Shown here piece by piece: positions 1-60,896 of a DNA stretch of 60,896 bases. The notes below the pieces were generated by a model. That model made no database searches. It saw nothing but the letters and a program-made list of their open reading frames with translations, and was not told the origin of the DNA. The stretch comes from Oscillibacter sp. (GTDB lineage: Bacteria; Bacillota; Clostridia; Oscillospirales; Oscillospiraceae): assembly GCA_014799925.1 (NCBI GenBank), contig JAAVHC010000043.1, positions 1-60,896 on the forward strand. Direction: 5' to 3'. The first letter of the stretch is position 1. Each line of letters starts with the position of its first letter. Made by a program: the position numbers and the translations under genes.

Positions 1-313
1 CGAGTAAGTGTTGGGCTTCGCCCAAACCCACCAGGGCTTTGCCCCGTGGGCCGCGCTTTGCGCGGCTTAGGGCTGGGGCGGCCTTTGGCCGCCTGACGCC
101 TGGACCCACCGCCCTTTGTGCGATTATGCATGACCCCATCGAGGGGTCATGCATAATCCAATTTTGCACAGGCGCTCGATGCGGCCGATGCAGAATCACA
201 AGTTCTTTTTGATGCTTTTTCTTTCAATTAACAGCACCCGGCACATTTTGCGCAATGTGCCGGGTGTTATTCCGTCTTATGAGAGCGGCATTGCTTTCGC
301 GTGCCACCCCTTG
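1..313. repeat. Hairpin array and R1 repeat copy 1 at the left end
   Basis: There is no gene here. Bases 10-115 are a run of small GC-rich hairpins with TTC, TTTG or TTT loops (for example GGGC-TTC-GCCC and GCGGCC-TTT-GGCCGC). Then comes a perfect palindrome, ATGCATGACCCC / GGGGTCATGCAT, at about 127-154. Bases about 150-236 match other R1 copies at 58.5 kb and, inverted, at 60.8 kb, sharing CAGAATCACA, GTTCTTTTTGATGC and TTTTTCTTTCAA. The element sits just downstream of the stop of the minus-strand nuclease gene. Confidence 0.6.
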
Positions 314-1195
314 TTATGGCTTGCAGATCCCACAGGGGGTATACCCCTGGTCGATCAGCTCGCTTCGGGAGCTGGTCGTCTCCTGTCGGTTCTCCTCCTT
401 GATGGAGGATGCCCCGGAACAGGTGGGAAGATGGAATTTTTTGGTGCCGGCGTTCAGAATGTATGTAACCTCCGGAGCTTCCGGACGGGGAGACCCGGCC
501 AGCCAGCTCTCCCCGGTGGCGTAATCAATCTCCACCCCCGGCTGTACGTTGTAGACGTAGACGTTGAAGCTGATTCCCTCGCCGCCGTCCTCCACGCTCA
601 GGGCCTCCATCTGGACGCCGCTGGCCACCAGATTTTCCCCGGCGTAGACGGGCGACACCCGGTAGAGCACGTGGTTCCCCGTCTCCTTGACGTAGTCGGC
701 CACCATGTTCTCAAAGGGAAGCATCCCGTCCACGTTCATATAGCGGGTGCCGGTGATCAGATTCTGCTTGTTTGCGTTCTCGCCAGTCAGCTGGTAGCCG
801 ATCAGATGGCAGCGGTTGTACAAATACAGCCCGTCCACGCAGTCGTATTTCGCGGTCTGCCAGCCGGTGGGCTTCACCGAGCCGATGGCGCCCCGTTTCT
901 CCGTGGGCATCAGGTCCGTCCCGACGCAGGCGCTGGCCGTGCCGCAGCGGCCCAGGCTGTCCAGGGGACTGTAAACCTCATAGGAGCTTTCCGTCAATTC
1001 ACCGGGCAGAAAGCCCGGCTCGTTGTTCGCCAGAGCCACATAGGGCTCGCCGGAAAAGGGCGGGAGATTGTCCAGGGTAATGGAAGCGGTAATGGGAAGG
1101 TCCTGATTCTGCTGCTCCGGCATCTGGCACCCTGCCAGCAGCAGGCAGCACAGCGCCAGCAGCGCCAGCGCTCTGCGCCGGATGATTCCCGTCAT
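314..1195 (-). CDS. Lipoprotein DNA/RNA non-specific endonuclease with C-terminal Cys/His motif
   Basis: This is a 293-residue exported nuclease. Residues 1-23 form a lipoprotein signal ending in LLAGC, so Cys23 would be lipidated and the enzyme would sit on the outer face of the membrane. The nuclease core is at residues 127-154: NRCHLIGYQLTG, with His130 as the likely general base of the EndA/NucA fold, followed by NLITGTRYMN, whose Asn would bind the metal. Residues 250-293 add a small His/Cys site (H255, C259, C288, C291) resembling the Ada-like zinc motif seen at the end of some secreted nucleases. It is the last gene of a four-gene minus operon, and its start overlaps the previous stop by four bases. 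Nucleic-acid scavenging or uptake is inferred. Confidence 0.85.
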   Translation of the reverse strand: MTGIIRRRALALLALCCLLLAGCQMPEQQNQDLPITASITLDNLPPFSGEPYVALANNEPGFLPGELTESSYEVYSPLDSLGRCGTASACVGTDLMPTEKRGAIGSVKPTGWQTAKYDCVDGLYLYNRCHLIGYQLTGENANKQNLITGTRYMNVDGMLPFENMVADYVKETGNHVLYRVSPVYAGENLVASGVQMEALSVEDGGEGISFNVYVYNVQPGVEIDYATGESWLAGSPRPEAPEVTYILNAGTKKFHLPTCSGASSIKEENRQETTSSRSELIDQGYTPCGICKP

Positions 1196-1593
1196 GCCAA
1201 TACCTCCTTTGTGATCCGCTCGTGGCTGGAGCCCGCAAGGTCCTCCGTCCGCTTCACCGACCAGCCCGCCAGGGGCTGGGGGAAATACCGGTCAGCGGGA
1301 TAGCGCCGGTTCCAGTGGTAGAGAATGACCATTTCCGCCCCTTCCAGCCAGGGCACGGGGTCCACATCCTCGAAAAAGCAGTATTCCCCCGGACCCGCCT
1401 GGGAGGGAAAGTCATCCGCCACCCGGAGGTTCTCCGGCGGGGGAACGAACTGCCTGGCGGAATATGCGTTCATCCACAGCGGCGCGCCGCCCGTTTCCCG
1501 CAGAAGGTCCTCCCGCAGGAGGCGGTCCTGGCTCTGCCGCCGGTGGTTGAACAGCATCCCGCCCCTGTCGTCAATACATGCAACCAGTATCAT
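1192..1593 (-). CDS. Conserved hypothetical protein paired with the nuclease
   Basis: This 133-residue protein has no signal peptide or membrane segment. It starts MILVACIDDRGGMLFNHRRQ and has several Trp, Tyr and Arg-rich stretches (VILYHWNRRYPADRYF near residue 88). I recall close relatives in gut Clostridia that carry a 'ribonuclease Z' label, but no metallo-beta-lactamase HxHxDH motif is visible, so I do not accept that name. It lies 3 bp after the SLH gene and overlaps the nuclease start by ATGA, so it is translationally coupled to the nuclease. A cytoplasmic partner or immunity role is possible but unproven. Confidence 0.75.
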   Translation of the reverse strand: MILVACIDDRGGMLFNHRRQSQDRLLREDLLRETGGAPLWMNAYSARQFVPPPENLRVADDFPSQAGPGEYCFFEDVDPVPWLEGAEMVILYHWNRRYPADRYFPQPLAGWSVKRTEDLAGSSHERITKEVLA

Positions 1594-1596
1594 AAA

Positions 1597-2700
1597 TTAC
1601 CCCATTTCCAGTAGATTGACACAGAAGCGCTGGAAAATTACGGCAACCTGCGCCCTGCTGGCTCTGCCGCCGGGGTCCAGTTTCCCGTCTGTTCCGTTGA
1701 TGAGGCCCGACGCGACGGCCCAGCTTATCGCGTCGGCGGCGTAGAGAGAAACCGCCGACGCGTCCGGAAATTTGCCCAGGTCCCCTCTGGCGGATACATC
1801 CAGGCCCTTGTATCGGGCGTACCGGTACAGGATGGCCGCCAGCTGTTCCCTGGTGATTGGCGCCGCCGGCCGGAAGGTCGCGTCCTCATAGCCGGTGACC
1901 ACGCCGCTGGCGGAGGCCCAGGCCACCGGGCCGGCATAGTACTGTCCCTGCTCCACGTCGGTGAAGCCGGCAGGCAGGGCGGCGGGGCTTTTCTCCAGCC
2001 GGTGGAGAATGGTCACGATCATGGCCCGGTCGGTCACATCATAGGGAGCGAACCGGGTCTCCGTCAGGCCGCGCATCATGCCCCTGGCGTAGACATAGCC
2101 CGCCGCGCCGTAAAACCAGTCCCTCTCGTTTACATCCGCAAAGGGCAGGGAGACGCCGGCGTCGGGCAGCCGGGGCTCCTCCTGGGAGGGCTGAGAGGGC
2201 TGAGAAGGCTGAGAGGGTTGAGAAGGCTGGGAGGGGGCGGCTTCCTCCCGGGAGAGCGCCGTCACCGGAACGGCGGCGGAAACCGGCAGCGTCTGGAGAC
2301 GCTCATCCAGCAGCTTCACCCGGACCGTCTCCGGGGGAGCCGCCGTCCCGTCCAGGTGCAGCACGCCGATGTCCAGCGCGTCATGGTCGTTGAGCGCCTG
2401 CCGGTCCGTCAGGTACAGGGTGATCCGGGTCTCGCCCCGGACCGTCAGGACGGCGCAGTCGGGACTGTAGGCAGTCCGGGAGGCGGGAGCGAAGGTACAA
2501 TCCGGGAAATTTCCGGACAGGGTCAGCTCCAGCTGTACGCCGTAAATATCTCCGCCGTCCAGATCCTCCAGGGAGAGGACCGCCGACCCGTCCGCCCTGG
2601 CGCTCCACAGAAGGGTGGGCCGCATGACCGCGAGGGCGGTGGGCGCGCAGCCCAGAGCCAGCGTCAGGGCCAGCAGCAGGGAAATCACGCCTTTTCGCAT
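1597..2700 (-). CDS. SLH-anchored surface protein with cohesin-like domain
   Basis: The protein has 367 residues. The start is the ATG at 2700 because it opens a clean signal peptide (MRKGVISLLLALTLALG, cleavage near residue 25); the longer frame upstream is only overlap with the M60 gene. Residues about 26-150 form a beta-rich domain (GGDIYGVQLELTLSG, then TRITLYLTD) that resembles cohesin-type domains; this assignment is tentative. A linker of SQP repeats follows near residues 165-185. Three SLH repeats (FADVNERDWFYGAAGYVYARG and two more) fill residues about 195-367 and would bind pyruvylated wall polymer. Its start codon overlaps the stop of the dockerin-bearing M60 gene by one base (TAATG), which suggests it displays that enzyme on the cell surface. 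Confidence 0.85.
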   Translation of the reverse strand: MRKGVISLLLALTLALGCAPTALAVMRPTLLWSARADGSAVLSLEDLDGGDIYGVQLELTLSGNFPDCTFAPASRTAYSPDCAVLTVRGETRITLYLTDRQALNDHDALDIGVLHLDGTAAPPETVRVKLLDERLQTLPVSAAVPVTALSREEAAPSQPSQPSQPSQPSQPSQEEPRLPDAGVSLPFADVNERDWFYGAAGYVYARGMMRGLTETRFAPYDVTDRAMIVTILHRLEKSPAALPAGFTDVEQGQYYAGPVAWASASGVVTGYEDATFRPAAPITREQLAAILYRYARYKGLDVSARGDLGKFPDASAVSLYAADAISWAVASGLINGTDGKLDPGGRASRAQVAVIFQRFCVNLLEMG

Positions 2701-5700
2701 TACTGTCCGCCTCCTTTCACGTCCACCAGGGGCAGGTCGCTGCCGCCGGGGCTGCTGATCCAAAGGGTCTGGGCCGTCATGCGGGTGCCCTCGGTGCTGT
2801 CGGGCGCCACGGTGCGCCACAGCTCCGCCCGGATGCGGCTGGGCAGGACGCTGACCGCGCCGCAGGAGGCGCCGCCGTCCGTCAGCTCCTTCTCCGCCTG
2901 TACGTCGGGGATAAAGATGAAGATGCCGTCGCTGATATTGGTATAGGTCTGATCGGAGGACTCCGAGGCAAAGAGAATGGCCTCCCCGTTGAGATACCGG
3001 GTGGTTCCGGCAGAGGCGGGGGCTTCGCCCTGATTGGCCTCCGCCATGTCCGGGTTGGCGAAGTCGCCCTGGATGCGGATGGTGTTGTAGGTGGGATCTC
3101 CCCGGTAGGTGCCGGTGATGACCAGGGTACCCTGTTTGATGACGTCATCCGGGCCGGGGCCGTAGCGGTAATCCTGGGCCATGACGCCTACGGTGGGGCC
3201 GTCCAGGAAAGCGATGTCGTCGCCCATGTAGCTGATGAGCTGGACGTCCCTCTCAGTGATGCCGGCGGGCAGGCCGGAGATGGTGAGGGCCGTGGCCTGG
3301 TAGGTCCAGACCTGGCTGGCCTGGCTGGCGTCCGCTCCGGGGCGCTGGAAGTAGGTGATCGCGGCGTCCGTCCGGTTGGCGTCCTGAGTATGCCCGGCAA
3401 AGATGTCCGTCCCGTTTTCCGTAATGGAGAGCTGAAGTCCGGAGAGATCTGTCCCGGCGGGGAGCCTCAGGCCGGTGACGGCGGCGGGCTGGGCCATGGT
3501 CACGCGGAGCGTGCCGTCCGCCGCCCGGGTCATAGCATAGCTGCCGGCATCCAGGGTCAGGTCGTAGGCGACGCGGACCTCCCCCGCCGGGGCCTCGCCG
3601 ATGCAGTTGCCCAGGGTGTCATATGCCGCCACGGTGTACTGATAGGTCCGGTTGTTGCCGGTGCCGATGGTGTCCGTGTAGGTATTGCCGGTGGTAAAGG
3701 CGATGGCCGCGCCGTTCCGGCGGATCTCATAGCCCTGGACCTTTCCGGCGTTGGTCAAATCGGTCCGGAAGCTCAGGATCACGCTGTTGTTCCCATCCCT
3801 GACCGCCGAGGCGCTCACCGCTCCGTCGGCGGCGGGAACGCCCGCCAGCCGGTCCCTGCGGCTCTGGTCGTTAAGATACCAGACGGCGCGGGACTCCCTG
3901 GCGTAGGCGCTCAGCCTGGTCTTGGTCTCCGCGCTGAGGGTCATGCCCCAGCGGGTGAAGAACTCCGTCAGGTCGCGCCCCGCCACGGCGGAGGCCGTCA
4001 GGGCCACCTTGTCGTCGTAGGTGGACGCGCCGTTGAAGTAAGTCCCCGCCTTCCAGGCGGTAAAGAACCTGGAGTAGAAATTCAGGGGGGATACGCCGTC
4101 GTCATAGGCCAGGTGGAGCTGCCAGTACAGGCCCAGCTGGACGAAGACGTCGTTGGACGCGCCGGGGCAGCCCTGGGCCGTCTTGTTGAAGATGGCGGCG
4201 TACTTGCCGCTTTGCTCCAAGCGGGAGGGCAGGGTGTTCTGCTTCCCGTCGTAGGTCTGGACGGCCAGGGAGTAGATGTTGTTGGTGATCTCCGCCTTGC
4301 CCAGCTTGTCCATGTTGTGTCCGATCTCATGGGCGATGCCCCAGCCGAAGAGGCTGTTGGACGAGGCGTTGGCCGCCAGATTCCGTACGGACGAGCCGCC
4401 CACCATGCCGGCGCAGGAGCCGTAACCGATGCCGATATGGCTCCCGGCGGCGTACATGAAGGCCCCGGAAAACATCTGCATGCACCGGATGTTCTGGCGT
4501 GTCTCCATGGTCCCGGTGATGCCCTGGACTGTGCGGCAGATCTCCATGAGCTCCTCCCAGGCCTCCACAGAGCCCAGAAGCTGGGCGGTCCGATCGCCCT
4601 TGAGGCCGCTCTGCACCGCCCTGGCGGGCAGGCTCAGCAGGACGCCGGGCGTGGCGATCTCCGTCACGTTCCGCCAGTCCGCCTGGTCGCTGCCGATAGC
4701 GGTTCCGGACAGGTAGCCGTCCAGCTCGGCAAGGTAGGCGCTGACCGTCTGGGTCCGGGCCGCGTCACCCAGGGTGTTCCAGTCGGACAGATCCAGCACG
4801 GGGATGGCGGTCCCCCGGCGGACGTGGAGCCGGATGCCGCCGGGATTGGTCCCGCCGTAGGAGACGTAGAGGCTGCCGCCCCGGGCGGTGTTCTGGCTGC
4901 CGATCCTGGGCACGGTCAGTACGTTGCGCCCGTTTTCCAGGGTCCCCATGGACGCCTGCCACGCGGAGGCCTCGGCGTTGAACTGGGTGGCGTAGACGGT
5001 CACCGTCTCCCCCGCGGGGATGCCCTGGGCGTAGATGGTGATCTCCGTATTGGCCGCCGCGGCCACGCCCAGGGGCTGGAGGGCGCTGCCGCTCTGGCCG
5101 CAGTTTGCGGAATCCCGGCTGCCGCTGCGGGAGTCGATGCCGTTCAGGAGCACACCGGAGCCGGTCCGTCCGGCCAGCAGCTCCTGGGCCAGATCCAGCT
5201 CGTCGGCCAGGGCCTGCAGGTCGAGGTAGTAGTGCCGCTCCTCGCTGTTCAGCCGGGCCCGGAGCTGGTCGATCCGCGCCTGGGTGACGCCGTAGGCCAG
5301 CGTGGTCCGCAGCTGGTCCGCGAAGAGCTCGCCGATTTCATCCGGCAGGCGGTGGTTTTCGTCGTATTTCAGGAACATCAGCTCCGTCAGGCTGAGGGCG
5401 GTATAGGCCCGCTGCTCGGCGGCCACGCTGACCTGCACGACGTTTCGCTGGGGGGTGAAGGGCATGATGGCGAATTTGGTCTCCGACGGATTTCCCCGCA
5501 CATTGGGCCAGGAATCCACGTCCGCCTGACTCATGTTGTTGTGGTCCGTGCCGGGGGTGACCAGATGGCCGGGGCCGTTGAGATCCTCGCCGTCATACCA
5601 CACCTGGACGCTGTAGGTCCGCAGGTTGGAGGAGTAGGTCCCGTCCAGCCGGGGCACCCAGATGGCGGCGCTGAGATCCTGGGGCTCCCTGAAGGTGACG

Positions 5701-7571
5701 ATCACATGCTCGTTGCTCCACCAGTCCCGGACGGTCCAATGGGTGCGCCAGTCCCCGTCCGCCATGTGCCAGGGGGAGAAATCGGGGCACTCGGTCCGGG
5801 AGTAGTTGGCGGGAGCCGCCAGGCGGATGCTCTGGAAGTCCCGGTAATCCAGCACCCCCTCGGTGGGGATTCCGGCGGGCCGGGCGTAGACCACGGCCCT
5901 GGGCGTGCCGGTGGAGATCCGGGAAGGACCGCTGCGGCCCACGTCGTTCCCGGCGATGATGTAGATGTAGTAGGTTGTGTCGTTGGCCAGGCCGGTGATG
6001 GTGGTACTGGTGCCGGTGAGCGTCCCGTCCCAGCGGGCATAGCTGGCGGCGGGGGCGTTTTCAACGCTGGTGTAGTAGACCTCATACCAGGTCGCGCCCC
6101 CGGAGGCTTTCCAGCTGACGCTCAGGGCTCCGTCCAGCGCGCTGACGCTGACCATATCCGGCGCGTCGGGGGCCCTGGCGGGCTGGGGCGTGGCGGTCAC
6201 CGGGGCGGAGGCTTTGCCGCTCCAGCTGCCGTCCACCGCCGTGACGGTAAACTGGTAGGCGGTCAGGTTCTCCAGCCCCGTGATTTCCGCCCGATTGGTT
6301 TCCACATACAGCGTGCTGGTCCGCGCCGGATTGGCGGCGGGCCACCAGGTCACCCGGTAGCCGGAGACATTGGGGAGCGCGTTCCAGCTGAGGCTCACCC
6401 GCTCGCTGCCCTCCACGGCGGCCAGGCCCGTTACCTGGCTTTCCGCGGCGGAGGGATCGGCGGGGACCATCTCCTTCAGAAACTGGATGGACTCCACCGT
6501 GGCATAGCCGGTTTCCGTTTTGGTGACGGTAACCGTGACTTTTTTCACCGCCACCCGCCTGCCCAGGTCGATGGTAATGACGCTGCTGCCCTCCTGGACG
6601 CTGAGGGCGCGAATCCCCTCCGGCAGGGTCTGGTCAAAGGCGTAGCGGGACACGCCGCCGGTCTCGTCCTCCACCTCTACCATTCCCGCGAGAATGGGAG
6701 CATAGTCGGAGGATACGATCTGCAGCTGCTCCAGCTGGGTGGTCTGCCGGAAGGAGAAGGGCAGCACGATCTCTCCCGCATGGTTGGCCTGGAACGTCAC
6801 GGCCTTCCCGTTCTGGCGGAGCAGGTCTCCCGGATTGCCGGAAAGCGTGGTCACGCCCAGCTGCTCCAGCTCCGCTTCCAGTGCGGCGGCGTCCACCGGA
6901 GGAGCCAGCAGCACAGTCTCCAGCAGCTGGGCGCCGCCTCCGGCGGCAATCTGCCGGTTGACGTAAGCCAGATCAATGATGTCGATCTCCCCGTCGCCGT
7001 TGAGGTCAAAAATTTGCAGATCCTCCCGCTCGCCGGACCCCAGCGCGTCGGACAGCAGGCCCCGGTCCCTGGCGTCCACCCGGCCGTCGCCGTTGAAATC
7101 CCCCAGGGAGAAGGTGGCGTCCCCGGTGCCCACGATGACGTGGCGGGCGTACTCCTCCATAGTGAAGGTCTCCTCGCAGTCCGTGTACCCGCGGCCGGAG
7201 AAGCGGAGGGTATAGACGCCCTGGGGCAGGCCGTCCACCGAGACGTCCAGATAGCCGGGCCACTGGCCGTACAGTTCGCCGCCGTCGGCGTCCCGGAGGG
7301 AGACGGCCGCGGCGTATCCGCCGGAAAGCGGCCAGACGCCGGGGCGGGTCAGGTCAACGGAGCCCAGGGAGCGGTTCCCCTGCAAAAGCTCCGCCCGGAC
7401 CTGCCGTTTCTGCAATTCCGACAGGGATTGGTCGTAGTCGATCCGCACGGTGGCGGAAATGCTGCCGGTCACCGCCTCCGCTCCGCGGGCGGCGGGCGTC
7501 AGAGGGGGCAGCAGGGAGATGAACATGACCGCGGCCAGCAGGGCCGGTCCCAGTCGTTCTCGAATTTTCAT
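2700..7571 (-). CDS. Giant secreted M60-family metallopeptidase with dockerin and FN3 domains
   Basis: This 1623-residue secreted protein has a signal peptide at residues 1-30. A dockerin-like pair of Ca-binding loops follows (GDFNGDGRVDARD about 157-169 and DLNGDGEIDIIDL about 189-201). Two fibronectin-III domains lie at about 385-555 and a discoidin-like carbohydrate-binding region at about 575-760. The peptidase_M60 domain spans roughly 900-1200, with the zinc site HEIGHNMD near 1078 and a Glu about 11 residues later. A third FN3 lies near 1250-1330, followed by a C-terminal beta domain. M60 enzymes act on mucin-type glycoproteins in characterised relatives; that activity is inferred here. 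The gene heads the operon with the SLH and nuclease genes and has its own good promoter. Confidence 0.9.
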   Translation of the reverse strand: MKIRERLGPALLAAVMFISLLPPLTPAARGAEAVTGSISATVRIDYDQSLSELQKRQVRAELLQGNRSLGSVDLTRPGVWPLSGGYAAAVSLRDADGGELYGQWPGYLDVSVDGLPQGVYTLRFSGRGYTDCEETFTMEEYARHVIVGTGDATFSLGDFNGDGRVDARDRGLLSDALGSGEREDLQIFDLNGDGEIDIIDLAYVNRQIAAGGGAQLLETVLLAPPVDAAALEAELEQLGVTTLSGNPGDLLRQNGKAVTFQANHAGEIVLPFSFRQTTQLEQLQIVSSDYAPILAGMVEVEDETGGVSRYAFDQTLPEGIRALSVQEGSSVITIDLGRRVAVKKVTVTVTKTETGYATVESIQFLKEMVPADPSAAESQVTGLAAVEGSERVSLSWNALPNVSGYRVTWWPAANPARTSTLYVETNRAEITGLENLTAYQFTVTAVDGSWSGKASAPVTATPQPARAPDAPDMVSVSALDGALSVSWKASGGATWYEVYYTSVENAPAASYARWDGTLTGTSTTITGLANDTTYYIYIIAGNDVGRSGPSRISTGTPRAVVYARPAGIPTEGVLDYRDFQSIRLAAPANYSRTECPDFSPWHMADGDWRTHWTVRDWWSNEHVIVTFREPQDLSAAIWVPRLDGTYSSNLRTYSVQVWYDGEDLNGPGHLVTPGTDHNNMSQADVDSWPNVRGNPSETKFAIMPFTPQRNVVQVSVAAEQRAYTALSLTELMFLKYDENHRLPDEIGELFADQLRTTLAYGVTQARIDQLRARLNSEERHYYLDLQALADELDLAQELLAGRTGSGVLLNGIDSRSGSRDSANCGQSGSALQPLGVAAAANTEITIYAQGIPAGETVTVYATQFNAEASAWQASMGTLENGRNVLTVPRIGSQNTARGGSLYVSYGGTNPGGIRLHVRRGTAIPVLDLSDWNTLGDAARTQTVSAYLAELDGYLSGTAIGSDQADWRNVTEIATPGVLLSLPARAVQSGLKGDRTAQLLGSVEAWEELMEICRTVQGITGTMETRQNIRCMQMFSGAFMYAAGSHIGIGYGSCAGMVGGSSVRNLAANASSNSLFGWGIAHEIGHNMDKLGKAEITNNIYSLAVQTYDGKQNTLPSRLEQSGKYAAIFNKTAQGCPGASNDVFVQLGLYWQLHLAYDDGVSPLNFYSRFFTAWKAGTYFNGASTYDDKVALTASAVAGRDLTEFFTRWGMTLSAETKTRLSAYARESRAVWYLNDQSRRDRLAGVPAADGAVSASAVRDGNNSVILSFRTDLTNAGKVQGYEIRRNGAAIAFTTGNTYTDTIGTGNNRTYQYTVAAYDTLGNCIGEAPAGEVRVAYDLTLDAGSYAMTRAADGTLRVTMAQPAAVTGLRLPAGTDLSGLQLSITENGTDIFAGHTQDANRTDAAITYFQRPGADASQASQVWTYQATALTISGLPAGITERDVQLISYMGDDIAFLDGPTVGVMAQDYRYGPGPDDVIKQGTLVITGTYRGDPTYNTIRIQGDFANPDMAEANQGEAPASAGTTRYLNGEAILFASESSDQTYTNISDGIFIFIPDVQAEKELTDGGASCGAVSVLPSRIRAELWRTVAPDSTEGTRMTAQTLWISSPGGSDLPLVDVKGGGQ

Positions 7572-7652
7572 CGCCGGTATCCTTCCTTTCCGTTATCATC
7601 AAACGGACTCTTTCCAAGTCCGTTGACCATATTGAGAACTCTTTCCCAATAT

Positions 7653-7681
7653 ATTATAACAAAACCGGAAGAACTTGGCAA
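7653..7681 (-). promoter_or_regulatory. Sigma-A promoter of the M60 operon
   Basis: On the minus strand the -35 box is TTGCCA (7676-7681) and the -10 box is TATAAT (7653-7658), separated by exactly 17 bp. Transcription would start near 7645, leaving a leader of about 75 nt before the M60 start. This is the only strong promoter ahead of the four co-directional genes. Confidence 0.75.
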
Positions 7682-7708
7682 CAGGGAGTTTCCATCGAAA
7701 AAGAGCCG

Positions 7709-10411
7709 TCAGCTCTCCGCCTCCCGCAGACGCTCGACAATTGTGAACCGGGCGGCGGAGCGGTACACCGCCAGCGGGACCGCCGCGCCCAGCAGGGCAA
7801 ACACAGGCGCCAGCAGCAGGACCGGCGCCACAGTGAACCGGTAGGTGAAAAACCAGAAAACGGAGCAGACCGAACCCATCAGCGGTCCCAGCAGCCCGCT
7901 GAGAACCAGGGAGAGGGCCGCGGACAGCATGGTGTAATAAAGCCCTTCAAATACCAGCATACGCTTCAGCTGTTTTCCGGTCATGCCAACGGACTGGAGC
8001 ACGGCGAACTCCCGCTTCCGCGTCAGTATGCCCGTCAGCACGGCGTTGATGAAGTTCAGCACGCCCACCAGACCGATCGTCCCCGTCAGCGCGCCGCCCA
8101 TGGTCAGGAACATATTCCGGAAGTTCTCAAACTCAGCTATTTTGCTCTGCTTGCTCTCGTAGTCGCAGGTGGGCTGGACGGACTCCGTGTACTCCTTCAG
8201 AAAATCCTCCATGGCGGCATTGGAGTCCTCGGCGGTGTTGAACGCGTAGAGCATGACGGAGCTCATGCCGGTGTCCTGCCTGAACAGCTCCGCTCCCATC
8301 GCCAGCGCGCTGCCTCCCAGGAGGGTATAGCGGTAGGTGAGGGCTCTGGGGATCTCGATCATGGCGCAGACCGTGTACGTCTTTTCCTCATAGACCTTGG
8401 CCCGGGGAACGAAGTTATTCTCCCCGCGGTTATAGCGGGCGACTGACTCCTCCGGGGAAATTTCCTCCCCGGTGTCCGCGTCCACATTCACCCACTCCTT
8501 CACATAGCGGAGCGTCACGGTATCCCCTACCTTGAAGCAGTTGGAGTCTTCGCTGATTGCCCCGTAGTCGTCGGCGGAATAGACGGCGGCAACGGCGTTC
8601 CGACCGGGGGCGGACAGGGGCGCGACATCCCCTTCCAGCACGTTGATTTCGCCGAGAATGAAGTCCTCCAGGCCGTAGAGCTGGGCAGCGCCTGCGACGG
8701 TGTCCTCACCCACATGCTCCCGGGAGGCGACGACGCTGTCCAGCCTTTCCTCGGAATAAACGCTGCTGACGCCCTGACGGTAGTACGCCTCCGGCAGGAG
8801 GGCCTGAATGGAATCCTCCTGACCGTAGATCCGGCCCCCTCCTGTGATGCCGCCCAGGGCGCTGACGTCCTTGATGGCCTCCTCCGGCAGCGCCTGGTCC
8901 GCCGAGCGGAAGTTGGCGCTGGTCCGGAAGTAGTCGGCATGGCCCAGGACAAAGTCGGTGGCTACCAGGTCGGAGAGATATTTCTCCATATCGAGGCCGC
9001 CCACAAAGGTATACACCAGATTCATCAGCACCACCGCCAGCGTCAGGGAGATGACGGTGACGACCGTCTTGCTTGTGCTCCGCCCCAGGTTGGCCCAGGC
9101 CATTTTCGGCAGGGACGCGCCGCTGGCGCCGACTCTGACTGCCCGCTTACGGGCTATTTTCCCGGAAGGCTGTCCGCCTTCGGTATAGCGCACGGCCTCC
9201 ACCGGGGAGACCCTGGCGGCGATCCGCCCAGGCCGTGCGCAGGAGAGGAACACGGTCAGCAGAGCAAACGCCGCCGCGCCAATGAAAATCCAGGGGTTGA
9301 AGGAGACGAAAGCATTCTTATAGTTGAGCTGGGCCATGATGAGCGGGGTCAGCCCGTTGCCGATGGCGAAGCCCAGAAGCAGGCCGATGGGGATGCCCGC
9401 CAGACTGAGCAGCAGCGCCTGCTGGCGGATCATGCGCTTGAGCTGCCGCCCGGTGGCGCCGATGGTCTTGAGCATTCCATAAAACCGGATATCGTTGGTG
9501 ACAGAGATTTGAAACACGTTGTAAATGATGAGATACCCGGTGAAGATAATCAGCAGCAGGACTACCGCTATGGTGGTGAACGTTGTAGGGTCAAAGCCAT
9601 TGGAGAGCCGGTCCCCGGTGTAGCCCCAGTTCACGCCGATATACATATGGTTCTCCGCCCCCGCCGCGGGGATTTGATAGTCATAATCTTCCAGCACCGC
9701 GCTCAGGTTTTCCCGAATGCCTACGGCGCTCCTGAACATGACATCCAGGTTCCAGACGCCCGTCAGGGAGTCCTGCTCCCCGTTGGACAGGGCGCAGATC
9801 TCCTCGGCGGCGGACCGGGGCAGCAGCACGTTGCTGCCCGGTGTGGCGCTGTCGTGCTCCCACCAGCCGGAGAGGGTGAAGGTCCGCTGGACTGTTTGGG
9901 GATGCGTGGTGCCCTCGTCCAGGACGATAGGTATCGTAAATTGCGCGCCTATTTCAGGCTCGACCCCCAGCAGGGTCAGGACGTGGGTATCCGTCGCGGC
10001 CCCATCCGTGCCCTCCCGGGGGAGGGTGCCCTCCACGGGGGTGCAGAAGTAGTGGGACGCGCCGTTTGGTTCAATATAGCTGACCTCCACATGGGACTTG
10101 TTAAAGGGAGGCTCGTGGGGCATTCCCACAAAGAGGCGGCACCAGGAATCCTGGATCAAAGGATGCTGGCGGAGCTGCTCCGCCTGCTCCCAGGTGATAT
10201 TTTTCACGCTGCCGTGGGCGTCGCCTCCAGCCCGGCGGAAATTTTCCTGCTGGAGGGAGTAGTTGATGGACGCGGCAATCGTAAACAGGGAGGTGAACAG
10301 CATGGCAGTCAGGGCGATGGCCAGCACCGCGATGGTATTCCGGGCACGGGCCGCCTTCATGGAACGAAAGCCAAGCCGCCGGATACATCCGCCGTTGGAA
10401 ACTCTCATCAT
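7709..10411 (-). CDS. ABC transporter permease, FtsX/MacB-like, two-domain
   Basis: This is a 900-residue membrane permease. One N-terminal membrane segment (about 30-52) is followed by a ~220-residue extracellular region, then three segments (about 280-390) forming the first FtsX domain. A further segment lies near 450, followed by a second extracellular region and three C-terminal segments with the second FtsX domain (near the end, VPLAVYRSAARFTIVERLREAES). The ATG at 10411 is chosen because GGGGTGA lies 5 bases upstream; a GTG nine bases further up lacks a ribosome site. It follows its ATPase by 5 bp and is preceded by a two-component system. This fits the antimicrobial-peptide or bacteriocin export/resistance class (SalXY/Vex type); the substrate is unknown. 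Confidence 0.85.
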   Translation of the reverse strand: MMRVSNGGCIRRLGFRSMKAARARNTIAVLAIALTAMLFTSLFTIAASINYSLQQENFRRAGGDAHGSVKNITWEQAEQLRQHPLIQDSWCRLFVGMPHEPPFNKSHVEVSYIEPNGASHYFCTPVEGTLPREGTDGAATDTHVLTLLGVEPEIGAQFTIPIVLDEGTTHPQTVQRTFTLSGWWEHDSATPGSNVLLPRSAAEEICALSNGEQDSLTGVWNLDVMFRSAVGIRENLSAVLEDYDYQIPAAGAENHMYIGVNWGYTGDRLSNGFDPTTFTTIAVVLLLIIFTGYLIIYNVFQISVTNDIRFYGMLKTIGATGRQLKRMIRQQALLLSLAGIPIGLLLGFAIGNGLTPLIMAQLNYKNAFVSFNPWIFIGAAAFALLTVFLSCARPGRIAARVSPVEAVRYTEGGQPSGKIARKRAVRVGASGASLPKMAWANLGRSTSKTVVTVISLTLAVVLMNLVYTFVGGLDMEKYLSDLVATDFVLGHADYFRTSANFRSADQALPEEAIKDVSALGGITGGGRIYGQEDSIQALLPEAYYRQGVSSVYSEERLDSVVASREHVGEDTVAGAAQLYGLEDFILGEINVLEGDVAPLSAPGRNAVAAVYSADDYGAISEDSNCFKVGDTVTLRYVKEWVNVDADTGEEISPEESVARYNRGENNFVPRAKVYEEKTYTVCAMIEIPRALTYRYTLLGGSALAMGAELFRQDTGMSSVMLYAFNTAEDSNAAMEDFLKEYTESVQPTCDYESKQSKIAEFENFRNMFLTMGGALTGTIGLVGVLNFINAVLTGILTRKREFAVLQSVGMTGKQLKRMLVFEGLYYTMLSAALSLVLSGLLGPLMGSVCSVFWFFTYRFTVAPVLLLAPVFALLGAAVPLAVYRSAARFTIVERLREAES

Positions 10412-10416
10412 AGCTC

Positions 10417-11088
10417 TCACCCCCGCGTCACGATGCGTCCATCCTCAATGCGGATGATGCGGCCGGCCATCTGGGAGATCTCCTCGTTGTGGGTGATCAT
10501 CACGATGGTTTGGGTGAATTTCTGGCTGGTGACCTTCAGCAGGCCCATCACATCCTGACTGGTCCGGCTATCCAGGTTGCCCGTGGGCTCGTCGGCCAGG
10601 ATGATGGCGGGCTTGGACGCCAGAGCGCGGGCGATGGCCACCCGCTGCTGCTGTCCGCCGGAGAGGTTGTTGGGCAGATTTTGCAGCTTGCTCTCCAGGC
10701 CCAGGGTCTCGATGATCCGGTCCACATGGGCCTTGTCTACCCGCCCGCCGTCCAGCTGAATGGGCAGGACAATGTTCTCGTACACATTCAGCACGGGGAC
10801 CAGATTGTAGTTCTGGAACACAAAGCCGATTTTTCTCCGGCGGAAAATGGCCAGCTCCTCATCCTTCAGGGAAAATATCTCCCTGCCGTCCACGGCGACG
10901 CTGCCGGAGGTGGGCCGGTCCAGCCCGCCCAGCATGTGCAGCAGGGTGGATTTACCCGAACCGGAGGTGCCGACCACCGCCAGGAACTCCCCCTTCTCCA
11001 CGGTGAGATCGACGCCGTCCAGGGCCCGGACCTCCGTATCGCCGGTACCGTAGAGCTTCCGCAGGTCCTTTGTCTGTAAAATCGTCAT
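10417..11088 (-). CDS. ABC transporter ATP-binding protein (MacB/LolD type)
   Basis: The protein has 223 residues with all ABC ATPase motifs: Walker [11 protein letters not shown]-loop [10 protein letters not shown], signature LSGGQQQR, Walker [13 protein letters not shown] and the switch His in MITHNEE. The start [14 protein letters not shown] is chosen because GGAGGT lies 8 bases upstream and the family normally begins this way. It drives the FtsX-type permease encoded immediately downstream. A 106-bp gap separates it from the histidine kinase gene upstream. Confidence 0.92.
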
Positions 11089-11194
11089 AGATATGACCTC
11101 CATAGGAAAAAGTCTGTACTGCCTTCCGGCAATACAGACTATAGCGCAGAAATCTTTCCACAATCTTTCTGGAATATAACAGTTTTGAAAGATT

Positions 11195-12088
11195 TCAGGC
11201 ACGAGGCAGGCAGAGGGAAAACACAGCGCCTTCGCCGGGACGGGAGGACACCCTGCTGTAGCCGCCCTGGCCCTCCACGATCTGGCGGGCCAGGTACAGC
11301 CCAACCCCGATCCCTTCCACCGCGCGGACTTCGGTCGAACGGTAAAACCGCTGAAAGATTTTCGGCTGTTCTTCCTCCGGGATACCGGGGCCGGTGTCGG
11401 TCACATCGATCCGGCAGAACATTTCACAGGCGGTCACCCGAACCGAGACGCTGCCCCCGTCCGGCGTATATTTGACAGCGTTATCCAGCAGATTGCATAC
11501 GGCCTCCGCTGTCCACCTGGGGTCAAAAACCGCCGCGGCGTCGGTAGGGACCAGCGTCAGGGTAATGCCCTTTTCCGCAGCTTTGGGGACAAACTGGCGC
11601 ACCGCTCCCTCCAGCATGGGGAACAGCGGGCCGTTTACGGGGTGCAGCGTCAGAACGCCGGTCTCCAGCCGGGACATCTTTACCAGCGCATCCATCAGCG
11701 ACTGAAGCTTTTCCGTCTGCTCCTCCAGCGCCGAGACATACCCGCGGACCTCTCCCGTCAGATCCCGCTCCGCCAGCAGCTGCGTATACAGCAGGATATT
11801 CGCGAGAGGCGTCCTGGTCTGGTGGGAGATGTCGGCAATCAGACTTTTGATTTTCTCCTTTTCCGCCGCCACATTCCCGGCGGAGATGGCGGCGGCGGAG
11901 AGGTAGTGGGCCAGCCTGGTTTCCATCCTGGAAAGGCGGCTCTCGTCAAAGTGCTCCTCTGAAAAACCGCCCTGGATCGCCTTGTCCAGCATCTCCTCCA
12001 GCCGCTCCATGGTGCGGCGCGCGTGCCAGAAACTCCACAGCGCCGCCAGAAGCGCCAGAATGGCGGCAGTTATCAAAACAGGCGCCAT
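11195..12088 (-). CDS. Sensor histidine kinase with a single membrane anchor
   Basis: The protein has 297 residues. One N-terminal membrane segment (residues 3-22) leads directly into a coiled region and the HisKA domain, with the phospho-accepting His in ISHQTRTPL near residue 92. The HATPase domain has an N box (NLLDNAVKYTPDGG), G1 (DTGPGIPEEE) and G2 (GIGVGLYLA). There is no extracellular sensor loop, so the signal probably comes from a partner, most likely the adjacent ABC permease, as in transporter-sensing resistance modules. Its start lies 1 bp after the response-regulator stop. Confidence 0.9.
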   Translation of the reverse strand: MAPVLITAAILALLAALWSFWHARRTMERLEEMLDKAIQGGFSEEHFDESRLSRMETRLAHYLSAAAISAGNVAAEKEKIKSLIADISHQTRTPLANILLYTQLLAERDLTGEVRGYVSALEEQTEKLQSLMDALVKMSRLETGVLTLHPVNGPLFPMLEGAVRQFVPKAAEKGITLTLVPTDAAAVFDPRWTAEAVCNLLDNAVKYTPDGGSVSVRVTACEMFCRIDVTDTGPGIPEEEQPKIFQRFYRSTEVRAVEGIGVGLYLARQIVEGQGGYSRVSSRPGEGAVFSLCLPRA

Positions 12089-12089
12089 A

Positions 12090-12770
12090 TCACTTCACCG
12101 CCCAGGTGTAGCCGATGCCATACACCGTTTTCAGATAGCGGGGCCTGGAGGGATCGTCCTCCAGCTTGCTCCGCAGCCGGCTGACGGCGACGGACAATGC
12201 GTTTTCGTCCACATACGCCGTACCGTCCGCCCAGATACGTTCCATGAGACTATTTCGGCTGAGTGTGACGCCCCTGTTGCTGACCAGCAGCCGCAGAAGC
12301 TTCTGCTCTGTTTTGCTCAATTCGATCGGAACGCCGTTTTTCAGAAATTCCATGGCGGAAAAATCAAAGGAAAAGGCATCCTGAAGGAAAACATCCGTCT
12401 GAACGGGGATTCCCCTGCGCAGCTGGGCGTTGACCCGCGCACGCAGAACGGCCAGGGAAAAAGGCTTTGTGACATAGTCGTCCGCGCCGGATTCAAGGCC
12501 CATGACAATATCGGTCTCCAGATCGTTTGCGGTAAGCAGGATAACGGGGATGCCGGGATAAGAGCGCCGCACGTCCCGCAGCAGATCAAGCCCGCTCCCG
12601 TCAGGCAGATTGACATCCAGGATGAACAGGTCGAACGATCTGCCGGTTACAAGATTTTGCGCCTGGGCCAATGTGGTGCACAGTTCTATATGAATGCCTT
12701 CGCTTTCCAGAGCGAACCGGATGCCCCGGCCCAGCGCCGCGTCATCCTCCAGCAGAAGAATATGCTTCAT
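12090..12770 (-). CDS. OmpR-family response regulator
   Basis: This is a 226-residue regulator. The receiver domain carries the acidic pair at D9-D10, the phosphorylation site Asp52 (LFILDVNLPDG) and Lys102 (VTKPFS). The C-terminal half is a winged-helix DNA-binding domain (ELSKTEQKLLRLL ... VDENALSVAVSRLRSKLEDD ... VYGIGYTW). The start is the ATG opening MKHILLLEDD; residues further upstream are out of family. It is the first gene of the RR-HK-ATPase-permease cluster and probably controls the transporter. Confidence 0.93.
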   Translation of the reverse strand: MKHILLLEDDAALGRGIRFALESEGIHIELCTTLAQAQNLVTGRSFDLFILDVNLPDGSGLDLLRDVRRSYPGIPVILLTANDLETDIVMGLESGADDYVTKPFSLAVLRARVNAQLRRGIPVQTDVFLQDAFSFDFSAMEFLKNGVPIELSKTEQKLLRLLVSNRGVTLSRNSLMERIWADGTAYVDENALSVAVSRLRSKLEDDPSRPRYLKTVYGIGYTWAVK

Positions 12771-12861
12771 TACGGTCCTCCTGTCAGGTGCTGTGTCAAT
12801 CATACCCGCCTTCGGTAACTTTTTCAAGAGCTTCTTGTCCTGCTCAGGATCATAACGGGCA

Positions 12862-12896
12862 CGAAAAAGGCCGGCGCGGCTCAATGCCGCGCCGGT
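12862..12896 (-). terminator. Rho-independent terminator after the charged helical protein
   Basis: A perfect 10-bp stem, CCGGCGCGGC (12871-12880) with GCCGCGCCGG (12886-12895), has a 5-base loop and is followed on the minus strand by CC and five T residues. It ends the transcript of the 254-residue gene and insulates the two-component operon. Confidence 0.85.
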
Positions 12897-12915
12897 TCCC
12901 GTGGCGGATATTTTC

Positions 12916-13680
12916 TTACGCCTGGCCCCTGAACCCGGTCTCCGTCGGAACGAGCGCGGCGCTTACGGCGGCATACTGCTGGACGGCGGATTCCAGCGAG
13001 GCGGGGGCGGAAGCGGACAGCTCCTGGGCCTGCTGGCGCAGCTCCATCTGGGTCGCGGTCAGCTGGGTGGCCATGCGGTCGGAAATCTCCGCCTCCTGCA
13101 TATAGCCGGATTCCCGTATCGCCCGCTGGCCTCTGCGGCGGAGGAGCTCCTGACGCAGCAGCCGCTCCGTTTCCCTGCGGTTCTCCTTTGCGGCCTGCTT
13201 TTGCCGGACTTCCGTCAGACGCTCCCGGTCCAGCTCCCGTTTCTTTTTTTCGCCCCGGTTGACGACCTTTTTCAGCTGGCTGATGGCGGCCCTGATCTTA
13301 GCGGAATTTTCGCTGTCGGTCCGCAGGGCGGACTTGAACTGTTCCAGACGGCGGCGGGCGTAGCCGGAAACCTGGTCGACCTCCGAGCGGCTTTTGGCGC
13401 GGACCAGTCTGGCGTAGGCCTCCAGCGGCGCGTCGCCGTACCGGGTGCTGTTCTTGGGCAGGTTCATGGCCTCCCGCTGGGCCTCGGCCTTTTCCTGCGC
13501 GCCCTGAATCATTTCGACCAGCGTTTTCTGCTCTTTCTGGCCCTGGGAGAGCAGGGAGCCTGGAGCAGATTCGTTCCGGCTCTCCACGGGGGGAACGGCG
13601 GCTCTGTCCGCCGCCTGCTCCCCGGTCCGCTCCTGCTGAGGGGCGGACAACGGCGTGCTGAACACGCTCACGTCCTTCAC
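12916..13680 (-). CDS. Charged helical protein of unknown function
   Basis: The protein has 254 residues and no signal or membrane segment. The start is the GTG at 13680, because AAGGAGG lies 7 bases upstream; the ATG 18 bases earlier would sit before the ribosome site. The first ~80 residues are Pro/Gln/Glu-rich and probably disordered. Residues about 85-215 are strongly basic and helical (KKVVNRGEKKKRELDRERL, RRETERLLRQELLRRRGQR), predicting a coiled coil. I recognise no catalytic motif. It stands alone, with its own terminator, between the HAD gene and the two-component system. Confidence 0.7.
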   Translation of the reverse strand: MKDVSVFSTPLSAPQQERTGEQAADRAAVPPVESRNESAPGSLLSQGQKEQKTLVEMIQGAQEKAEAQREAMNLPKNSTRYGDAPLEAYARLVRAKSRSEVDQVSGYARRRLEQFKSALRTDSENSAKIRAAISQLKKVVNRGEKKKRELDRERLTEVRQKQAAKENRRETERLLRQELLRRRGQRAIRESGYMQEAEISDRMATQLTATQMELRQQAQELSASAPASLESAVQQYAAVSAALVPTETGFRGQA

Positions 13681-13790
13681 GGCGGGTCCTCCTTCCATAC
13701 CGGCTTTATCTGGTATATCGGCAGAAAATACCGGAAAGGAAAGAGCGGGCGGGAAAAATACCGTGCCGAACGGGAGCGGCCCGTCCGGCG

Positions 13791-14657
13791 TCAGCGGCGG
13801 TCAGGAACACATAAGGCGCCCTCCATCCGCTCAATGACCTCCGCCACGGCGCCCTCCAGGCAGTGGCAGACCACCTCCGCGCCGGATTGCAGGACCTCCG
13901 GTATGGCGTTGGCGGGGGCGAAGGCGCGGTCGGCGGCACGGAGCATGGGAAGGTCATTGGCGTGATCGCCGATGCAGAGAAGGGTATGGGCGGCGGCGAG
14001 GGATTTCAGCTCCCGGGCCATGGCGCCCTTGTCCGCGCCCTTCGCGGTCAGCTCCATCAGGTGGTCGCTGGAGAAGATCATCTCGTATTTCTCCTCCCAG
14101 CCGTGAGCCGTCATATAGGCCCGCAGGCGCAGGAGCTGGGGCATCTCCGCCATGAACAGGGCCTTGGCCAGCGGGACGGGAATGGTCCCGGCGTTCAGCG
14201 CGTCGATCTGACGGAAGTCCATGCCGGTGAGGAGGGCGTGCTGGATGTTCCTCCGGGTGGGGTGCAGCGCGTGGATGCGTTCATCGGAGAGATACAGCTC
14301 CATGGACGTCCCCGGAAAGGCCGCCTCCACCCCCGCCAGGTCCTCCACCGCGCAGTCCGGCAGCAGCCTGCGGAGGACGTAGCGCTGTTCCGCCAGGTCA
14401 TAAATGCCGCCGCCGTTGTCCACGATGACGGGGGCGTTAATGGGGATCTGCTCCGCCTGCTTCCGGAAGGCCCCCAGGGCCCGCCCGGTGGCAATGGAAA
14501 ACCGTCCGCCCTCGCCGATCCAGCGCTCGACCGCCGCCAGATTCCGGGCCGGGGGCGGGGGCACCGCCTTCGCCCCGCCGCCGGACAGGGCGGATTCCGT
14601 ATACTGAAAGGTGTTATCGTAGTCGCTGACCAGCAGCATTCCGTCAAATTTCCCCAT
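13791..14657 (-). CDS. HAD-superfamily hydrolase, Cof type
   Basis: This 288-residue cytoplasmic phosphatase belongs to the Cof/IIB HAD group. Motif I is VSDYDNTF near residue 10, with two Asp residues for the nucleophile and acid. Motif II is FSIATGRALGAFR near residue 55, a Lys lies in the C-terminal part (TAKGADKGAMA), and motif IV is LCIGDHANDLPML near residue 225. The substrate is unknown; relatives hydrolyse sugar phosphates or nucleotides. The second of two adjacent ATG codons is preferred because GGGAGG is 5 bases upstream of it. A strong promoter lies just upstream. Confidence 0.88.
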   Translation of the reverse strand: MGKFDGMLLVSDYDNTFQYTESALSGGGAKAVPPPPARNLAAVERWIGEGGRFSIATGRALGAFRKQAEQIPINAPVIVDNGGGIYDLAEQRYVLRRLLPDCAVEDLAGVEAAFPGTSMELYLSDERIHALHPTRRNIQHALLTGMDFRQIDALNAGTIPVPLAKALFMAEMPQLLRLRAYMTAHGWEEKYEMIFSSDHLMELTAKGADKGAMARELKSLAAAHTLLCIGDHANDLPMLRAADRAFAPANAIPEVLQSGAEVVCHCLEGAVAEVIERMEGALCVPDRR

Positions 14658-14698
14658 CATGGCCTCCCGTATCCCCGGTCCCGGAGGGATTTTCGGCC

Positions 14699-14727
14699 AT
14701 TATAATACATTCTGGAGAAAGGCGCAA
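14699..14727 (-). promoter_or_regulatory. Promoter of the HAD hydrolase gene
   Basis: On the minus strand the boxes are TTGCGC (14722-14727) and TATAAT (14699-14704) with a 17-bp spacer. The start codon is only about 40 bp downstream. Confidence 0.7.
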
Positions 14728-14826
14728 GGCCCTTCGTCAGAAATCCTCACTCTCTGCATGGACGATCTGCGCAGATACGGGGCAAAAACAGGAAAGCAGC
14801 AAATTACAAAAACACCCAAAATCCTC

Positions 14827-14855
14827 TTGCGAAACGTCGGTGGATTTGGTATACT
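14827..14855 (+). promoter_or_regulatory. Promoter driving the guanine riboswitch
   Basis: The boxes are TTGCGA (14827-14832) and TATACT (14850-14855), 17 bp apart. The transcript would begin near 14862, a few bases before the riboswitch P1 helix. Confidence 0.75.
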
Positions 14856-14869
14856 GCACATAGAAAAAG

Positions 14870-14983
14870 CCATATGCTCATATAATTTCGCGGTTATGGC
14901 GCGAAAGTTTCTACCGGGCCGCCTCCGGCCCTGCTATGAGTGTTCCAAATCCGCCCGCAAGGGAGGATTGGAGCGCTTTTTTC
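14870..14983 (+). promoter_or_regulatory. Guanine-class purine riboswitch with intrinsic terminator
   Basis: The aptamer fits the purine riboswitch consensus. P1 is CTCAT (14877-14881) with ATGAG (14936-14940), J1/2 is ATAAT, P2 is TTCGCG (14887-14892) with CGCGAA (14900-14905) around loop GTTATGG, J2/3 is AGTTTCTACC, and P3 is GGGCC / GGCCC. J3/1 reads GCTAT, so the specificity base is C, as in guanine aptamers (U in adenine ones). The L3 loop is short (GCCTCC) and lacks the usual CCGTAAA. A terminator follows, with arms 14944-14956 and 14961-14972, then six T at 14977-14982. It reads towards the serine hydrolase and, beyond it, guanine deaminase. Confidence 0.88.
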
Positions 14984-15129
14984 ATTCCCATACTTTTTCT
15001 TGAAAGTTAAAGGTATCAACCACCCGAACCCCTTGTGTTGCAACGGTTTCGGGGGTTCGGGCGGCGTTTGGTACACAAGATTTACACAAGTCTAAAAAAA
15101 TAGGCTGTCAAAATCTTTTCTTCTCCAGG
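14984..15129. repeat. R3 repeat copy A and junction of the AT-rich insert
   Basis: No gene is seen. Bases about 14985-15062 contain an inverted repeat, CCCGAACCCC (15023-15032) with GGGGTTCGGG (15052-15061). In reverse complement this stretch aligns over ~55 bp with 25040-25105: both read TTCGGGTGG, then TGA, then TTTCAAG at the same spacing. GTACACAA occurs at 15071-15078, and the same octamer recurs twice after the hydrolase gene, at 16359 and 16371. The sequence becomes visibly AT-rich here. Confidence 0.45.
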
Positions 15130-15159
15130 TTGACTTCTTCGTACGTGTGGTATTATACT
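15130..15159 (+). promoter_or_regulatory. Promoter of the serine hydrolase gene
   Basis: The boxes are TTGACT (15130-15135) and TATACT (15154-15159) with an 18-bp spacer, about 50 bp before the start codon. The gene therefore does not need the riboswitch promoter. Confidence 0.65.
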
Positions 15160-15208
15160 TTTTTACATATGGCACGCCAAACCAGAAGCCGACAGGAGTA
15201 TATATATA

Positions 15209-16309
15209 ATGGGCAAAATAACAAAAAGAAGAAAAGTAGCTGTTATAATCGTCCTTATTTTTCTTTGCGCCACTTTAATAATTAGTGGCATCACGATATA
15301 TAGTACACATCAAATGAACAAAATACCTGACCTGACATTTGAGGAAGCGCTTGAATACACTACAAAAGATAGAGCAGATGCGGTTATAACAGTTGGGATC
15401 ATAGATAACGGACAAAGTTCCTATAAGGTATACGGCGAGAATGGGAAAGAACTTCCCACGGAACTCCACACATATGAAATAGGTTCTCTCACAAAAACAT
15501 TTACCGCGGCATTGATAAGCAGAGCGCTGATTGAGGGAAAAATCAATATTGATAGTACAATAGATTGCTATCTGCCGCTCCCTGATAGTAACAAATACCC
15601 GACCATCAAAGAATTGTTGACACATACTTCAGGATACAAATCCCATTATTTTGAAAGTCCAATGATTTCCAACTTCTTTAGCGGAAGAAATGATTTTTAC
15701 GGTATCTCAAAAGAGATGGTGCTGGAAAAAGCAAGAAATATGAGTAAGGATGATGAAAGCTATAATTTTGTTTATTCCAACTATGGATATGCTGTATTAG
15801 GTCTTGTGCTTGAGGAGATATATGACATCGATTACACGACTTTGGTAAACGATTTCGCACAAAGCGAATTAGGGCTGACCTATACAAAAATTTCTGGTAA
15901 GGATGGGGACCTCGGCAATTATTGGGACTGGATGGACACGGATGCTTATTTGTCAGCGGGGGCAATTACATCGAACATATCCGATATGCTTTTATACGCA
16001 CAGATACAGCTTGAAAGGCATCCATATTTTGCTGAGTGTCACAATGTCATTAAAACTATTGATGCCTCAACAAAAGAATATGCGGCGATGGGCATTCACA
16101 TGGACGGGATCGGAATGTCGTGGATTATTGACAGCGAAAACGGCATTATATGGCATAATGGCGGTACAGGAAATTATAACAGCTATTTGGGCTTTAATCC
16201 TGAAACGGGTACGGCGGTGGTAGTGCTCTCAAACCTTGCGCCGAGTTATCGTATTCCAGCTACTATATTGGGAGTAAAGCGGTTGTTAGAAATAAATAGC
16301 CGCAATTAA
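15209..16309 (+). CDS. Beta-lactamase-fold serine hydrolase, membrane anchored
   Basis: The protein has 366 residues. An N-terminal membrane anchor (about 9-30) follows a basic start, so the catalytic domain is extracellular. The penicillin-binding/class C motifs are S93-L-T-K96 (YEIGSLTKTF), Y189-S-N191 (VYSNYGYAVLG) and HNGG near residue 316 (IIWHNGGTGNYNSY). AGGAG lies ahead of the ATG. Relatives include D-Ala peptidases, esterases and penicillin-resistance-related proteins; the substrate cannot be told from sequence. Its codons are clearly more AT-rich than those of flanking genes, and repeats flank it on both sides. It lies between a guanine riboswitch and guaD, so it looks like an acquired cassette. 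Confidence 0.85.
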   Translation: MGKITKRRKVAVIIVLIFLCATLIISGITIYSTHQMNKIPDLTFEEALEYTTKDRADAVITVGIIDNGQSSYKVYGENGKELPTELHTYEIGSLTKTFTAALISRALIEGKINIDSTIDCYLPLPDSNKYPTIKELLTHTSGYKSHYFESPMISNFFSGRNDFYGISKEMVLEKARNMSKDDESYNFVYSNYGYAVLGLVLEEIYDIDYTTLVNDFAQSELGLTYTKISGKDGDLGNYWDWMDTDAYLSAGAITSNISDMLLYAQIQLERHPYFAECHNVIKTIDASTKEYAAMGIHMDGIGMSWIIDSENGIIWHNGGTGNYNSYLGFNPETGTAVVVLSNLAPSYRIPATILGVKRLLEINSRN

Positions 16310-16615
16310 ACTTCGAGTTTATCAAGGAGCATGTAATCTTTTTCTATAAAAGGGTAAGGTACACAACTTCGTACACAATTGAAGCTGTTTCTGCCTGCCC
16401 AAAACTGTCTAAGAAGAAGTAGTTAAAAGGCGAAAATGCTTGAAACTACACGAGATTGATTAAGGCTGAACCAGCGTCCCTATAATTGAAAGAAAAAGTA
16501 TCAAAAAGAACTTTACTTTCGCTCTCTAACGCATTGCAATTCCTGAATTTCCGCACGGTAACGATATTGCATTTCTAATCGAGGAATAGTATCAAAACCA
16601 GAGAGGAGACACGCC
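16310..16615 (-). repeat. Intergenic stretch with R1 repeat copy 2
   Basis: No gene is seen. GTACACAA occurs at 16359 and 16371. Bases about 16483-16600 are the reverse complement of the R1 copy at 37195-37310, near-identical over about 115 bp: both contain GCAATATCGTTACCGTG, GAGCGAAAGTAAAG and TTCTTTTTGATACTTTT. This marks the right edge of the AT-rich segment carrying the serine hydrolase. The guaD ribosome site (GAGAGGAGAC) follows directly. Confidence 0.7.
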
Positions 16616-17863
16616 ATGACAACGATTCTGCATGGAAATATCATTCATACCCCCTCCTTCGGGGCGCTGGAGACCATCCCCGGCGGCTATCTGATCCTGG
16701 AGGACGGAGTGATCCGGGGGATCTGGCCGGACCTGCCGGAGGAATACGCCGCCTGCCCCGTAACGGATTATGGGGACAGCCTTATCATGCCCTCCTTCGC
16801 GGACCTCCACCTCCACGCGCCCCAGTACCCCATGCTGGGCATGGGGATGGACCTGCCCCTGCTGGACTGGCTGGACACCTACACCTTCCGTACCGAGGCC
16901 CGGTTCGAGGATGAGGCCTTCGCCCGCCGGACCTACCGGCGGCTGGCGCGGGACCTCATCACCTCCGGGACCACCAGAGTGGCGATGTTCTCCTCCCGGC
17001 ATACCGACGCCACGTGGATTCTCATGGAGGAACTGGAGCGGGCCGGGGTCGCCGGGTATGTGGGCAAGGTGAATATGAACCGCAGCAGCGGACTCTCCCA
17101 GGAAACCACGGAGGAATCCATTTCGGAAACCCTCCGCTGGCTGGAGGGCTGCCATTTCGACCTGGTAAAGCCCATCCTCACTCCCCGGTTCACCCCCTCC
17201 TGCACCAACGAGCTCATGGCGGAGCTGGGGCGGCTGGCAGAGGAGCGGGACCTGCCGGTCCAGTCCCACCTGTCGGAGAACACCGGAGAGATGGCCCTGG
17301 TACGGCAGCTTCACCCCGACTGCGCCCAATACTGGGAAACCTACCGGAAATACGGCCTCTGGAAGGACCGCACCCTCATGGCCCACTGCGTCTACAGCGA
17401 CGTGCGGGAGCAGGAGGCCATGATCGAGTCCGGCGTCTGGGCGGTCCACTGCGCCGCGTCCAATGTCAATCTGTGCAGCGGCACCGCCCCCGTCCGGGAG
17501 CTGGTGAACCGGGGCGTCCAGGTGGCCCTGGGCAGCGACATCGCGGGCGGGGACCAGCTGGCCATGCACAAGGTCATCGTCATGTCCATCCGCGCCTCCA
17601 AGATCAGGCAGATGGAGACGGGCGCAAGCTTCCTCACCGTGCCGGAGGCCTACTACCTGGGCTCCTCCGCGGGGCACCGGTATTTTGGAGGCGGCGAGGG
17701 GTTCGCCTCCGGGCAGAAGCTCCACGCCATCGTGGTGGACGACGGCTCGCTGCCCGAGCCGGTCCGGGAGCTGTCTCTGGCGGAACGGTTTGAGCGGGCG
17801 GTTTACCTGATGGGGAAGGAGCAGATCAAGGCGGTTTACAGCGAGGGGATCAACCGGCTTTGA
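16616..17863 (+). CDS. guaD: Guanine deaminase
   Basis: This is a 415-residue amidohydrolase that converts guanine to xanthine and ammonia in purine salvage and catabolism. The metal-binding start of the barrel is SFADLHLHAPQ (near residues 59-69), followed by the family motif MGMDLPLLDWLDTYTF. QSHLSEN near residue 220 gives the third His, TLMAHCVYS the fourth, and GSDIAGGDQ the catalytic Asp. Length and order fit bacterial GuaD. It has an AGGAG ribosome site but no clear promoter within 300 bp. The guanine riboswitch 1.6 kb upstream on the same strand is the likely original control element, now separated by the serine hydrolase gene. Confidence 0.92.
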   Translation: MTTILHGNIIHTPSFGALETIPGGYLILEDGVIRGIWPDLPEEYAACPVTDYGDSLIMPSFADLHLHAPQYPMLGMGMDLPLLDWLDTYTFRTEARFEDEAFARRTYRRLARDLITSGTTRVAMFSSRHTDATWILMEELERAGVAGYVGKVNMNRSSGLSQETTEESISETLRWLEGCHFDLVKPILTPRFTPSCTNELMAELGRLAEERDLPVQSHLSENTGEMALVRQLHPDCAQYWETYRKYGLWKDRTLMAHCVYSDVREQEAMIESGVWAVHCAASNVNLCSGTAPVRELVNRGVQVALGSDIAGGDQLAMHKVIVMSIRASKIRQMETGASFLTVPEAYYLGSSAGHRYFGGGEGFASGQKLHAIVVDDGSLPEPVRELSLAERFERAVYLMGKEQIKAVYSEGINRL

Positions 17864-17923
17864 TATTTTTTCCAAAAGAGAGCATCAGAACCATTTTATC
17901 AGGCCACCGAACCAGCAGAGCAG

Positions 17924-17973
17924 CAAACAAAAGGCGGAGGGCCTCAGACAATTTGCCTGAAGCCCTCCGCCTC
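17924..17973 (-). terminator. Terminator of the SLH-transglutaminase gene
   Basis: The arms AGGCGGAGGGC (17932-17942) and GCCCTCCGCCT (17962-17972) pair perfectly, and a T-rich tail (TTTTGTTTG) follows on the minus strand. It lies 45 bp past the stop at 18018. In the plus direction there is no T run, so it probably does not end guaD transcription efficiently. Confidence 0.8.
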
Positions 17974-18017
17974 ACTTCAATACTTGAATTGTTTACACCA
18001 TTACTTACCAGCTATAC

Positions 18018-19253
18018 TCAGTCATCGGCAAACCAGAACAAATGGAGCTCCTCATAAACGGCCATCACCGCGCTATCATCACCAGTATCATACTCATACT
18101 GCCTGGCATTCTGTACTTTCCACATATCCTCGGCAGTCAAGAAAGGAATACCAACAGTGGCATCAATATGATAAGGAACACCATCCAAGGTCGCAGTCGT
18201 CCACTCATGGTCTTTGGTATATGCAGATGAGCAATCGATACCCTCAGTCGCAAGGAGCATATTATACCCAAAAGTGATACCATCACACACAGCCGATCTA
18301 TTTACGAGTGCGCCGTAAGCATCGTGGATATGACTCTTGCTGAAACTCCCATCATACTCACAATTATTCCGCAACCAATCGTAATAAATCTCTGCCTTCT
18401 CCGTCTGAGTCATGGAACTATTGAGTACACCTTCTGCCCACAGCGCATCGTGAATCTTCTTAGCCGCCGCTTCAGCCGTATCAGACTTCTGAACGAAAAC
18501 AGGAACTACCCCCACCCCTACTGCTTTCGCGAACCTTACAATAGAAACAGTACACTCCGCACGAGTTACGACCTTCTGCGGATTTACATTACCAGCCGAA
18601 TCAGTCACAAGCAGCCCATACTTCTGCGCCAACGCCATATTCTCCGATGCCCACGCAGAAATAGAAGATGCATCCGCATATGCCTCACTTGACTTGAAAT
18701 TTTTCAACTCAATTCCATTGCTGCTGGCTCTCTTTAGGGCATTTACAAGAACTACCCCCATCTGCTCAACAGTGACAGGAGCATCCGGCTCGAATCTGTT
18801 ATCTCCAACACCATTCATGATTCCAGCCCCCGCCAACCATTCAACAGCCTCAAAGTAATAACTGCTGGGTTTGACATCTGAGAATGTCTCTTTCACATAT
18901 ACCGGAATGCCAGCTGCAATACTCTGAGCAAACGAACTATGAACACCATTTGTCCTACCAAGAATAGCAGCGAACTGACCTCTGGTCAAACCACCATCAG
19001 GTAAGAATGCGGTAGCACTGGTGCCGCTGATATAGCCGTTTGCCAAGGCGTAATTCAGCTCGTCCAGATACCACGCATCGGTTTGGACATCCATAAACTT
19101 ATCTGATGCATTTACCGTTTCAAAGTCTAATGGACGTCCACTTAACGTCCCAAGGTCGTATGGAGATGTGCCCGCCGTCTCGGCGGCAAAGGCATTCGGC
19201 ACAAGCGACAGAACCATTACCAGCGCCAACATCATAGATAAAAACTTTTTCAT
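18018..19253 (-). CDS. Secreted SLH protein with transglutaminase-like domain
   Basis: The protein has 411 residues with a signal peptide at 1-23 (cleavage after AFA). Three SLH repeats follow (FMDVQTDAWYLDELNYALANG about 52, then about 125 and 195) and would hold it to the wall. The C-terminal ~120 residues are a transglutaminase/protease-like domain with the catalytic triad in place: Cys in NRSAVCDGITFGYN, His in KDHEWTTAT, Asp in YHIDAT. Such domains in bacteria are mostly peptidases or peptide-crosslinking enzymes of the envelope. Base use is much more AT-rich than in guaD or ExoIII on either side, suggesting transfer. It is a single gene with its own terminator. Confidence 0.85.
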   Translation of the reverse strand: MKKFLSMMLALVMVLSLVPNAFAAETAGTSPYDLGTLSGRPLDFETVNASDKFMDVQTDAWYLDELNYALANGYISGTSATAFLPDGGLTRGQFAAILGRTNGVHSSFAQSIAAGIPVYVKETFSDVKPSSYYFEAVEWLAGAGIMNGVGDNRFEPDAPVTVEQMGVVLVNALKRASSNGIELKNFKSSEAYADASSISAWASENMALAQKYGLLVTDSAGNVNPQKVVTRAECTVSIVRFAKAVGVGVVPVFVQKSDTAEAAAKKIHDALWAEGVLNSSMTQTEKAEIYYDWLRNNCEYDGSFSKSHIHDAYGALVNRSAVCDGITFGYNMLLATEGIDCSSAYTKDHEWTTATLDGVPYHIDATVGIPFLTAEDMWKVQNARQYEYDTGDDSAVMAVYEELHLFWFADD

Positions 19254-19364
19254 GGCAACTTTCCTTCCTTTAATCTTATGGCAGTCAGGTGTGAAAAAGT
19301 GGAAACGGATGGGAGGGCAGTGTTTTTCTGCGCTCAGCCCAATGACATTGGGGCCTTGCCCCAG

Positions 19365-20117
19365 CTATTCCAATACAATCCCCACCGGGCAGTGGTCGCT
19401 GCCCATGATCTCCGGGAAGATGTCCGCCCCGGCCAGCCGCTCCCGCAGCCGCCGGGAGAGAATGAAGTAGTCGATCCGCCACCCCGCGTTGTTGGCCCGG
19501 GCGTTGAACTGGTAGCTCCACCAGCTGTAGGCCCCGGTCTTGTCGGGATACAGCGTCCGGAAGCTGTCGATGAACCCGGCCTCCAGCAGCTCGGTCATCT
19601 TGCCCCGCTCCTGGTCGGAGAATCCGGCGTTGCCCCGGTTGGGGCCGGGGTTCTTCAGGTCGATCTCCTCATGGGCCACGTTCAGGTCGCCGCACAGCAC
19701 CACCGGCTTCGTCCTGTCCAGCCCGCACAGGTACGCCCGGAAGTCGTCCTCCCAGATCATCCGGTAGTCGATCCGCTCCAGCCCCCGCTTGGCGTTGGGG
19801 GTGTAGCAGCAGACCAGGTAAAAATCCTCATATTCCGCGGTGATGACCCGCCCCTCGCGGCGGTGAATGTCGTCCCCGAAGCCATAGGTCACCGCCAGAG
19901 GCTCCGGACGGGTGAAAATGGCGGTGCCGGAGTAGCCCTTCTTGTCGGCGTAGTTCCAGTACATATGGTAGCCGGGCATCTCCAGGTCCAGCTGTCCCTC
20001 GGACAGCTTGGTCTCCTGGAGGCAGTACACATCCGCGTCCAGCACGGCGCAGGACGCCTCGAAGCCCTTTTTCATGCAGGCCCGCAGGCCGTTGACGTTC
20101 CATGAGACCAGCCGCAT
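19365..20117 (-). CDS. xth: Exodeoxyribonuclease III (AP endonuclease)
   Basis: This is a 250-residue base-excision repair enzyme that cuts at abasic sites and degrades 3' ends. The family motifs are all present: LVSWNVNGLRA at the start, LQETKL (metal-binding Glu), the catalytic Tyr region YTPNAKRGLERIDYR, LCGDLNVAH, the substrate motif NPGPNRGNAGFSDQER and the terminal SDHCPV His. The length is normal for the ExoA/Xth family. AGGAGGGG precedes the ATG. It lies 15 bp after yhaM and is probably co-transcribed with it. Confidence 0.95.
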   Translation of the reverse strand: MRLVSWNVNGLRACMKKGFEASCAVLDADVYCLQETKLSEGQLDLEMPGYHMYWNYADKKGYSGTAIFTRPEPLAVTYGFGDDIHRREGRVITAEYEDFYLVCCYTPNAKRGLERIDYRMIWEDDFRAYLCGLDRTKPVVLCGDLNVAHEEIDLKNPGPNRGNAGFSDQERGKMTELLEAGFIDSFRTLYPDKTGAYSWWSYQFNARANNAGWRIDYFILSRRLRERLAGADIFPEIMGSDHCPVGIVLE

Positions 20118-20132
20118 GTCGTTTCCCCTCCT

Positions 20133-21080
20133 TTATTTGTGCCGGTAGATCTTCTTGTCCAGAGCGAGCACCCGCTTGCTGAACCGTCCGACCGCGGTTT
20201 CTTCCATGGTCTCCTTGTATATCTCCATCCGGCTGTCGATGAGGTCGATCATGCTCAGCAGCTCGGCCTCGGCGCACATGGGCCGTACGGCGGCCCCGAA
20301 TTCCGGGTCTCCGTGGTGGGAGAGGAGCATGTGCTGGAGCAGCAGGGATTTCTCCTCCGGCACGCCCAGTTCCCTCGCCGCATCCGCCACTGCCTGGGCT
20401 CCCATGACCAGGTGGCCCAGCAGCTCGCCGGGCACGGAGTACTCGGTCACCAGCCCCAGGGGGGAGGTGACGAACTCCCGGCACTTGGCCACGTCGTGGA
20501 GGATGGTCCCCGCCAGCAGCAGGTCCCGGTCCACCACGTCCGCGTACAGTCCGGCCAGATAGTCCGCCGTGCGGGCCATATAGAGGGTGTGCATCAGAAG
20601 GCCGCTTAAAAAGCTGTGGTGCATACTCTTTCCGCCGGGCAGCATCCGGAAGCGCTCCCCGTTCTGTTCCAGCACCTTTTGACATACCGCCCGGTAATCC
20701 TGGTCCCGGATGCCCTCCGCCATCTCCAGCAGCTCCCGCCAGCCCGCTTCCGCGTCGATGGGCGCGGCGGGCACCAGATCGCCGAGACTGTAGCGGTCGT
20801 CCGCCTGGACCGGGCGGATGCGGGAAATGATCAGCTGCAAGGTCCCCCGGTACTCGGACACGGCGCCCCGCAGCTTGACCACGGTGCCCTCGTCCTGGGC
20901 GCCCAGAGGGCCGCCATAGTCCCAGCACTTGGCGTCAATGGCGCCGCTGCGGTCCGCCATCGCGGCGGCCAGGAAGGGCTTGCCGCTGTTGGAGGTCTTG
21001 ATCTGGGCGGTCTTCAGGATATAGAAGCCCTCGATTTCGTCGCCGACTTCCAGGTCGGCAACCCATTTATTATATTCCAT
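20133..21080 (-). CDS. yhaM: 3'-5' exoribonuclease, YhaM family
   Basis: The protein has 315 residues. An N-terminal OB-fold domain (LEVGDEIEGFYILKTAQIKTSNSGKPFL, about 10-90) would hold nucleic acid. The C-terminal part is an HD domain with HHSFLSGLLMHTLYMA near 155 and the HD pair in GTILHDVAKC near 190. YhaM shortens RNA from the 3' end and acts in mRNA turnover in Firmicutes. It has GGAGGAG upstream of the ATG and is followed closely by the ExoIII gene. Confidence 0.92.
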   Translation of the reverse strand: MEYNKWVADLEVGDEIEGFYILKTAQIKTSNSGKPFLAAAMADRSGAIDAKCWDYGGPLGAQDEGTVVKLRGAVSEYRGTLQLIISRIRPVQADDRYSLGDLVPAAPIDAEAGWRELLEMAEGIRDQDYRAVCQKVLEQNGERFRMLPGGKSMHHSFLSGLLMHTLYMARTADYLAGLYADVVDRDLLLAGTILHDVAKCREFVTSPLGLVTEYSVPGELLGHLVMGAQAVADAARELGVPEEKSLLLQHMLLSHHGDPEFGAAVRPMCAEAELLSMIDLIDSRMEIYKETMEETAVGRFSKRVLALDKKIYRHK

Positions 21081-21191
21081 AGCGGATTCTCCTCCATGTT
21101 TTTTCTGTTTGCGGCTATTTTACCATAAAATTGCCAGATTTTATGGTGCATTATGCCGGCTTTTTTGATTGCCCTGCGTAATTTCCGCGCG

Positions 21192-22187
21192 TCACCGGTC
21201 CCTTTTGAGAATCCGGATATCCTTCCCGAAGAACAGGAGGATCTGATACTCCCCCCTGATGCGGGACAAAACGGCATCCCCGTACCGCCGGCCAAGGTCC
21301 TCCGGGGAAAGGTTGGTGGACAGCACCGTCTTCCTCCCATTGGTCAGGCGGTCATTGACAATCCGGTAAAACGCTGATTGCACGAAGGAGGTGAGCATCT
21401 CTGTGCCCACGTCGTCCATAATCAGCAAATCGCAGTTCAGATACCGGTTGATCTCCCGTTCGGGTTCCTCGTCAAAGGGATTCTCCCGGCCGAACTTGCC
21501 CCGTTCAAACTGCTGAAAAACGTGCTCCGCCGTGTCGTACACCACCGAGGCCCCCCTCTCGCTGACTTCCCTGGCAATACAGGCGGACAGAAAAGTCTTC
21601 CCCAGCCCCGGCGCGCCGGTGAACAGCAGATTTCCGCTGCTCCTGGAAAATTTCCGGGCGTAATCGAGGCAGATATCTCGTATCCTCTCCGCGTTCTCCC
21701 GCGGGCTCCATCCGAACTCATCCCAGATTTCCCTGTCGTACCAGTCCAGCGAGAACGTCTCAAAGGACTGGTTCCCCAGATCCAGCAGCTTGCTCAGCCG
21801 CCGGTTCTGCTCCAGGGTGCAGTAGACCCGCAGGCACCGGCAGGGCGACCCGTCGGAGAGATAGCCGCTGTCCTGGCACGTTTTGCACGCCGGCCCGTCG
21901 TCCAGGTAATCATAGGGATAGCCCGCCCCTACCAGCAGCTCCGCCCGCTCCCGCTGGAGGGCCAGGCTGCTTTGCTCCAGCTCCTTCAGGGCCCTTTCCG
22001 GCTCTTCCTCGCTTTCAAAGGCGGCCAGTACGATCCGGGCGGCCGTGCTCCGCAGCTCCCGGTCAATCTCCTCCACCCTGGGCAGCCGGCGGCCGACCTC
22101 CCGCTTTCTCCGCTCCAGCTCGGCCTGACGCCGCTCCCGGTCCGCCCGGAACTGGCGGAAGGCGGCGGATAAGATCCCTCCGTCCAT
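21192..22187 (-). CDS. DnaI/DnaC-like helicase-loader ATPase
   Basis: This is a 331-residue AAA+ protein. The first ~130 residues are helical and charged, with a zinc-binding cluster (CKTCQDSG ... CRC near 98-117) typical of the N domain of DnaI-type loaders. The ATPase core has Walker A GAPGLGKTF near 185, Walker B LLIMDDVGTE near 250, sensor I VLSTNLS near 285 and an Arg-finger region LSRIRGEYQ. It would load the replicative helicase with the DnaD-like protein whose gene abuts it: start 22187, previous stop 22188. AAGGAGG precedes the ATG. Confidence 0.9.
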   Translation of the reverse strand: MDGGILSAAFRQFRADRERRQAELERRKREVGRRLPRVEEIDRELRSTAARIVLAAFESEEEPERALKELEQSSLALQRERAELLVGAGYPYDYLDDGPACKTCQDSGYLSDGSPCRCLRVYCTLEQNRRLSKLLDLGNQSFETFSLDWYDREIWDEFGWSPRENAERIRDICLDYARKFSRSSGNLLFTGAPGLGKTFLSACIAREVSERGASVVYDTAEHVFQQFERGKFGRENPFDEEPEREINRYLNCDLLIMDDVGTEMLTSFVQSAFYRIVNDRLTNGRKTVLSTNLSPEDLGRRYGDAVLSRIRGEYQILLFFGKDIRILKRDR

Positions 22188-23069
22188 TTATTCTCCCTCC
22201 TTTTCCTGGCGAAGCCGCTGCCAGTATTTGTCCATCCGGGCCAGCTCCTCCCTGGCGGAGGAACCGCTCTCCCGGCGGCTGTCGGACTGCGGCCGCCGTC
22301 CGGCTCCCGGCCGGTCTCCGGACTCGATCTGCGCCAGGGTATGCAGGCCCTTCTCATGCCAGGAGCACAGAATTTTGTTCATATAGGGCCACTTCAGCTC
22401 TTTGCACTTCACCACGGTTTTATCGTAGGCCAGCTCGATGGCCTCGTCCTCAAATCCCATACTCTCCCAGGCCAGCAGGTATTTCTCCTCGCTGGGCGCG
22501 GGGGGACGGTCCCCCAGGCGCAGCAGGCGCATCATCCGGGGCATGGCCTGACGGCTCCGCTGGTACTTTTTAATGTAGGCGGCGGCGCTCTCCTGGGTCA
22601 TCAGGCCCAGCCGGGCCCAGGTGTAGCCCTCCTTCTCAATCTGCCGCAGGGTGGGCTTCCGGCCCTCGCCGTAGCGCAGGACCGTCCGCTCGGCACAGAA
22701 GCTCACCAGCAGGAAGATCACGTCCGCCGGCAGGCCCAGCTGGTCATACAGGCCCAGCAGGATGGCCAGATCCGGTGTGGTGAGCTTCTTCCCCAGGCTC
22801 TCCTCCACCGCGCCGGTCAGGCCGGCAAACTCCCGGCCCTCCAGCGCCCGCGCCATATCCGCGCGGGTATATTCAGGCCGCCGGTCGGCGGCGGGCGGCG
22901 CGGGCACGGCGGAGAGGGGCGCGCCCGCGTCCCGTCCAGGCAGAGAGACCAGCCCCTGCCGGACCAGCGCGTCCAGCGCCCGGCGGAACCGCTCCCGGTC
23001 CCAGCGCAGCTGGGCGCGGAGCTTTTCGTCGTCCGCGCAGCCCCGGTTCTGCACGATGGCAATATACAC
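22188..23069 (-). CDS. DnaD-domain replication protein, N-terminus unclear
   Basis: The listed 293 residues start at a GTG. Residues about 70-145 and 150-235 match the DnaD domains (FAGLTGAVEESLGKKLTTPD ... YDQLGLPADVIFLLVSFC), followed by MGFEDEAIELAYDKTVVKC and MNKILCSWHEKGLHT, typical of DnaD/DnaB C-terminal modules. The protein would take part in primosome assembly with the DnaI-like ATPase encoded next. The GTG at 23069 has no ribosome site and cuts into what looks like coding sequence. The frame stays open upstream and reads SDYILHLPEEESVILSG before it, yet offers no ATG, GTG or TTG. The true start may be non-standard, near 23170. Confidence 0.85.
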   Translation of the reverse strand: MYIAIVQNRGCADDEKLRAQLRWDRERFRRALDALVRQGLVSLPGRDAGAPLSAVPAPPAADRRPEYTRADMARALEGREFAGLTGAVEESLGKKLTTPDLAILLGLYDQLGLPADVIFLLVSFCAERTVLRYGEGRKPTLRQIEKEGYTWARLGLMTQESAAAYIKKYQRSRQAMPRMMRLLRLGDRPPAPSEEKYLLAWESMGFEDEAIELAYDKTVVKCKELKWPYMNKILCSWHEKGLHTLAQIESGDRPGAGRRPQSDSRRESGSSAREELARMDKYWQRLRQEKEGE

Positions 23070-23273
23070 CAGCGCGGCGTCGCCATCGCCGCTCTGGATC
23101 AGGCGGCGGACCGCCGGACCGGAGAGGATGACGCTTTCCTCCTCCGGCAGGTGCAGGATATAGTCGCTGATGACGGTCTCACTCCCTTCCCCAAAAGGGG
23201 TTTCCTTCTGACGTTATTCTACACGAAAAGATGGAATTCGTAAAGGGGGAGTTTTGGACCGCTTCGGCTGTAA

Positions 23274-23320
23274 CAAAAACGCGGAGGGGTCATGCCCGCA
23301 ATGACATAACCGCTCCGCGC
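23274..23320 (-). terminator. Terminator of the three-SLH protein gene
   Basis: On the minus strand CGCGGAG pairs with CTCCGCG, with an inner GTCAT/ATGAC pairing, followed by TTTTTGTT. It begins about 15 bp past the stop at 23334. Confidence 0.75.
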
Positions 23321-23333
23321 TCTCGATGTTCTG

Positions 23334-24569
23334 TTATTTTGCAAACGCCCGATACAGGAAGGCGGCGATCTGCCCCCTGGTGCAAGCCGCATCCGGGGAG
23401 AAGGTCGCTGCGCCGGTGCCGCTGGTGATGCCCTGCGCCACCGCCCAGGCTACGGCCTGCGCATAGTCCGCATCGGCGGGAACGTCGGTAAAGTCAGACG
23501 TTCCGGTATTCGGACCGCCGGCCAGTTTCCAGAGATAGGTCACGACCATGGCGCGGGTGCAGTCGGCCTCAGCGGAAAAATTGCCGGTCAGGCCCTGCTC
23601 CTTTGCCCACTGGGCGGCGGCGGCGTAATATTGCGTGCCGCTCACCGTGCCGCTGGGAGCCGGTTCGCCCTGAGCCCGCCAGAGGAAGGTTAAAATCTGA
23701 CCCTGGTTGCAGGTGTCGCTGGGGGAGAATTGACCGCTGCCGGTGCCCTGGGTAATATTCTTCTCCACCGCCCAGGCCACGGGTTCAGCGAAGTAATCGT
23801 CCGTCTTCACGTCGGAGAAATTGCCCACGGTGGGAACAGCGGGCCGGGCGGTGTCACCCTCCACGTAAATGAACCAATCTGCCGTATTTGAAATGTAGCT
23901 TCGAGCGATCCATATCAGGGTATTGGGGCCAAACAGCTCCGTCACTCTGTCAGCGGACAGTCTCAGCTTATCAAAATCATAATCATCCCCGACCTCATAA
24001 GGGTTGACAGCATAATCCAAATCGGAGCCATATCCATATGCGCCGAGGCCGCCGCCACTGATATCAATGCCGGCCGGCAGGACCTCCAGATCCTCCGACA
24101 GAAGTTCACAATACCCGTTCTTCCCCTCGAGGAAACCAAAATCTTCATCATCTCTGTATTTTATCAGGCGTTTGTCATACACGCCGTCTCCGTCGGGGTC
24201 CGACCACGCTATCAGGTGGAATGACGCCGTACCGATGCCGCCGCCGGAAAATCCGCCGGTGCCGGTATATACCACCGGTGTATAGGTAAGCACCGCTGTG
24301 TCGCCCTTTTCCAGTACGCGCACATTTTTCGACGACCACTGGCGGTCCTCATCCTTGAAAAAGGCCGTATCCATAATGCGGAAATCGAGATCAAAGTAAC
24401 CACAATCGCGGAGGATAAAGGTCTTATCGCCCAGAAGCGCCTCAGCATCGGATTTGCCGGGCACATCCAGCTTCCACCATGGATTCGATTCCTCCTCCGC
24501 AAACACGGGGACCATCAGGCCCAGGCACATCGCCAGGGCCAGCGCAAGGGATAGCATCTTCTTTCTCAT
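23334..24569 (-). CDS. Secreted protein with three C-terminal SLH repeats
   Basis: The protein has 411 residues with a signal peptide at 1-24 (MRKKMLSLALALAMCLG, cleavage after FAE or VFA). Residues about 30-235 form a unique extracellular domain rich in Asp and Gly (DPDGDGVYDKRL near 130 could bind calcium). I do not recognise its fold. The last ~170 residues hold three SLH repeats (FSDVKTDDYFAEPVAWAVE, then YYAAAAQWAKEQG, then FTDVPADADYAQAVAWAV) for wall anchoring. It is transcribed from a strong promoter 330 bp upstream through a structured leader. Confidence 0.82.
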   Translation of the reverse strand: MRKKMLSLALALAMCLGLMVPVFAEEESNPWWKLDVPGKSDAEALLGDKTFILRDCGYFDLDFRIMDTAFFKDEDRQWSSKNVRVLEKGDTAVLTYTPVVYTGTGGFSGGGIGTASFHLIAWSDPDGDGVYDKRLIKYRDDEDFGFLEGKNGYCELLSEDLEVLPAGIDISGGGLGAYGYGSDLDYAVNPYEVGDDYDFDKLRLSADRVTELFGPNTLIWIARSYISNTADWFIYVEGDTARPAVPTVGNFSDVKTDDYFAEPVAWAVEKNITQGTGSGQFSPSDTCNQGQILTFLWRAQGEPAPSGTVSGTQYYAAAAQWAKEQGLTGNFSAEADCTRAMVVTYLWKLAGGPNTGTSDFTDVPADADYAQAVAWAVAQGITSGTGAATFSPDAACTRGQIAAFLYRAFAK

Positions 24570-24664
24570 GTTGTTCTCTCCTTCGTTTTAATAACGGGTT
24601 CCCTGTCTTAATGGTACTTGCCCTTGGGGGCGGGACTTCCCGGCCCCCGCAGGCGTTCCCATCA

Positions 24665-24885
24665 AGACAACAAAAGCGGCGCAGGGGTATCAATCCCTGC
24701 ACCGCCGAAGCTGCGCACACGTCCACCTGATTTCTCCATTGATTATTGCCGGGAAAACCGTTATAATGGACTTCGGGCGCAGAAAATTTCTGCTGTGTGG
24801 GACTGGGGCTTAACCGGCCTCCTGCATAGGGGCGTGGGGTGCTGGAACACTTCACGTCCTGCCTTTTGTGCTTCTGTTGTCTCGC
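24665..24885 (-). ncRNA. Candidate structured RNA or leader upstream of the SLH gene
   Basis: A ~220-nt RNA would start just below the promoter at 24892-24920. Its 5' end (24870-24882) pairs with its 3' end (24665-24677): AGACAACAGAAGC with GCTTTTGTTGTCT, 13 bp including one wobble. Inside are hairpins GCAGAAA/TTTCTGC, a CCATTAT/ATAAT...ATGG stem and, at the 3' side, GCAGGG/CCCTGC followed by a T-rich tract like a terminator. The 5' arm covers that T tract. I cannot match it to a known riboswitch, 6S, SRP or tmRNA from memory. Confidence 0.45.
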
Positions 24886-24891
24886 AAGTCC

Positions 24892-24920
24892 ATTATAGAC
24901 GATACAGGAAGATTGTGCAA
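24892..24920 (-). promoter_or_regulatory. Strong promoter for the structured leader and SLH gene
   Basis: On the minus strand the boxes are TTGCAC (24915-24920) and TATAAT (24892-24897), exactly 17 bp apart. Confidence 0.75.
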
Positions 24921-25029
24921 GTAGTTTTTGCTTTGAAAGCGGGATTGCTGCCTGTGAACAGCGGGCGGCAATCCCTTTCACTTTGCTTTCATGCGACGAT
25001 TGCCGTAATCATCAGGATATTCAGCAAGC

Positions 25030-25112
25030 CGCTTTACGAGCTGCTGTTCCATCCGCTCACGGCGCTGCACCGCAAAGGATTCGGGTGGCTGACGCCGTGA
25101 GGTTTCAAGGAA
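25030..25112 (+). repeat. R3 repeat copy B, hairpin-forming
   Basis: CTCACGGCG and CGCCGTGAG form a 9-bp inverted repeat around GGATTCGGGTGGCTGA. The stretch aligns with the reverse complement of 14985-15062 over about 55 bp at constant spacing. It sits just beyond the stop of the GTPase-NYN gene. No T run follows on the minus strand, so it is a poor terminator. The rest of the gap between 24921 and 25029 shows nothing. Confidence 0.4.
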
Positions 25113-25117
25113 CGGCA

Positions 25118-27802
25118 TCACTTCTCTCCCGGATTTTTCAGCTGGTGGCGCAGCTGGCGGAAGGAACGGCCCCGGAGGTTGTTTCGCTCAATGATTTCCG
25201 AGATCCGGCCCTCCGCGGTCTCCAGTTCCTCGTGGAACTCCCTGGCAGAGACCCGGATGGCCCCATGGCCCAGGATGATGAGCTGCTCCAGGCTGTCCGA
25301 CGTGGCCACCCGGACCCGGCGGTCCGGATTGGCCCTGGCGATCTCGTAGGTGGCCCGCTCGATGTAAGCGTCGGCGGTTTCCGCCTCCCGGGTGTAGACC
25401 ACGTGGATGTTGCGGTAACGCTCCACCGAGCCGGGGTTGCCCTTGACCTTATAAGCGTCGAATACCAGGATGACCACGCACTTCTGATACCCCTGATAGT
25501 TGCACAGCAGATCCATCAGCAGGTGCCGCGCCCCCTCCAGGCTGTCCCTTGCCAGGTTTTTCAGCTCGTCCCAGGCAAAAATGATGTTGTAGCCGTCCAC
25601 CAGCAGGTACTCCTGTCCCGCCGCGCGGGTGGGGACGGTCCGCTTGGCCAGCGTGGGCGGCGGCTTGGGGGCTGGACGGAATGCCTCTCCGGGGTCCGGC
25701 CCCTTCCGCCTCACCTGACCGTAGGTCCGCTCAAAGATGGCCTGCAGGGACTTCTCCTCCGCCTGGGAGGAGGGATAGGGGATCGCCGGGCGGGGAGGAG
25801 GGGACGTCCGGGGCGGGGGCTCCGGCTTCTCCCCGTCTCCGCCCAGGTCTACGTCGGTCTCCAGATGGGCGTAGGCGGGAACCTGGTCCCATTTCACCGG
25901 GAAGCCCGCCCCGTGGGCGCAGAAAATGGAGTCCGGGGAGTTGTCCAGGTCCGCCTCCGGGTCATAGGCCAGCGATTCAATGACTTCATCAGCGTTGTGG
26001 CAGGCCTCGTACCCCCCCAGGGCGCAGCTCAGCCGCCCCCGGCCCCTGGTGTAGGCGGCTACGGTCTGCCAGTATTCTCCCAGCGACCATACCGGCGCGC
26101 TGCCGGTGAGCAGGGCGGTGTCTCCCAGGGTTTCCGGGGGATCGAACCGTCCTCCCATCTGCTGCACGTCGGTCATGGCCCGGCCCAGGTTTTCGGCGGG
26201 CACCTCCAGGCGGAAGCGGTACCAGGGCTCCAGCAGCCGGCTTTCGGCACACATGAGTCCCTGACGCACCGCCCGGTAGGTGGCCTGCCGGAAGTCGCCG
26301 CCCTCGGTGTGCTTCACGTGGGCCCGGCCCGCCGTCAGGGTGATTTTCATATCGGTAATGGGGGAGCCCGTCAGCACCCCCACATGGGCCTTTTCCGCCA
26401 GGTGAGTCAGGATCAGCCGCTGCCAGTTCCTGCTTAACCGGTCCTCGCTGCACGCCGTGGCAAAGCGGAGGCCGCTGCCTCTGGGCAGGGGCTCCAGCAG
26501 CAGATGGACCTCCGCGTAGTGCCGCAGAGGCTCATAGTGTCCGATCCCCTCCGCCGGGGCGGCGATGGTCTCCTTGTAGATAATGCCGCCCGGCCCGAAA
26601 TCCACATCGAAGCCGAACCGCTGGGCGATCAGCCGCCGCAGCACCTCCAGCTGCACCTGGCCCATCAGGCGGATGTGGATCTCCTGGAGCCGCTCGTTCC
26701 ACAGAATGTGGAGCTGAGGGTCCTCTTCCGCCAGCAGGCGCAGCTTGTCCAGAACCGTGTGGGGGTCCTCGCCGTTGGGCAGGAGCAGCTGATAGTTCAG
26801 CACCGGCTCCAGCTCCGGCGGGGCGGACGCCGCCTCGGCGCCCAGTCCCTGACCGGCACAGGTCCGGCTCAGGCCCGTGACGGCGCAGACCGTTCCGGCG
26901 GCGGCCTCGTCCAGGGTCCGGTATTTCGCGCCGGAGTAGACCCGGAGCTGCTCCGCCTTCTCCTCCCAGGCTTCCCCATGGCTGTCCACGCCGGACAGGA
27001 GGTCCTTCACCCGCAGGCTCCCGCCGGTGATTTTCAAATAGGTCAGCCGGGCGCCCTGGGCGTCCCGGCCGATTTTGTAGACCTTTGCGCCGAACGCCGG
27101 GGGATACGCGGGCCGGGGGGCGTATTCCGCCAATCCCGCCAGGAATTCCTCCACGCCCGTCAGCTTCAGCGCCGAGCCGAACCAGCAGGGGAACAGCCGG
27201 CGCGTCCCGATCAGCTGCCGCAGCGTTTCACCGGACAGCGCCCCCGTCTCCAGATATTCCGTCAGCGCCTCCTCGCTGGCGGTGGCGGCCTCCTCGAAAA
27301 GGGCCTCCGCCGCCGCGCCGAAGTCCACGAATCCCTCGCCCAGCCGCTGGCGCAGGGAGGAGAGCAGGCCGTCCCGGTCCGTCCCCGCCAGATCCATTTT
27401 ATTGATAAAGAGAAATACCGGCACACCCCGCGCCTCCAGCAGCCGCCAGAGGGTCAGGGTATGGGCCTGAACGCCGTCGGTCCCGCTGATGACCAGCACG
27501 GCGCAGTCCAGCACCTGCAAGACCCGCTCCATTTCGGCGGAGAAATCCACGTGGCCGGGGGTGTCCAGCAGCGTGACCTCCCGGGCGGCGTCCGCCCCAT
27601 GTTCCCCCAGCCGGAACACAGCCTGCTTGGAGAAGATGGTGATGCCCCGTTCCCGCTCCAGGTCCTCGGTGTCCAGGAAAGCGTCCCGGTGGTCCACCCG
27701 TCCCAGGGCCCGGATGGCTCCGGTTTTGTACAGAACGGCCTCGGACAGGGTGGTTTTCCCCGCGTCCACGTGGGCCAGAATGCCAATGACTAATTTTTCC
27801 AT
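25118..27802 (-). CDS. TetM-like translation GTPase fused to a Rae1/YacP-type NYN nuclease domain
   Basis: The protein has 894 residues. Residues 1-~640 are an EF-G/TetM-type ribosomal protection GTPase: P-loop AHVDAGKTT (10-18), switch RGITIFSKQ, DTPGHVDF (about 75-82), NKMD (about 129-132), and domain IV/V blocks such as VLTGSPITDMKITL and GLMCAESRLLEPWY. A ~70-residue Pro-rich linker follows. Residues about 715-894 are a YacP-like NYN domain with its acidic residues visible in LLVDGYN, LVFDAYKV, TADAYIERATYE and VATSDSLEQ. YacP (Rae1) cuts mRNA in the ribosomal A site, where TetM-type proteins also bind. The fusion suggests ribosome-targeted mRNA cleavage; tetracycline resistance is not established. 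Confidence 0.88.
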   Translation of the reverse strand: MEKLVIGILAHVDAGKTTLSEAVLYKTGAIRALGRVDHRDAFLDTEDLERERGITIFSKQAVFRLGEHGADAAREVTLLDTPGHVDFSAEMERVLQVLDCAVLVISGTDGVQAHTLTLWRLLEARGVPVFLFINKMDLAGTDRDGLLSSLRQRLGEGFVDFGAAAEALFEEAATASEEALTEYLETGALSGETLRQLIGTRRLFPCWFGSALKLTGVEEFLAGLAEYAPRPAYPPAFGAKVYKIGRDAQGARLTYLKITGGSLRVKDLLSGVDSHGEAWEEKAEQLRVYSGAKYRTLDEAAAGTVCAVTGLSRTCAGQGLGAEAASAPPELEPVLNYQLLLPNGEDPHTVLDKLRLLAEEDPQLHILWNERLQEIHIRLMGQVQLEVLRRLIAQRFGFDVDFGPGGIIYKETIAAPAEGIGHYEPLRHYAEVHLLLEPLPRGSGLRFATACSEDRLSRNWQRLILTHLAEKAHVGVLTGSPITDMKITLTAGRAHVKHTEGGDFRQATYRAVRQGLMCAESRLLEPWYRFRLEVPAENLGRAMTDVQQMGGRFDPPETLGDTALLTGSAPVWSLGEYWQTVAAYTRGRGRLSCALGGYEACHNADEVIESLAYDPEADLDNSPDSIFCAHGAGFPVKWDQVPAYAHLETDVDLGGDGEKPEPPPRTSPPPRPAIPYPSSQAEEKSLQAIFERTYGQVRRKGPDPGEAFRPAPKPPPTLAKRTVPTRAAGQEYLLVDGYNIIFAWDELKNLARDSLEGARHLLMDLLCNYQGYQKCVVILVFDAYKVKGNPGSVERYRNIHVVYTREAETADAYIERATYEIARANPDRRVRVATSDSLEQLIILGHGAIRVSAREFHEELETAEGRISEIIERNNLRGRSFRQLRHQLKNPGEK

Positions 27803-27947
27803 GAAACTTCCTCATTGCCTCTTGTTTTGCTTCAGTATAACACATTCCGGGGACAGGGGGAAGTTTTCGCGGAAAATTTTTTCATGGGAGCGCCCTCTCC
27901 GCGGGACCTCTGCGTTTCAAAAAGTTGATTCCCGCGCGCAAAACCAC

Positions 27948-27976
27948 TGGACAGCGGCGGGGAAATCCGGTATACT
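27948..27976 (+). promoter_or_regulatory. Promoter of the DUF1538-PII operon
   Basis: The boxes are TGGACA (27948-27953) and TATACT (27971-27976), 17 bp apart and 50 bp before the GTG start. Confidence 0.65.
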
Positions 27977-28027
27977 GTAAAAAGGAAAAAATTCGCTTCG
28001 CCCTCCCGGGCGGGAAAGGAGCCGCCT

Positions 28028-29551
28028 GTGCGCGTTAATCCCCAGTTGATGGAGAAGATCCGGGAATCCCTGTCCTCCGTGCTGCCCATCACGGCCATCG
28101 TGCTGCTGCTGAGTATTACCATCGTGCCCCTGACACCCGGGGTCCTGGTGCTGTTCCTCTTCGGTTCCTTCCTGCTGATCGTGGGCGTGGGCATGTTCAC
28201 GCTGGGCGTAGACATGTCCATGACCCCCATGGGCAGCGCCATCGGCGTGACCCTGAGCCGGGCGAAGGGCGTGATCGTTCCGCTGGCGGCGGCCTTTGTC
28301 CTCGGCGCGCTGGTCACGGTGGCGGAGCCGGACCTGACGGTGCTGGCCCAGCAGGTGCCCGCCATCCCCAGATGGACGCTGATCCTCACCGTGTCGGCGG
28401 GGGTTGGGCTGTTTCTGGCGGTCGCCCTGCTGCGGGTGATGCGGAAAATCCCGCTGTCCCGGCTGCTGGTGGGCTTTTACCTGGCGGCCTTTGTACTGGC
28501 GATTCTGTTCGTCCCCAACGACTTTATCCCCGTATCCTTTGACTCCGGCGGCGTGACCACCGGGCCCATCACCGTGCCCTTTATCATGGCTCTGGGCGTG
28601 GGCCTGGCCTCGGTGCGGAATGATAAGAACGCCACCAGCGACAGCTTCGGCCTGGTGGCCCTGTGCAGCATCGGGCCCATTCTCTCGGTGCTGGTGCTGG
28701 GCATCTGCTACGCCCCCGACAGCGCCAGCTACACGCCCCCCGCCCTGGCGGATGTGGTCACCACCCGCGCCGCCGCCCGGGAGTTCGTGACCGCCATTCC
28801 CCACTACGCGAAGGAGGTGGCCTCGGCCATACTCCCCATCTGCGCCGTGTTCCTGCTGTTCCAGCTGTTCACCCGGCGGTTCAAGCGGAAGCAGCTGCTG
28901 CGGATCGTCAGCGGCCTGGTGTATACATACGTTGGGCTGGTGATGTTCCTCACCGGGGTCAACGTAGGTTTTATGGGCGCGGGAGAGCTGATTGGCAAAA
29001 CCATCGCCACGGGGGAGCTGCCCTTCCTGCTGATTCCCGTGGGCATGCTCATGGGCTATTTCATTGTGGCCGCGGAGCCCGCGGTCCATGTGCTGGTCAA
29101 GCAGGTGGAGGAGGTCTCCATGGGCTCCATTTCCCAGGCCGCCATGCGGCAGGGCATGAGCATCGGCGTGGCCGTCTCCATCGGCATCGCCATGCTGCGG
29201 GTGCTGACGGGGATCTCCATCCTGTGGTTCATCATTCCGGGCTACGCCATTTCGCTGGCGCTGACCTTCTTTGTGCCCCAGCTGTTCACCGGCGTGGCCT
29301 TCGACGCCGGCGGCGTGGCTTCGGGTCCCATGACGGCCACGTTCCTGCTGCCCTTCGCCATGGGGGCCTGCGAGGCCGTGGGGGGCAACCTGATGACCGA
29401 CGCCTTCGGCCTGGTGGCCCTGGTGGCCATGACGCCGCTGGTGGCCATCCAGCTGCTGGGCCTGGCCGGCCGGGTGAGGAAGCGCCTGGCGGACGACGCG
29501 CTGCGAGCGGAAATGGCAAAGGTGGAGGACTGCGTCCTATACTACGACTGA
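28028..29551 (+). CDS. DUF1538 membrane protein, internally duplicated transporter-like
   Basis: This is a 507-residue polytopic membrane protein with about 12-14 hydrophobic segments and a GTG start behind AAAGGAG. It has two homologous halves. Each carries an F-D-[SA]-G-G-V-x-[TS]-G-P-[IM]-T block (near residues 174 and 427) followed ~30-40 residues later by D-x-FGLVAL (near 207 and 459), and each has a VAEP motif earlier. Such repeats are typical of transporters with two-fold pseudo-symmetry. The substrate is not known to me. The PII-like gene starts 13 bp later, so transport may be gated by a PII signal. Confidence 0.85.
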   Translation: MRVNPQLMEKIRESLSSVLPITAIVLLLSITIVPLTPGVLVLFLFGSFLLIVGVGMFTLGVDMSMTPMGSAIGVTLSRAKGVIVPLAAAFVLGALVTVAEPDLTVLAQQVPAIPRWTLILTVSAGVGLFLAVALLRVMRKIPLSRLLVGFYLAAFVLAILFVPNDFIPVSFDSGGVTTGPITVPFIMALGVGLASVRNDKNATSDSFGLVALCSIGPILSVLVLGICYAPDSASYTPPALADVVTTRAAAREFVTAIPHYAKEVASAILPICAVFLLFQLFTRRFKRKQLLRIVSGLVYTYVGLVMFLTGVNVGFMGAGELIGKTIATGELPFLLIPVGMLMGYFIVAAEPAVHVLVKQVEEVSMGSISQAAMRQGMSIGVAVSIGIAMLRVLTGISILWFIIPGYAISLALTFFVPQLFTGVAFDAGGVASGPMTATFLLPFAMGACEAVGGNLMTDAFGLVALVAMTPLVAIQLLGLAGRVRKRLADDALRAEMAKVEDCVLYYD

Positions 29552-29564
29552 GGGAGGACCCGCT

Positions 29565-30242
29565 ATGAAAAAACCGGAACAGATGGCCCTTATCATGTCC
29601 ATCGTGGAGCGGGGCAGCGGCAGCAAGCTGGTGAAGCTGTACCGTAAGAACCAGATCTCCACCCATCTGCGCTGCGAGGGTCAGGGCACCGCCACGTCGG
29701 AAATTCTGGACATCCTGGGCCTGGGCGGGTCGGAGAAGGACATCATTCTCAGCATTACCACCCGCGCCGCCGCCCGCGTCCTGCTGGATAAGCTGGACGA
29801 TGAGCTGCGGGGGGCGGCGCCGGGGCGGGGCATCGCCTTTACCATGCCGCTGACGGCGATCAGCGGTCTGGTGGCCGCCTATATCAACCTGAAAACCAAA
29901 GTGGAGAGCGAGGCGAGCGAAGCTATGGAGAACCAGCCCAAAAACAGCATGATCCTGGTCACCGTGAACCAGGGCTATACCGAGACCGTCATGGAAACCG
30001 CCCGGAAGGCGGGGGCCAGGGGCGGCACCATCATCCGGGGCCGCTGGGCGGGGGACGAGAGTTTCGCCCAGTCCTCCGGCATCACCACCCTCCAGGAAGA
30101 GAAGGAGCTGATTTTCATCGTCGCTCCCACGGAGATCCGCAACCGCATCATGGACGCCGTCTCAAAGGCCCACGGCCTGCGGACCGAGGCCGGGGCCATG
30201 GTCACCTCCATCGGCGTGGAACAGCTGGTGCGCCTTGGATAA
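29565..30242 (+). CDS. Tandem PII-like signalling protein
   Basis: The protein has 225 residues and is cytoplasmic. It appears to hold two PII/ferredoxin-like units. The second (about 125-225) reads MILVTVNQGYTETVMETARKAGARGGTIIRGR, with a loop and then KELIFIVAPTEIRNRIMDAV, close to the PII-family pattern of a strand, a GARGGT turn and a late strand pair. The first unit (about 8-100) is more diverged. The classical uridylylated Tyr of the GlnB T-loop is not visible. It is encoded directly after the DUF1538 gene, so a trimeric sensor that regulates that membrane protein is the natural inference. GGGAGG precedes the ATG. Confidence 0.82.
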   Translation: MKKPEQMALIMSIVERGSGSKLVKLYRKNQISTHLRCEGQGTATSEILDILGLGGSEKDIILSITTRAAARVLLDKLDDELRGAAPGRGIAFTMPLTAISGLVAAYINLKTKVESEASEAMENQPKNSMILVTVNQGYTETVMETARKAGARGGTIIRGRWAGDESFAQSSGITTLQEEKELIFIVAPTEIRNRIMDAVSKAHGLRTEAGAMVTSIGVEQLVRLG

Positions 30243-31281
30243 GAGCGAGACGCGTCTGACGGTCATCCTCCCGGACAATCCGCCCTACAGCCAGCGGCTG
30301 CGGGACCTTCTGCTTCCCCTGCTGCCCGCCTGGACCCTCTGGCGGACGGCGGAGGAGCTGAACGGCCTGACGGGGGAGCGGCTGCTGTTTGCCGTGGCCC
30401 TGGACGAGGGAGGCTGCGGCCTGGAATATTACAAAATGCTCTCCGCCCTTCGCCGGGGAGAGGCCCGCCTGGACGGCTGCACCGCCGGCGTGGTGGTCGC
30501 CGGCCAGGGGGAGCTGTATACCAAGGACGTGGCGCGGGATCTGGTGCTGTCGGCCAACCTGGCGGGCTGCGCCTTTTTGGGGCGGCCTCTGGTGGAGGCC
30601 ACCGGGTCCCTGCGGAATTTCCGGGTCCAGGCGGAGATCCACGGCACCGATGAGGCCGCGGCCTTCTCCCTGGCGGTGGAGGAGCTCGTCAACCGGCTGC
30701 TGTACTGGCCGCCTCCGCCGCCCATCCGAAAGCTGCTGGCCCTCCACGCTTCCTCCCGTTCCACCAGCAATACCCTGGCGCTGTGGGACCTGGTCCGGCG
30801 GAATCTGCCGGAGACGGTGGAGGTACAGGAGCTGGGGCTGCGCAACGGCACCGTTGCCGACTGCAACGGCTGCGCCTATACCGCCTGTCTCCACTTCGGG
30901 GAGCGGGGCGGGTGCTTCTACGGCGGACCCATGGTGGACGAGGTCTTCCCGGCGGTCCGGACGTGCGACGCGCTGGTCATGCTCTGCGCCAACTACAACG
31001 ACGCGCTGTCGGCGAACCTGACCGCTTTTGTCAACCGCCTGACGGCCCTTTTCCGCCAGAGCCGCTTTTATGACAAGCGGCTCTACGGCTTGGTCGTCTC
31101 CGGCTACTCCGGCGGCGACCTTCTGGCCCGCCAGCTGATCAGCGGCCTCAACATGAACAAGAGCTTTTTTCTCCCCCCCAATTTCTGTATGCTGGAAACC
31201 GCCAATGAGAAGGGCAGTCTGGTGAGGCTCCCCGGCGTGGCGGAGCGCGGGGCGGAGTTCGCGAGGGCGATGCTGCGGTAA
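30235..31281 (+). CDS. Flavodoxin-fold NAD(P)H-dependent oxidoreductase
   Basis: The protein has 348 residues, with a TTG start overlapping the PII-like gene by 8 bases. The first ~155 residues form a separate alpha/beta domain I do not recognise. Residues about 160-345 resemble NADPH-dependent FMN reductases: a phosphate-binding segment LALHASSRSTSNTLALWDLV, DCNGCAYTAC with a Cys pair near 207-212, and MLCANYNDALSANLTAFVNRL, where this family binds the flavin ring. A two-electron flavin reductase or quinone reductase is likely; the substrate is unknown. It is translationally coupled to the PII-like protein, so it belongs to the same operon. Confidence 0.75.
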   Translation: MDKSETRLTVILPDNPPYSQRLRDLLLPLLPAWTLWRTAEELNGLTGERLLFAVALDEGGCGLEYYKMLSALRRGEARLDGCTAGVVVAGQGELYTKDVARDLVLSANLAGCAFLGRPLVEATGSLRNFRVQAEIHGTDEAAAFSLAVEELVNRLLYWPPPPPIRKLLALHASSRSTSNTLALWDLVRRNLPETVEVQELGLRNGTVADCNGCAYTACLHFGERGGCFYGGPMVDEVFPAVRTCDALVMLCANYNDALSANLTAFVNRLTALFRQSRFYDKRLYGLVVSGYSGGDLLARQLISGLNMNKSFFLPPNFCMLETANEKGSLVRLPGVAERGAEFARAMLR

Positions 31282-31328
31282 GCCGGACCGCTTTGCAAAA
31301 ATGATTTCTCCAGTTTCTGAGGTTTTGC

Positions 31329-31358
31329 TTGACAGAATGCGGGTAGAGCGAGTATTAT
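31329..31358 (+). promoter_or_regulatory. Promoter of rny
   Basis: The boxes are TTGACA (31329-31334) and TATTAT (31353-31358) with an 18-bp spacer, leaving a leader of about 140 nt before the rny start. Confidence 0.7.
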
Positions 31359-31504
31359 TAACTTTGGATGTTTATCGGTGGATAATAAGGGGTATCCGCC
31401 GGTTATTTCCAGGTCCGCCGCAGGGCTCTGCACGCCCGGCAGCCGGACGAGCACAAACCCCCATGCCATAAAGCAAAAAGAAGAAACAGGAGGAAATACG
31501 TCGC

Positions 31505-33061
31505 ATGATCACGTTGCTACAGGCTGTGATAATCGCGGTGATCGCAGCCATTGTGGCGGCTGTTTCCTTCTTCTTTCTCGGCGTCACCTACCGGAAAAAA
31601 GTAGCGGAAAAAGAGATCTCCAGCGCGGAGGAGGAGGCCCGGCGCATCATCAACGAGGCCATCAAGAGCTCCGAGAGCAAGAAGCGCGAGGCTCTGCTGG
31701 AGGCGAAGGAAGAAATCCTGCAATCCCGCACCGAGTACGAGAAGGAAGAGAAAAGCCGCCGGGCGGACCTGCAGAAGCAGGAACGCCGGCTACAGCAAAA
31801 GGAAGAAAATCTGGACCGCAAGACCGAGAACATCGAGAAGAAGGAAGAGGCGCTGGCTGCGAAGCACGCCGCCGCCGACAAGGCCCAGGAGGAGATCGAC
31901 CTCATCAAGCGCAGCCAGACGGAGATGCTGGAGCGCATTTCCGGCCTCACTGTGGATGAGGCCAAGCATTACCTGATCTCCCAGGTGGAGGGCGAAGTCA
32001 CCCATGAGGCCGCTGTGAAGATCAAGGAGATCGAGCAGCGGGCCAAGGATGAGGCCGAAGCGCGGGCCAAGGAGATCGTGGCCACCGCCATCCAGCGCTG
32101 CGCCGCCGATCACGCGTCCGAAATTACCGTCAGTGTGGTTCCCCTGCCCAATGACGAGATGAAGGGCCGCATCATCGGCCGCGAGGGACGTAACATCCGT
32201 ACCATTGAGACCCTGACCGGCGTGGATCTTATCATTGATGACACGCCGGAGGCCATCACCGTCTCCTGCTTTGAGCCGGTCCGCCGGGAGGTGGCGCGGG
32301 TCGCCCTGGAGAAGCTGATCGCCGACGGGCGCATCCACCCCACCCATATTGAGGAGATGGTGGAGAAGGCCAGGAGGGAAGTGGAGGCCGTCATCAAGAG
32401 CGAGGGCGAGCGCGCCGCCTTTGAGACCGGCGTGCGGGGCCTGCACCCGGAGGTCATTAAGATGCTGGGACGGCTCCACTACCGCACCAGCTATGGACAG
32501 AATGTTTTGCAGCACTCCATTGAGGTCAGCCATATCGCGGGCCTTATGGCCTCGGAGCTGGGTCTGGACGTCCACTCCGCCAAGCGGGCGGGCCTGCTCC
32601 ACGACATCGGCAAGGCCCTGGACCACGAGTATGAGGGCACCCATGTGAATCTGGGCGTGGAGTTCTGCCGGAAGTATAAGGAAAAAGAGGACATCCTCAA
32701 CGCCATTCAGGCCCACCACGGCGACGTGGAGTGCAAGACGCTGATGGCCTGCCTGGTCCAGGCGGCGGACGCGGTGAGCGCGGCCCGTCCCGGTGCGCGG
32801 CGGGAGAACCTGGAGAACTATATCAAGCGTCTGGAGAAGCTGGAGGAGATCACCGGCACCCATCCCGGCGTGGAGAAGAGCTACGCCATCCAGGCGGGCC
32901 GGGAGGTCCGCGTCATGGTCCGCCCCGAACAGGTCAGCGAGGACCAGATGGTCATCCTGGCCAGGGACCTGGCAAAGAGGATCGAGAGCGAGCTGGAGTA
33001 TCCCGGACAGATCAAGGTCCATGTCATTCGGGAGACGAAGGTTGTGGAATACGCGAAATAA
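31505..33061 (+). CDS. rny: Ribonuclease Y
   Basis: This 518-residue endoribonuclease starts mRNA decay at the membrane in Firmicutes. An N-terminal membrane segment (about 3-27) is followed by a long coiled coil (about 30-195, rich in Glu, Lys and Arg). A KH domain comes next ([24 protein letters not shown] near 220-245), then an HD domain with [11 protein letters not shown] and [13 protein letters not shown] near 340-380 and the later HHGD. Length and order match the family exactly. AGGAGG lies ahead of the ATG. Confidence 0.97.
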
Positions 33062-33067
33062 GATTAT

Positions 33068-33102
33068 GGCCGCTGACCGATAGGTCGGCGGCCTTCTTTT
33101 TT
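33068..33102 (+). terminator. Terminator of rny
   Basis: GGCCGCTGACC and GGTCGGCGGCC form an 11-bp stem with loop GATA and one wobble, followed by TTCTTTTTT. It starts 7 bp past the stop codon. Confidence 0.88.
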
Positions 33103-33144
33103 GCCGCCGCGCGGCGGCCCTGCTGCTTATCTTGTTATGGATTC

Positions 33145-33648
33145 GCCCTGCCGGGCGGGGCCTTCTTTTCCCTTGTGGGAAAAGAAGCAAAAGCACCCTC
33201 AAGGGGCCATACCCCCTTGAGAATCCCCTGAATTACGGGGAATATTGTTTTTGCGCCCGTCCTGTAGTCTGTCCGGACTGATGCAGAAATAGATCCGTGT
33301 ATGAGGCGAAGCCTCTGACCAAGGCCGTTTTCGGTAGTCCCTACCGTCCAGTACGCGGGAATCTCCCGAAAGGCACCCCGGGAGACTCCTCGTGTTATAA
33401 CGGTAGGGGCTTCCGATACACACACTAAAGCAGAAGCAGAAGAGGAACGAAGCGGACGGCACAACCGATAGACCAGCCAAAACGTGCCACGGGCGCAAAA
33501 AACAATAATTCCGTAATAAGGTGTCGCTTCCAGCGACGCCCTAAGGGGTCCAGGACCTTGGTCCTGGCACGCTTTTGGGTACTTTTCCCGTGGAGGAAAA
33601 GTACCCGCGGGGTCCGGGGCCGCGCAGGCCCCGGACCATCAAATAGAA
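33145..33648 (+). repeat. R2 element copy A, ~500-bp structured noncoding repeat
   Basis: This noncoding block matches 52595-53059 end to end, though at low identity. Conserved hairpins are TTCTTTTCCC/GGGAAAAGAA (33163-33186), CTCAAGGGG/CCCCTTGAG (33200-33223), CCAGGAC/GTCCTGG (33550-33567), GGGTACTTTTCC/GGAAAAGTACCC and GGTCCGGGGCC/GGCCCCGGACC. A long-range helix joins 33233-33261 to 33489-33519 (TATTGTTTTTGCGCCCGT with ACGGGCGCAAAAAACAATA). Strict blocks ACGGTAGGGGCT and AGCGGACGGCA lie inside. No open frame is shared with copy B. It lies between rny and the BceAB-like operon. Confidence 0.8.
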
Positions 33649-33692
33649 GCCGCCACCCTCCCATCCCGGCAGGGACGGATCTACCCCCCAAC

Positions 33693-33708
33693 CTTACACC
33701 AATGTAAG
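33693..33708 (+). promoter_or_regulatory. BceR-type operator upstream of the ABC transporter
   Basis: The sequence CTTACA-CCAA-TGTAAG is a perfect inverted repeat matching the TnACA-N4-TGTAA box bound by BceR-type response regulators. It lies about 55 bp upstream of a TATAAT at 33761-33766, the usual placement for an activator with a weak -35. A further half-site, TGTAAGG, occurs at about 33723. No BceRS-type pair is encoded next to this transporter. Confidence 0.65.
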
Positions 33709-33800
33709 TTTCCTCCCCATTTTGTAAGGTAAAACGATGGAACGCCGTCTTCTAATCCGTTATAATAATCCTGCAAACCAATCCAAGGAGGAAAAAGATC

Positions 33801-34556
33801 ATGCCGATTCTGCAAGTCAGCGACTTGAAAAAGATTTATACCACCCGCTTCGGGGGTCAGCAGGTCCAGGCCCTTGCCAGCGTCAACTTTGCCGTGGAGC
33901 CCGGAGAATATGTTGCCATCATGGGTGAGTCCGGCAGCGGCAAAACGACTCTATTGAACATCCTGGCCGCCCTGGACAAGCCCACCAGCGGCGAGGTCCT
34001 GCTGGACGGGAAGAACATCGTCACCATCAAGGAGCGGGACATCGCCGCCTTCCGGCGGGACCACCTGGGCTTTGTATTCCAGGACTTCAACCTCCTGGAC
34101 ACCTTCTCCATCCAGGACAACATCCTGCTGCCTCTGGTGCTGGCGGGAAAGACCTACCAGGAGATGGAGCGCCGTCTCCTGCCCCTGTCCCGGCGGCTGG
34201 GCATCGACGCCCTGCTGAAAAAGTACCCCTACGAGGTCTCCGGCGGGCAGAAGCAGCGGGTGGCCGTGGCCCGGGCCCTGATCACCGAGCCCCGCATCGT
34301 CCTGGCCGACGAACCTACCGGCGCGCTGGACAGCAAGGCCACCGACAGTCTGCTGAACCTCTTCAGTCAGGTGAACACCGAGGGCCAGACCATCCTCATG
34401 GTCACCCACTCCACCAAGGCCGCCAGCCACGCCAAGCGGGTCCTGTTCATCCGGGACGGCGAGGTGTTCCATCAGATTTACAAGGGCATCAGCTCCACCG
34501 AGGAGATGTACCAGAAGATTTCCGATACTCTGACTCTCCTGGCCTCCAAGTCCTAG
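33801..34556 (+). CDS. BceA-type ABC transporter ATP-binding protein
   Basis: This 251-residue ATPase has Walker A GESGSGKTT, Q-loop FVFQDFNLLDTFS (the FNLLDT sequence is typical of the BceA/peptide-7 exporter group), signature VSGGQKQR, Walker B IVLADEPTGALDS and switch His MVTHSTKAASHA. It pairs with the BceB-type permease 190 bp downstream. These transporters free lipid II-cycle intermediates from antimicrobial peptides such as bacitracin. AAGGAGG precedes the ATG. The BceR-like box upstream suggests induction by peptide stress. Confidence 0.92.
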   Translation: MPILQVSDLKKIYTTRFGGQQVQALASVNFAVEPGEYVAIMGESGSGKTTLLNILAALDKPTSGEVLLDGKNIVTIKERDIAAFRRDHLGFVFQDFNLLDTFSIQDNILLPLVLAGKTYQEMERRLLPLSRRLGIDALLKKYPYEVSGGQKQRVAVARALITEPRIVLADEPTGALDSKATDSLLNLFSQVNTEGQTILMVTHSTKAASHAKRVLFIRDGEVFHQIYKGISSTEEMYQKISDTLTLLASKS

Positions 34557-34557
34557 T

Positions 34558-34627
34558 CCTCGGCGGACGGCCAATGCGGGACTGCGCTGCGGTGGCCGAC
34601 CAGGTTCGCCGCCCGGTGACGAAAAAT
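34558..34627 (+). repeat. R4 intercistronic repeat, copy 1
   Basis: This 70-bp unit begins immediately after the BceA-type stop. It reads CGGCGGACGGCCAATGCGGG and ends GGTGACGAAAAAT. CGGCGGAC pairs with GTTCGCCG near its end (one wobble), and GGCCA with TGGCC inside, so it forms a cruciform-like hairpin in the transcript. Confidence 0.7.
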
Positions 34628-34653
34628 GTCTGCAATCAGAGCTGCCGGAGGTG

Positions 34654-34723
34654 CCTCGGCGGACGGCCAATGCGGGACTGCGCTGCGGTGGCTGACCAGG
34701 TCCGCTGCCCGGTGACGAAAAAT
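34654..34723 (+). repeat. R4 intercistronic repeat, copy 2
   Basis: This is a near-identical tandem copy of the previous unit, offset by 96 bp and differing at about four positions (GGCTGACC for GGCCGACC, GTCCGCTG for GTTCGCCG). It ends 24 bp before the BceB-type start. A third, diverged copy lies at 55081-55149 in the other ABC operon. Confidence 0.7.
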
Positions 34724-34747
34724 TTTGTAATGGAAGGATTTATTAGG

Positions 34748-36820
34748 ATGAAACCAAACGGAGGTCTTTTCCTCAAGCTGGCGGTGCAGAGCATCCGGAA
34801 CAACCGGAAATTCTACCTGCCCTATATCCTGGCTCTGCTGGGGGACGTTGCGGCTATTTACATCATGAACGCCCTGGCAAAGGACTCCGGCGTGGCAAAT
34901 ATGACCCCCGGACGGCCCAATGGATATATGTATGTAAACATGTTCATGAATCTCGGCATGGTCATTGCTTTCCTGTTTTCCGCTGTCTTTGTGCTGTATA
35001 TCAACGGCTTTCTCATGAAGCAGCGAAAAAAGGAACTGGGCATGTACAACATTCTGGGCATGGGGAAGCAGCACATTGCCATGGTGCTGGTGATTGAGAC
35101 GCTGCTTATTGGTGTGACCGGCATCGGTGGAGGGATCATCGCGGGAATCACTCTCCACAAGCTGATGACCCTGATCCTCCACAAGTTGATGGGGATGCCG
35201 GTGCCCTTCGGATTCTACATCTGCTGGGACGGCATGGCCCAGACGGCGGCTCTGTTCGCGATCCTGCTGGCGGTGACGCTGCTGGCGAACCTGAACAGGG
35301 TGCGGGTGTCAAAGCCCATCGAGCTGCTGCGCGGCGGTAATGTGGGCGAGCGGGAACCCAAAACCCGGTGGCTCATGACCCTGCTGGGCATTGTGACCTT
35401 GGGGGCCGGGTACTATATTGCCGTAAAAACCCAAACCGGCGTGGAAGCCGTCATGATGTACTTTGTGGCGGTGTTCCTGGTCATCGCCGGAACGTACTGC
35501 CTTTTTACCGCCGTGAGCATCTTTATTCTGAAGGCTCTGCGGAAGAACAAGAAGTTTTACTATAAAACCGGCCATTTCATCGGCGTTTCCGGGATGCTCT
35601 ACCGCATGAAGCAGAACGCCGTGGGCCTTGCCAACATCTGCATCCTGTGTACCATGGTGATGGTCATGCTCTCCGGTACGCTGTCGCTGTACCTGGGCAC
35701 GGCGGACATGGTCCGGGAGCAGTATCCGGGGGACATCAATATCACCGTGCAGTATCTCCCCCAGGCCCGCGGGGGCGGGGAGGACTGGGCCCCCTTTCTT
35801 CCCGACGCTATGCTGGCGGCCCAGACGGGCTTCATTGAGGGTCAGGGCGTATCCATCAGCGGCGTGCGCACCTGCTCCGACTTCGGCTTCGGCGCGGGGC
35901 GGCTGGCGGACGGCAGCTATACCACCGAGCGGTTCGCCGAGGGCACTGTGGGCTCCATTGTCGCCATCACCTGTATGACGGAGGCGGACTACACCGCCAA
36001 GACCGGCGAGGCGCTGCATCTTAGGCCCGGCGAGGTGGCCGCCTACGGCGTGGATGCGCCGGAGCTGACCATCCACTGGGTCGTCCCCGACGAGAGCCGG
36101 GAGCTGGAGGAGACCACTTACCCGATCGTCCGGAAGCTGAGGGACAACCCGGATTACAGCCCCGACATCGCCCAGCTGGTCACCGTCGTGGTACGGGACG
36201 AGGCGGCCATTCGCGAGCTCTGGATAAAGCAGGCCGCGGCCTACGGTGAGGACGCCAGCATGATGCAATGGTACGCCTACCTGAACGTGGACTGTGACGA
36301 GGATACGCTCCGCCAGCTGGAGGACCGCTACTGGGACGCGTCGGCGGACGACGCCTTCTTTGACGGCACCGGCAAATGGCAGCGCTGCTCCTGGACGCTG
36401 CGCTGCGACGGCGCGGAGGACGCCTACGGTCTGGCGGGGGGCTTCCTGTTCCTGGGGCTGTTTCTGGGATTTGTCTTCCTGCTGGCCACGGTGCTGATTA
36501 TCTACTACAAGCAGATTTCCGAGGGCTACGAGGACAAGGACCGGTTCGAGATCATGCAGAAGGTGGGCCTGAGCCACGGCGAGGTCAAGAGGTCCATTCA
36601 CAGCCAGATCCTGATGGTGTTCTTCCTGCCCATCGTGGTAGCGAGCATCCATATTGTCTTTGACTTCAACATGGTGGAAAAGCTGTTGACCCTGTTCTAT
36701 ATTCACAATACCACTATGACCGCCCTGTGTACCCTGGGCACGGTGCTGGTGTTCTTCGCGGCCTACGGCGCGGTGTATCTGCTGACGGCCCGCACATATT
36801 ACAAAATTGTAGAGAGGTGA
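34748..36820 (+). CDS. BceB-type ABC transporter permease
   Basis: The protein has 690 residues. The start opens MKPNGGLFLKLAVQSIRNNR, with GAAGGA about 9 bases upstream; the frame reading back through the R4 repeats is not credible coding. Topology fits BceB: ten membrane segments, with the first at about 22-42, a cluster through residue ~300, a large extracellular domain of ~200 residues between segments 7 and 8 (about 320-560, rich in Asp/Glu), and three C-terminal segments (AGGFLFLGLFLGFVFLLATV and two more). The extracellular domain would bind the peptide-lipid complex. It is a transporter for peptide-antibiotic resistance and sensing, with its ATPase upstream. Confidence 0.9.
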   Translation: MKPNGGLFLKLAVQSIRNNRKFYLPYILALLGDVAAIYIMNALAKDSGVANMTPGRPNGYMYVNMFMNLGMVIAFLFSAVFVLYINGFLMKQRKKELGMYNILGMGKQHIAMVLVIETLLIGVTGIGGGIIAGITLHKLMTLILHKLMGMPVPFGFYICWDGMAQTAALFAILLAVTLLANLNRVRVSKPIELLRGGNVGEREPKTRWLMTLLGIVTLGAGYYIAVKTQTGVEAVMMYFVAVFLVIAGTYCLFTAVSIFILKALRKNKKFYYKTGHFIGVSGMLYRMKQNAVGLANICILCTMVMVMLSGTLSLYLGTADMVREQYPGDINITVQYLPQARGGGEDWAPFLPDAMLAAQTGFIEGQGVSISGVRTCSDFGFGAGRLADGSYTTERFAEGTVGSIVAITCMTEADYTAKTGEALHLRPGEVAAYGVDAPELTIHWVVPDESRELEETTYPIVRKLRDNPDYSPDIAQLVTVVVRDEAAIRELWIKQAAAYGEDASMMQWYAYLNVDCDEDTLRQLEDRYWDASADDAFFDGTGKWQRCSWTLRCDGAEDAYGLAGGFLFLGLFLGFVFLLATVLIIYYKQISEGYEDKDRFEIMQKVGLSHGEVKRSIHSQILMVFFLPIVVASIHIVFDFNMVEKLLTLFYIHNTTMTALCTLGTVLVFFAAYGAVYLLTARTYYKIVER

Positions 36821-36851
36821 CCTCCGGGTCTGCCCGGAAAGGAGCGAAAAA

Positions 36852-37085
36852 ATGGACCGAGTCGATACCGCCCTGATGCTGGCCATGCTCTGCCTGATGG
36901 CGGGAACGCTGCTGGTGGGCTTCAGCCGCCCGCTGTGGTGGATGCTCCACCAGCGGGGTCCGGACGGACAGAGGCACGCGCCGCGCCACTACGAGTGGCT
37001 GCTGCGGATTCCCGGCATCTGCCTGCTGGCCGCGGCCGCCTGCGTCATCGGCATGAGCGTCATGGGAGTGTTCCCGTTTCAATAA
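36852..37085 (+). CDS. Small membrane protein of the BceAB operon
   Basis: The protein has 77 residues with two membrane segments (about 8-27 and 52-74) separated by a basic cytoplasmic or external loop (HQRGPDGQRHAPRHYEW). AAAGGAG lies 6 bases ahead of the ATG and the gene starts 31 bp after the permease, before the operon terminator. I recognise no family. A small accessory subunit of the transporter is possible. Confidence 0.7.
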   Translation: MDRVDTALMLAMLCLMAGTLLVGFSRPLWWMLHQRGPDGQRHAPRHYEWLLRIPGICLLAAAACVIGMSVMGVFPFQ

Positions 37086-37111
37086 GACTTTTTCCCTTGA
37101 GAACTTGCATA

Positions 37112-37149
37112 AAACTGCGGTCCGCCGGATGGCGGGCCGCAGTTTTTTT
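37112..37149 (+). terminator. Terminator of the BceAB-type operon
   Basis: ACTGCGGTCCGCC and GGCGGGCCGCAGT pair over 13 bp with loop GGAT (one wobble), followed by seven T. Confidence 0.9.
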
Positions 37150-37194
37150 GAATGAATCGCCCCGGAGAAAAAATCCCCAGACAGTTTTGCGCGT

Positions 37195-37320
37195 TTTATA
37201 CTATTCCTCGATTAAAAGTGCAATATCGTTACCGTGTGGAAATTCAAAAATTGCAATGCATTGGGGAGCGAAAGTAAAGTTCTTTTTGATACTTTTTCTT
37301 TCAAGAAAAAGTATTACAAA
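37195..37320 (+). repeat. R1 repeat copy 3
   Basis: This ~115-bp element is near-identical to the reverse complement of 16483-16600. It ends in a TACTTTTTCTT/AAGAAAAAGTA hairpin that lies against the stop codon of the SDR gene on the minus strand. That placement resembles a terminator, but with A/T-only pairing. Confidence 0.75.
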
Positions 37321-38048
37321 ATGAATCCTCCGTCCACGGTCAGCACCTGTCCGGTAATGAAATCCGCGTCCTCCCGCGCCAGAAAGGCTACGGCTTTCGC
37401 CACGTCCTCCGGCCTCCCCAGCCGTCCGGCAGGGGTCTGGTCCATCAGGGAGGCCAAGGTTTCCTCTCCCAGGCCGGATACCATGTCGGTGGCGATGACC
37501 CCCGGCGCGACGCAGTTGACCCGGATATGGGAGGGGGCCAGCTCCATGGCCAGGGACCGGGTCAGTCCGATGACGGCCGCCTTGGACGCGGCGTAGGCGA
37601 CCTCGCAGGCCGCGCCCCGCAGTCCCCAGATGGAGGAAATGTTCACGATGCACCCCGCCTTCTCGTGGAGCATATGGGGCAGCACCGCCCGGATCGTATG
37701 GAAGTCCCCGTCGGCGTGAACAGCGAACATCCGCCGCCACAGCTCCTCCGGGGTGTCCTGAAACAGGTCATTCTGGGCGATGCCGGCGTTGTTGACCAGC
37801 AGGTCCACGGGGCCGAAGGCCGCCTCCGTCTCGCGGATGGCGGCGGTGATGGCCTCCCGGTCCGATACGTCGGCCCGGACCGCCAGCGCCGCCCCGCCCC
37901 GCTCCCGGATCTCCGCGGCCAAAGTCTCCGCCTGTCGTTCCGCCTTCAGATAGTTCACGCCCACGGCGTAGCCCTCCGAGGCGAGCTCCCGGACGATGGC
38001 CCGTCCGATTCCCCGGCTGCCGCCGGTGACAAAGGCTGTTTTTTTCAC
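37314..38048 (-). CDS. SDR-family oxidoreductase, FabG-like
   Basis: This 244-residue NAD(P)-dependent short-chain dehydrogenase has the cofactor motif TGGSRGIGRA (8-17) and NNAGIA near 87. The catalytic set is Ser (NISSIWG near 138), Tyr and Lys (YAASKAAV near 152-156), and the PGVIATDM loop follows. It is close to 3-oxoacyl-ACP reductases in length and motif, but it is not in a fatty-acid cluster: it follows an MFS transporter by 3 bp. The substrate is therefore open. Its stop codon touches the R1 repeat. Confidence 0.88.
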   Translation of the reverse strand: MKKTAFVTGGSRGIGRAIVRELASEGYAVGVNYLKAERQAETLAAEIRERGGAALAVRADVSDREAITAAIRETEAAFGPVDLLVNNAGIAQNDLFQDTPEELWRRMFAVHADGDFHTIRAVLPHMLHEKAGCIVNISSIWGLRGAACEVAYAASKAAVIGLTRSLAMELAPSHIRVNCVAPGVIATDMVSGLGEETLASLMDQTPAGRLGRPEDVAKAVAFLAREDADFITGQVLTVDGGFIL

Positions 38049-38051
38049 AGA

Positions 38052-39344
38052 TCATTCCTCCTCCAGGCTCCAGATCCGCCGGTCCCGCCGGAAAATCAGG
38101 CAGACCAGCACTCCCGCGGCCGCGATGAACAGGAACAGCAGCGCAGCGCCGCTTCCCTTCCCGCCGCCAAGCAGCCGGACCAGCGGGGATTCCGCCGCCA
38201 GACCGGCCATGTAAGGCTCGCAGACCTCGTCTACCAGCCAGCCGCCCAGCAGATAGCCCACCGGGATGGTAAAAAATTGCAGGGTATTCCGGGCGGCGTA
38301 CACCCGGCCCTGCAGCTCCACCGGAATATACAGACGCATCAGCGCGCCCAGATTGGCATTCATGATGGGAATGCACAGCCAGCCCAGAACGGCCCCGACG
38401 TACCACACGCCCGCGTGACGGCCCAGGGCCAGCAGGAGATTCTCCGTGCTCATGGAGAGCAGCAGGCTGTTGCAGATGACCCGTACCCGGCTTTTTGGCT
38501 CCGGCAGGAGCGTTGCCAGCAGGCTCCCCGCCAGATTGGCCAGCCCTGTCACCGTCTCCAGCACACCCAGCACCGTTTCCCCGCCGCCGGAGCGGGAGAG
38601 GATCATGGCCGGCAGAGCCGCGTTGTAGATGCTGGCAATCAGGTTGATCGCGGCCAGAAAGAGAATCAGGTCCAATATGCCCCGGTTTTCCACCAGCCAA
38701 ACCATACTCTCCCGAGCGGCCTGTATAAGGGACTCCCGTTTCTCCGGCGCAGGCGACTCCGGGATACGTACACAGAATGCCAGAGTCAGCACCGCGATGG
38801 CGCAGGTGGCCAGATCAAAGACGATCACCGCTTCCAGCTCCAGCAGGGTCAGCACAGCCGTGGCGAATACCGGCGACAGCAGGCTTACCAGAGAACCGGA
38901 GAAGGACAGCAGGCCGGACACCCGCTGGACCTGGTCCCTGGGGGTCAGCAGGGTCACTACAACCTCGCTGACCGGGTATTGAATGGTGTTCATGAGCCCG
39001 TTCAGGGCGTTGAGTGCGTAGAGATGCCAGATCTCCAGCCGTCCCGTCCGCAGCAGGAGCAGCACCGCCAGCGTGGTCAGAGCGGCGAAGACGTCGCACA
39101 GGACCATCGTCCTGCGTTTGTCCCACCGGTCCCCCAGGCTTCCGGCAAAGATGCTCAGGAGCACATAGGGGGCATAGGAACACACACTCAGCAGCGCCGT
39201 GGTCAGGGCGGAGCCCTGCTGCTGGTAGGACCAGATGACCAGCGCGAAGCTGGTCATGGCGCTGCCCAGGCTGGAGAGGTTCTGGGTGCTCCAGACGATA
39301 AAAAAGCTTTTTAATCCCGTAAAATCAAATCTATTGTTTTTCAT
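38052..39344 (-). CDS. MFS efflux transporter
   Basis: This 430-residue protein has about 12 membrane segments. MFS motif A is clear (GSLGDRWDKRRTMVL near 60-75) and the sequence is closest in style to the macrolide/enterobactin efflux group (MefA/EntS). The start MKNNRFDFTGL is chosen because GAGGAG lies 7-8 bases upstream; a longer frame begins inside a leader hairpin. It is probably co-transcribed with the SDR gene 3 bp downstream. A possible leader-peptide attenuator lies 100-140 bp upstream, consistent with drug-inducible expression. Confidence 0.87.
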   Translation of the reverse strand: MKNNRFDFTGLKSFFIVWSTQNLSSLGSAMTSFALVIWSYQQQGSALTTALLSVCSYAPYVLLSIFAGSLGDRWDKRRTMVLCDVFAALTTLAVLLLLRTGRLEIWHLYALNALNGLMNTIQYPVSEVVVTLLTPRDQVQRVSGLLSFSGSLVSLLSPVFATAVLTLLELEAVIVFDLATCAIAVLTLAFCVRIPESPAPEKRESLIQAARESMVWLVENRGILDLILFLAAINLIASIYNAALPAMILSRSGGGETVLGVLETVTGLANLAGSLLATLLPEPKSRVRVICNSLLLSMSTENLLLALGRHAGVWYVGAVLGWLCIPIMNANLGALMRLYIPVELQGRVYAARNTLQFFTIPVGYLLGGWLVDEVCEPYMAGLAAESPLVRLLGGGKGSGAALLFLFIAAAGVLVCLIFRRDRRIWSLEEE

Positions 39345-39420
39345 AACAGACTCCTCATTTTTATTTTCCCAATAAAAACGCAGAGCCTGTCCGAACTTCA
39401 TTACTTTATCTTCCGTATTC

Positions 39421-39482
39421 AGCTCCATGCTGTCCCGTTCGGATCAGACCCTGCATGGAGCTTTGGCAAGGCAGAGACGCAT
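39421..39482 (-). promoter_or_regulatory. Possible leader peptide and hairpin attenuator of the MFS gene
   Basis: On the minus strand AAAGGAGGT stands 6 bases before an ATG at 39482 that opens a 12-codon frame, MRLCLAKAPCRV, stop at 39444. Codons 8-10 form one arm of a perfect 10-bp stem (AGCTCCATGC 39453-39462 with GCATGGAGCT 39421-39430); the other arm holds an ATG in frame with the MFS gene. This geometry matches ribosome-stalling attenuators of macrolide resistance genes. Function is inferred only. Confidence 0.45.
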
Positions 39483-39587
39483 CGTTGACCTCCTTTCTAT
39501 CCGGCCGCCGGAGGCGGCGGGATTGCTTTTTCATCCCGAAGCGTCTGTTTCAGGATGTTGTCGGCAGCCCCTGCCGCTATAAGGCGT

Positions 39588-41441
39588 TCAGGTCTCCCGG
39601 GGTTCTTGCTTGGCGGCCTGGTCTTCTATCGGATGCGCCCAGTCATATACGGCCTGTGCGGCGTTTTTCGGCACCACGGCCTGCAATTCCTCCAGGGATG
39701 CCTCCTTAATGGCTTTCAGGCTCTTGAAATGCTTCAGCAGAGCCGTTCTTCTCACCTCGCCCACGCCGGGGATGCCGTCCAGAGTGGACCCTCTCACCGA
39801 TTTTCCGTGACTCTCCCGGTTGAAGGTGATGGCAAACCGGTGGGTCTCCTCCTGGATGCGTCCGATGAGGGAAAACACCGCCTGGGTACCCTTGATGCCG
39901 ATCTCCCGGCCCTCCGGTGTCACCAGGGCGCGGGTCCGGTGGCGATCGTCCTTCACCATGCCGAAGATGGGGATGGCGAGGCCGAAATGCTCCGTGACCC
40001 GGCGGGCCACCTTGGCGTGCTGCTCGCCGCCGTCAATGAGCATCACGTCCGGCAGGGGCATGAACTTCTTGTCCTGCTCCATGTAATGGGTGAGCCGCCT
40101 TGTCAGGACCTCCTCCATGGATTTATAGTCGTCCGGGTGCCCGTCCAGTTCCTTGATGCGGAAGCGGCGGTACCGGTCCTTGGCGGGCCGGGAGCCGTGG
40201 AACACCACCATGGAGGCCACGATGTCGTCCGCGCCCGTGTTGGAGATATCGTAGGACTCCAGGACCGCGGGCGGCTCGGGAAGGTTCAGAAGCTTGCCCA
40301 GCAGCTCCAGTGTCTTGTCCGCTCGCTCCTGGCTGCTGGTCTGACGTTCCGCCTCCTCGCGGGCGTTGGTCTCCGCCATTTGCAGAACCTGGGCCCGTTC
40401 CCCCCGCTGGGGGACCTTGAGAGAGACCTTGCGTCCCGCCTTCTCCGTCAGCAGCTGCTCCAGCACCTCCTGGTCCTCGATAGCCGCGGGCAGATAAATC
40501 TCCCTGGGCAGTACGGACCGGCCGCCGTAATATTGCAGCAGCAGGGCGGAGAGAATCTCCGCCATATCGTCCAGCGCGGAGGCGGAGAACAGCTCCGCCT
40601 CCCGGCCCGTCAGCTGCCCCTCCTCGTAGTGGAGTACCGCGTAGCAGCACTTGGCCCCCAGGTACAGTCCCCAGACGTCCGTATCGGCGCAGACGCCCGC
40701 GAAAACCTTCTGCCGCTTGCTGAGAACCCGGATGGCGCCGATCCGGTCCCGGAGGACCGCCGCCTCCTCGAAGCGCAGCTCCTCCGCAGCCCGCTCCATC
40801 TCCTCCTCCAGCTGGGCGGTAACCAGCCGGATCTTGCCCTCCAGCAGCTGGACCGCCAGGTCCATCCGGCGGTTGTACTCCTCCGCCGTCAGTTCCGCCC
40901 GGCAGAAGCCGTCGCAGCGGCCCATGTGGTGGTTCAGGCAGGGCCGCTCTTTCCCGATGTCCCGGGGGAAGGTCTTGGTACAGGCGGGCAGGTGCAGGGC
41001 GGCCCGGATGGCGTCCAGGGCGGAACGGGTCTCGTTCCGTCCGCCGTAGGGGCCGAAGTATCTGGCCCCGTCGTCCGATACCCGGCTGACGATGGAGAAC
41101 TTTGGGTATGCCTCCCGGCTGAGGCGGACGAAGGGATAGCCCTTGTCGTCCTTGAGCAGGATGTTGTACCGGGGCATGTACTGCTTGATCAGGGCGTTCT
41201 CCAGCACCAGAGCCTCAAACTCGCTGCCCACGATGATGGTGTCAAAGTCGTTCACCAGACCCACCATGGTATGGGTCTTCAGGTTGTGCCCCCGGCCCGC
41301 CTGGAAGTACTGGCTCACCCGGTTTTTCAGTTTTTTGGCCTTGCCCACGTAAATGACCTCGCCGTCCGCGCCGTGCATCAGGTACACGCCGGGGGCCAGG
41401 GGCAGGCTGTTGGCTTTTTCCAGGAGCTGGTCTTTGGTCAT
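39588..41441 (-). CDS. uvrC: UvrABC system protein C
   Basis: This 617-residue excinuclease subunit makes both incisions in nucleotide-excision repair. The N-terminal GIY-YIG domain reads PGVYLMHGADGEVIYVGKAKKLKNR (first 20 residues of this block hold the motif), and a Cys-rich segment CLNHHMGRCDGFC lies near 170. The UVR domain that binds UvrB is near 200-240. The UvrC RNase H-like nuclease domain follows (LESYDISNTGADDIVASMVV near 395, VMLIDGGEQHAKVA near 475). The end has helix-hairpin-helix repeats (LDGIPGVGEVRRTALLKHF). GGAGGATGAACC precedes the ATG. Confidence 0.97.
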   Translation of the reverse strand: MTKDQLLEKANSLPLAPGVYLMHGADGEVIYVGKAKKLKNRVSQYFQAGRGHNLKTHTMVGLVNDFDTIIVGSEFEALVLENALIKQYMPRYNILLKDDKGYPFVRLSREAYPKFSIVSRVSDDGARYFGPYGGRNETRSALDAIRAALHLPACTKTFPRDIGKERPCLNHHMGRCDGFCRAELTAEEYNRRMDLAVQLLEGKIRLVTAQLEEEMERAAEELRFEEAAVLRDRIGAIRVLSKRQKVFAGVCADTDVWGLYLGAKCCYAVLHYEEGQLTGREAELFSASALDDMAEILSALLLQYYGGRSVLPREIYLPAAIEDQEVLEQLLTEKAGRKVSLKVPQRGERAQVLQMAETNAREEAERQTSSQERADKTLELLGKLLNLPEPPAVLESYDISNTGADDIVASMVVFHGSRPAKDRYRRFRIKELDGHPDDYKSMEEVLTRRLTHYMEQDKKFMPLPDVMLIDGGEQHAKVARRVTEHFGLAIPIFGMVKDDRHRTRALVTPEGREIGIKGTQAVFSLIGRIQEETHRFAITFNRESHGKSVRGSTLDGIPGVGEVRRTALLKHFKSLKAIKEASLEELQAVVPKNAAQAVYDWAHPIEDQAAKQEPRET

Positions 41442-41497
41442 GGTTCATCCTCCGAAGACTGTTTTTTCGATTCTCCGATGAAAAGTCATCCCGGCAT

Positions 41498-42247
41498 CTA
41501 CTCCCGTATCAGAAAGAGCAGGAGCATATGCGCCGGATAAAAGGCGTAGCAAAAATATTGAAACCTTTTGCTGTGGATGCCCCGCCGCCCCTGATAGAGC
41601 CAGATGGGGAGCAGCGCCAGCAGCGCGAAGCCCTGCTGAACAATTTCCAGCTCATGGCCGAACAGCTGGACGGCGTAGTAATAGCCCCCCAGCAGCCGCA
41701 CATGCAGGATATACAGGCATACCAGCTGGAGCAGGCGCTTTTTCCAGCTCTGCCCCCGAAAGAAATAGAACGTCAGCACGGTCAGAACGCCCGCGCCGTA
41801 ATAGTCCGCCATGACGGCGTACCCCAGAACAAATCCCAGCAGGACAAGTCCCGCCTGCAGGAACGCCGCCGCCGTGGGCCGAAAGCGTTCCCTGCATCGT
41901 TCCATCAGGGCGATCACTCCCAGGCTCAGGAGGAAGGTCCAGAGTACGTTCTGATGATAGGGGTAGAATATGGAACCGCCGCACATCAGGTCGAAGGGGA
42001 TCTCCGACAGCACCGCCCAGAACAGGAGGCGCCGCATATACCGGCGCAGATTGCTGGTATGGGCATAGCCCTCCGCGACCAGGAACGCGAAAATGGGGTA
42101 CGCCATCCGCCCCACGCACGTCAGCCATTCCGCCGAGGGAAAAAGCATGGCCCACAAATGGTCGCACAGCATCAGCCCCATGGCCAGGATATGGAGGCTG
42201 GAGGAACTGATGTCCTTCCTGATTTCCAGACGCACCGTCATACTCAC
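41498..42247 (-). CDS. TraX-family membrane protein
   Basis: This 249-residue protein has about seven membrane segments. It opens with the TraX pattern SSSLHILAMGLMLCDHLWAML, followed by GRMAYPIFAFLVAEGYAHTSN, a conserved signature of the family. TraX acetylates F-pilin in E. coli; in Firmicutes the substrate is unknown, and acyl transfer to an envelope component is the usual guess. It overlaps the stop of the amidohydrolase gene by ATGA and is followed 56 bp later by uvrC. Confidence 0.85.
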   Translation of the reverse strand: MSMTVRLEIRKDISSSSLHILAMGLMLCDHLWAMLFPSAEWLTCVGRMAYPIFAFLVAEGYAHTSNLRRYMRRLLFWAVLSEIPFDLMCGGSIFYPYHQNVLWTFLLSLGVIALMERCRERFRPTAAAFLQAGLVLLGFVLGYAVMADYYGAGVLTVLTFYFFRGQSWKKRLLQLVCLYILHVRLLGGYYYAVQLFGHELEIVQQGFALLALLPIWLYQGRRGIHSKRFQYFCYAFYPAHMLLLFLIRE

Positions 42248-43074
42248 CTTTCTTTTGCCAGCAGGCTCTCAATGTTCTTCCAGGCAATTTTTTCGATTTC
42301 CTCGTCCGTGAAGTCCATCTGATCCAGGATCTGAAAATAAGCGTCATACGCCCCGTCCGGAAAATCCGTGCCGAAGATCAGTCTCTCCGGCCCGAAGGCC
42401 CGCAGAATCCGGTTGGTCTGCTCGATACCGTACAGGGCAGCCAGCTTGGGCAGGATATAGGACATGTCCGCCCAGGTACACCCGGACACCGCGTCCTGCC
42501 ACTTCATCCCGCCCAGGTGGGCGGTAATGACATCCAGGTCCGGGAACACCTGAATCATCCGGTTGATCTTGTCCGGGGCGCAGTTGTCGTGGAATCCCAG
42601 ACGGCAGGGGTTGGCGTGGAACATCACCGGGACCCCCAACTCCGCCGCCTTCCGCAGCACCGGCACCAGCCGCAGGTCGTCCGCGTCCATGTGCAGGTTG
42701 GTGGGATGAAGCTTCAGCCCGGAAAGGCCGTACTCCTTCACCGCGTCCTCCAGAATCCAGGGAGTCTGTTCGATGAAGTACGCCCCGCTGGCGGTCACGT
42801 CGGCAAAGGCACGGAACCGGTCCGGGTATTTCCGGACCAGTCCGCCCAGAAAGCGGTTGGTCTCGTCCGGGTCCTGGTAGTACAGATACGGGTCGTTGAC
42901 GGGCAGCAGCAGGGCCTTCTCAATGTGATACCGGTCCATCCGCCGCAGATAGTCCTCCACGCCGCACCGGGACCAGGGGGCGTCCGGCCCCTCATTGGTC
43001 AGAAACTGCGCCGCCCGCTCGTCGGGCAGGACATGGACATGGGCGTCAAATTTTTTATGGTTCAGCCAGCTCAT
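42244..43074 (-). CDS. Amidohydrolase-family protein (ACMSD-like TIM barrel)
   Basis: The protein has 276 residues. Metal-binding HVH lies in KFDAHVHVLPD (residues 12-14). LSGLKLHPTNLHMDADD, PVMFHANPC and DVITAHLGG give the barrel His residues, and IFGTDFPDGAYD carries the final Asp near 246. This arrangement fits the amidohydrolase_2 group of decarboxylases and hydrolases; the substrate is unknown. GGAGGACTAT precedes the ATG. It is translationally coupled to the TraX-like gene. Confidence 0.87.
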   Translation of the reverse strand: MSWLNHKKFDAHVHVLPDERAAQFLTNEGPDAPWSRCGVEDYLRRMDRYHIEKALLLPVNDPYLYYQDPDETNRFLGGLVRKYPDRFRAFADVTASGAYFIEQTPWILEDAVKEYGLSGLKLHPTNLHMDADDLRLVPVLRKAAELGVPVMFHANPCRLGFHDNCAPDKINRMIQVFPDLDVITAHLGGMKWQDAVSGCTWADMSYILPKLAALYGIEQTNRILRAFGPERLIFGTDFPDGAYDAYFQILDQMDFTDEEIEKIAWKNIESLLAKER

Positions 43075-43105
43075 ATAGTCCTCCGCATCTTGGGCAAAAT
43101 TAAGC

Positions 43106-43139
43106 AGAAAAAGACTGCTTCGTTACCGAAACAGTCTTT
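43106..43139 (-). terminator. Terminator of the HPr gene
   Basis: AAAGACTG and CAGTCTTT pair (43110-43117 with 43132-43139), with extra TTCG/CGAA pairing in the loop, and T residues follow on the minus strand. It ends 21 bp past the HPr stop. Confidence 0.85.
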
Positions 43140-43160
43140 CACCCGCTGTGTATAACGTCT

Positions 43161-43427
43161 TTAGTCGCCGAATTCGCCGGAGCGAACCAGCTCAGCCAGG
43201 GCCTCGACAGCCTCCTTCTCATCGGAACCGTCAGCGATCAGGGTAATGGTGGTACCCTTGACGATGCCCAGAGACAGGACACCCAGCAGGCTCTTGGCGT
43301 TGACCCGGCGCTCATCCTTCTCAACCCAGATGCCGCTCTTGAACTCGTTGGCCTTGCGGATGAAGTAGGTGGCGGGTCTCGCGTGCAGACCGACTTCGTT
43401 ATTAATAGTGACTTCCTGCGTATACAT
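43161..43427 (-). CDS. ptsH: HPr phosphocarrier protein
   Basis: The protein has 88 residues. The active-site His15 sits in VGLHARPAT and the regulatory Ser46 in NAKSLLGVLSLG, as in Gram-positive HPr, so it can serve both sugar phosphotransfer and HPr kinase-dependent carbon catabolite control. The presence of His15 argues against Crh, which lacks it. It is a single gene with its own promoter and terminator; no enzyme I gene lies nearby. Confidence 0.95.
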   Translation of the reverse strand: MYTQEVTINNEVGLHARPATYFIRKANEFKSGIWVEKDERRVNAKSLLGVLSLGIVKGTTITLIADGSDEKEAVEALAELVRSGEFGD

Positions 43428-43755
43428 AGACCTATTATCTCCTCTTCAATCTCAAACTCCACATACTGAATGACCGCCCACGCCGTCTCCCGGCGTAAGG
43501 CAACAGCCGGCAGTCCCGACCGCGCTTTTTGGATACCCCTATGTTATCAAATTTCTCTTTGTCCGTCAACGGCACATTCCACAAATTTATTTGTCCACTA
43601 AGGAGCTTTGCACGCCGTTTTGTGGGAAAATTTACGAAAATGAACCTTTTCCGGCTTCCCGGAGGCACGACTTGCCATTTGCGGCATGCATTCCCGGAAG
43701 CTGTCCGCCCTATGCCGTCCTTCCTTCAGCTTATGCCGGAGGGCCGCCGGAGTTG
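43428..43755. other. Intergenic region between HPr and mutS2
   Basis: It carries the HPr promoter (described separately) and a ~110-nt HPr leader. The stretch 43570-43755, just after the mutS2 stop, shows no gene and no clear terminator. Confidence 0.5.
43541..43569 (-). promoter_or_regulatory. Promoter of the HPr gene
   Basis: On the minus strand the boxes are TTGACG (43564-43569) and TAACAT (43541-43546) with a 17-bp spacer, about 110 bp before the start codon. Confidence 0.65.
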
Positions 43756-46140
43756 TTACTGCTTCAGTTCCACCACGGTGACGCCGTCCTCGCCCTCGCC
43801 GTACCGGCCCAGGCGGAAGGATTTCACCGCGCTGTGGCGCTTGAGCTGCTGATGGACCGCCTTCCGCAGCGCGCCGGTGCCCTTGCCGTGGATGATGGTC
43901 ACGATGTTCAGCTTCCCCATGACGGCGTTGTCTATAAACCGCTCCACCTGCAGATCCGCCTCGTCGGTCATGAGGCCCCGGATATCCAGCTCGTTCACCG
44001 CCGCCCTGGCTCCCGCCAGGCGGACGGTGGCCGCGGCCCGCTTTTTGGCCTCCCGCTTCGCCAGCGTCTCGGCGTCCTCGATGAGCCGGACCTCCGCAGC
44101 CTTGACGGTCAGTTTCATATTCCCCGCCAGGAGCTGGAGCTTCTCCCCGTTCACGGCGGTGACCACCGCCTGCTTCCGGGTGCCGCCCAGTTCCACCAGG
44201 TCGCCCTCACGGATGGGACGGCTGGGGGCGGGGATGGGCTCCTTCTCCACCTCGAAGTGGAGCTCCTCCTCCAGCTGGTTCAGCTTCCCCCGGATGGCGG
44301 CCTTCGCGTCGTTGACGTTCTGCCAGCTGGCGGCCTTCTCCTGTTCCTTCCGCAGCTGGGCCAGCTCCTCGAAGATGGCGTCCGCCTGGGCCCTCGCCTC
44401 CCGGACGATGCGCCGGGCCTCGGCCTCGCCCCGCGTGCGGGCGTTCTCCTTGGCCCGCTCCATCTGCTCCCGGAACTCGTGGGCCCGCTTGGCGTCGGAT
44501 TCCCGCTGGAGGCGGAGGCGTTCCGCCTCGGTCTGGTCCTTCTCCAGCCGCTGGCGCTTCTCTTCCAGCTGGGTCAGCACGTCCTCAAACCGGATGGACT
44601 CGCTGTCCATCTGGGCCTTGGCGGTCTCGATGACGGCGCTGTCCAGTCCTAGCCGCTGGGAAATGGCGAAAGCGTTGGACTTGCCCGGGATGCCGATGAG
44701 CAGCTTGTACGTAGGCCGAAGGGTCTCCACATCGAACTCGCAGCTGGCGTTTTCCACCCCCGCCGTGGTCATGGCAAAGGTCTTCAGCTCGGCGTAGTGG
44801 GTGGTGGCGGCGATTTTGCCGCCCTTGTCCCGGACGTGCTGGATAATGGCGATGGCCAGGGCCGCGCCCTCGATGGGGTCGGTGCCCGCCCCCAGCTCGT
44901 CGAAGAGAATAAGGCTGTGGCCGTCCGCCTCGTCCAGGATCTTCACAATATTCACCATGTGGGCGGAGAACGTCGATAAGCTCTGCTCGATGCTCTGCTC
45001 GTCGCCGATGTCCGCCAGCACCCGGTCAAAGACGCTGACCGCGCTGCGGTCGTCCGCCGGGATGTGAAGGCCGCACTGGGCCATGAGGGTCAGCAGGCCC
45101 AGGGTTTTCAGACTGACGGTCTTTCCGCCGGTGTTGGGGCCGGTGATGACCAGGGTGTCAAATTTCTGCCCCAGCTCGATGGTGATGGGCACGGCCCTGC
45201 CGGTGTCCAGCAGGGGATGCCGGGCGTGGCGCAGGCAGACGCTGCCGTTGCGTCGGATCTCCGGCCTGGTGGCGTTCATCTTATAGCTCAGCTGGCCCCG
45301 CGCGAAAATCAGGTCCAGCCGCACCAGCATGTCGTAATCCGACAGAATGTCATTGTGGCACCCCGCCGCCTCGGCGGACAGGGCCCGGAGGATGCGCTCG
45401 ATCTCCTTCTTCTCCTTGGCCTCCAGCTCCTTCAGCTCGTTGTTGGCCTGGACCACCCCCATGGGCTCCACGAAGATGGTGGCCCCGCTAGAGGAAACGT
45501 CGTGGACCAGTCCCGGCATGCTGCCCCGGAACTCCGCCTTCACGGGCACCACGAACCGCCCGTCCCGCTGGGTGATGATGGCCTCCTGGAGCACCTTGCT
45601 GTAGCTCTGGGAGGAGATGATTTTTTGCAGGATCTGCCGTCCTTTGGAGGCGGCCACCCGGATGTGCCGCCGGATGTCCGCCAGCTCAGGGCTGGCGTTG
45701 TCGGCAATGACGTCCTCCTCCAGGATGGAGGTGAATATCTTCTCCTCCAGGAACCGGTTGCCCCGCAGGGCGCAGAAGAACACGTCGATGGCGGTCTTCT
45801 GCCCGCCGTCATTGAAGTAGTCCCGCACCCGCCGGGCGCACCGCAGCACCCCGGCGATGTCCAGCAGCTCGCGGGTGTTCAGCGCGCCGCCGTGGTCCGC
45901 CCGGTACAGGCTCTCCGCCACCGGCTTGATGCCGGAGAAGGCGGGGGAGCCCTTCAGGCCGATCATGCTCCGTGCCGCGTCGGTCTCGTCCTGGAGGCGG
46001 CGCACGTCGTCCACGTCCGTCTGGGGGACGATGGCAAGGGCCTTTTCCCGGGATTCCGCGCTGTTGGTCTGCTCCGCCAGCATGTTCAGAACTGCCGGAA
46101 GCTCTAATGTCCGTATGGATTTGTCAAATAGTTCGCTCAT
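43756..46140 (-). CDS. mutS2: Endonuclease MutS2
   Basis: The protein has 794 residues. The MutS-type ATPase has Walker A GPNTGGKTVS near 335, Walker B LILFDELGAGTDP near 412 and ATTHYAELK near 445. A long coiled coil (about 510-630) follows, and the last ~75 residues are the Smr domain (LDIRGLMTDEADLQVERF ... IIHGKGTGALR). MutS2 acts on recombination intermediates and, in Bacillus, on collided ribosomes; the Smr HGxGxG motif and the N-terminal LDIRG motif are both intact. GGAG precedes the ATG. It follows recO by 93 bp. Confidence 0.96.
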   Translation of the reverse strand: MSELFDKSIRTLELPAVLNMLAEQTNSAESREKALAIVPQTDVDDVRRLQDETDAARSMIGLKGSPAFSGIKPVAESLYRADHGGALNTRELLDIAGVLRCARRVRDYFNDGGQKTAIDVFFCALRGNRFLEEKIFTSILEEDVIADNASPELADIRRHIRVAASKGRQILQKIISSQSYSKVLQEAIITQRDGRFVVPVKAEFRGSMPGLVHDVSSSGATIFVEPMGVVQANNELKELEAKEKKEIERILRALSAEAAGCHNDILSDYDMLVRLDLIFARGQLSYKMNATRPEIRRNGSVCLRHARHPLLDTGRAVPITIELGQKFDTLVITGPNTGGKTVSLKTLGLLTLMAQCGLHIPADDRSAVSVFDRVLADIGDEQSIEQSLSTFSAHMVNIVKILDEADGHSLILFDELGAGTDPIEGAALAIAIIQHVRDKGGKIAATTHYAELKTFAMTTAGVENASCEFDVETLRPTYKLLIGIPGKSNAFAISQRLGLDSAVIETAKAQMDSESIRFEDVLTQLEEKRQRLEKDQTEAERLRLQRESDAKRAHEFREQMERAKENARTRGEAEARRIVREARAQADAIFEELAQLRKEQEKAASWQNVNDAKAAIRGKLNQLEEELHFEVEKEPIPAPSRPIREGDLVELGGTRKQAVVTAVNGEKLQLLAGNMKLTVKAAEVRLIEDAETLAKREAKKRAAATVRLAGARAAVNELDIRGLMTDEADLQVERFIDNAVMGKLNIVTIIHGKGTGALRKAVHQQLKRHSAVKSFRLGRYGEGEDGVTVVELKQ

Positions 46141-46233
46141 AATTTTTTCTCCAAATTGGGCCTGTCATTTGTTGGCCGTCGTTTTCGCATAATAAAATGG
46201 TCGCTTCACCGTCCTGCGTTCCCATTCATTCAA

Positions 46234-47040
46234 TCATCCCTCTGCCCCCTGAATTTGAAGCCCCTTATAAAAATCCAGCGTCCCGAACCCTCTTTCCAGC
46301 GTGGCGTGGACGTAGGCCTCACTGGCGTCCCCCAGCCGTTTCAGATCCTCCGCCGCCAGAGAGAAGCTGTAAAGCCGCTTTGCCTCCCCGTAGAGCACAT
46401 GCCGCAGCGCAGCCAGAGCTCCGGAAGACAAGGGCATGGACAGACCGCGGGCAGACCAGCGGTCTGCCGGACCAGCCGCTGCCGCCCGCGGCGGTCCACC
46501 GCATTTCCCGCAGCAGACCACGCCCTCCCGCAGGTCCAGCATCGGATTCTCCGGCTCCGGACTGCCGCAGCAGGCGCAGGCGTCCGCCAGGGGCTCAAAG
46601 CCGGTGAGACTCATCAGCTTCAGCTCGAAGGCCGCCTTTACCAGCGCCTGGGGCTTCTTCAGCGTCCCCAGGGCGTACAGAGCGTTGAGCAGCAGAGACA
46701 GCACCTCCCCGCTCTCCGTATCCTCCAGCGCCACCGCCTCCGTCAGCTCCGCGAAGTAACTGGCCAGGCTCAGCAGCCCGACGTCCCTCCGTACCCCGTC
46801 AAACAGCTCGATGGTGTTCCCCTCGCTGAGATACTGCCACCCGCGGCTCTCGCTGAGGGTAAACTCGGCATAGACCAGCAGCTGGGTGCAGGCGGTGACC
46901 CGGCTTTTCCGGCTCCTGGCCCCTTTCGCCACCACCGGCAGCTTCCCGCCGGGGGTCAGGATGGTCAATATCCTGTCGCTTTCCTTGGTGTCCACCGCCC
47001 GCAGGACGATGCCCTTTACCACGGTCCGTTCTCTTGCCAT
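46234..47040 (-). CDS. recO: DNA repair protein RecO
   Basis: This 268-residue protein helps load RecA in RecFOR repair. The N-terminal OB fold begins TVVKGIVLRAVDTKESDRILTI, and a four-Cys zinc site lies near 147-172 (CACCGSP ... CCGKCG). The start MARERTVVKG is chosen because AGAGGA lies 8 bases upstream; the longer frame adds an unlikely 23 residues. The gene has its usual place after era, although two foreign genes intervene. A 9-bp inverted repeat lies just upstream. Confidence 0.93.
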   Translation of the reverse strand: MARERTVVKGIVLRAVDTKESDRILTILTPGGKLPVVAKGARSRKSRVTACTQLLVYAEFTLSESRGWQYLSEGNTIELFDGVRRDVGLLSLASYFAELTEAVALEDTESGEVLSLLLNALYALGTLKKPQALVKAAFELKLMSLTGFEPLADACACCGSPEPENPMLDLREGVVCCGKCGGPPRAAAAGPADRWSARGLSMPLSSGALAALRHVLYGEAKRLYSFSLAAEDLKRLGDASEAYVHATLERGFGTLDFYKGLQIQGAEG

Positions 47041-47365
47041 ATCGCGTCCTCTTATGTACGACACACGATCTGTGTGTCGTTTTGCTTTGGTCTGTTCCGC
47101 AATTTGCATGCGGGGACGTCACCCATCCGCCTCGGGCGGCTGAACGACCGTCCCCCCGCCTGTCTCGTCCCGCGGGGCGTGACGGGCGCGCAGATAAAAC
47201 TCAGGCCGTCCGGTACTCCAGAACAGGCCCCAATATCCATCCTCCATCGCTTCCATCCTCCCGCCTTATGGTGGGCAGAAGCAGAAGCGGGTATACGTGG
47301 TAAGATTTGTGGTGGTGGGCAGAATTCGGACGCGGGGGCGAGCCGTGCCCGCCGCTCTGCCGCGC
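47041..47365. other. Intergenic region upstream of recO with a palindrome
   Basis: ACGACACAC (47058-47066) and GTGTGTCGT (47072-47080) form a perfect 9-bp inverted repeat directly upstream of the recO ribosome site on the minus strand. It could be a transcript hairpin or an operator. No gene, promoter or terminator is clear in the remaining 280 bp. Confidence 0.4.
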
Positions 47366-47890
47366 TTACGGCCGGATTTCCTCCAGGATCGGGTCCAGAT
47401 ATTTCGGATCGGTCCAGTCGCATGTTTCCTCCCCGGCTTCCATCAGGGCCCTTTCCCAGGGCTCGTATTCGGAAGGCGGCTTCTTTGCCGTCGCCCTGCG
47501 CAGCATCTTACACAGATTCCGGTCAATCGCGTTCATTGCCGCCATATCCCACGCGCCCCGGCAATAGAAGCAGGGGACGGCGGACAGCTTTCCCGTCATG
47601 TTGTGCTCCACGATCTCCCGAAACGCCCTTTCCTCATAGGGCGACGCTCCGGCGCAGAACACGATGAGCTTCTTTCCCGCCAGGGCCTCCAGGTGCTTTT
47701 TCAGGAACGACAGGCCCGCGATCCCCGACGCGTAGATCCCGCCGCCGAGAATAACTGCGTCATATTTTTGAACGTCCGCTATCTTCGCCTTTTTTGTCTC
47801 GATATACGGGAAGCCGGTTCTTTCCGACAGCCATTGCGCGTATTTCCTGGTCGCTCCATATTTGGACTGATAGAGAATGATTCCGTTCAT
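47366..47890 (-). CDS. Flavodoxin-domain protein
   Basis: The protein has 174 residues. MNGIILYQSKYGATRKYAQWL carries the flavodoxin phosphate loop, YDAVILGGGIYASGIAG the second flavin-binding segment, and KLIVFCAGASPYEERAF the third. The family includes HemG-like protoporphyrinogen oxidases and unassigned flavodoxin-like redox proteins. The start is set at 47890 because GGGAAAGG lies upstream; a longer form is possible. It is inserted, with the GNAT gene, between era and recO. Confidence 0.82.
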   Translation of the reverse strand: MNGIILYQSKYGATRKYAQWLSERTGFPYIETKKAKIADVQKYDAVILGGGIYASGIAGLSFLKKHLEALAGKKLIVFCAGASPYEERAFREIVEHNMTGKLSAVPCFYCRGAWDMAAMNAIDRNLCKMLRRATAKKPPSEYEPWERALMEAGEETCDWTDPKYLDPILEEIRP

Positions 47891-47915
47891 ACCGTTTCCC
47901 TTTCCCATCACGGCC

Positions 47916-48464
47916 TCAAAGCTTCTTCACCATAAACAGAAAATCCGCGTAACTCCCGTCCCGGTACTTGAAGGCGCGGGGGATGGTCCCCGTGACCTCG
48001 AAGCCCAGCTTCTGGTACAGCCCCACCGCCGGGGCGTTGGTGGAAACCACGTCCAGCTCCGCCTGCTCATATCCGGCGGACCTGGCGCCGGCCAGAATCT
48101 CGCTCATCAGCGCCGTCCCGACGCCCATGCCCCAGGACTCCCGGTACAGGGATATCCCCACATTGCACCGATGCCGCATCCGGACCCGCTCCGACTTGGG
48201 GGCAAAGGAGCAGCTTCCCGCGAACACGCCGTCCACAAACGCAAGCAGGTGCAGGGCGCGGGGATCCTCCCGGTTTCTCCGGATAAACTCCACTTCTTCC
48301 TCCACGCTGGTCCGGACCTCCTCCGGCTCCCGGATCATGTAGGGCGTCTCGGCGGAGGTGGCCTTCAGATAGTCCAGCAGCATCTCCGCGTCGCCTTCCT
48401 CCGCAAGGCGGAGGAGGTAGGTCCTGCCGTTTTTCAGCAGGACCATCTTTTCCCGATCATTCAT
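47916..48464 (-). CDS. GNAT-family N-acetyltransferase
   Basis: The protein has 182 residues with a GNAT fold. The acetyl-CoA loop region is NVGISLYRESWGMGVGTALM (Q/R-x-x-G-x-G/A-like, near 118-135), followed by ELDVVSTNAPAVGLYQKLGFEVTG, the typical strand 5 and alpha 4. It is similar to ribosomal-protein or small-molecule acetyltransferases; the substrate is unknown. It lies 20 bp after era and 25 bp before the flavodoxin gene. Confidence 0.85.
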   Translation of the reverse strand: MNDREKMVLLKNGRTYLLRLAEEGDAEMLLDYLKATSAETPYMIREPEEVRTSVEEEVEFIRRNREDPRALHLLAFVDGVFAGSCSFAPKSERVRMRHRCNVGISLYRESWGMGVGTALMSEILAGARSAGYEQAELDVVSTNAPAVGLYQKLGFEVTGTIPRAFKYRDGSYADFLFMVKKL

Positions 48465-48484
48465 TGTATTTTCAGTCTCTTTCT

Positions 48485-49381
48485 CTACTGTTCGTCATAC
48501 CCGAAGGAGCGGATATAGTTGATGTTATCCCGCCAGTTCTCCTTTACCTTCACCCAGGTTTCCATATAAACCCTGGTTCCCATAAACCGCTCGATGTCTT
48601 CCCGTGCGTGGGAGGCGATTTTTTTCAGCATGGCTCCGTTTTTGCCGATGATGATGCCCTTGTGGCTGGCTTTCTCACAGTAGATGGTCACATCCAGGTC
48701 AATCATCCCGTTATCTCTTTCCGAGAACTTCGTCACCTCGATGGCCGTTCCGTGGGGAACTTCCTTGTCCAGGTTCCGCAGCAGCTTCTCCCGGACGATC
48801 TCCGCCACCACCTGCCGCTCCGGCTGGTCGGAGGTTTCCCCATCGGGAAACAGCTGGGGGCCCTCCACAGCATACCTGGACAGCTGCTCCATCAGTTCCT
48901 CCAGTCCGTCCTTTTCCTGGGCGGAGACGGGGATGATGGCGTCGAACTGGTGGACCTTGCTGTAGACCGCCATGACCTCCAGCAGCTGGGCCTTCTCCAC
49001 GGTGTCGATCTTGTTGATGACCAGCACGGCGGGCAGGCGCTCCTCCTCAATGCGGTCGATGAGGGCCCGCTCCGGGGTCCCCACATTGGCGATGGGCTCC
49101 ACCATCAGGCACACCCCGTCCACGTCCGCCACGGACTGCCTGACCACGTTCACCATGTAGTCCCCCAGCCGGGTCCGGGCCTTGTGGAAGCCGGGCGTGT
49201 CCATGAGGACGAACTGGGTGTCCCCCCGGTTCACCACGCCGCAGATGCGGTTGCGGGTGGTCTGGGGCTTGGGGGAGACGATGGCGATCTTCTCGCCCAC
49301 CAGGGCGTTGGTCAGGGTGGACTTGCCCACGTTGGGCCGGCCCGCGATGGTAATCATCGCTGTTTTCTTGATGTCGTTCAT
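48485..49381 (-). CDS. era: GTPase Era
   Basis: This 298-residue ribosome-assembly GTPase acts on the 30S subunit. P-loop GRPNVGKST is at 13-21, the switch I Thr is in PKPQTTRNRI, G3 is DTPGFHKA and G4 is NKID near 126. The KH domain at the C-terminus reads IIIGKNGAMLKKIASHARED and binds the 3' end of 16S rRNA. It follows ybeY by 128 bp in the conserved cluster. Confidence 0.97.
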   Translation of the reverse strand: MNDIKKTAMITIAGRPNVGKSTLTNALVGEKIAIVSPKPQTTRNRICGVVNRGDTQFVLMDTPGFHKARTRLGDYMVNVVRQSVADVDGVCLMVEPIANVGTPERALIDRIEEERLPAVLVINKIDTVEKAQLLEVMAVYSKVHQFDAIIPVSAQEKDGLEELMEQLSRYAVEGPQLFPDGETSDQPERQVVAEIVREKLLRNLDKEVPHGTAIEVTKFSERDNGMIDLDVTIYCEKASHKGIIIGKNGAMLKKIASHAREDIERFMGTRVYMETWVKVKENWRDNINYIRSFGYDEQ

Positions 49382-49509
49382 TCAGGTAATCCTCAACTTT
49401 CTTATTTTTCCGGCATTGAGCGATTCTGCCGGGATTATTGCTGCCGCTGCCCGCGGCAAAGGCGTGCCGGAACCAATGGTTCTGGACTCCTTCGCAGTAC
49501 GCGGAAGTT

Positions 49510-50001
49510 CTACCGTTCCAGTCCCAGCTCCGCCATAACGGCGTCCTCTCTAGCCCGCATCCGCGCCTTTTGCGGTCCCTCGTCCAGATGGTCGTAGCCC
49601 AGCAGATGCAGTACCGAATGCACCGCCAGATACGCCAGCTCCCGCCGGCTGGAGTGCCCGTACTCCCTGGCCTGGGCCTGGACCCGCTCCAGGGAGATCA
49701 CCATGTCCCCCAGAGGCACCAGCCCCGTGGCCGGGTCCGCGTCCTCCCCGCCGGGAAGCTCCCCCGGCGTCAGCTCGAAGGCCGGGAAGCTCAGCACGTC
49801 CGTGGGCCTGTCCACGCCCCGCTGCTCAAGATTGATCTGATGGATGGTCTCATCATTGGTCACGGACACGTCCACCTCGCAGGGGAAATCCACCCCCTCC
49901 AGCCCCAGGGCGGTCCGGATGGCCTTGCGGATGAGGGCGCGTTTCCTCTCATCCACCCCCGGCACGTCCGCCGTCACGGGGATATAATGCCGCTTCGCCA
50001 T
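49510..50001 (-). CDS. ybeY: Endoribonuclease YbeY
   Basis: This 163-residue rRNA maturation and quality-control nuclease has the zinc site HSVLHLLGYDH (H-x3-H-x5-H) near 122-132, preceded by DVLSFP and GDMVIS blocks typical of the family. It starts 3 bp after the phoH stop and is translated from a ribosome site inside phoH. The family length is normal. Confidence 0.96.
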   Translation of the reverse strand: MAKRHYIPVTADVPGVDERKRALIRKAIRTALGLEGVDFPCEVDVSVTNDETIHQINLEQRGVDRPTDVLSFPAFELTPGELPGGEDADPATGLVPLGDMVISLERVQAQAREYGHSSRRELAYLAVHSVLHLLGYDHLDEGPQKARMRAREDAVMAELGLER

Positions 50002-50004
50002 GTT

Positions 50005-50976
50005 CTATCTCTTCTTTCCTTTATTGCTGTTATTGTAGTAATCGTCATAAGCCTTGATGATCCGCTGGACCATCACATGGCGCACCACGTCCTGGTCCGT
50101 CAGCTCGCGGATGCCGATGCCCTCCACATTCTTCAGCACCCGCACGGCCTCCTTCAGTCCGGAGGTCTTGTCCGCCGGAAGGTCGATCTGGGTCACGTCG
50201 CCGGTGATGACCACCTTGGACCCGAAGCCCATGCGGGTGAGGAACATCTTCATCTGCTCCCGGCTGGTGTTCTGGGCCTCGTCCAGGATGATGAAGCTGT
50301 CGTCCAGCGTCCGCCCGCGCATATAGGCCAGGGGGGCCACCTCGATGTTCCCCCGCTCCAGATACTTCTGGTACGTCTCCGCCCCCAGCATGTCAAAGAG
50401 GGCGTCGTACAGGGGCCGCAGGTAGGGGTCCACCTTGCTCTGCAAATCCCCCGGCAGGAACCCCAGCCGCTCCCCCGCCTCCACGGCTGGCCGGGTGAGG
50501 ATGATGCGGTTGACCTGCTTGTCCCGGAAAGCCGCCACGGCGGCGGCTACCGCCAGGTACGTCTTGCCCGTACCGGCGGGGCCAACGCCGATGGTGACGG
50601 TATTTTTCTGCACCGACTCGATATATTTCTTCTGCCCGATGGTCTTGGCCTTCACGGGCCGGCCCTTGGAGGTGATGCAGATGACGTCCGCCGTCAGCTC
50701 GGCGGCCTTGTCGGCCTGGCCGGAGCGGGCCAGGCCGATGACGTACCGCACGGTCTGCTGTCCGATGTTCTCCCCGCGGCTGGCCAGGGTCAGCAGGGCG
50801 TGGATGGCCTTGGAAGCCAGCATGGTGTCCTCCGGCTCCCCGGCGATGCGCAGCTCGCCCTCCCGGTTGGTGACCACCACGTGAAATTCCGACTCAATGA
50901 GCCGGATGTTCTCGTCGAAGGAGCCGAAAATGCTGGCGGCCTCCTCCAGACGCTCAATTTCTATCCTTTGTTCCAT
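50005..50976 (-). CDS. phoH: PhoH-family ATPase
   Basis: The protein has 323 residues. Walker A is GPAGTGKTYLA near 133, Walker B is FIILDEAQNTS near 225, and the PhoH signature LTRPAVEAGERLGFLPGDL follows the P-loop. It is an RNA-linked NTPase encoded beside ybeY in most Firmicutes. CAGGAG lies ahead of the ATG. Confidence 0.95.
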   Translation of the reverse strand: MEQRIEIERLEEAASIFGSFDENIRLIESEFHVVVTNREGELRIAGEPEDTMLASKAIHALLTLASRGENIGQQTVRYVIGLARSGQADKAAELTADVICITSKGRPVKAKTIGQKKYIESVQKNTVTIGVGPAGTGKTYLAVAAAVAAFRDKQVNRIILTRPAVEAGERLGFLPGDLQSKVDPYLRPLYDALFDMLGAETYQKYLERGNIEVAPLAYMRGRTLDDSFIILDEAQNTSREQMKMFLTRMGFGSKVVITGDVTQIDLPADKTSGLKEAVRVLKNVEGIGIRELTDQDVVRHVMVQRIIKAYDDYYNNSNKGKKR

Positions 50977-51100
50977 TGAAAATGTCTCCTGTATCGCAAT
51001 TTTTATATCATTTATACCATCCCGCCCGGGCGAGCACTCAACAACCAGGGACCGTCATTGGGCCGCGCCCATCGGCCGGTCCCGGCAGCGGCGCCGCGCG

Positions 51101-52285
51101 TCACTGCCCCGGCGCGTCCACAAACCGCCCGATCTGCTCCTCGCACTCCGCCGCCAGCGTCACCACCAGATATCCGTCCACGGCCTCGCTGGTGACCTCC
51201 CGGCTGAGGATCGTCCCCTCGTCCAGATACCCCGCCAGGCGCGCGTCCAGAACCTCCTCCGCCAGGGCCAGGGCCTCCCGCTCGCTCCTCTGCCGCTCGG
51301 TCAGCTCGTAGGGCCGCAGTGTCTCCGTCACCACGGTCAGCGGAGTTGCCACGCCGCCTGGCAGCTCACACTTGTTCCAATTTATTATTTTATCACAAGT
51401 ATCCCCCGAAATGCTACTGCTAAAATAGAGATTCCACCGTTTTTTTCCAATCAGAAGGGCGTGCCGCTGGTTTTCCTTCCCGGTGTAGGTCTTTTCCCAC
51501 GCGGTCAGGGGCACCCGGCACTGAAGCTGATACCAGGTCCGCCCATAGACCTTCCCCATTCCCCGCAGGTACCGCACGCCGGTGACGTTGTCCTGCACCA
51601 CGCCGGAGATGAGCAGCTGCCCCTCCTTCACCGTGGTTCCCGGCAGCGCCATTTTCTCCCCGTCCCAGGGCTGAATGGCGGTGATCAGCGCGTCCTTGGC
51701 GGCCACGGTGTTCCCCGGCTCCCGCTTGCTGACGATCTCCGGCGGGAGGACGCGCTCCCGCACCTGGACATAGGCCCGGCAGCCCCTTATGTTGACGGCG
51801 ATATAGCTCAGCTCTGGAATCTCCAGGAGGATATAGTTTCTCAATTCCGATGAATCCACATCGAAGCCGTAGGTCCCGAAGCCCACGCCGCATTTGTCCA
51901 GCGCCCGCAGGATCTCCTGCTGAGAGACCTGCTCGTTTCCCTCTATTTTGAAATCCCAGATAAAAAAGGAGCCCCAGAATACCAGCGCCGCGCAGATCCC
52001 CAGCGTGACCCACAGGCCATACCGGCGGCGCATCCGGCCCAGGAAGAAGGGCGCGCCCTTCCAGCGCAGGACGGTCATGTCGCAGTCGATTTTCCTGCTC
52101 AGCCGCCGGAGCCGTTTCCAGTCCCGCCGGGTCATGGTGAAGGTAAATTCTACCGGCGAAGCCCAGTTCAGATCCCAGAAGAGGATCCCATATTCCGCGC
52201 AGATGTTCAGCACCCGCTCCGGAAACCCGCTCTCCACCCGTCCGGTTACCTCGCCCTTGACCAGATTTACCAGATGCTTCAGCAT
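51101..52285 (-). CDS. yqfD: Sporulation protein YqfD
   Basis: This 394-residue sporulation-linked membrane protein has a cytoplasmic N-terminus with the RILNICAEYGI-type segment, a membrane helix (YGLWVTLGICAALVFWGSFF near 92-112) and a large extracytoplasmic part beginning IEGNEQVSQQEILRAL, reminiscent of POTRA-like regions. It is expressed in the mother cell with YqfC in Bacillus. It follows yqfC by 1 bp. The bases 50977-51100 after its stop hold nothing clear. Confidence 0.92.
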   Translation of the reverse strand: MLKHLVNLVKGEVTGRVESGFPERVLNICAEYGILFWDLNWASPVEFTFTMTRRDWKRLRRLSRKIDCDMTVLRWKGAPFFLGRMRRRYGLWVTLGICAALVFWGSFFIWDFKIEGNEQVSQQEILRALDKCGVGFGTYGFDVDSSELRNYILLEIPELSYIAVNIRGCRAYVQVRERVLPPEIVSKREPGNTVAAKDALITAIQPWDGEKMALPGTTVKEGQLLISGVVQDNVTGVRYLRGMGKVYGRTWYQLQCRVPLTAWEKTYTGKENQRHALLIGKKRWNLYFSSSISGDTCDKIINWNKCELPGGVATPLTVVTETLRPYELTERQRSEREALALAEEVLDARLAGYLDEGTILSREVTSEAVDGYLVVTLAAECEEQIGRFVDAPGQ

Positions 52286-52286
52286 G

Positions 52287-52571
52287 TTATTTCACCCACT
52301 CCACACGCGAGATGGTTCCCTTGATCCGCAGCTGATCCCCCGTCATGCTCATCAGCTCCAGCTTTTCCCCATAGATCCTTATGATGCAGCCTTCCCCGTT
52401 GATGTCGATTTCCTCCCCGCTGTAGGAGAGGATTCCCTTGTGCCGCTCCATGTAAAAATGGGTGCTGCCCACGACCTCGATGTGCGGGAGCCCCGCCACC
52501 AGATCGGCCGGCAGGTCGAACAGCTCCGCCGCGCCGTCCAATACGCGTATTTCTTTTTTGAAAAGTTCCAT
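52287..52571 (-). CDS. yqfC: Sporulation protein YqfC
   Basis: The protein has 94 residues. PHIEVVGSTHFYMERHKGIL and IRIYGEKLELMSMTGDQLRIKG are the conserved YqfC/YabP-type pattern. It is the first gene of the yqfC-yqfD-phoH-ybeY-era run. GGAGGG lies 5 bases before the ATG. No sigma-E-type promoter could be called with confidence. Confidence 0.92.
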   Translation of the reverse strand: MELFKKEIRVLDGAAELFDLPADLVAGLPHIEVVGSTHFYMERHKGILSYSGEEIDINGEGCIIRIYGEKLELMSMTGDQLRIKGTISRVEWVK

Positions 52572-52594
52572 TGTTGCCCTCCAGAGGTTTCCTT

Positions 52595-53059
52595 GCCCTT
52601 GCCGGGCGGGGTTTACTTTTCCCTTGTGGGAAAAGTAACAAAAGCACCCTCAAGGGGTCGAGACCCCTTGAGAATCCCCAAATGTTTTGATTTGTTTACG
52701 CTGCGACCTGGGGTCCGCCTGTCCTGCGGGGTTCCATGGGCCGTCAGCAGGCGAAGCACCGGCGGATGCGCGCTATCGGAAGACAGAGGGGCTAAGCCGT
52801 TTCTTAACCACCGCCGGGAGTTCCCAAAGCAATACGGTAGGGGCTACCGATGACCACACTGAAATAGACGCAGAAGATGCGCAAAGCGGACGGCAGTACA
52901 GCAGACAAAACCAGACTGTGCCACGGCGCAAAACAAATAGCCCCCGTAATCATAAGGGAATCCAAAACCGTATGGTTTTGGTGGCTTTTTGCCTACTTTT
53001 TGTCCACACAAAAAGTAGGCGCCCGTCCGGGGCGCGCAGCCCCGGCCTATCGAATAGAA
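52595..53059 (+). repeat. R2 element copy B, ~465-bp structured noncoding repeat
   Basis: This is the second, diverged copy of the element at 33145-33648. Its stems are TACTTTTCCC/GGGAAAAGTA, CTCAAGGGG/CCCCTTGAG, CCAAAACC/GGTTTTGG (52962-52981), GCCTACTTTTTGT/ACAAAAAGTAGGC and GTCCGGGGC/GCCCCGG. The long-range helix pairs 52690-52703 with 52924-52938 (ATTTGTTT with AAACAAAT, then CGCTG with CGGCG). ACGGTAGGGGCT and AGCGGACGGCA are kept. It lies between the divergent yqfC and GntR genes. Confidence 0.8.
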
Positions 53060-53108
53060 ATCATCTTCTATCCTACTCTATGCACCATAAAATTTTTTTA
53101 GAAACCCC

Positions 53109-53137
53109 TTGACAAACGAATCCATCTGTATTATTGT
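53109..53137 (+). promoter_or_regulatory. Promoter of the GntR-ABC operon
   Basis: The boxes are TTGACA (53109-53114) and TATTGT (53132-53137) with a 17-bp spacer. The -10 overlaps the palindromic operator. Confidence 0.75.
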
Positions 53138-53155
53138 ATTACTCACCTAATACAA
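53134..53155 (+). promoter_or_regulatory. Palindromic operator, probable GntR/YtrA site
   Basis: TTGTATTA-ctcacc-TAATACAA is a perfect 8-bp inverted repeat with a 6-bp spacer that overlaps the -10 box. It is well placed for autorepression by the GntR-type regulator encoded 35 bp downstream. Confidence 0.7.
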
Positions 53156-53188
53156 AGATACAACCCCAATGAAAGGAGGAAGCAACCA

Positions 53189-53554
53189 ATGGATTGGCAG
53201 TTTACCGACGACCGCCCCATCTGGCAGCAGATCATCGAGCAGCTGACCCTGAAGATACTGAAGGGCGAGTACCCGCCGGGGGAGAGATTGCCCGGCGTCC
53301 GGGAGCTGGCCGCCCAGGCCGGGGTCAACCCCAACACCATGCAGCGGGCCATGGCCCAGCTGGAGGCCGACGGCCTGGCCGTGGGCAGCCGCACGGCGGG
53401 CCGAACAGTCACCCGGGACGCCGCCGTCATTGAGGCAGCGGCGAAGGCGAGGGCGAAGGCCGCTGTGGCCGGGTGCCTGCGCATATTGGAGGAGCTGGGC
53501 TATTCGAGAGAAAAGGCCCTGGAGTTTCTAAAGGAGGAATTGGAACATGAATGA
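53189..53554 (+). CDS. GntR-family regulator, YtrA type
   Basis: The protein has 121 residues. The N-terminal winged helix reads PIWQQIIEQLTLKILKGEYP, then LPGVRELAAQAGVNPNTMQRAMAQLEADGL, the standard GntR DNA-binding pattern. Only a short helical tail follows (residues 80-121), as in the YtrA subfamily that controls ABC transporter operons. Its gene is first in the operon, with an operator palindrome over the promoter, so autoregulation is likely. AAAGGAGG precedes the ATG. Confidence 0.92.
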   Translation: MDWQFTDDRPIWQQIIEQLTLKILKGEYPPGERLPGVRELAAQAGVNPNTMQRAMAQLEADGLAVGSRTAGRTVTRDAAVIEAAAKARAKAAVAGCLRILEELGYSREKALEFLKEELEHE

Positions 53555-54272
53555 GATCCTCGCCGCCTGCACCGCCCTTACCAAGCGGTACGGCAATAAG
53601 ACCGCCCTGCGGGGCGTAGACCTGGAGCTGGGCCGGGGCCGCATCGTGGGCCTGCTGGGCCCCAACGGCAGCGGCAAGACCACCCTCATCAAGATCTTGT
53701 GCGGACTGCTCCAGCCCACTGAGGGCGCGGTTCTGGTGGACGGCCAGTATGTCGGGGCCTACACCAAGTCCATCATCAGCTACCTGCCCGACCGGATGTA
53801 CTTCGCCGACTGGATGAAGGCTACGAACCTGTTCGACCTGTTTGCCGACTTCTACGCTGATTTTGACCGGACAAAGGCCATGAGCATGTGCGCCAGCCTG
53901 GGCGTCACTCCCAGCGACCGGCTCAAGAGCATGTCCAAGGGCACCAAGGAGAAGGTCCAGCTGGTGCTGGTCATGGCCCGGAAGGCCCAGCTGTACCTGC
54001 TGGATGAGCCCATCGCCGGGGTGGACCCCGCCGCCCGGGACTTCATCCTGAATACCATCCTCACCAACTACAACGAGGACGGCACCGTCCTCATCTCCAC
54101 CCACCTCATCAGCGACATCGAGAAGGTTCTGGACGAGGCCATTTTCCTCAAGGAGGGCCAGATCACCCTCCATGACACTGTGGACAACATCCGCGAGCGG
54201 GAAGGCAAGAGCGTGGACGCGCTGTTCCGTGAAATCTTCCGGGCCAACAACTTTGAAGGAGGCGCATTCTGA
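53547..54272 (+). CDS. ABC transporter ATP-binding protein (YtrB-like)
   Basis: This 241-residue ATPase has Walker A GPNGSGKTT, Walker B LYLLDEPIAGVDP and switch His ISTHLIS. The signature motif is altered to MSKGTKEK instead of LSGGQ; this SKG form is common in ABC-2/YtrB-type exporters. It overlaps the regulator gene by 8 bp, with its ribosome site inside it. The partner is the membrane protein encoded next (1-bp overlap). Confidence 0.9.
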   Translation: MNEILAACTALTKRYGNKTALRGVDLELGRGRIVGLLGPNGSGKTTLIKILCGLLQPTEGAVLVDGQYVGAYTKSIISYLPDRMYFADWMKATNLFDLFADFYADFDRTKAMSMCASLGVTPSDRLKSMSKGTKEKVQLVLVMARKAQLYLLDEPIAGVDPAARDFILNTILTNYNEDGTVLISTHLISDIEKVLDEAIFLKEGQITLHDTVDNIREREGKSVDALFREIFRANNFEGGAF

Positions 54273-55072
54273 TGTTCGGGAAACTTCTGAAATACGATTT
54301 CCGGTCCATGATCAAGCAGTTCGCGTTCATCTGGCCCGCCGCGCTGGCGCTGGCCCTGGTGAATCATTTCACCATCAACAGCTTTGTCACCAGCTCCACT
54401 GCCATGGGCGAGACCACTGCGGGCATCGCCATGCTGGTCTACGTGGCCATTCTTATCGCCATGTTCGTCGTCGCCCTGGTGTTTGCCTGCCAGCGGTTCT
54501 ACAAGGGCCTGCTGGGGGACGAGGGGTATCTGATGCACACCCTGCCCGTGAAACCCTGGCAGCTCGTCGGCTCCAAGCTGCTGTGCGCAGTCGTCACTAC
54601 CTTCCTCAGCGTGGTTGTGGCGCTGCTGTCCGTCCTGGTGCTCCTTCCCTGGGAGAAGGATGCCATCCAGGAAATTTTCAAGGTCCTGCGCTATCTCTTC
54701 ACCCACTGGAACATTCAGGCCACTCACGGCGTCATCGGATTCCTGGAGCTTTGCCTGATGATCATGATGTCCTTTGCCGTGGGTTATCTCCAGATCTATC
54801 TGTCCATGAGCATTGGGCACCTGTTCAACAAGCACCGCGTTGCCATGACCGGCGTTGCTTTTATTGTCATTAACGCCGTTGTAAGCGCGCTGACCGGCAG
54901 ATTTCTGTCTCCGGCTTTTGATATGGTTTTTGACGGTATCAACAGCATCATAGATACTGCGGTCAGATTCCATTCCGCCATGTGGATCGCCATTGCCTCG
55001 GAGCTGGTCCTGTGCGCCGTCTACTTCGCGGGCACGGAGTTCATCCTGCGGAAGAAGCTGAACCTGGAGTAA
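54272..55072 (+). CDS. ABC-2-type membrane permease
   Basis: The protein has 266 residues and about six membrane segments (for example FAFIWPAALALALVNHFTI, IAMLVYVAILIAMFVVALVF, TFLSVVVALLSVLVLLPW). An amphipathic stretch MLFGKLLKYDFRS-like opens it and GDEGYLMHTLPVKPWQLVGSK links segments 2 and 3, as in many small ABC-2 permeases. It works with the ATPase encoded just upstream (TGATG overlap). The substrate is unknown; envelope stress or peptide export is typical. Confidence 0.87.
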   Translation: MFGKLLKYDFRSMIKQFAFIWPAALALALVNHFTINSFVTSSTAMGETTAGIAMLVYVAILIAMFVVALVFACQRFYKGLLGDEGYLMHTLPVKPWQLVGSKLLCAVVTTFLSVVVALLSVLVLLPWEKDAIQEIFKVLRYLFTHWNIQATHGVIGFLELCLMIMMSFAVGYLQIYLSMSIGHLFNKHRVAMTGVAFIVINAVVSALTGRFLSPAFDMVFDGINSIIDTAVRFHSAMWIAIASELVLCAVYFAGTEFILRKKLNLE

Positions 55073-55080
55073 GGAGGGTC

Positions 55081-55149
55081 CTGGGCGGACGGCCAATGCG
55101 CTCTGAGATGTGGTATGGATCGCAGCCTGCCGCACGGTGACGAAACATT
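55081..55149 (+). repeat. R4 intercistronic repeat, copy 3 (diverged)
   Basis: It shares GGCGGACGGCCAATGCG at the left and CGGTGACGAAA at the right with the two copies at 34.6 kb, while the middle has diverged. It again lies between two genes of an ABC transporter operon, just before the ribosome site of the next gene. Confidence 0.6.
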
Positions 55150-55173
55150 TTTCAAAGTATAAGGAGGTTCTGC

Positions 55174-55614
55174 ATGAAAAAACGCATTTTGCTTCCTATT
55201 ACCGCTCTGCTATGCCTTGTGCTGCTGGCGGGATGCCAGACCCTCGTCAAGAAGGATTTTGACGTGGATACCCTCTCCAAGGCCCAGAAGATTGTCGTTA
55301 CCGACGCCGCCGGGAACGAGAAAGCCGTCCTGACGGAAAAAGCGGACATTGACGCCTTTGTGGACGCGATAAACGTGGGCGGCTGGAAGTTTGCGGAGCT
55401 GCCGGAGGGCCTGACCAAAGCGGGCGGCTTCACCCTCTGGCAGGAGGAGACCATCACCGCCCTGCTGGGCAAACAGGAAGCAAAGGCCAACGAGATCTGT
55501 ACCTTCCGTATTTATGAGGATGGGAACTACCTGACCATCGAGACAGTGCTGATGGACTTTCCTCTCTCCATCCCGGAGAGTGCGGCGGCGTATCTCCGGA
55601 GCCTGGCAGCATAA
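55174..55614 (+). CDS. Putative lipoprotein of the GntR-ABC operon
   Basis: The protein has 146 residues. The lipoprotein signal ends LLAGC (Cys21). The mature part is mostly polar, with KIVVTDAAGNEKAVLTEKADIDAFVDAI near 45-70 and FRIYEDGNYLTIETVLMDFP near 110-130, a beta-rich pattern seen in small Firmicute lipoproteins of unknown function. AAGGAGG precedes the ATG. It is the last gene of the operon, before a strong terminator. Confidence 0.8.
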   Translation: MKKRILLPITALLCLVLLAGCQTLVKKDFDVDTLSKAQKIVVTDAAGNEKAVLTEKADIDAFVDAINVGGWKFAELPEGLTKAGGFTLWQEETITALLGKQEAKANEICTFRIYEDGNYLTIETVLMDFPLSIPESAAAYLRSLAA

Positions 55615-55630
55615 TCACCCGAAGACAAGA

Positions 55631-55680
55631 GAAAGCACCCTGTCAGACGTGACAAGTCAGGTCTGGCAGGGTGCTTTGTG
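55631..55680 (+). terminator. Terminator of the GntR-ABC operon
   Basis: AAAGCACCCTG and CAGGGTGCTTT pair, with a further CAGAC/GTCTG pairing inside, followed by TTTGTG. It starts 17 bp past the lipoprotein stop. Downstream, 55681-55910 shows no supported gene. Confidence 0.8.
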
Positions 55681-55910
55681 AGTAATTCCGGAGCGCTGCC
55701 GCCGGGCGGTCCATACGCTGTCTGGAGCAAAAATAACGCACAGATATGGTCGACGCACTTAAGAATTGGTATAATTCAGAGGATAAAACAAGGAGCCGCG
55801 GCGTTGTCGTCTCTGGCGGGCGTCAGCCCGCCGCATCATGATACAGGCGTATCTCATCACGGACATATTTTTCTCCTGAAGAAGACTCCGTGTCTCCCTT
55901 TTGGACGCTG

Positions 55911-56252
55911 CTATTGGGCTTTTTTCAGTTTGTCAATGTCGGTCAGCATGGACATGACCAAAGGCTTTAAGAAGGCGACCTCTTCCTCCAGTTCCTCTAC
56001 GCGGCTTTTGGGGGCCAGGGTTTCCCTGAGCAGCGTATGGCCTTCGGCAAGGATGTCAAACCGGGGCAGAATATCGGATTCTATGTAGGCCATGATACGG
56101 GATTCGGTTGCCTTGATATCCTCACCAAGCTGATCTACGCGGGTATCCAGCTGGTCGATACGGGCGTCCAGCCGGTCCATGCGGGCCATCATACGAGATT
56201 CGGAATGTTCCAATAAGCCTTGAATCGCCTGCAAATCTTTTTCATCCAACAT
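55911..56252 (-). CDS. Coiled-coil protein of unknown function
   Basis: The protein has 113 residues and is almost entirely helical. Residues about 20-60 form regular heptads (MDRLDARIDQLDTRVDQL), then ESDILPRFDILAEGHTLL and a second helix (VEELEEEVAFLKPLVMSML). It resembles the small coiled-coil proteins common in Oscillospiraceae, several of which recur as paralogues; I know no function. AGGAGG lies before the ATG. Confidence 0.72.
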   Translation of the reverse strand: MLDEKDLQAIQGLLEHSESRMMARMDRLDARIDQLDTRVDQLGEDIKATESRIMAYIESDILPRFDILAEGHTLLRETLAPKSRVEELEEEVAFLKPLVMSMLTDIDKLKKAQ

Positions 56253-56310
56253 GCGCGCACCTCCTTTGTTCTTTTATTATACCGTCTGCCGGCGGGCTTG
56301 TCAATGTGCG

Positions 56311-56357
56311 AAAAAGAGAAAACCGTGGAAGCGGCCGGACATTCGGCCGCCTCCACG
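56311..56357 (-). terminator. Terminator of the YyaL-like gene
   Basis: On the minus strand GTGGAGGCGGCCG pairs with CGGCCGCTTCCAC, followed by GGTTTTCTCTTTTTC. It starts about 17 bp past the stop at 56374. Confidence 0.8.
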
Positions 56358-56373
56358 CCTTTATTTTCCGCAC

Positions 56374-58404
56374 TTACCGGACCCCGGCCAGCTCCCCATG
56401 CACCAGCTGCCGCAGTTCCTCCAGGGTGTCGACAGGCGGGGCGCAGGTCCCCGCCCGGCAGAGGTAGAACCGTTCTCCCTCCTCCGGAACCGGATAGCCC
56501 GCGGCACGGGGGGAGAGATGGTCCAGAGCGCACTCGTTCTCCGGCGTTTTGACCAGCACCGACAGCCGGTAGATTTCTCCCGCTCCCGCCAGCCACTGGG
56601 GCATCCGGCCGGCGGAGACGTACACCAGCTCCCGGCTGGGGTAGAGCTCTTCCAGCATAGCCAGCAGGGAGAAACAGTGGGCGGCGGGATAGTCCACGGC
56701 CTCTCCCGCCAGCCAGTCCAGCTGCCTGCGGGCATGGTTCCGGAACCGCTCCGCCCCGGTGAGCCGGGCCAGCTTCGCCAGAGCCAGCCCCGCCGCCGCT
56801 TCGCCGGAGGGCGTCCCGCCGTCGAAGGAATCCTTCTGCCGGACGATCAGCCGCTCGCTCCCGGCGGCGGTACGATAAAAGCCGCCCTCCGCCTCATCCC
56901 AGAACAGCGCCGTCATCCGGTCCGCCAGCCCCGCCGCTTCCTGCAGGAGGCTGGGGTCAAAACTGGCCTCGTACAGCTCCAGCAGGGCCCAGCAGTAGAA
57001 GGCGTAATCGTCCAGCTGTCCCTCAACAGCCGGCTCCTGGTCCCGCCAGCGCAGCCAGAGCCGTCCGTCCGGCCGGGTCAGCCGGACTCTCAGAAACAGC
57101 TGGGCCTCCTGGGCCGCTTTCAGGTACCGTTCCTCTCCCAGCACCCGGTCGGCCTTGGCCAGGGCAGCGATCATCATGGCGTTCCAGCTGGTAAGGACCT
57201 TGTCGTCCCTGTGAAGGGGCCAACGCTGGCGGCGGAAAGCCGTCAGGCGGCGGCAGGAAGCGGCGTGTTCCCGCCAGAACCGGTCATATGCCGGGTTCCC
57301 CAGCAGATGGGGGACGCTCTCCCGCTCCCCGATGGACAGCCGCCGGCAAAGCGGCCGGGCCTCTTCCGTGCCCAGGGCCTCCTCCACATCGGCGCGGGTG
57401 AGGAAGTAGAACTTCCCCTCTTCCCCACAGCTGTCCGCGTCCTGGCCGCAGGCGAAGCCGCCTCCCGGCAGCCGCAGCTCCGTCAGGACATAGTCCAGCG
57501 TCCGGCGGGCCACCTCCCGATAGTAGGGCCGCCCCGTCTGGGCGTAAGCCTCCAGATAGGCATAGGACAGCAGGGCGTTGTCATAGAGCATTTTTTCAAA
57601 GTGGGGCAGCCGCCACTTTCCGTCCGTGCTGTACCGGCAGAAGCCGCCGCCCAGCTGGTCGAAAATGCCGCCCCGGGCCATCTGTGTCAGGGTGGTCTCC
57701 GCCATCCCCAGGGCCTCTCCGTCCCCTGCCCGCCGGGCGTATTCCAGCAAAAAGATCAGCTCGTGGGCGGCGGGAAATTTGGGCGCGCCGCCGAAGCCGC
57801 CGTTCTCCCGGTCAAACCGGCGCGCCATCTCCAAAACCGCCTCCCGCGGCAGGGCCCGGTCCGGCCGGACGGCAGGCGCCGGCTGATACCGGGTCAGATG
57901 GCGCACGACCTCCTGGCCCAGCTCAAGCAGCCGCTGCCGGTCGGAATGCCACAGCCGGGCCACCTCGTCGGTCAGCTGGATGACGCCCAGCTGACCGCCC
58001 CGGCTTCTGGGCGGCAGATAGGTCCCCGCCCAGAAGGGCTCCTGGTCCGGGGTCATGAGAATGGTCAGGGGCCAGCCGCCGGAGCCGGTCAGAGCCTGGC
58101 AGGCGGACATATAGACCGCGTCAACATCGGGCCGCTCCTCCCGGTCCACCTTGATGCATACAAAGTCCCGGTTCAGCGCCTCCGCCACCTCCGGGTCCCG
58201 AAAGGTCTCCCGGCCCATCACGTGGCACCAGTGGCAGGTGGAATAGCCGATGGACAGAAAAATGGGCTTGTCCTCCTGCCTGGCCTCCCGGAAGGCGCCG
58301 GGGCACCAGCTCCACCAATGGATGGGGTCCTCCGCGTGCTGGAGGAGATATGGGGATTTTTCGTATCGCAGGCGGTTCCCCTCCGCTGTTAAGGTTTCCT
58401 TCAT
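56374..58404 (-). CDS. Thioredoxin-domain protein, YyaL/SPATA20 family
   Basis: The protein has 676 residues. The first ~170 residues are the DUF255 thioredoxin-like domain with the family motif [14 protein letters not shown] near 58-70. An alpha/alpha-toroid (six-hairpin glycosidase-like) domain follows to the end, with [19 protein letters not shown] and [15 protein letters not shown] as conserved blocks. The biochemical role is not settled; cellobiose epimerase-like folds are related. The start [20 protein letters not shown] is chosen because it matches the usual family N-terminus. Confidence 0.9.
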
Positions 58405-58483
58405 TTCGTTGCGATCCTCTCCATAGGTTTTGATGAAACAGGTTTGTTCTATGGATAGTATGGGCAAAATTGCGGAAAAGATG

Positions 58484-58523
58484 AAAAAATCCGGCTGTCA
58501 AATACCGCCAGCCGGATTTTTTT
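58484..58523. terminator. Bidirectional terminator
   Basis: ATCCGGCTG and CAGCCGGAT pair, with runs of A on the left and T on the right, so it can act in both directions. In practice it would stop minus-strand transcription that leaves the SpoVAF-like gene through the R1 repeat. Confidence 0.8.
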
Positions 58524-58530
58524 CATCTTT

Positions 58531-58636
58531 TCTCAATTAGAAACGCAATATCGCCGCCCATGTTCCGCACGGCCACTCGATGTGGCCGTGCGGAATCACA
58601 GGTTCTTTTCGATGCTTTTTTTCAGGAAAAAGCATC
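58531..58636 (+). repeat. R1 repeat copy 4
   Basis: It shares GCAATATCG, GGAATCACAGGTTCTTTT and GATGCTTTTT with other R1 copies. It has a 13-bp stem, TTCCGCACGGCCA with TGGCCGTGCGGAA, around CTCGATG. A GATGCTTTTT/AAAAAGCATC hairpin ends exactly at the stop codon of the SpoVAF-like gene, as copy 3 does at the SDR stop. Confidence 0.7.
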
Positions 58637-60053
58637 ACGTATTCTCTCTGCTGATGGGCTGGCGGATCAGCAGGCGGCCCAGGTCCTTCGCGTTGAAGGG
58701 ACAGATGGGATAGAGATACCCTTTCCCCAGAATGGGCCTGGTGGTAGCCAGCAGAATGAGCAGCACGAGGATGCCTCCCGCCAGGCCCCATACGTCGAAC
58801 AGGGCCACCAGAATCAGGAGCATCATCCGCGTCAGCTTCAGGGCGTACCCCAGCTCGAAGGAGGGCTGGGCAAAGTTGGCGATGGCCACGAAAGCCATAT
58901 AGACCAGCACCTCCGGCACCAGCCACCTGGCCTGGACGGCGAAGTCCCCCAGGATCAGCGCTCCCAGCATACTGAAAGAATTGCTCAGCGCGTCCGGCGT
59001 GTTCAGGCTGGCCAGCTTCAGCAGGTCCACCACGAAGTCCAGCAGCAGCAGCTGCACCAGCAGCGGCACGCTCCCCGGCTCCTCGGGGACGATGAAGCTG
59101 AGAACCTCCGGCACCCGGCTTGCGTCCTTCACCAGCAGATACCACACCGGCGTGATGAACAGCGCCAGCAGCATCACGATCACCCGCAGCCAGCGGAGGT
59201 AGGTTCCCACCAGAGGCGGGAAATAGAAGTCGTTGGCCTCCTCCATAAAGTCAAACAGCGACGTGGGCAGCAGCATGACCGAGGGGGAATTATCTACCAG
59301 CAGTATAATACTTCCCTCCATAACACATGCCGTAGCCGTGTCGGGCCGCTCCGTATAGCGGACCTTGGGGAAGGGGTTGTACCACTGGGGCTTGACGATG
59401 GCCTCGGCCACGCTCTCCTGGCTCATGGAAATGGAACTCACGTTGATGGCGTCCAGTTTTCGCCGCAGCTCCTCCAGGTCGCCCTGATTGACCTGATTGT
59501 CCATATAGGCCAGCACCACGTCGGTCTGGCTGCGTCCCCCCACCTTGTGGCTCTCCAGGGTAAAATGAGGATCCCGGATGCGGCGGCGGAGAAGGGCGGT
59601 ATTCTGCACCATGGTCTCGGTAAAGCCGTCATGACTGCCCCGGAGGACCTTGCCGTCGGAAGGCTCCTCCACGCCGCGGCCGGGGAACTTCTTCGCGTCG
59701 ATCATGGCGCAGTAATCGAAGCCCTCCAGCAGCAGGATGGTCTTGCCAATAAAGGCCCCGCTGAGGATCTTGTCGATGCTGTTCTCGCAGTCCACCTCGC
59801 AGAAGGTGACGCAGTGGTCGATGAATTCCTGCATATTGCTCAATCCCTGCCCCAGGGCCGCGCCCTGGCCCAGCAGGAAGGAGGTGATGCGCTCGATCAC
59901 CCCGTCGTCGCCATAGCCGTCGATGACGTACAGCCGTCCCTTCCACTGGCCGATATAGAGGTCCCGGCTGATGACGTCGTAGTTCCGTCCCACGCCCAGC
60001 AGCTCGTCCAGCTTCTTCTGATTCTCGGAAAGGTTTGTGGTCAATTGTTCCAT
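58635..60053 (-). CDS. spoVAF: Spore germination protein, SpoVAF/GerA A-subunit family
   Basis: The protein has 472 residues. The N-terminal ~270 residues are the soluble GerA domain (GRNYDVISRDLYIG, then HKVGGRSQTDVVLAYMDNQVNQ and a conserved NPFPKVRYTERPD segment). The rest is membrane-embedded with about five to six helices (LRVIVMLLALFITPVWYLLV and others). The sequence and the single-gene setting favour SpoVAF over a full gerA operon, since no B or C subunit genes lie beside it. In Bacillus, SpoVAF helps amplify ion release during germination. GGAGGAAAAACG precedes the ATG. Confidence 0.87.
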   Translation of the reverse strand: MEQLTTNLSENQKKLDELLGVGRNYDVISRDLYIGQWKGRLYVIDGYGDDGVIERITSFLLGQGAALGQGLSNMQEFIDHCVTFCEVDCENSIDKILSGAFIGKTILLLEGFDYCAMIDAKKFPGRGVEEPSDGKVLRGSHDGFTETMVQNTALLRRRIRDPHFTLESHKVGGRSQTDVVLAYMDNQVNQGDLEELRRKLDAINVSSISMSQESVAEAIVKPQWYNPFPKVRYTERPDTATACVMEGSIILLVDNSPSVMLLPTSLFDFMEEANDFYFPPLVGTYLRWLRVIVMLLALFITPVWYLLVKDASRVPEVLSFIVPEEPGSVPLLVQLLLLDFVVDLLKLASLNTPDALSNSFSMLGALILGDFAVQARWLVPEVLVYMAFVAIANFAQPSFELGYALKLTRMMLLILVALFDVWGLAGGILVLLILLATTRPILGKGYLYPICPFNAKDLGRLLIRQPISRENT

Positions 60054-60139
60054 CGTTTTTCCTCCGCAGTCCCATTGTCTTCTGGTAGTATCTGCGGAAA
60101 AGAAAAACTTATTACTTCAAAATGCGAATCAAGTAGTGA

Positions 60140-60168
60140 TTGAAAACAACTGGATTTTATGGTATAAT
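60140..60168 (+). promoter_or_regulatory. Promoter of hpt
   Basis: The boxes are TTGAAA (60140-60145) and TATAAT (60163-60168) with a 17-bp spacer, 32 bp before the start codon. Confidence 0.75.
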
Positions 60169-60200
60169 TAGTAAGATCACATAAAAAGGAGAAAGACAAC

Positions 60201-60752
60201 ATGGGCATGATGGATCAGGACATTTTGAAGGTGCTGTACACCGAAAAGCAGATCGCGGCCCGCATCGAGGCCATGGGCGCGGAGATGTACGAGAATCTGA
60301 AGGATAAGGACCCGCTGTTCATCAGCGTCCTGCGGGGGGCGTTCATCTTTATGGCGGACGTTGTCCGGGCCTGCCAGGTGAAGAGCGACGTGGAGTTCAT
60401 CGCGGTGTCCTCCTACGGCAACGCCACCAGCACATCCGGCGCGGTGCAGATCACCCACGACATCCAGCAGGATATCACCGGGCGGAATCTGGTGGTCATT
60501 GAGGACATTCTGGACTCCGGAAACACGCTGTACTTTTTGAAGCAGTATTTCATGACCAAGGGGGCGGCCTCCGTCTCCATCTGCACGCTGCTGGATAAGC
60601 CCAGCAGAAGAACAAAAGCGATCATGGCCGATTACATTGGCTTTGTCGTTCCCGATGAGTTCGTTGTGGGCTATGGGCTGGACTATTGTCAGAAGTATCG
60701 CAACCTGCCCTATATCGGGGTGCTGAAGCCTGAGGTCTACCAGGGGAAATAA
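60201..60752 (+). CDS. hpt: Hypoxanthine phosphoribosyltransferase
   Basis: This 183-residue purine salvage enzyme makes IMP and GMP from hypoxanthine and guanine with PRPP. The PRPP-binding motif is VVIEDILDSGNTL near 97-109, the flexible loop region SSYGNATSTSGAVQI lies near 72-86, and the purine-contact segment is YIGFVVPDEFVVGYGLDY near 140. The length is normal. AAGGAG lies 9 bases ahead of the ATG. With guaD in the same window it completes part of guanine use, but the genes are far apart. Confidence 0.95.
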   Translation: MGMMDQDILKVLYTEKQIAARIEAMGAEMYENLKDKDPLFISVLRGAFIFMADVVRACQVKSDVEFIAVSSYGNATSTSGAVQITHDIQQDITGRNLVVIEDILDSGNTLYFLKQYFMTKGAASVSICTLLDKPSRRTKAIMADYIGFVVPDEFVVGYGLDYCQKYRNLPYIGVLKPEVYQGK

Positions 60753-60784
60753 CCTGTGCCTTTACTGTAACTCCGGGGGCTGCG

Positions 60785-60896
60785 CGCCCAAGATTCTGCA
60801 ACGGCCACATCGAGTGGCCGTGCAGAATTGAATTGTGCATGACCCCTCCGTGAAGCGCCGCAAGGCGGCGCTTATAGCGCTAAGCCGGCCGCAGGC
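60785..60896 (-). repeat. R1 repeat copy 5 and hairpins at the right end
   Basis: The reverse complement reads GGGGTCATGCACAATTCAA, TTCTGCACGGCCACTCGATG and TGGCCG, matching copy 1 at about 140-210. A stem ACGGCCAC/GTGGCCGT surrounds ATCGA. Small hairpins (GCGCCGC-AAG-GCGGCGC) follow to the end, as at the left end of the window but inverted. Confidence 0.6.

What the first reader, a model, noticed from the sequence alone, without database searches (positions are those of the whole stretch)
33145..53059. R2: two diverged copies of a ~500-bp noncoding element with covarying stems
The copies (33145-33648 and 52595-53059) differ at many positions, yet keep the same stems through compensatory change. 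The first stem swaps a T-A pair for an A-T pair (TTCTTTTCCC to TACTTTTCCC). CCAGGAC/GTCCTGG becomes CCAAAACC/GGTTTTGG. GGGTACTTTTCC becomes GCCTACTTTTTGT, and both arms change together. A long-range helix is kept while its sequence changes (TATTGTTTTTGCGCCCGT in A, ATTTGTTTACGCTG in B). Unpaired blocks ACGGTAGGGGCT and AGCGGACGGCA are strictly kept. No shared open frame exists. This pattern argues for a structured RNA, or a DNA-hairpin mobile element, that I cannot name. Both copies lie just upstream of ABC transporter operons, which may be chance.
Basis: partly seen in the sequence, partly recalled or inferred. Interest (0 to 1): 0.82.

Follow-up and report, generated by a model that had tools for sequence, protein, structure and literature searches.

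The report
Mobile DNA with folded triple-strand ends
The two copies belong to a family of roughly half-kilobase mobile DNA elements, present dozens of times in this bacterial genome, whose two ends look built to fold into a knotted three-stranded hairpin, a kind of DNA end that I have not found described.

Summary
The window genome holds 144 matches to the element's end module, giving 59 inward-facing pairs, 54 of them spanning 364-534 bp. Both ends carry the same module, inverted: a hairpin, an A-rich strand, bases that pair back into the hairpin loop, and a second hairpin. Covariation exceeds a tree-simulated null in the first hairpin and the loop pseudoknot at both ends, and in the second hairpin at the right end. 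The A-rich strand mirrors the hairpin's purine arm in base and mostly in length, the signature of an intrastrand triplex. At site B, 15 of 18 relatives with both flanks on one contig have an interval too short for the element. Some ~1 kb versions carry a Cro/CI-type regulator and DUF6809, with no transposase recognised. The module recurs in Bacteroidota. No Rfam family matched the element. Best reading: non-autonomous mobile DNA whose folded ends are recognised by an unidentified enzyme acting in trans. Nearest known: E. coli BoxC/PIT intrastrand-triplex repeats. RNA function is not excluded.

The parts
33145..33648 (+). copy A of the element (outer limits approximate)
   Evidence: profile match 33145-33649 (L001 1506-2010)
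33162..33187 (+). copy A left hairpin b: CTTCTTTTCCC/GGGAAAAGAAG, loop TTGT
   Evidence: sequence; family counts
33188..33196 (+). copy A left third strand CAAAAG (33188-33193) and CAC (33194-33196), which can pair with GTG 33175-33177 of loop b (its last base also closes stem b)
   Evidence: sequence; family statistics
33199..33220 (+). copy A left hairpin c: TCAAGGGG/CCCCTTGA
   Evidence: sequence; family counts
33243..33260 (+). copy A long-range helix, 5' strand (pairs with 33489-33507); part of the inverted-repeat halves
33489..33507 (+). copy A long-range helix, 3' strand
33550..33567 (-). copy A right hairpin c': CCAGGACC/GGTCCTGG
33568..33606 (-). copy A right mirror module: CACG 33568-33571 pairs with CGTG 33589-33592; third strand CTTTTG 33572-33577; stem b' GGGTACTTTTCC/GGAAAAGTACCC
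52595..53059 (+). copy B of the element (limits approximate; it sits between GAGGTTTC at 52584-52591 and CTCTATGCACC at 53076-53086)
52608..52680 (+). copy B left end module (hairpin b, third strand, pseudoknot, hairpin c)
52954..53023 (-). copy B right end module, inverted

Best explanation
It is a non-autonomous mobile DNA element, like a MITE in size, copy number and inverted symmetry. Its two ends carry the same module facing inward. In single-stranded form the module can fold into a hairpin whose purine arm is covered by a third strand and whose loop pairs with the bases just beyond (a triplex pseudoknot). I infer that an enzyme encoded elsewhere recognises these folded ends when they become single-stranded (replication, transcription or cruciform extrusion) and moves the element; the enzyme is unidentified. 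Most of the paired copies have the gene-free size. A minority carry small genes in the middle, most often a Cro/CI-type regulator plus DUF6809, which look like cargo. Shown: copy number, end architecture, covariation, third-strand rule, presence/absence at site B. Inferred: that folding is what is recognised, that single-stranded DNA rather than RNA is the working form, that the site-B difference is an insertion rather than repeated loss, and mobilisation in trans.
For: 144 end-module matches and 59 inward pairs in one genome. Covariation above a tree-simulated null, including the pseudoknot at both ends. Loop-linker complementarity of 4 or more bases in 126 of 176 unique combinations, against 13% on average (maximum 19%) in 200 reshufflings of partners. 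Third strand mirrors the stem: inner base A gives A in 92 of 94, C gives A in 23 of 25, G gives G in 72 of 73 unique modules; stem run 4 plus G gives AAAAG in 85 of 87, run 5 plus G gives AAAAAG in 7 of 10, run 6 plus G in 1 of 1. In L236 one of three tandem copies has a sixth T, a sixth A and a sixth third-strand A. Site B occupied in G000 and G008; intervals of 29-280 bp in 15 of 18 relatives with both flanks on one contig, six of these read and without element. Non-Watson-Crick pairs: 73 of 2964 raw in unique stems, 31 interior, against 18 G.U of 222 stem pairs in ten tRNAs from the fetched loci.
Against: No transposase was recognised between the end pairs that I read (by eye, and by Pfam on 25 proteins); the long versions carry regulator, DUF6809 and other small genes, and element-rich G066 and G042 lack DUF6809. 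No target-site duplication or exact end could be fixed. The short interval in G018 has a small hairpin of its own. Site A is shared with G018, so some copies are old. The few interior non-Watson-Crick pairs favour the outward strand (A.C 23, G.T 8 read inward, p=0.011; 13 to 3, p=0.021, with the stricter neighbour rule), as an RNA made outward would, although related copies are not independent. The modules counted were gathered with a model that rewards pairing, so low wobble leans that way. In one search two of five measures do not exceed the shuffles (pairs with a change on both sides: reached by 44 of 500; further pair types: by 489 of 500). With C inside, the length rule is looser (five A in 83, six in 36, four in 8, seven in 2 of 129).
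Confidence: 0.6

Rival explanations
1. A structured RNA element: transcripts reading outward through either end form a major-groove U.A-U triple-helix pseudoknot (as in telomerase RNA or ENE elements, recalled) that protects or processes 3' ends, for instance of the divergent regulator and DUF6809 genes.
For: On the outward strand the order stem-1 strand, U-rich loop, stem-2 arm, loop, stem-2 arm is an H-type pseudoknot with a U-rich first loop; C stands where the stem has a G-C pair (complement of the rule); outward G.U exceeds A.C 23 to 8; the regulator/DUF6809 pairs read are transcribed outward toward both ends.
Against: 54 of 59 paired copies have the gene-free size; wobble pairs are rare on either strand compared with ten tRNAs, with the caveat that the search model rewards pairing; hairpin c outside the triplex is also mostly Watson-Crick; no Rfam match over the element, and the six weak matches all lie outside it.
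Confidence: 0.22
2. Inert palindromes: repeat copies whose arms are kept complementary by templated repair of quasi-palindromes and by conversion between copies, with no selected fold.
For: Mostly strict Watson-Crick pairing with few wobble intermediates; module types may be exchanged between the two ends, so the third-strand rule may rest on fewer independent changes than the counts suggest.
Against: The third-strand rule is a mirror identity, not a complement, and would not come from hairpin-templated repair; the pseudoknot crosses the hairpin; the same architecture occurs in Bacteroidota.
Confidence: 0.1
3. REPIN-like elements moved by a RAYT (Y1 transposase).
For: Hairpins in inverted pairs, high copy number, intergenic.
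Against: No Y1_Tnp (PF01797) match in the window genome (assembly 97.86% complete); units are about ten times longer than REPs.
Confidence: 0.05

Closest known systems
BoxC / PIT / TMECO intrastrand-triplex repeats (E. coli and other proteobacteria; PMC4666352: outline, text parts 2-4 of 10, section 16, section 20 part 1 of 2 read)
   Same: Same order of pyrimidine arm, purine arm, third purine strand at the 3' end (class II), dispersed; in E. coli MG1655 five of 18 sites are inverted pairs, by its Table 1 four facing inward and one outward; one inward pair read here lies between hrpB and mrcB. The paper assigns no function.
   Different: Those are G/C-rich 9-base triplexes in units of 34-37 bases; here the core is A/T-rich with about 5 triads, adds a conserved loop pseudoknot, and caps elements of about 0.5 kb with inverted halves and occasional genes.
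MITEs (miniature inverted-repeat transposable elements; recalled)
   Same: Short, high copy, long inverted repeats, mostly gene-free, presence/absence difference at one site tested.
   Different: No parent transposon found; ends show covarying nested hairpins and a triplex rule instead of a fixed terminal sequence.
REPINs with RAYT transposases (recalled; PMC3116915 seen in a search listing only)
   Same: Inverted pairs of hairpins spread in intergenic DNA.
   Different: No Y1 transposase match in the genome; different size and motif.
Telomerase-type U.A-U triple-helix pseudoknot (recalled)
   Same: Strand order and third-strand pairing logic on the outward strand.
   Different: No RNA shown; here both ends of a DNA element carry it in mirror orientation.

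Membership tests
MITE | short gene-free unit in high copy number | tested here: met
   59 pairs, 54 of 364-534 bp; no shared frame in 40 copies
MITE | terminal inverted repeats | tested here: met
   right module is the reverse complement of the left in architecture
MITE | insertion polymorphism | tested here: met
   site B only; repeated loss not excluded
MITE | target-site duplication | tested here: inconclusive
   outer ends not resolvable
MITE | a parent transposon with the same ends and a transposase | tested here: inconclusive
BoxC/PIT class II intrastrand triplex | third purine strand mirrors the purine arm | tested here: met
BoxC/PIT class II intrastrand triplex | TMECO consensus CCCTCNCCC...GGGNGAGGG...GGGNGAGGG | tested here: not met
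   module sequence differs
BoxC/PIT class II intrastrand triplex | triplex forms in solution | not testable with these tools
   needs CD or NMR
REPIN/RAYT | Y1_Tnp transposase in the genome | tested here: not met
   no match at E <= 0.001
any Rfam family | match over the element at gathering score | tested here: not met
   Searches (window; seven loci): the only matches are two riboswitches outside the element; (E <= 5, four loci): six weak matches, all outside it
triple-helix pseudoknot RNA | transcribed RNA | not testable with these tools
   no expression data

The most novel reading that the evidence does not exclude
A previously undescribed superfamily of mobile DNA, shared by Oscillospiraceae-type Clostridia and Bacteroidota, whose ends are recognised not by sequence but as a folded triple-strand pseudoknot by an unknown trans-acting enzyme, with E. 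coli BoxC pairs as shrunken relatives.
Probability: 0.35. Interest if true: 0.88.

Novelty: new variant of a known kind. Interest (0 to 1): 0.7.

Why it matters
The paper that I read on intrastrand-triplex repeats such as BoxC assigns them no function. This family gives comparative evidence that a triplex-like fold plus a pseudoknot is kept by selection, places it at both ends of an element that differs in presence between related genomes, and extends it to another phylum. It turns an old question (what are these triplex repeats for) into a testable one: find the protein that binds the folded end.

Tried and rejected
Rfam at gathering score on the window and on seven loci, and at E up to 5 on four loci: no family over the element. 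RAYT/Y1 transposase in the window genome: none. Coding interior: no shared frame. Autonomous copy: the five long pairs in G000 and six intervals in G017 were read. Four of the six, 1.00-1.07 kb, carry the regulator/DUF6809 pair; the 2.9 and 3.8 kb intervals hold host genes by eye, the former also a 1.0 kb gene-bearing element. Longer G017 intervals (6-36 kb) and four short G017 loci that I fetched (L352-L355) were not read. DUF6809 as the mobiliser: disfavoured, because it occurs in 97 of 197 genomes of the order but in neither G066 nor G042, which are rich in elements. Plasmid and phage records, one copy as query: no match. IMG/VR exact patterns: none. Empty site at A: in most relatives the two flanks matched different contigs or distant places; G018 keeps both together, with an element (part of it reads N). 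Exact ends and target duplication: not resolved. Paper searches (listings with titles and starts of abstracts) showed no description of this element; only open-licence PMC papers are held, and one paper was opened.

Limits. The covariation test is my own script, not R-scape, with 25 simulated alignments. The module alignments used hold the best 150 of 225, 270 and 223 matches; 394 of 450 rows were kept after dropping overlapping, mostly antisense, rows. In one search, 356 of the 394 could be parsed, 192 unique. For A1 I left copy L007 out of both ends (39 of 40 left and 38 of 39 right modules of suitable length used). Model E-values are rough, and many of the 42 of 197 genomes (own genome counted) have one weak match; 13 have ten or more (at most 24 scored per genome). 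The loci were chosen by a pattern that fixes the hairpin and the A-run (not the pseudoknot), and its control is a plain base shuffle. The tRNA control is ten genes.
Full report
What was checked. Copies A (33145-33648) and B (52595-53059) are as described. A DNA search of the window's own genome (G000, 2.97 Mb, 84 contigs) with copy A gives 77 matches and with copy B 63. Profile searches over the fetched loci give 58, then 60, distinct places, 40 of them 430-620 bp long. No Rfam family matches the element at gathering score; an E<=5 search of four loci gave six weak matches, all outside it.

Architecture. The 40-copy alignment shows hairpin b (TACTTTTCCC/GGGAAAAGTA type), a CAAAAG-type strand, a short linker, hairpin c and GAATCCC at the left; the right end is the same module reversed and complemented. 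39 left and 38 right modules align together (A1; copy L007 left out). In A1 the three pseudoknot pairs between loop b and the linker form standard pairs in 86% of cells, each with changes on both sides. The whole structure scores 0.523 for covariation against 0.189 in shuffles and at most 0.131 when slid; two other measures do not stand out (pairs with a change on both sides 14 against 12.2; further pair types 32 against 34.8). A covariance model of stems b and c (R1) finds 144 matches in G000 (at least five are antisense overlaps), forming 59 inward pairs: 54 span 364-534 bp and five span 963-2116 bp; 26 matches stay single.

Covariation. With a FastTree tree and 25 alignments simulated column by column, 19 column pairs reach an expected count of 0.2 or less. 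Of these, 13 are in the proposed helices (hairpin b at both ends, right hairpin c', and the pseudoknots at both ends), 4 are off-by-one neighbours of b' pairs, and 2 (283-287, 386-391) are unexplained; left hairpin c and the outer hairpins give none. Over modules from many genomes, loop and linker share at least 4 complementary bases in 126 of 176 unique combinations; reshuffled partners give 13% on average, 19% at most in 200 trials.

Third strand. The A-rich strand after the hairpin mirrors the purine arm. In 192 unique modules (356 of 394 parsed) the base at the fifth position is A when the arm has A (92 of 94), A when it has C (23 of 25), G when it has G (72 of 73). In G000 alone, left ends are G/G (37 of 39, 2 not parsed) and right ends are A/A 22, C/A 8, G/G 5 (3 of 38 not parsed). 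Lengths match too: stem run 4 followed by G gives four A and G in 85 of 87; run 5 and G, 7 of 10; run 6 and G, 1 of 1. With C inside the rule is looser: run 5 gives five A in 83, six in 36, four in 8 and seven in 2 of 129; run 4 gives five A in 27 and four in 7 of 34; run 6 gives six in 2 of 2. In L236 (Taibaiella) one of three tandem copies has six T, six A and six third-strand A where its siblings have five of each. Mirror identity with A.A-T and G.G-C is the rule of class II intrastrand triplexes such as BoxC/PIT (PMC4666352: outline, parts 2-4 of 10, section 16, section 20 part 1 of 2 read). Read on the other strand, the same rule is U.A-U and C.G-C, as in triple-helix pseudoknot RNAs (recalled). 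How many independent changes lie behind these counts was not worked out.

Which strand, DNA or RNA. In 147 unique b stems and 115 unique c stems, 73 of 2964 pairs are G.T or A.C, partly outer-extension artefacts. Restricted to interior positions with at least two Watson-Crick pairs among the three neighbours on each side, reading inward, A.C is 23 and G.T 8 (binomial p=0.011); requiring three gives 13 and 3 (p=0.021); neither is corrected for relatedness. So the outward-reading strand seems to tolerate wobble better. Ten tRNAs in the fetched loci have 18 G.U in 222 stem pairs and no A.C. Low wobble argues for DNA, but the modules were gathered with a pairing-rewarding model; the asymmetry argues mildly for a working outward strand. 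The data do not settle it.

Mobility. The site-B search covered 24 relatives of the genus besides G000. 18 have both flanks on one contig: 15 have intervals of 29-280 bp, G008 has 609 bp with an element in the same orientation, and G002 and G022 have 1071 bp that I did not read. Sequence was read for G018, G017, G023, G001, G015, G006 (no element) and G008 (element); three more were fetched and only compared by BLAST. G018 shares GAGGTTTC at the left edge but has a small hairpin of its own in its 29 bp, perhaps a scar. Insertion in the G000/G008 line is the simplest reading; repeated loss is not excluded. At site A, G018 carries an element too, so some copies predate species. Ends and target duplication were not resolved.

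Cargo. The five long pairs in G000 enclose a Cro/CI-type regulator with a DUF6809 gene (L157) or one below the DUF6809 cut-off (L155), a Cro/CI-type regulator with a small ORF without Pfam match (L156), small ORFs without Pfam match, two of which look like ribbon-helix-helix proteins by eye (L154), and a sigma-70-type factor with a sub-cut-off DUF4179 match (L153). All four pairs of 1.00-1.07 kb in the (capped) G017 list carry a Cro/CI-type regulator and a DUF6809 protein, one of the latter just under the Pfam cut-off. No transposase was recognised. DUF6809 occurs in 97 of 197 genomes of the order but not in G066 or G042, so I read it as cargo.

Distribution. BLAST with one copy matches 22 of 24 same-genus relatives and, of the other relatives searched, one: G042. 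R1 matches 42 of 197 genomes of the order, own genome counted; 13 have ten or more matches. An exact pattern scan of named genomes stopped at 113 stretches, with Oscillospiraceae and other Clostridia, and Bacteroidota (Mucilaginibacter, Sphingobacterium, Chryseobacterium, Taibaiella, Cardinium) among them. In 24 of 26 mainly Bacteroidota loci taken from that scan the hairpin, third-strand and pseudoknot descriptor fired at least once (31 times in all, a few of them antisense or elsewhere), and 0 times in shuffled sequences, with up to 7 pseudoknot bases. The ~800 bp form of G066 and G085 has extra GC-rich hairpins outside the modules. No hits in plasmids, phages or IMG/VR patterns.

Context. 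In 34 copies classified with a simple codon-usage gene caller, flanking genes are ++ 14, -- 11, divergent 8, convergent 1; 6 more of the 40 were at edges. Gene functions were not compared, so the suggested link to ABC operons remains untested.

Judgement. A mobile, non-autonomous DNA element with triplex-pseudoknot ends, moved in trans by an unknown enzyme (0.6). The RNA rival stands at 0.22.

Noticed in passing
window 14858-14956 (+): Purine riboswitch (RF00167, 63 bits) in the window.
   Followed up: no
L153 545-2660 (G000:C7:102844-104959): A pair of end modules 2116 bp apart encloses a sigma-70-type factor gene and a gene with a sub-cut-off DUF4179 match, as if host genes had been captured or bracketed.
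   Followed up: partly
L236 1850-2326 (Taibaiella): Three tandem copies of a ~195 bp unit each containing the hairpin module, one with all three strands lengthened by one base.
   Followed up: partly
L157 (G000:C9:34021-35064) and G023:C526 4484-5569: Two right halves of the element form the two ends of one unit, a composite form; in L157 genes lie between, in G023 the middle was not read.
   Followed up: no
40 G000 copies: Only 1 of 34 classified copies lies between convergent genes; the gene caller is crude.
   Followed up: no
L244, L263, L274, L296, L302 (Cardinium): The module recurs on several contigs of this endosymbiont, some of them near contig ends.
   Followed up: no
L202 2627-2691: Fluoride riboswitch near the Mucilaginibacter element, outside it.
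   Followed up: no
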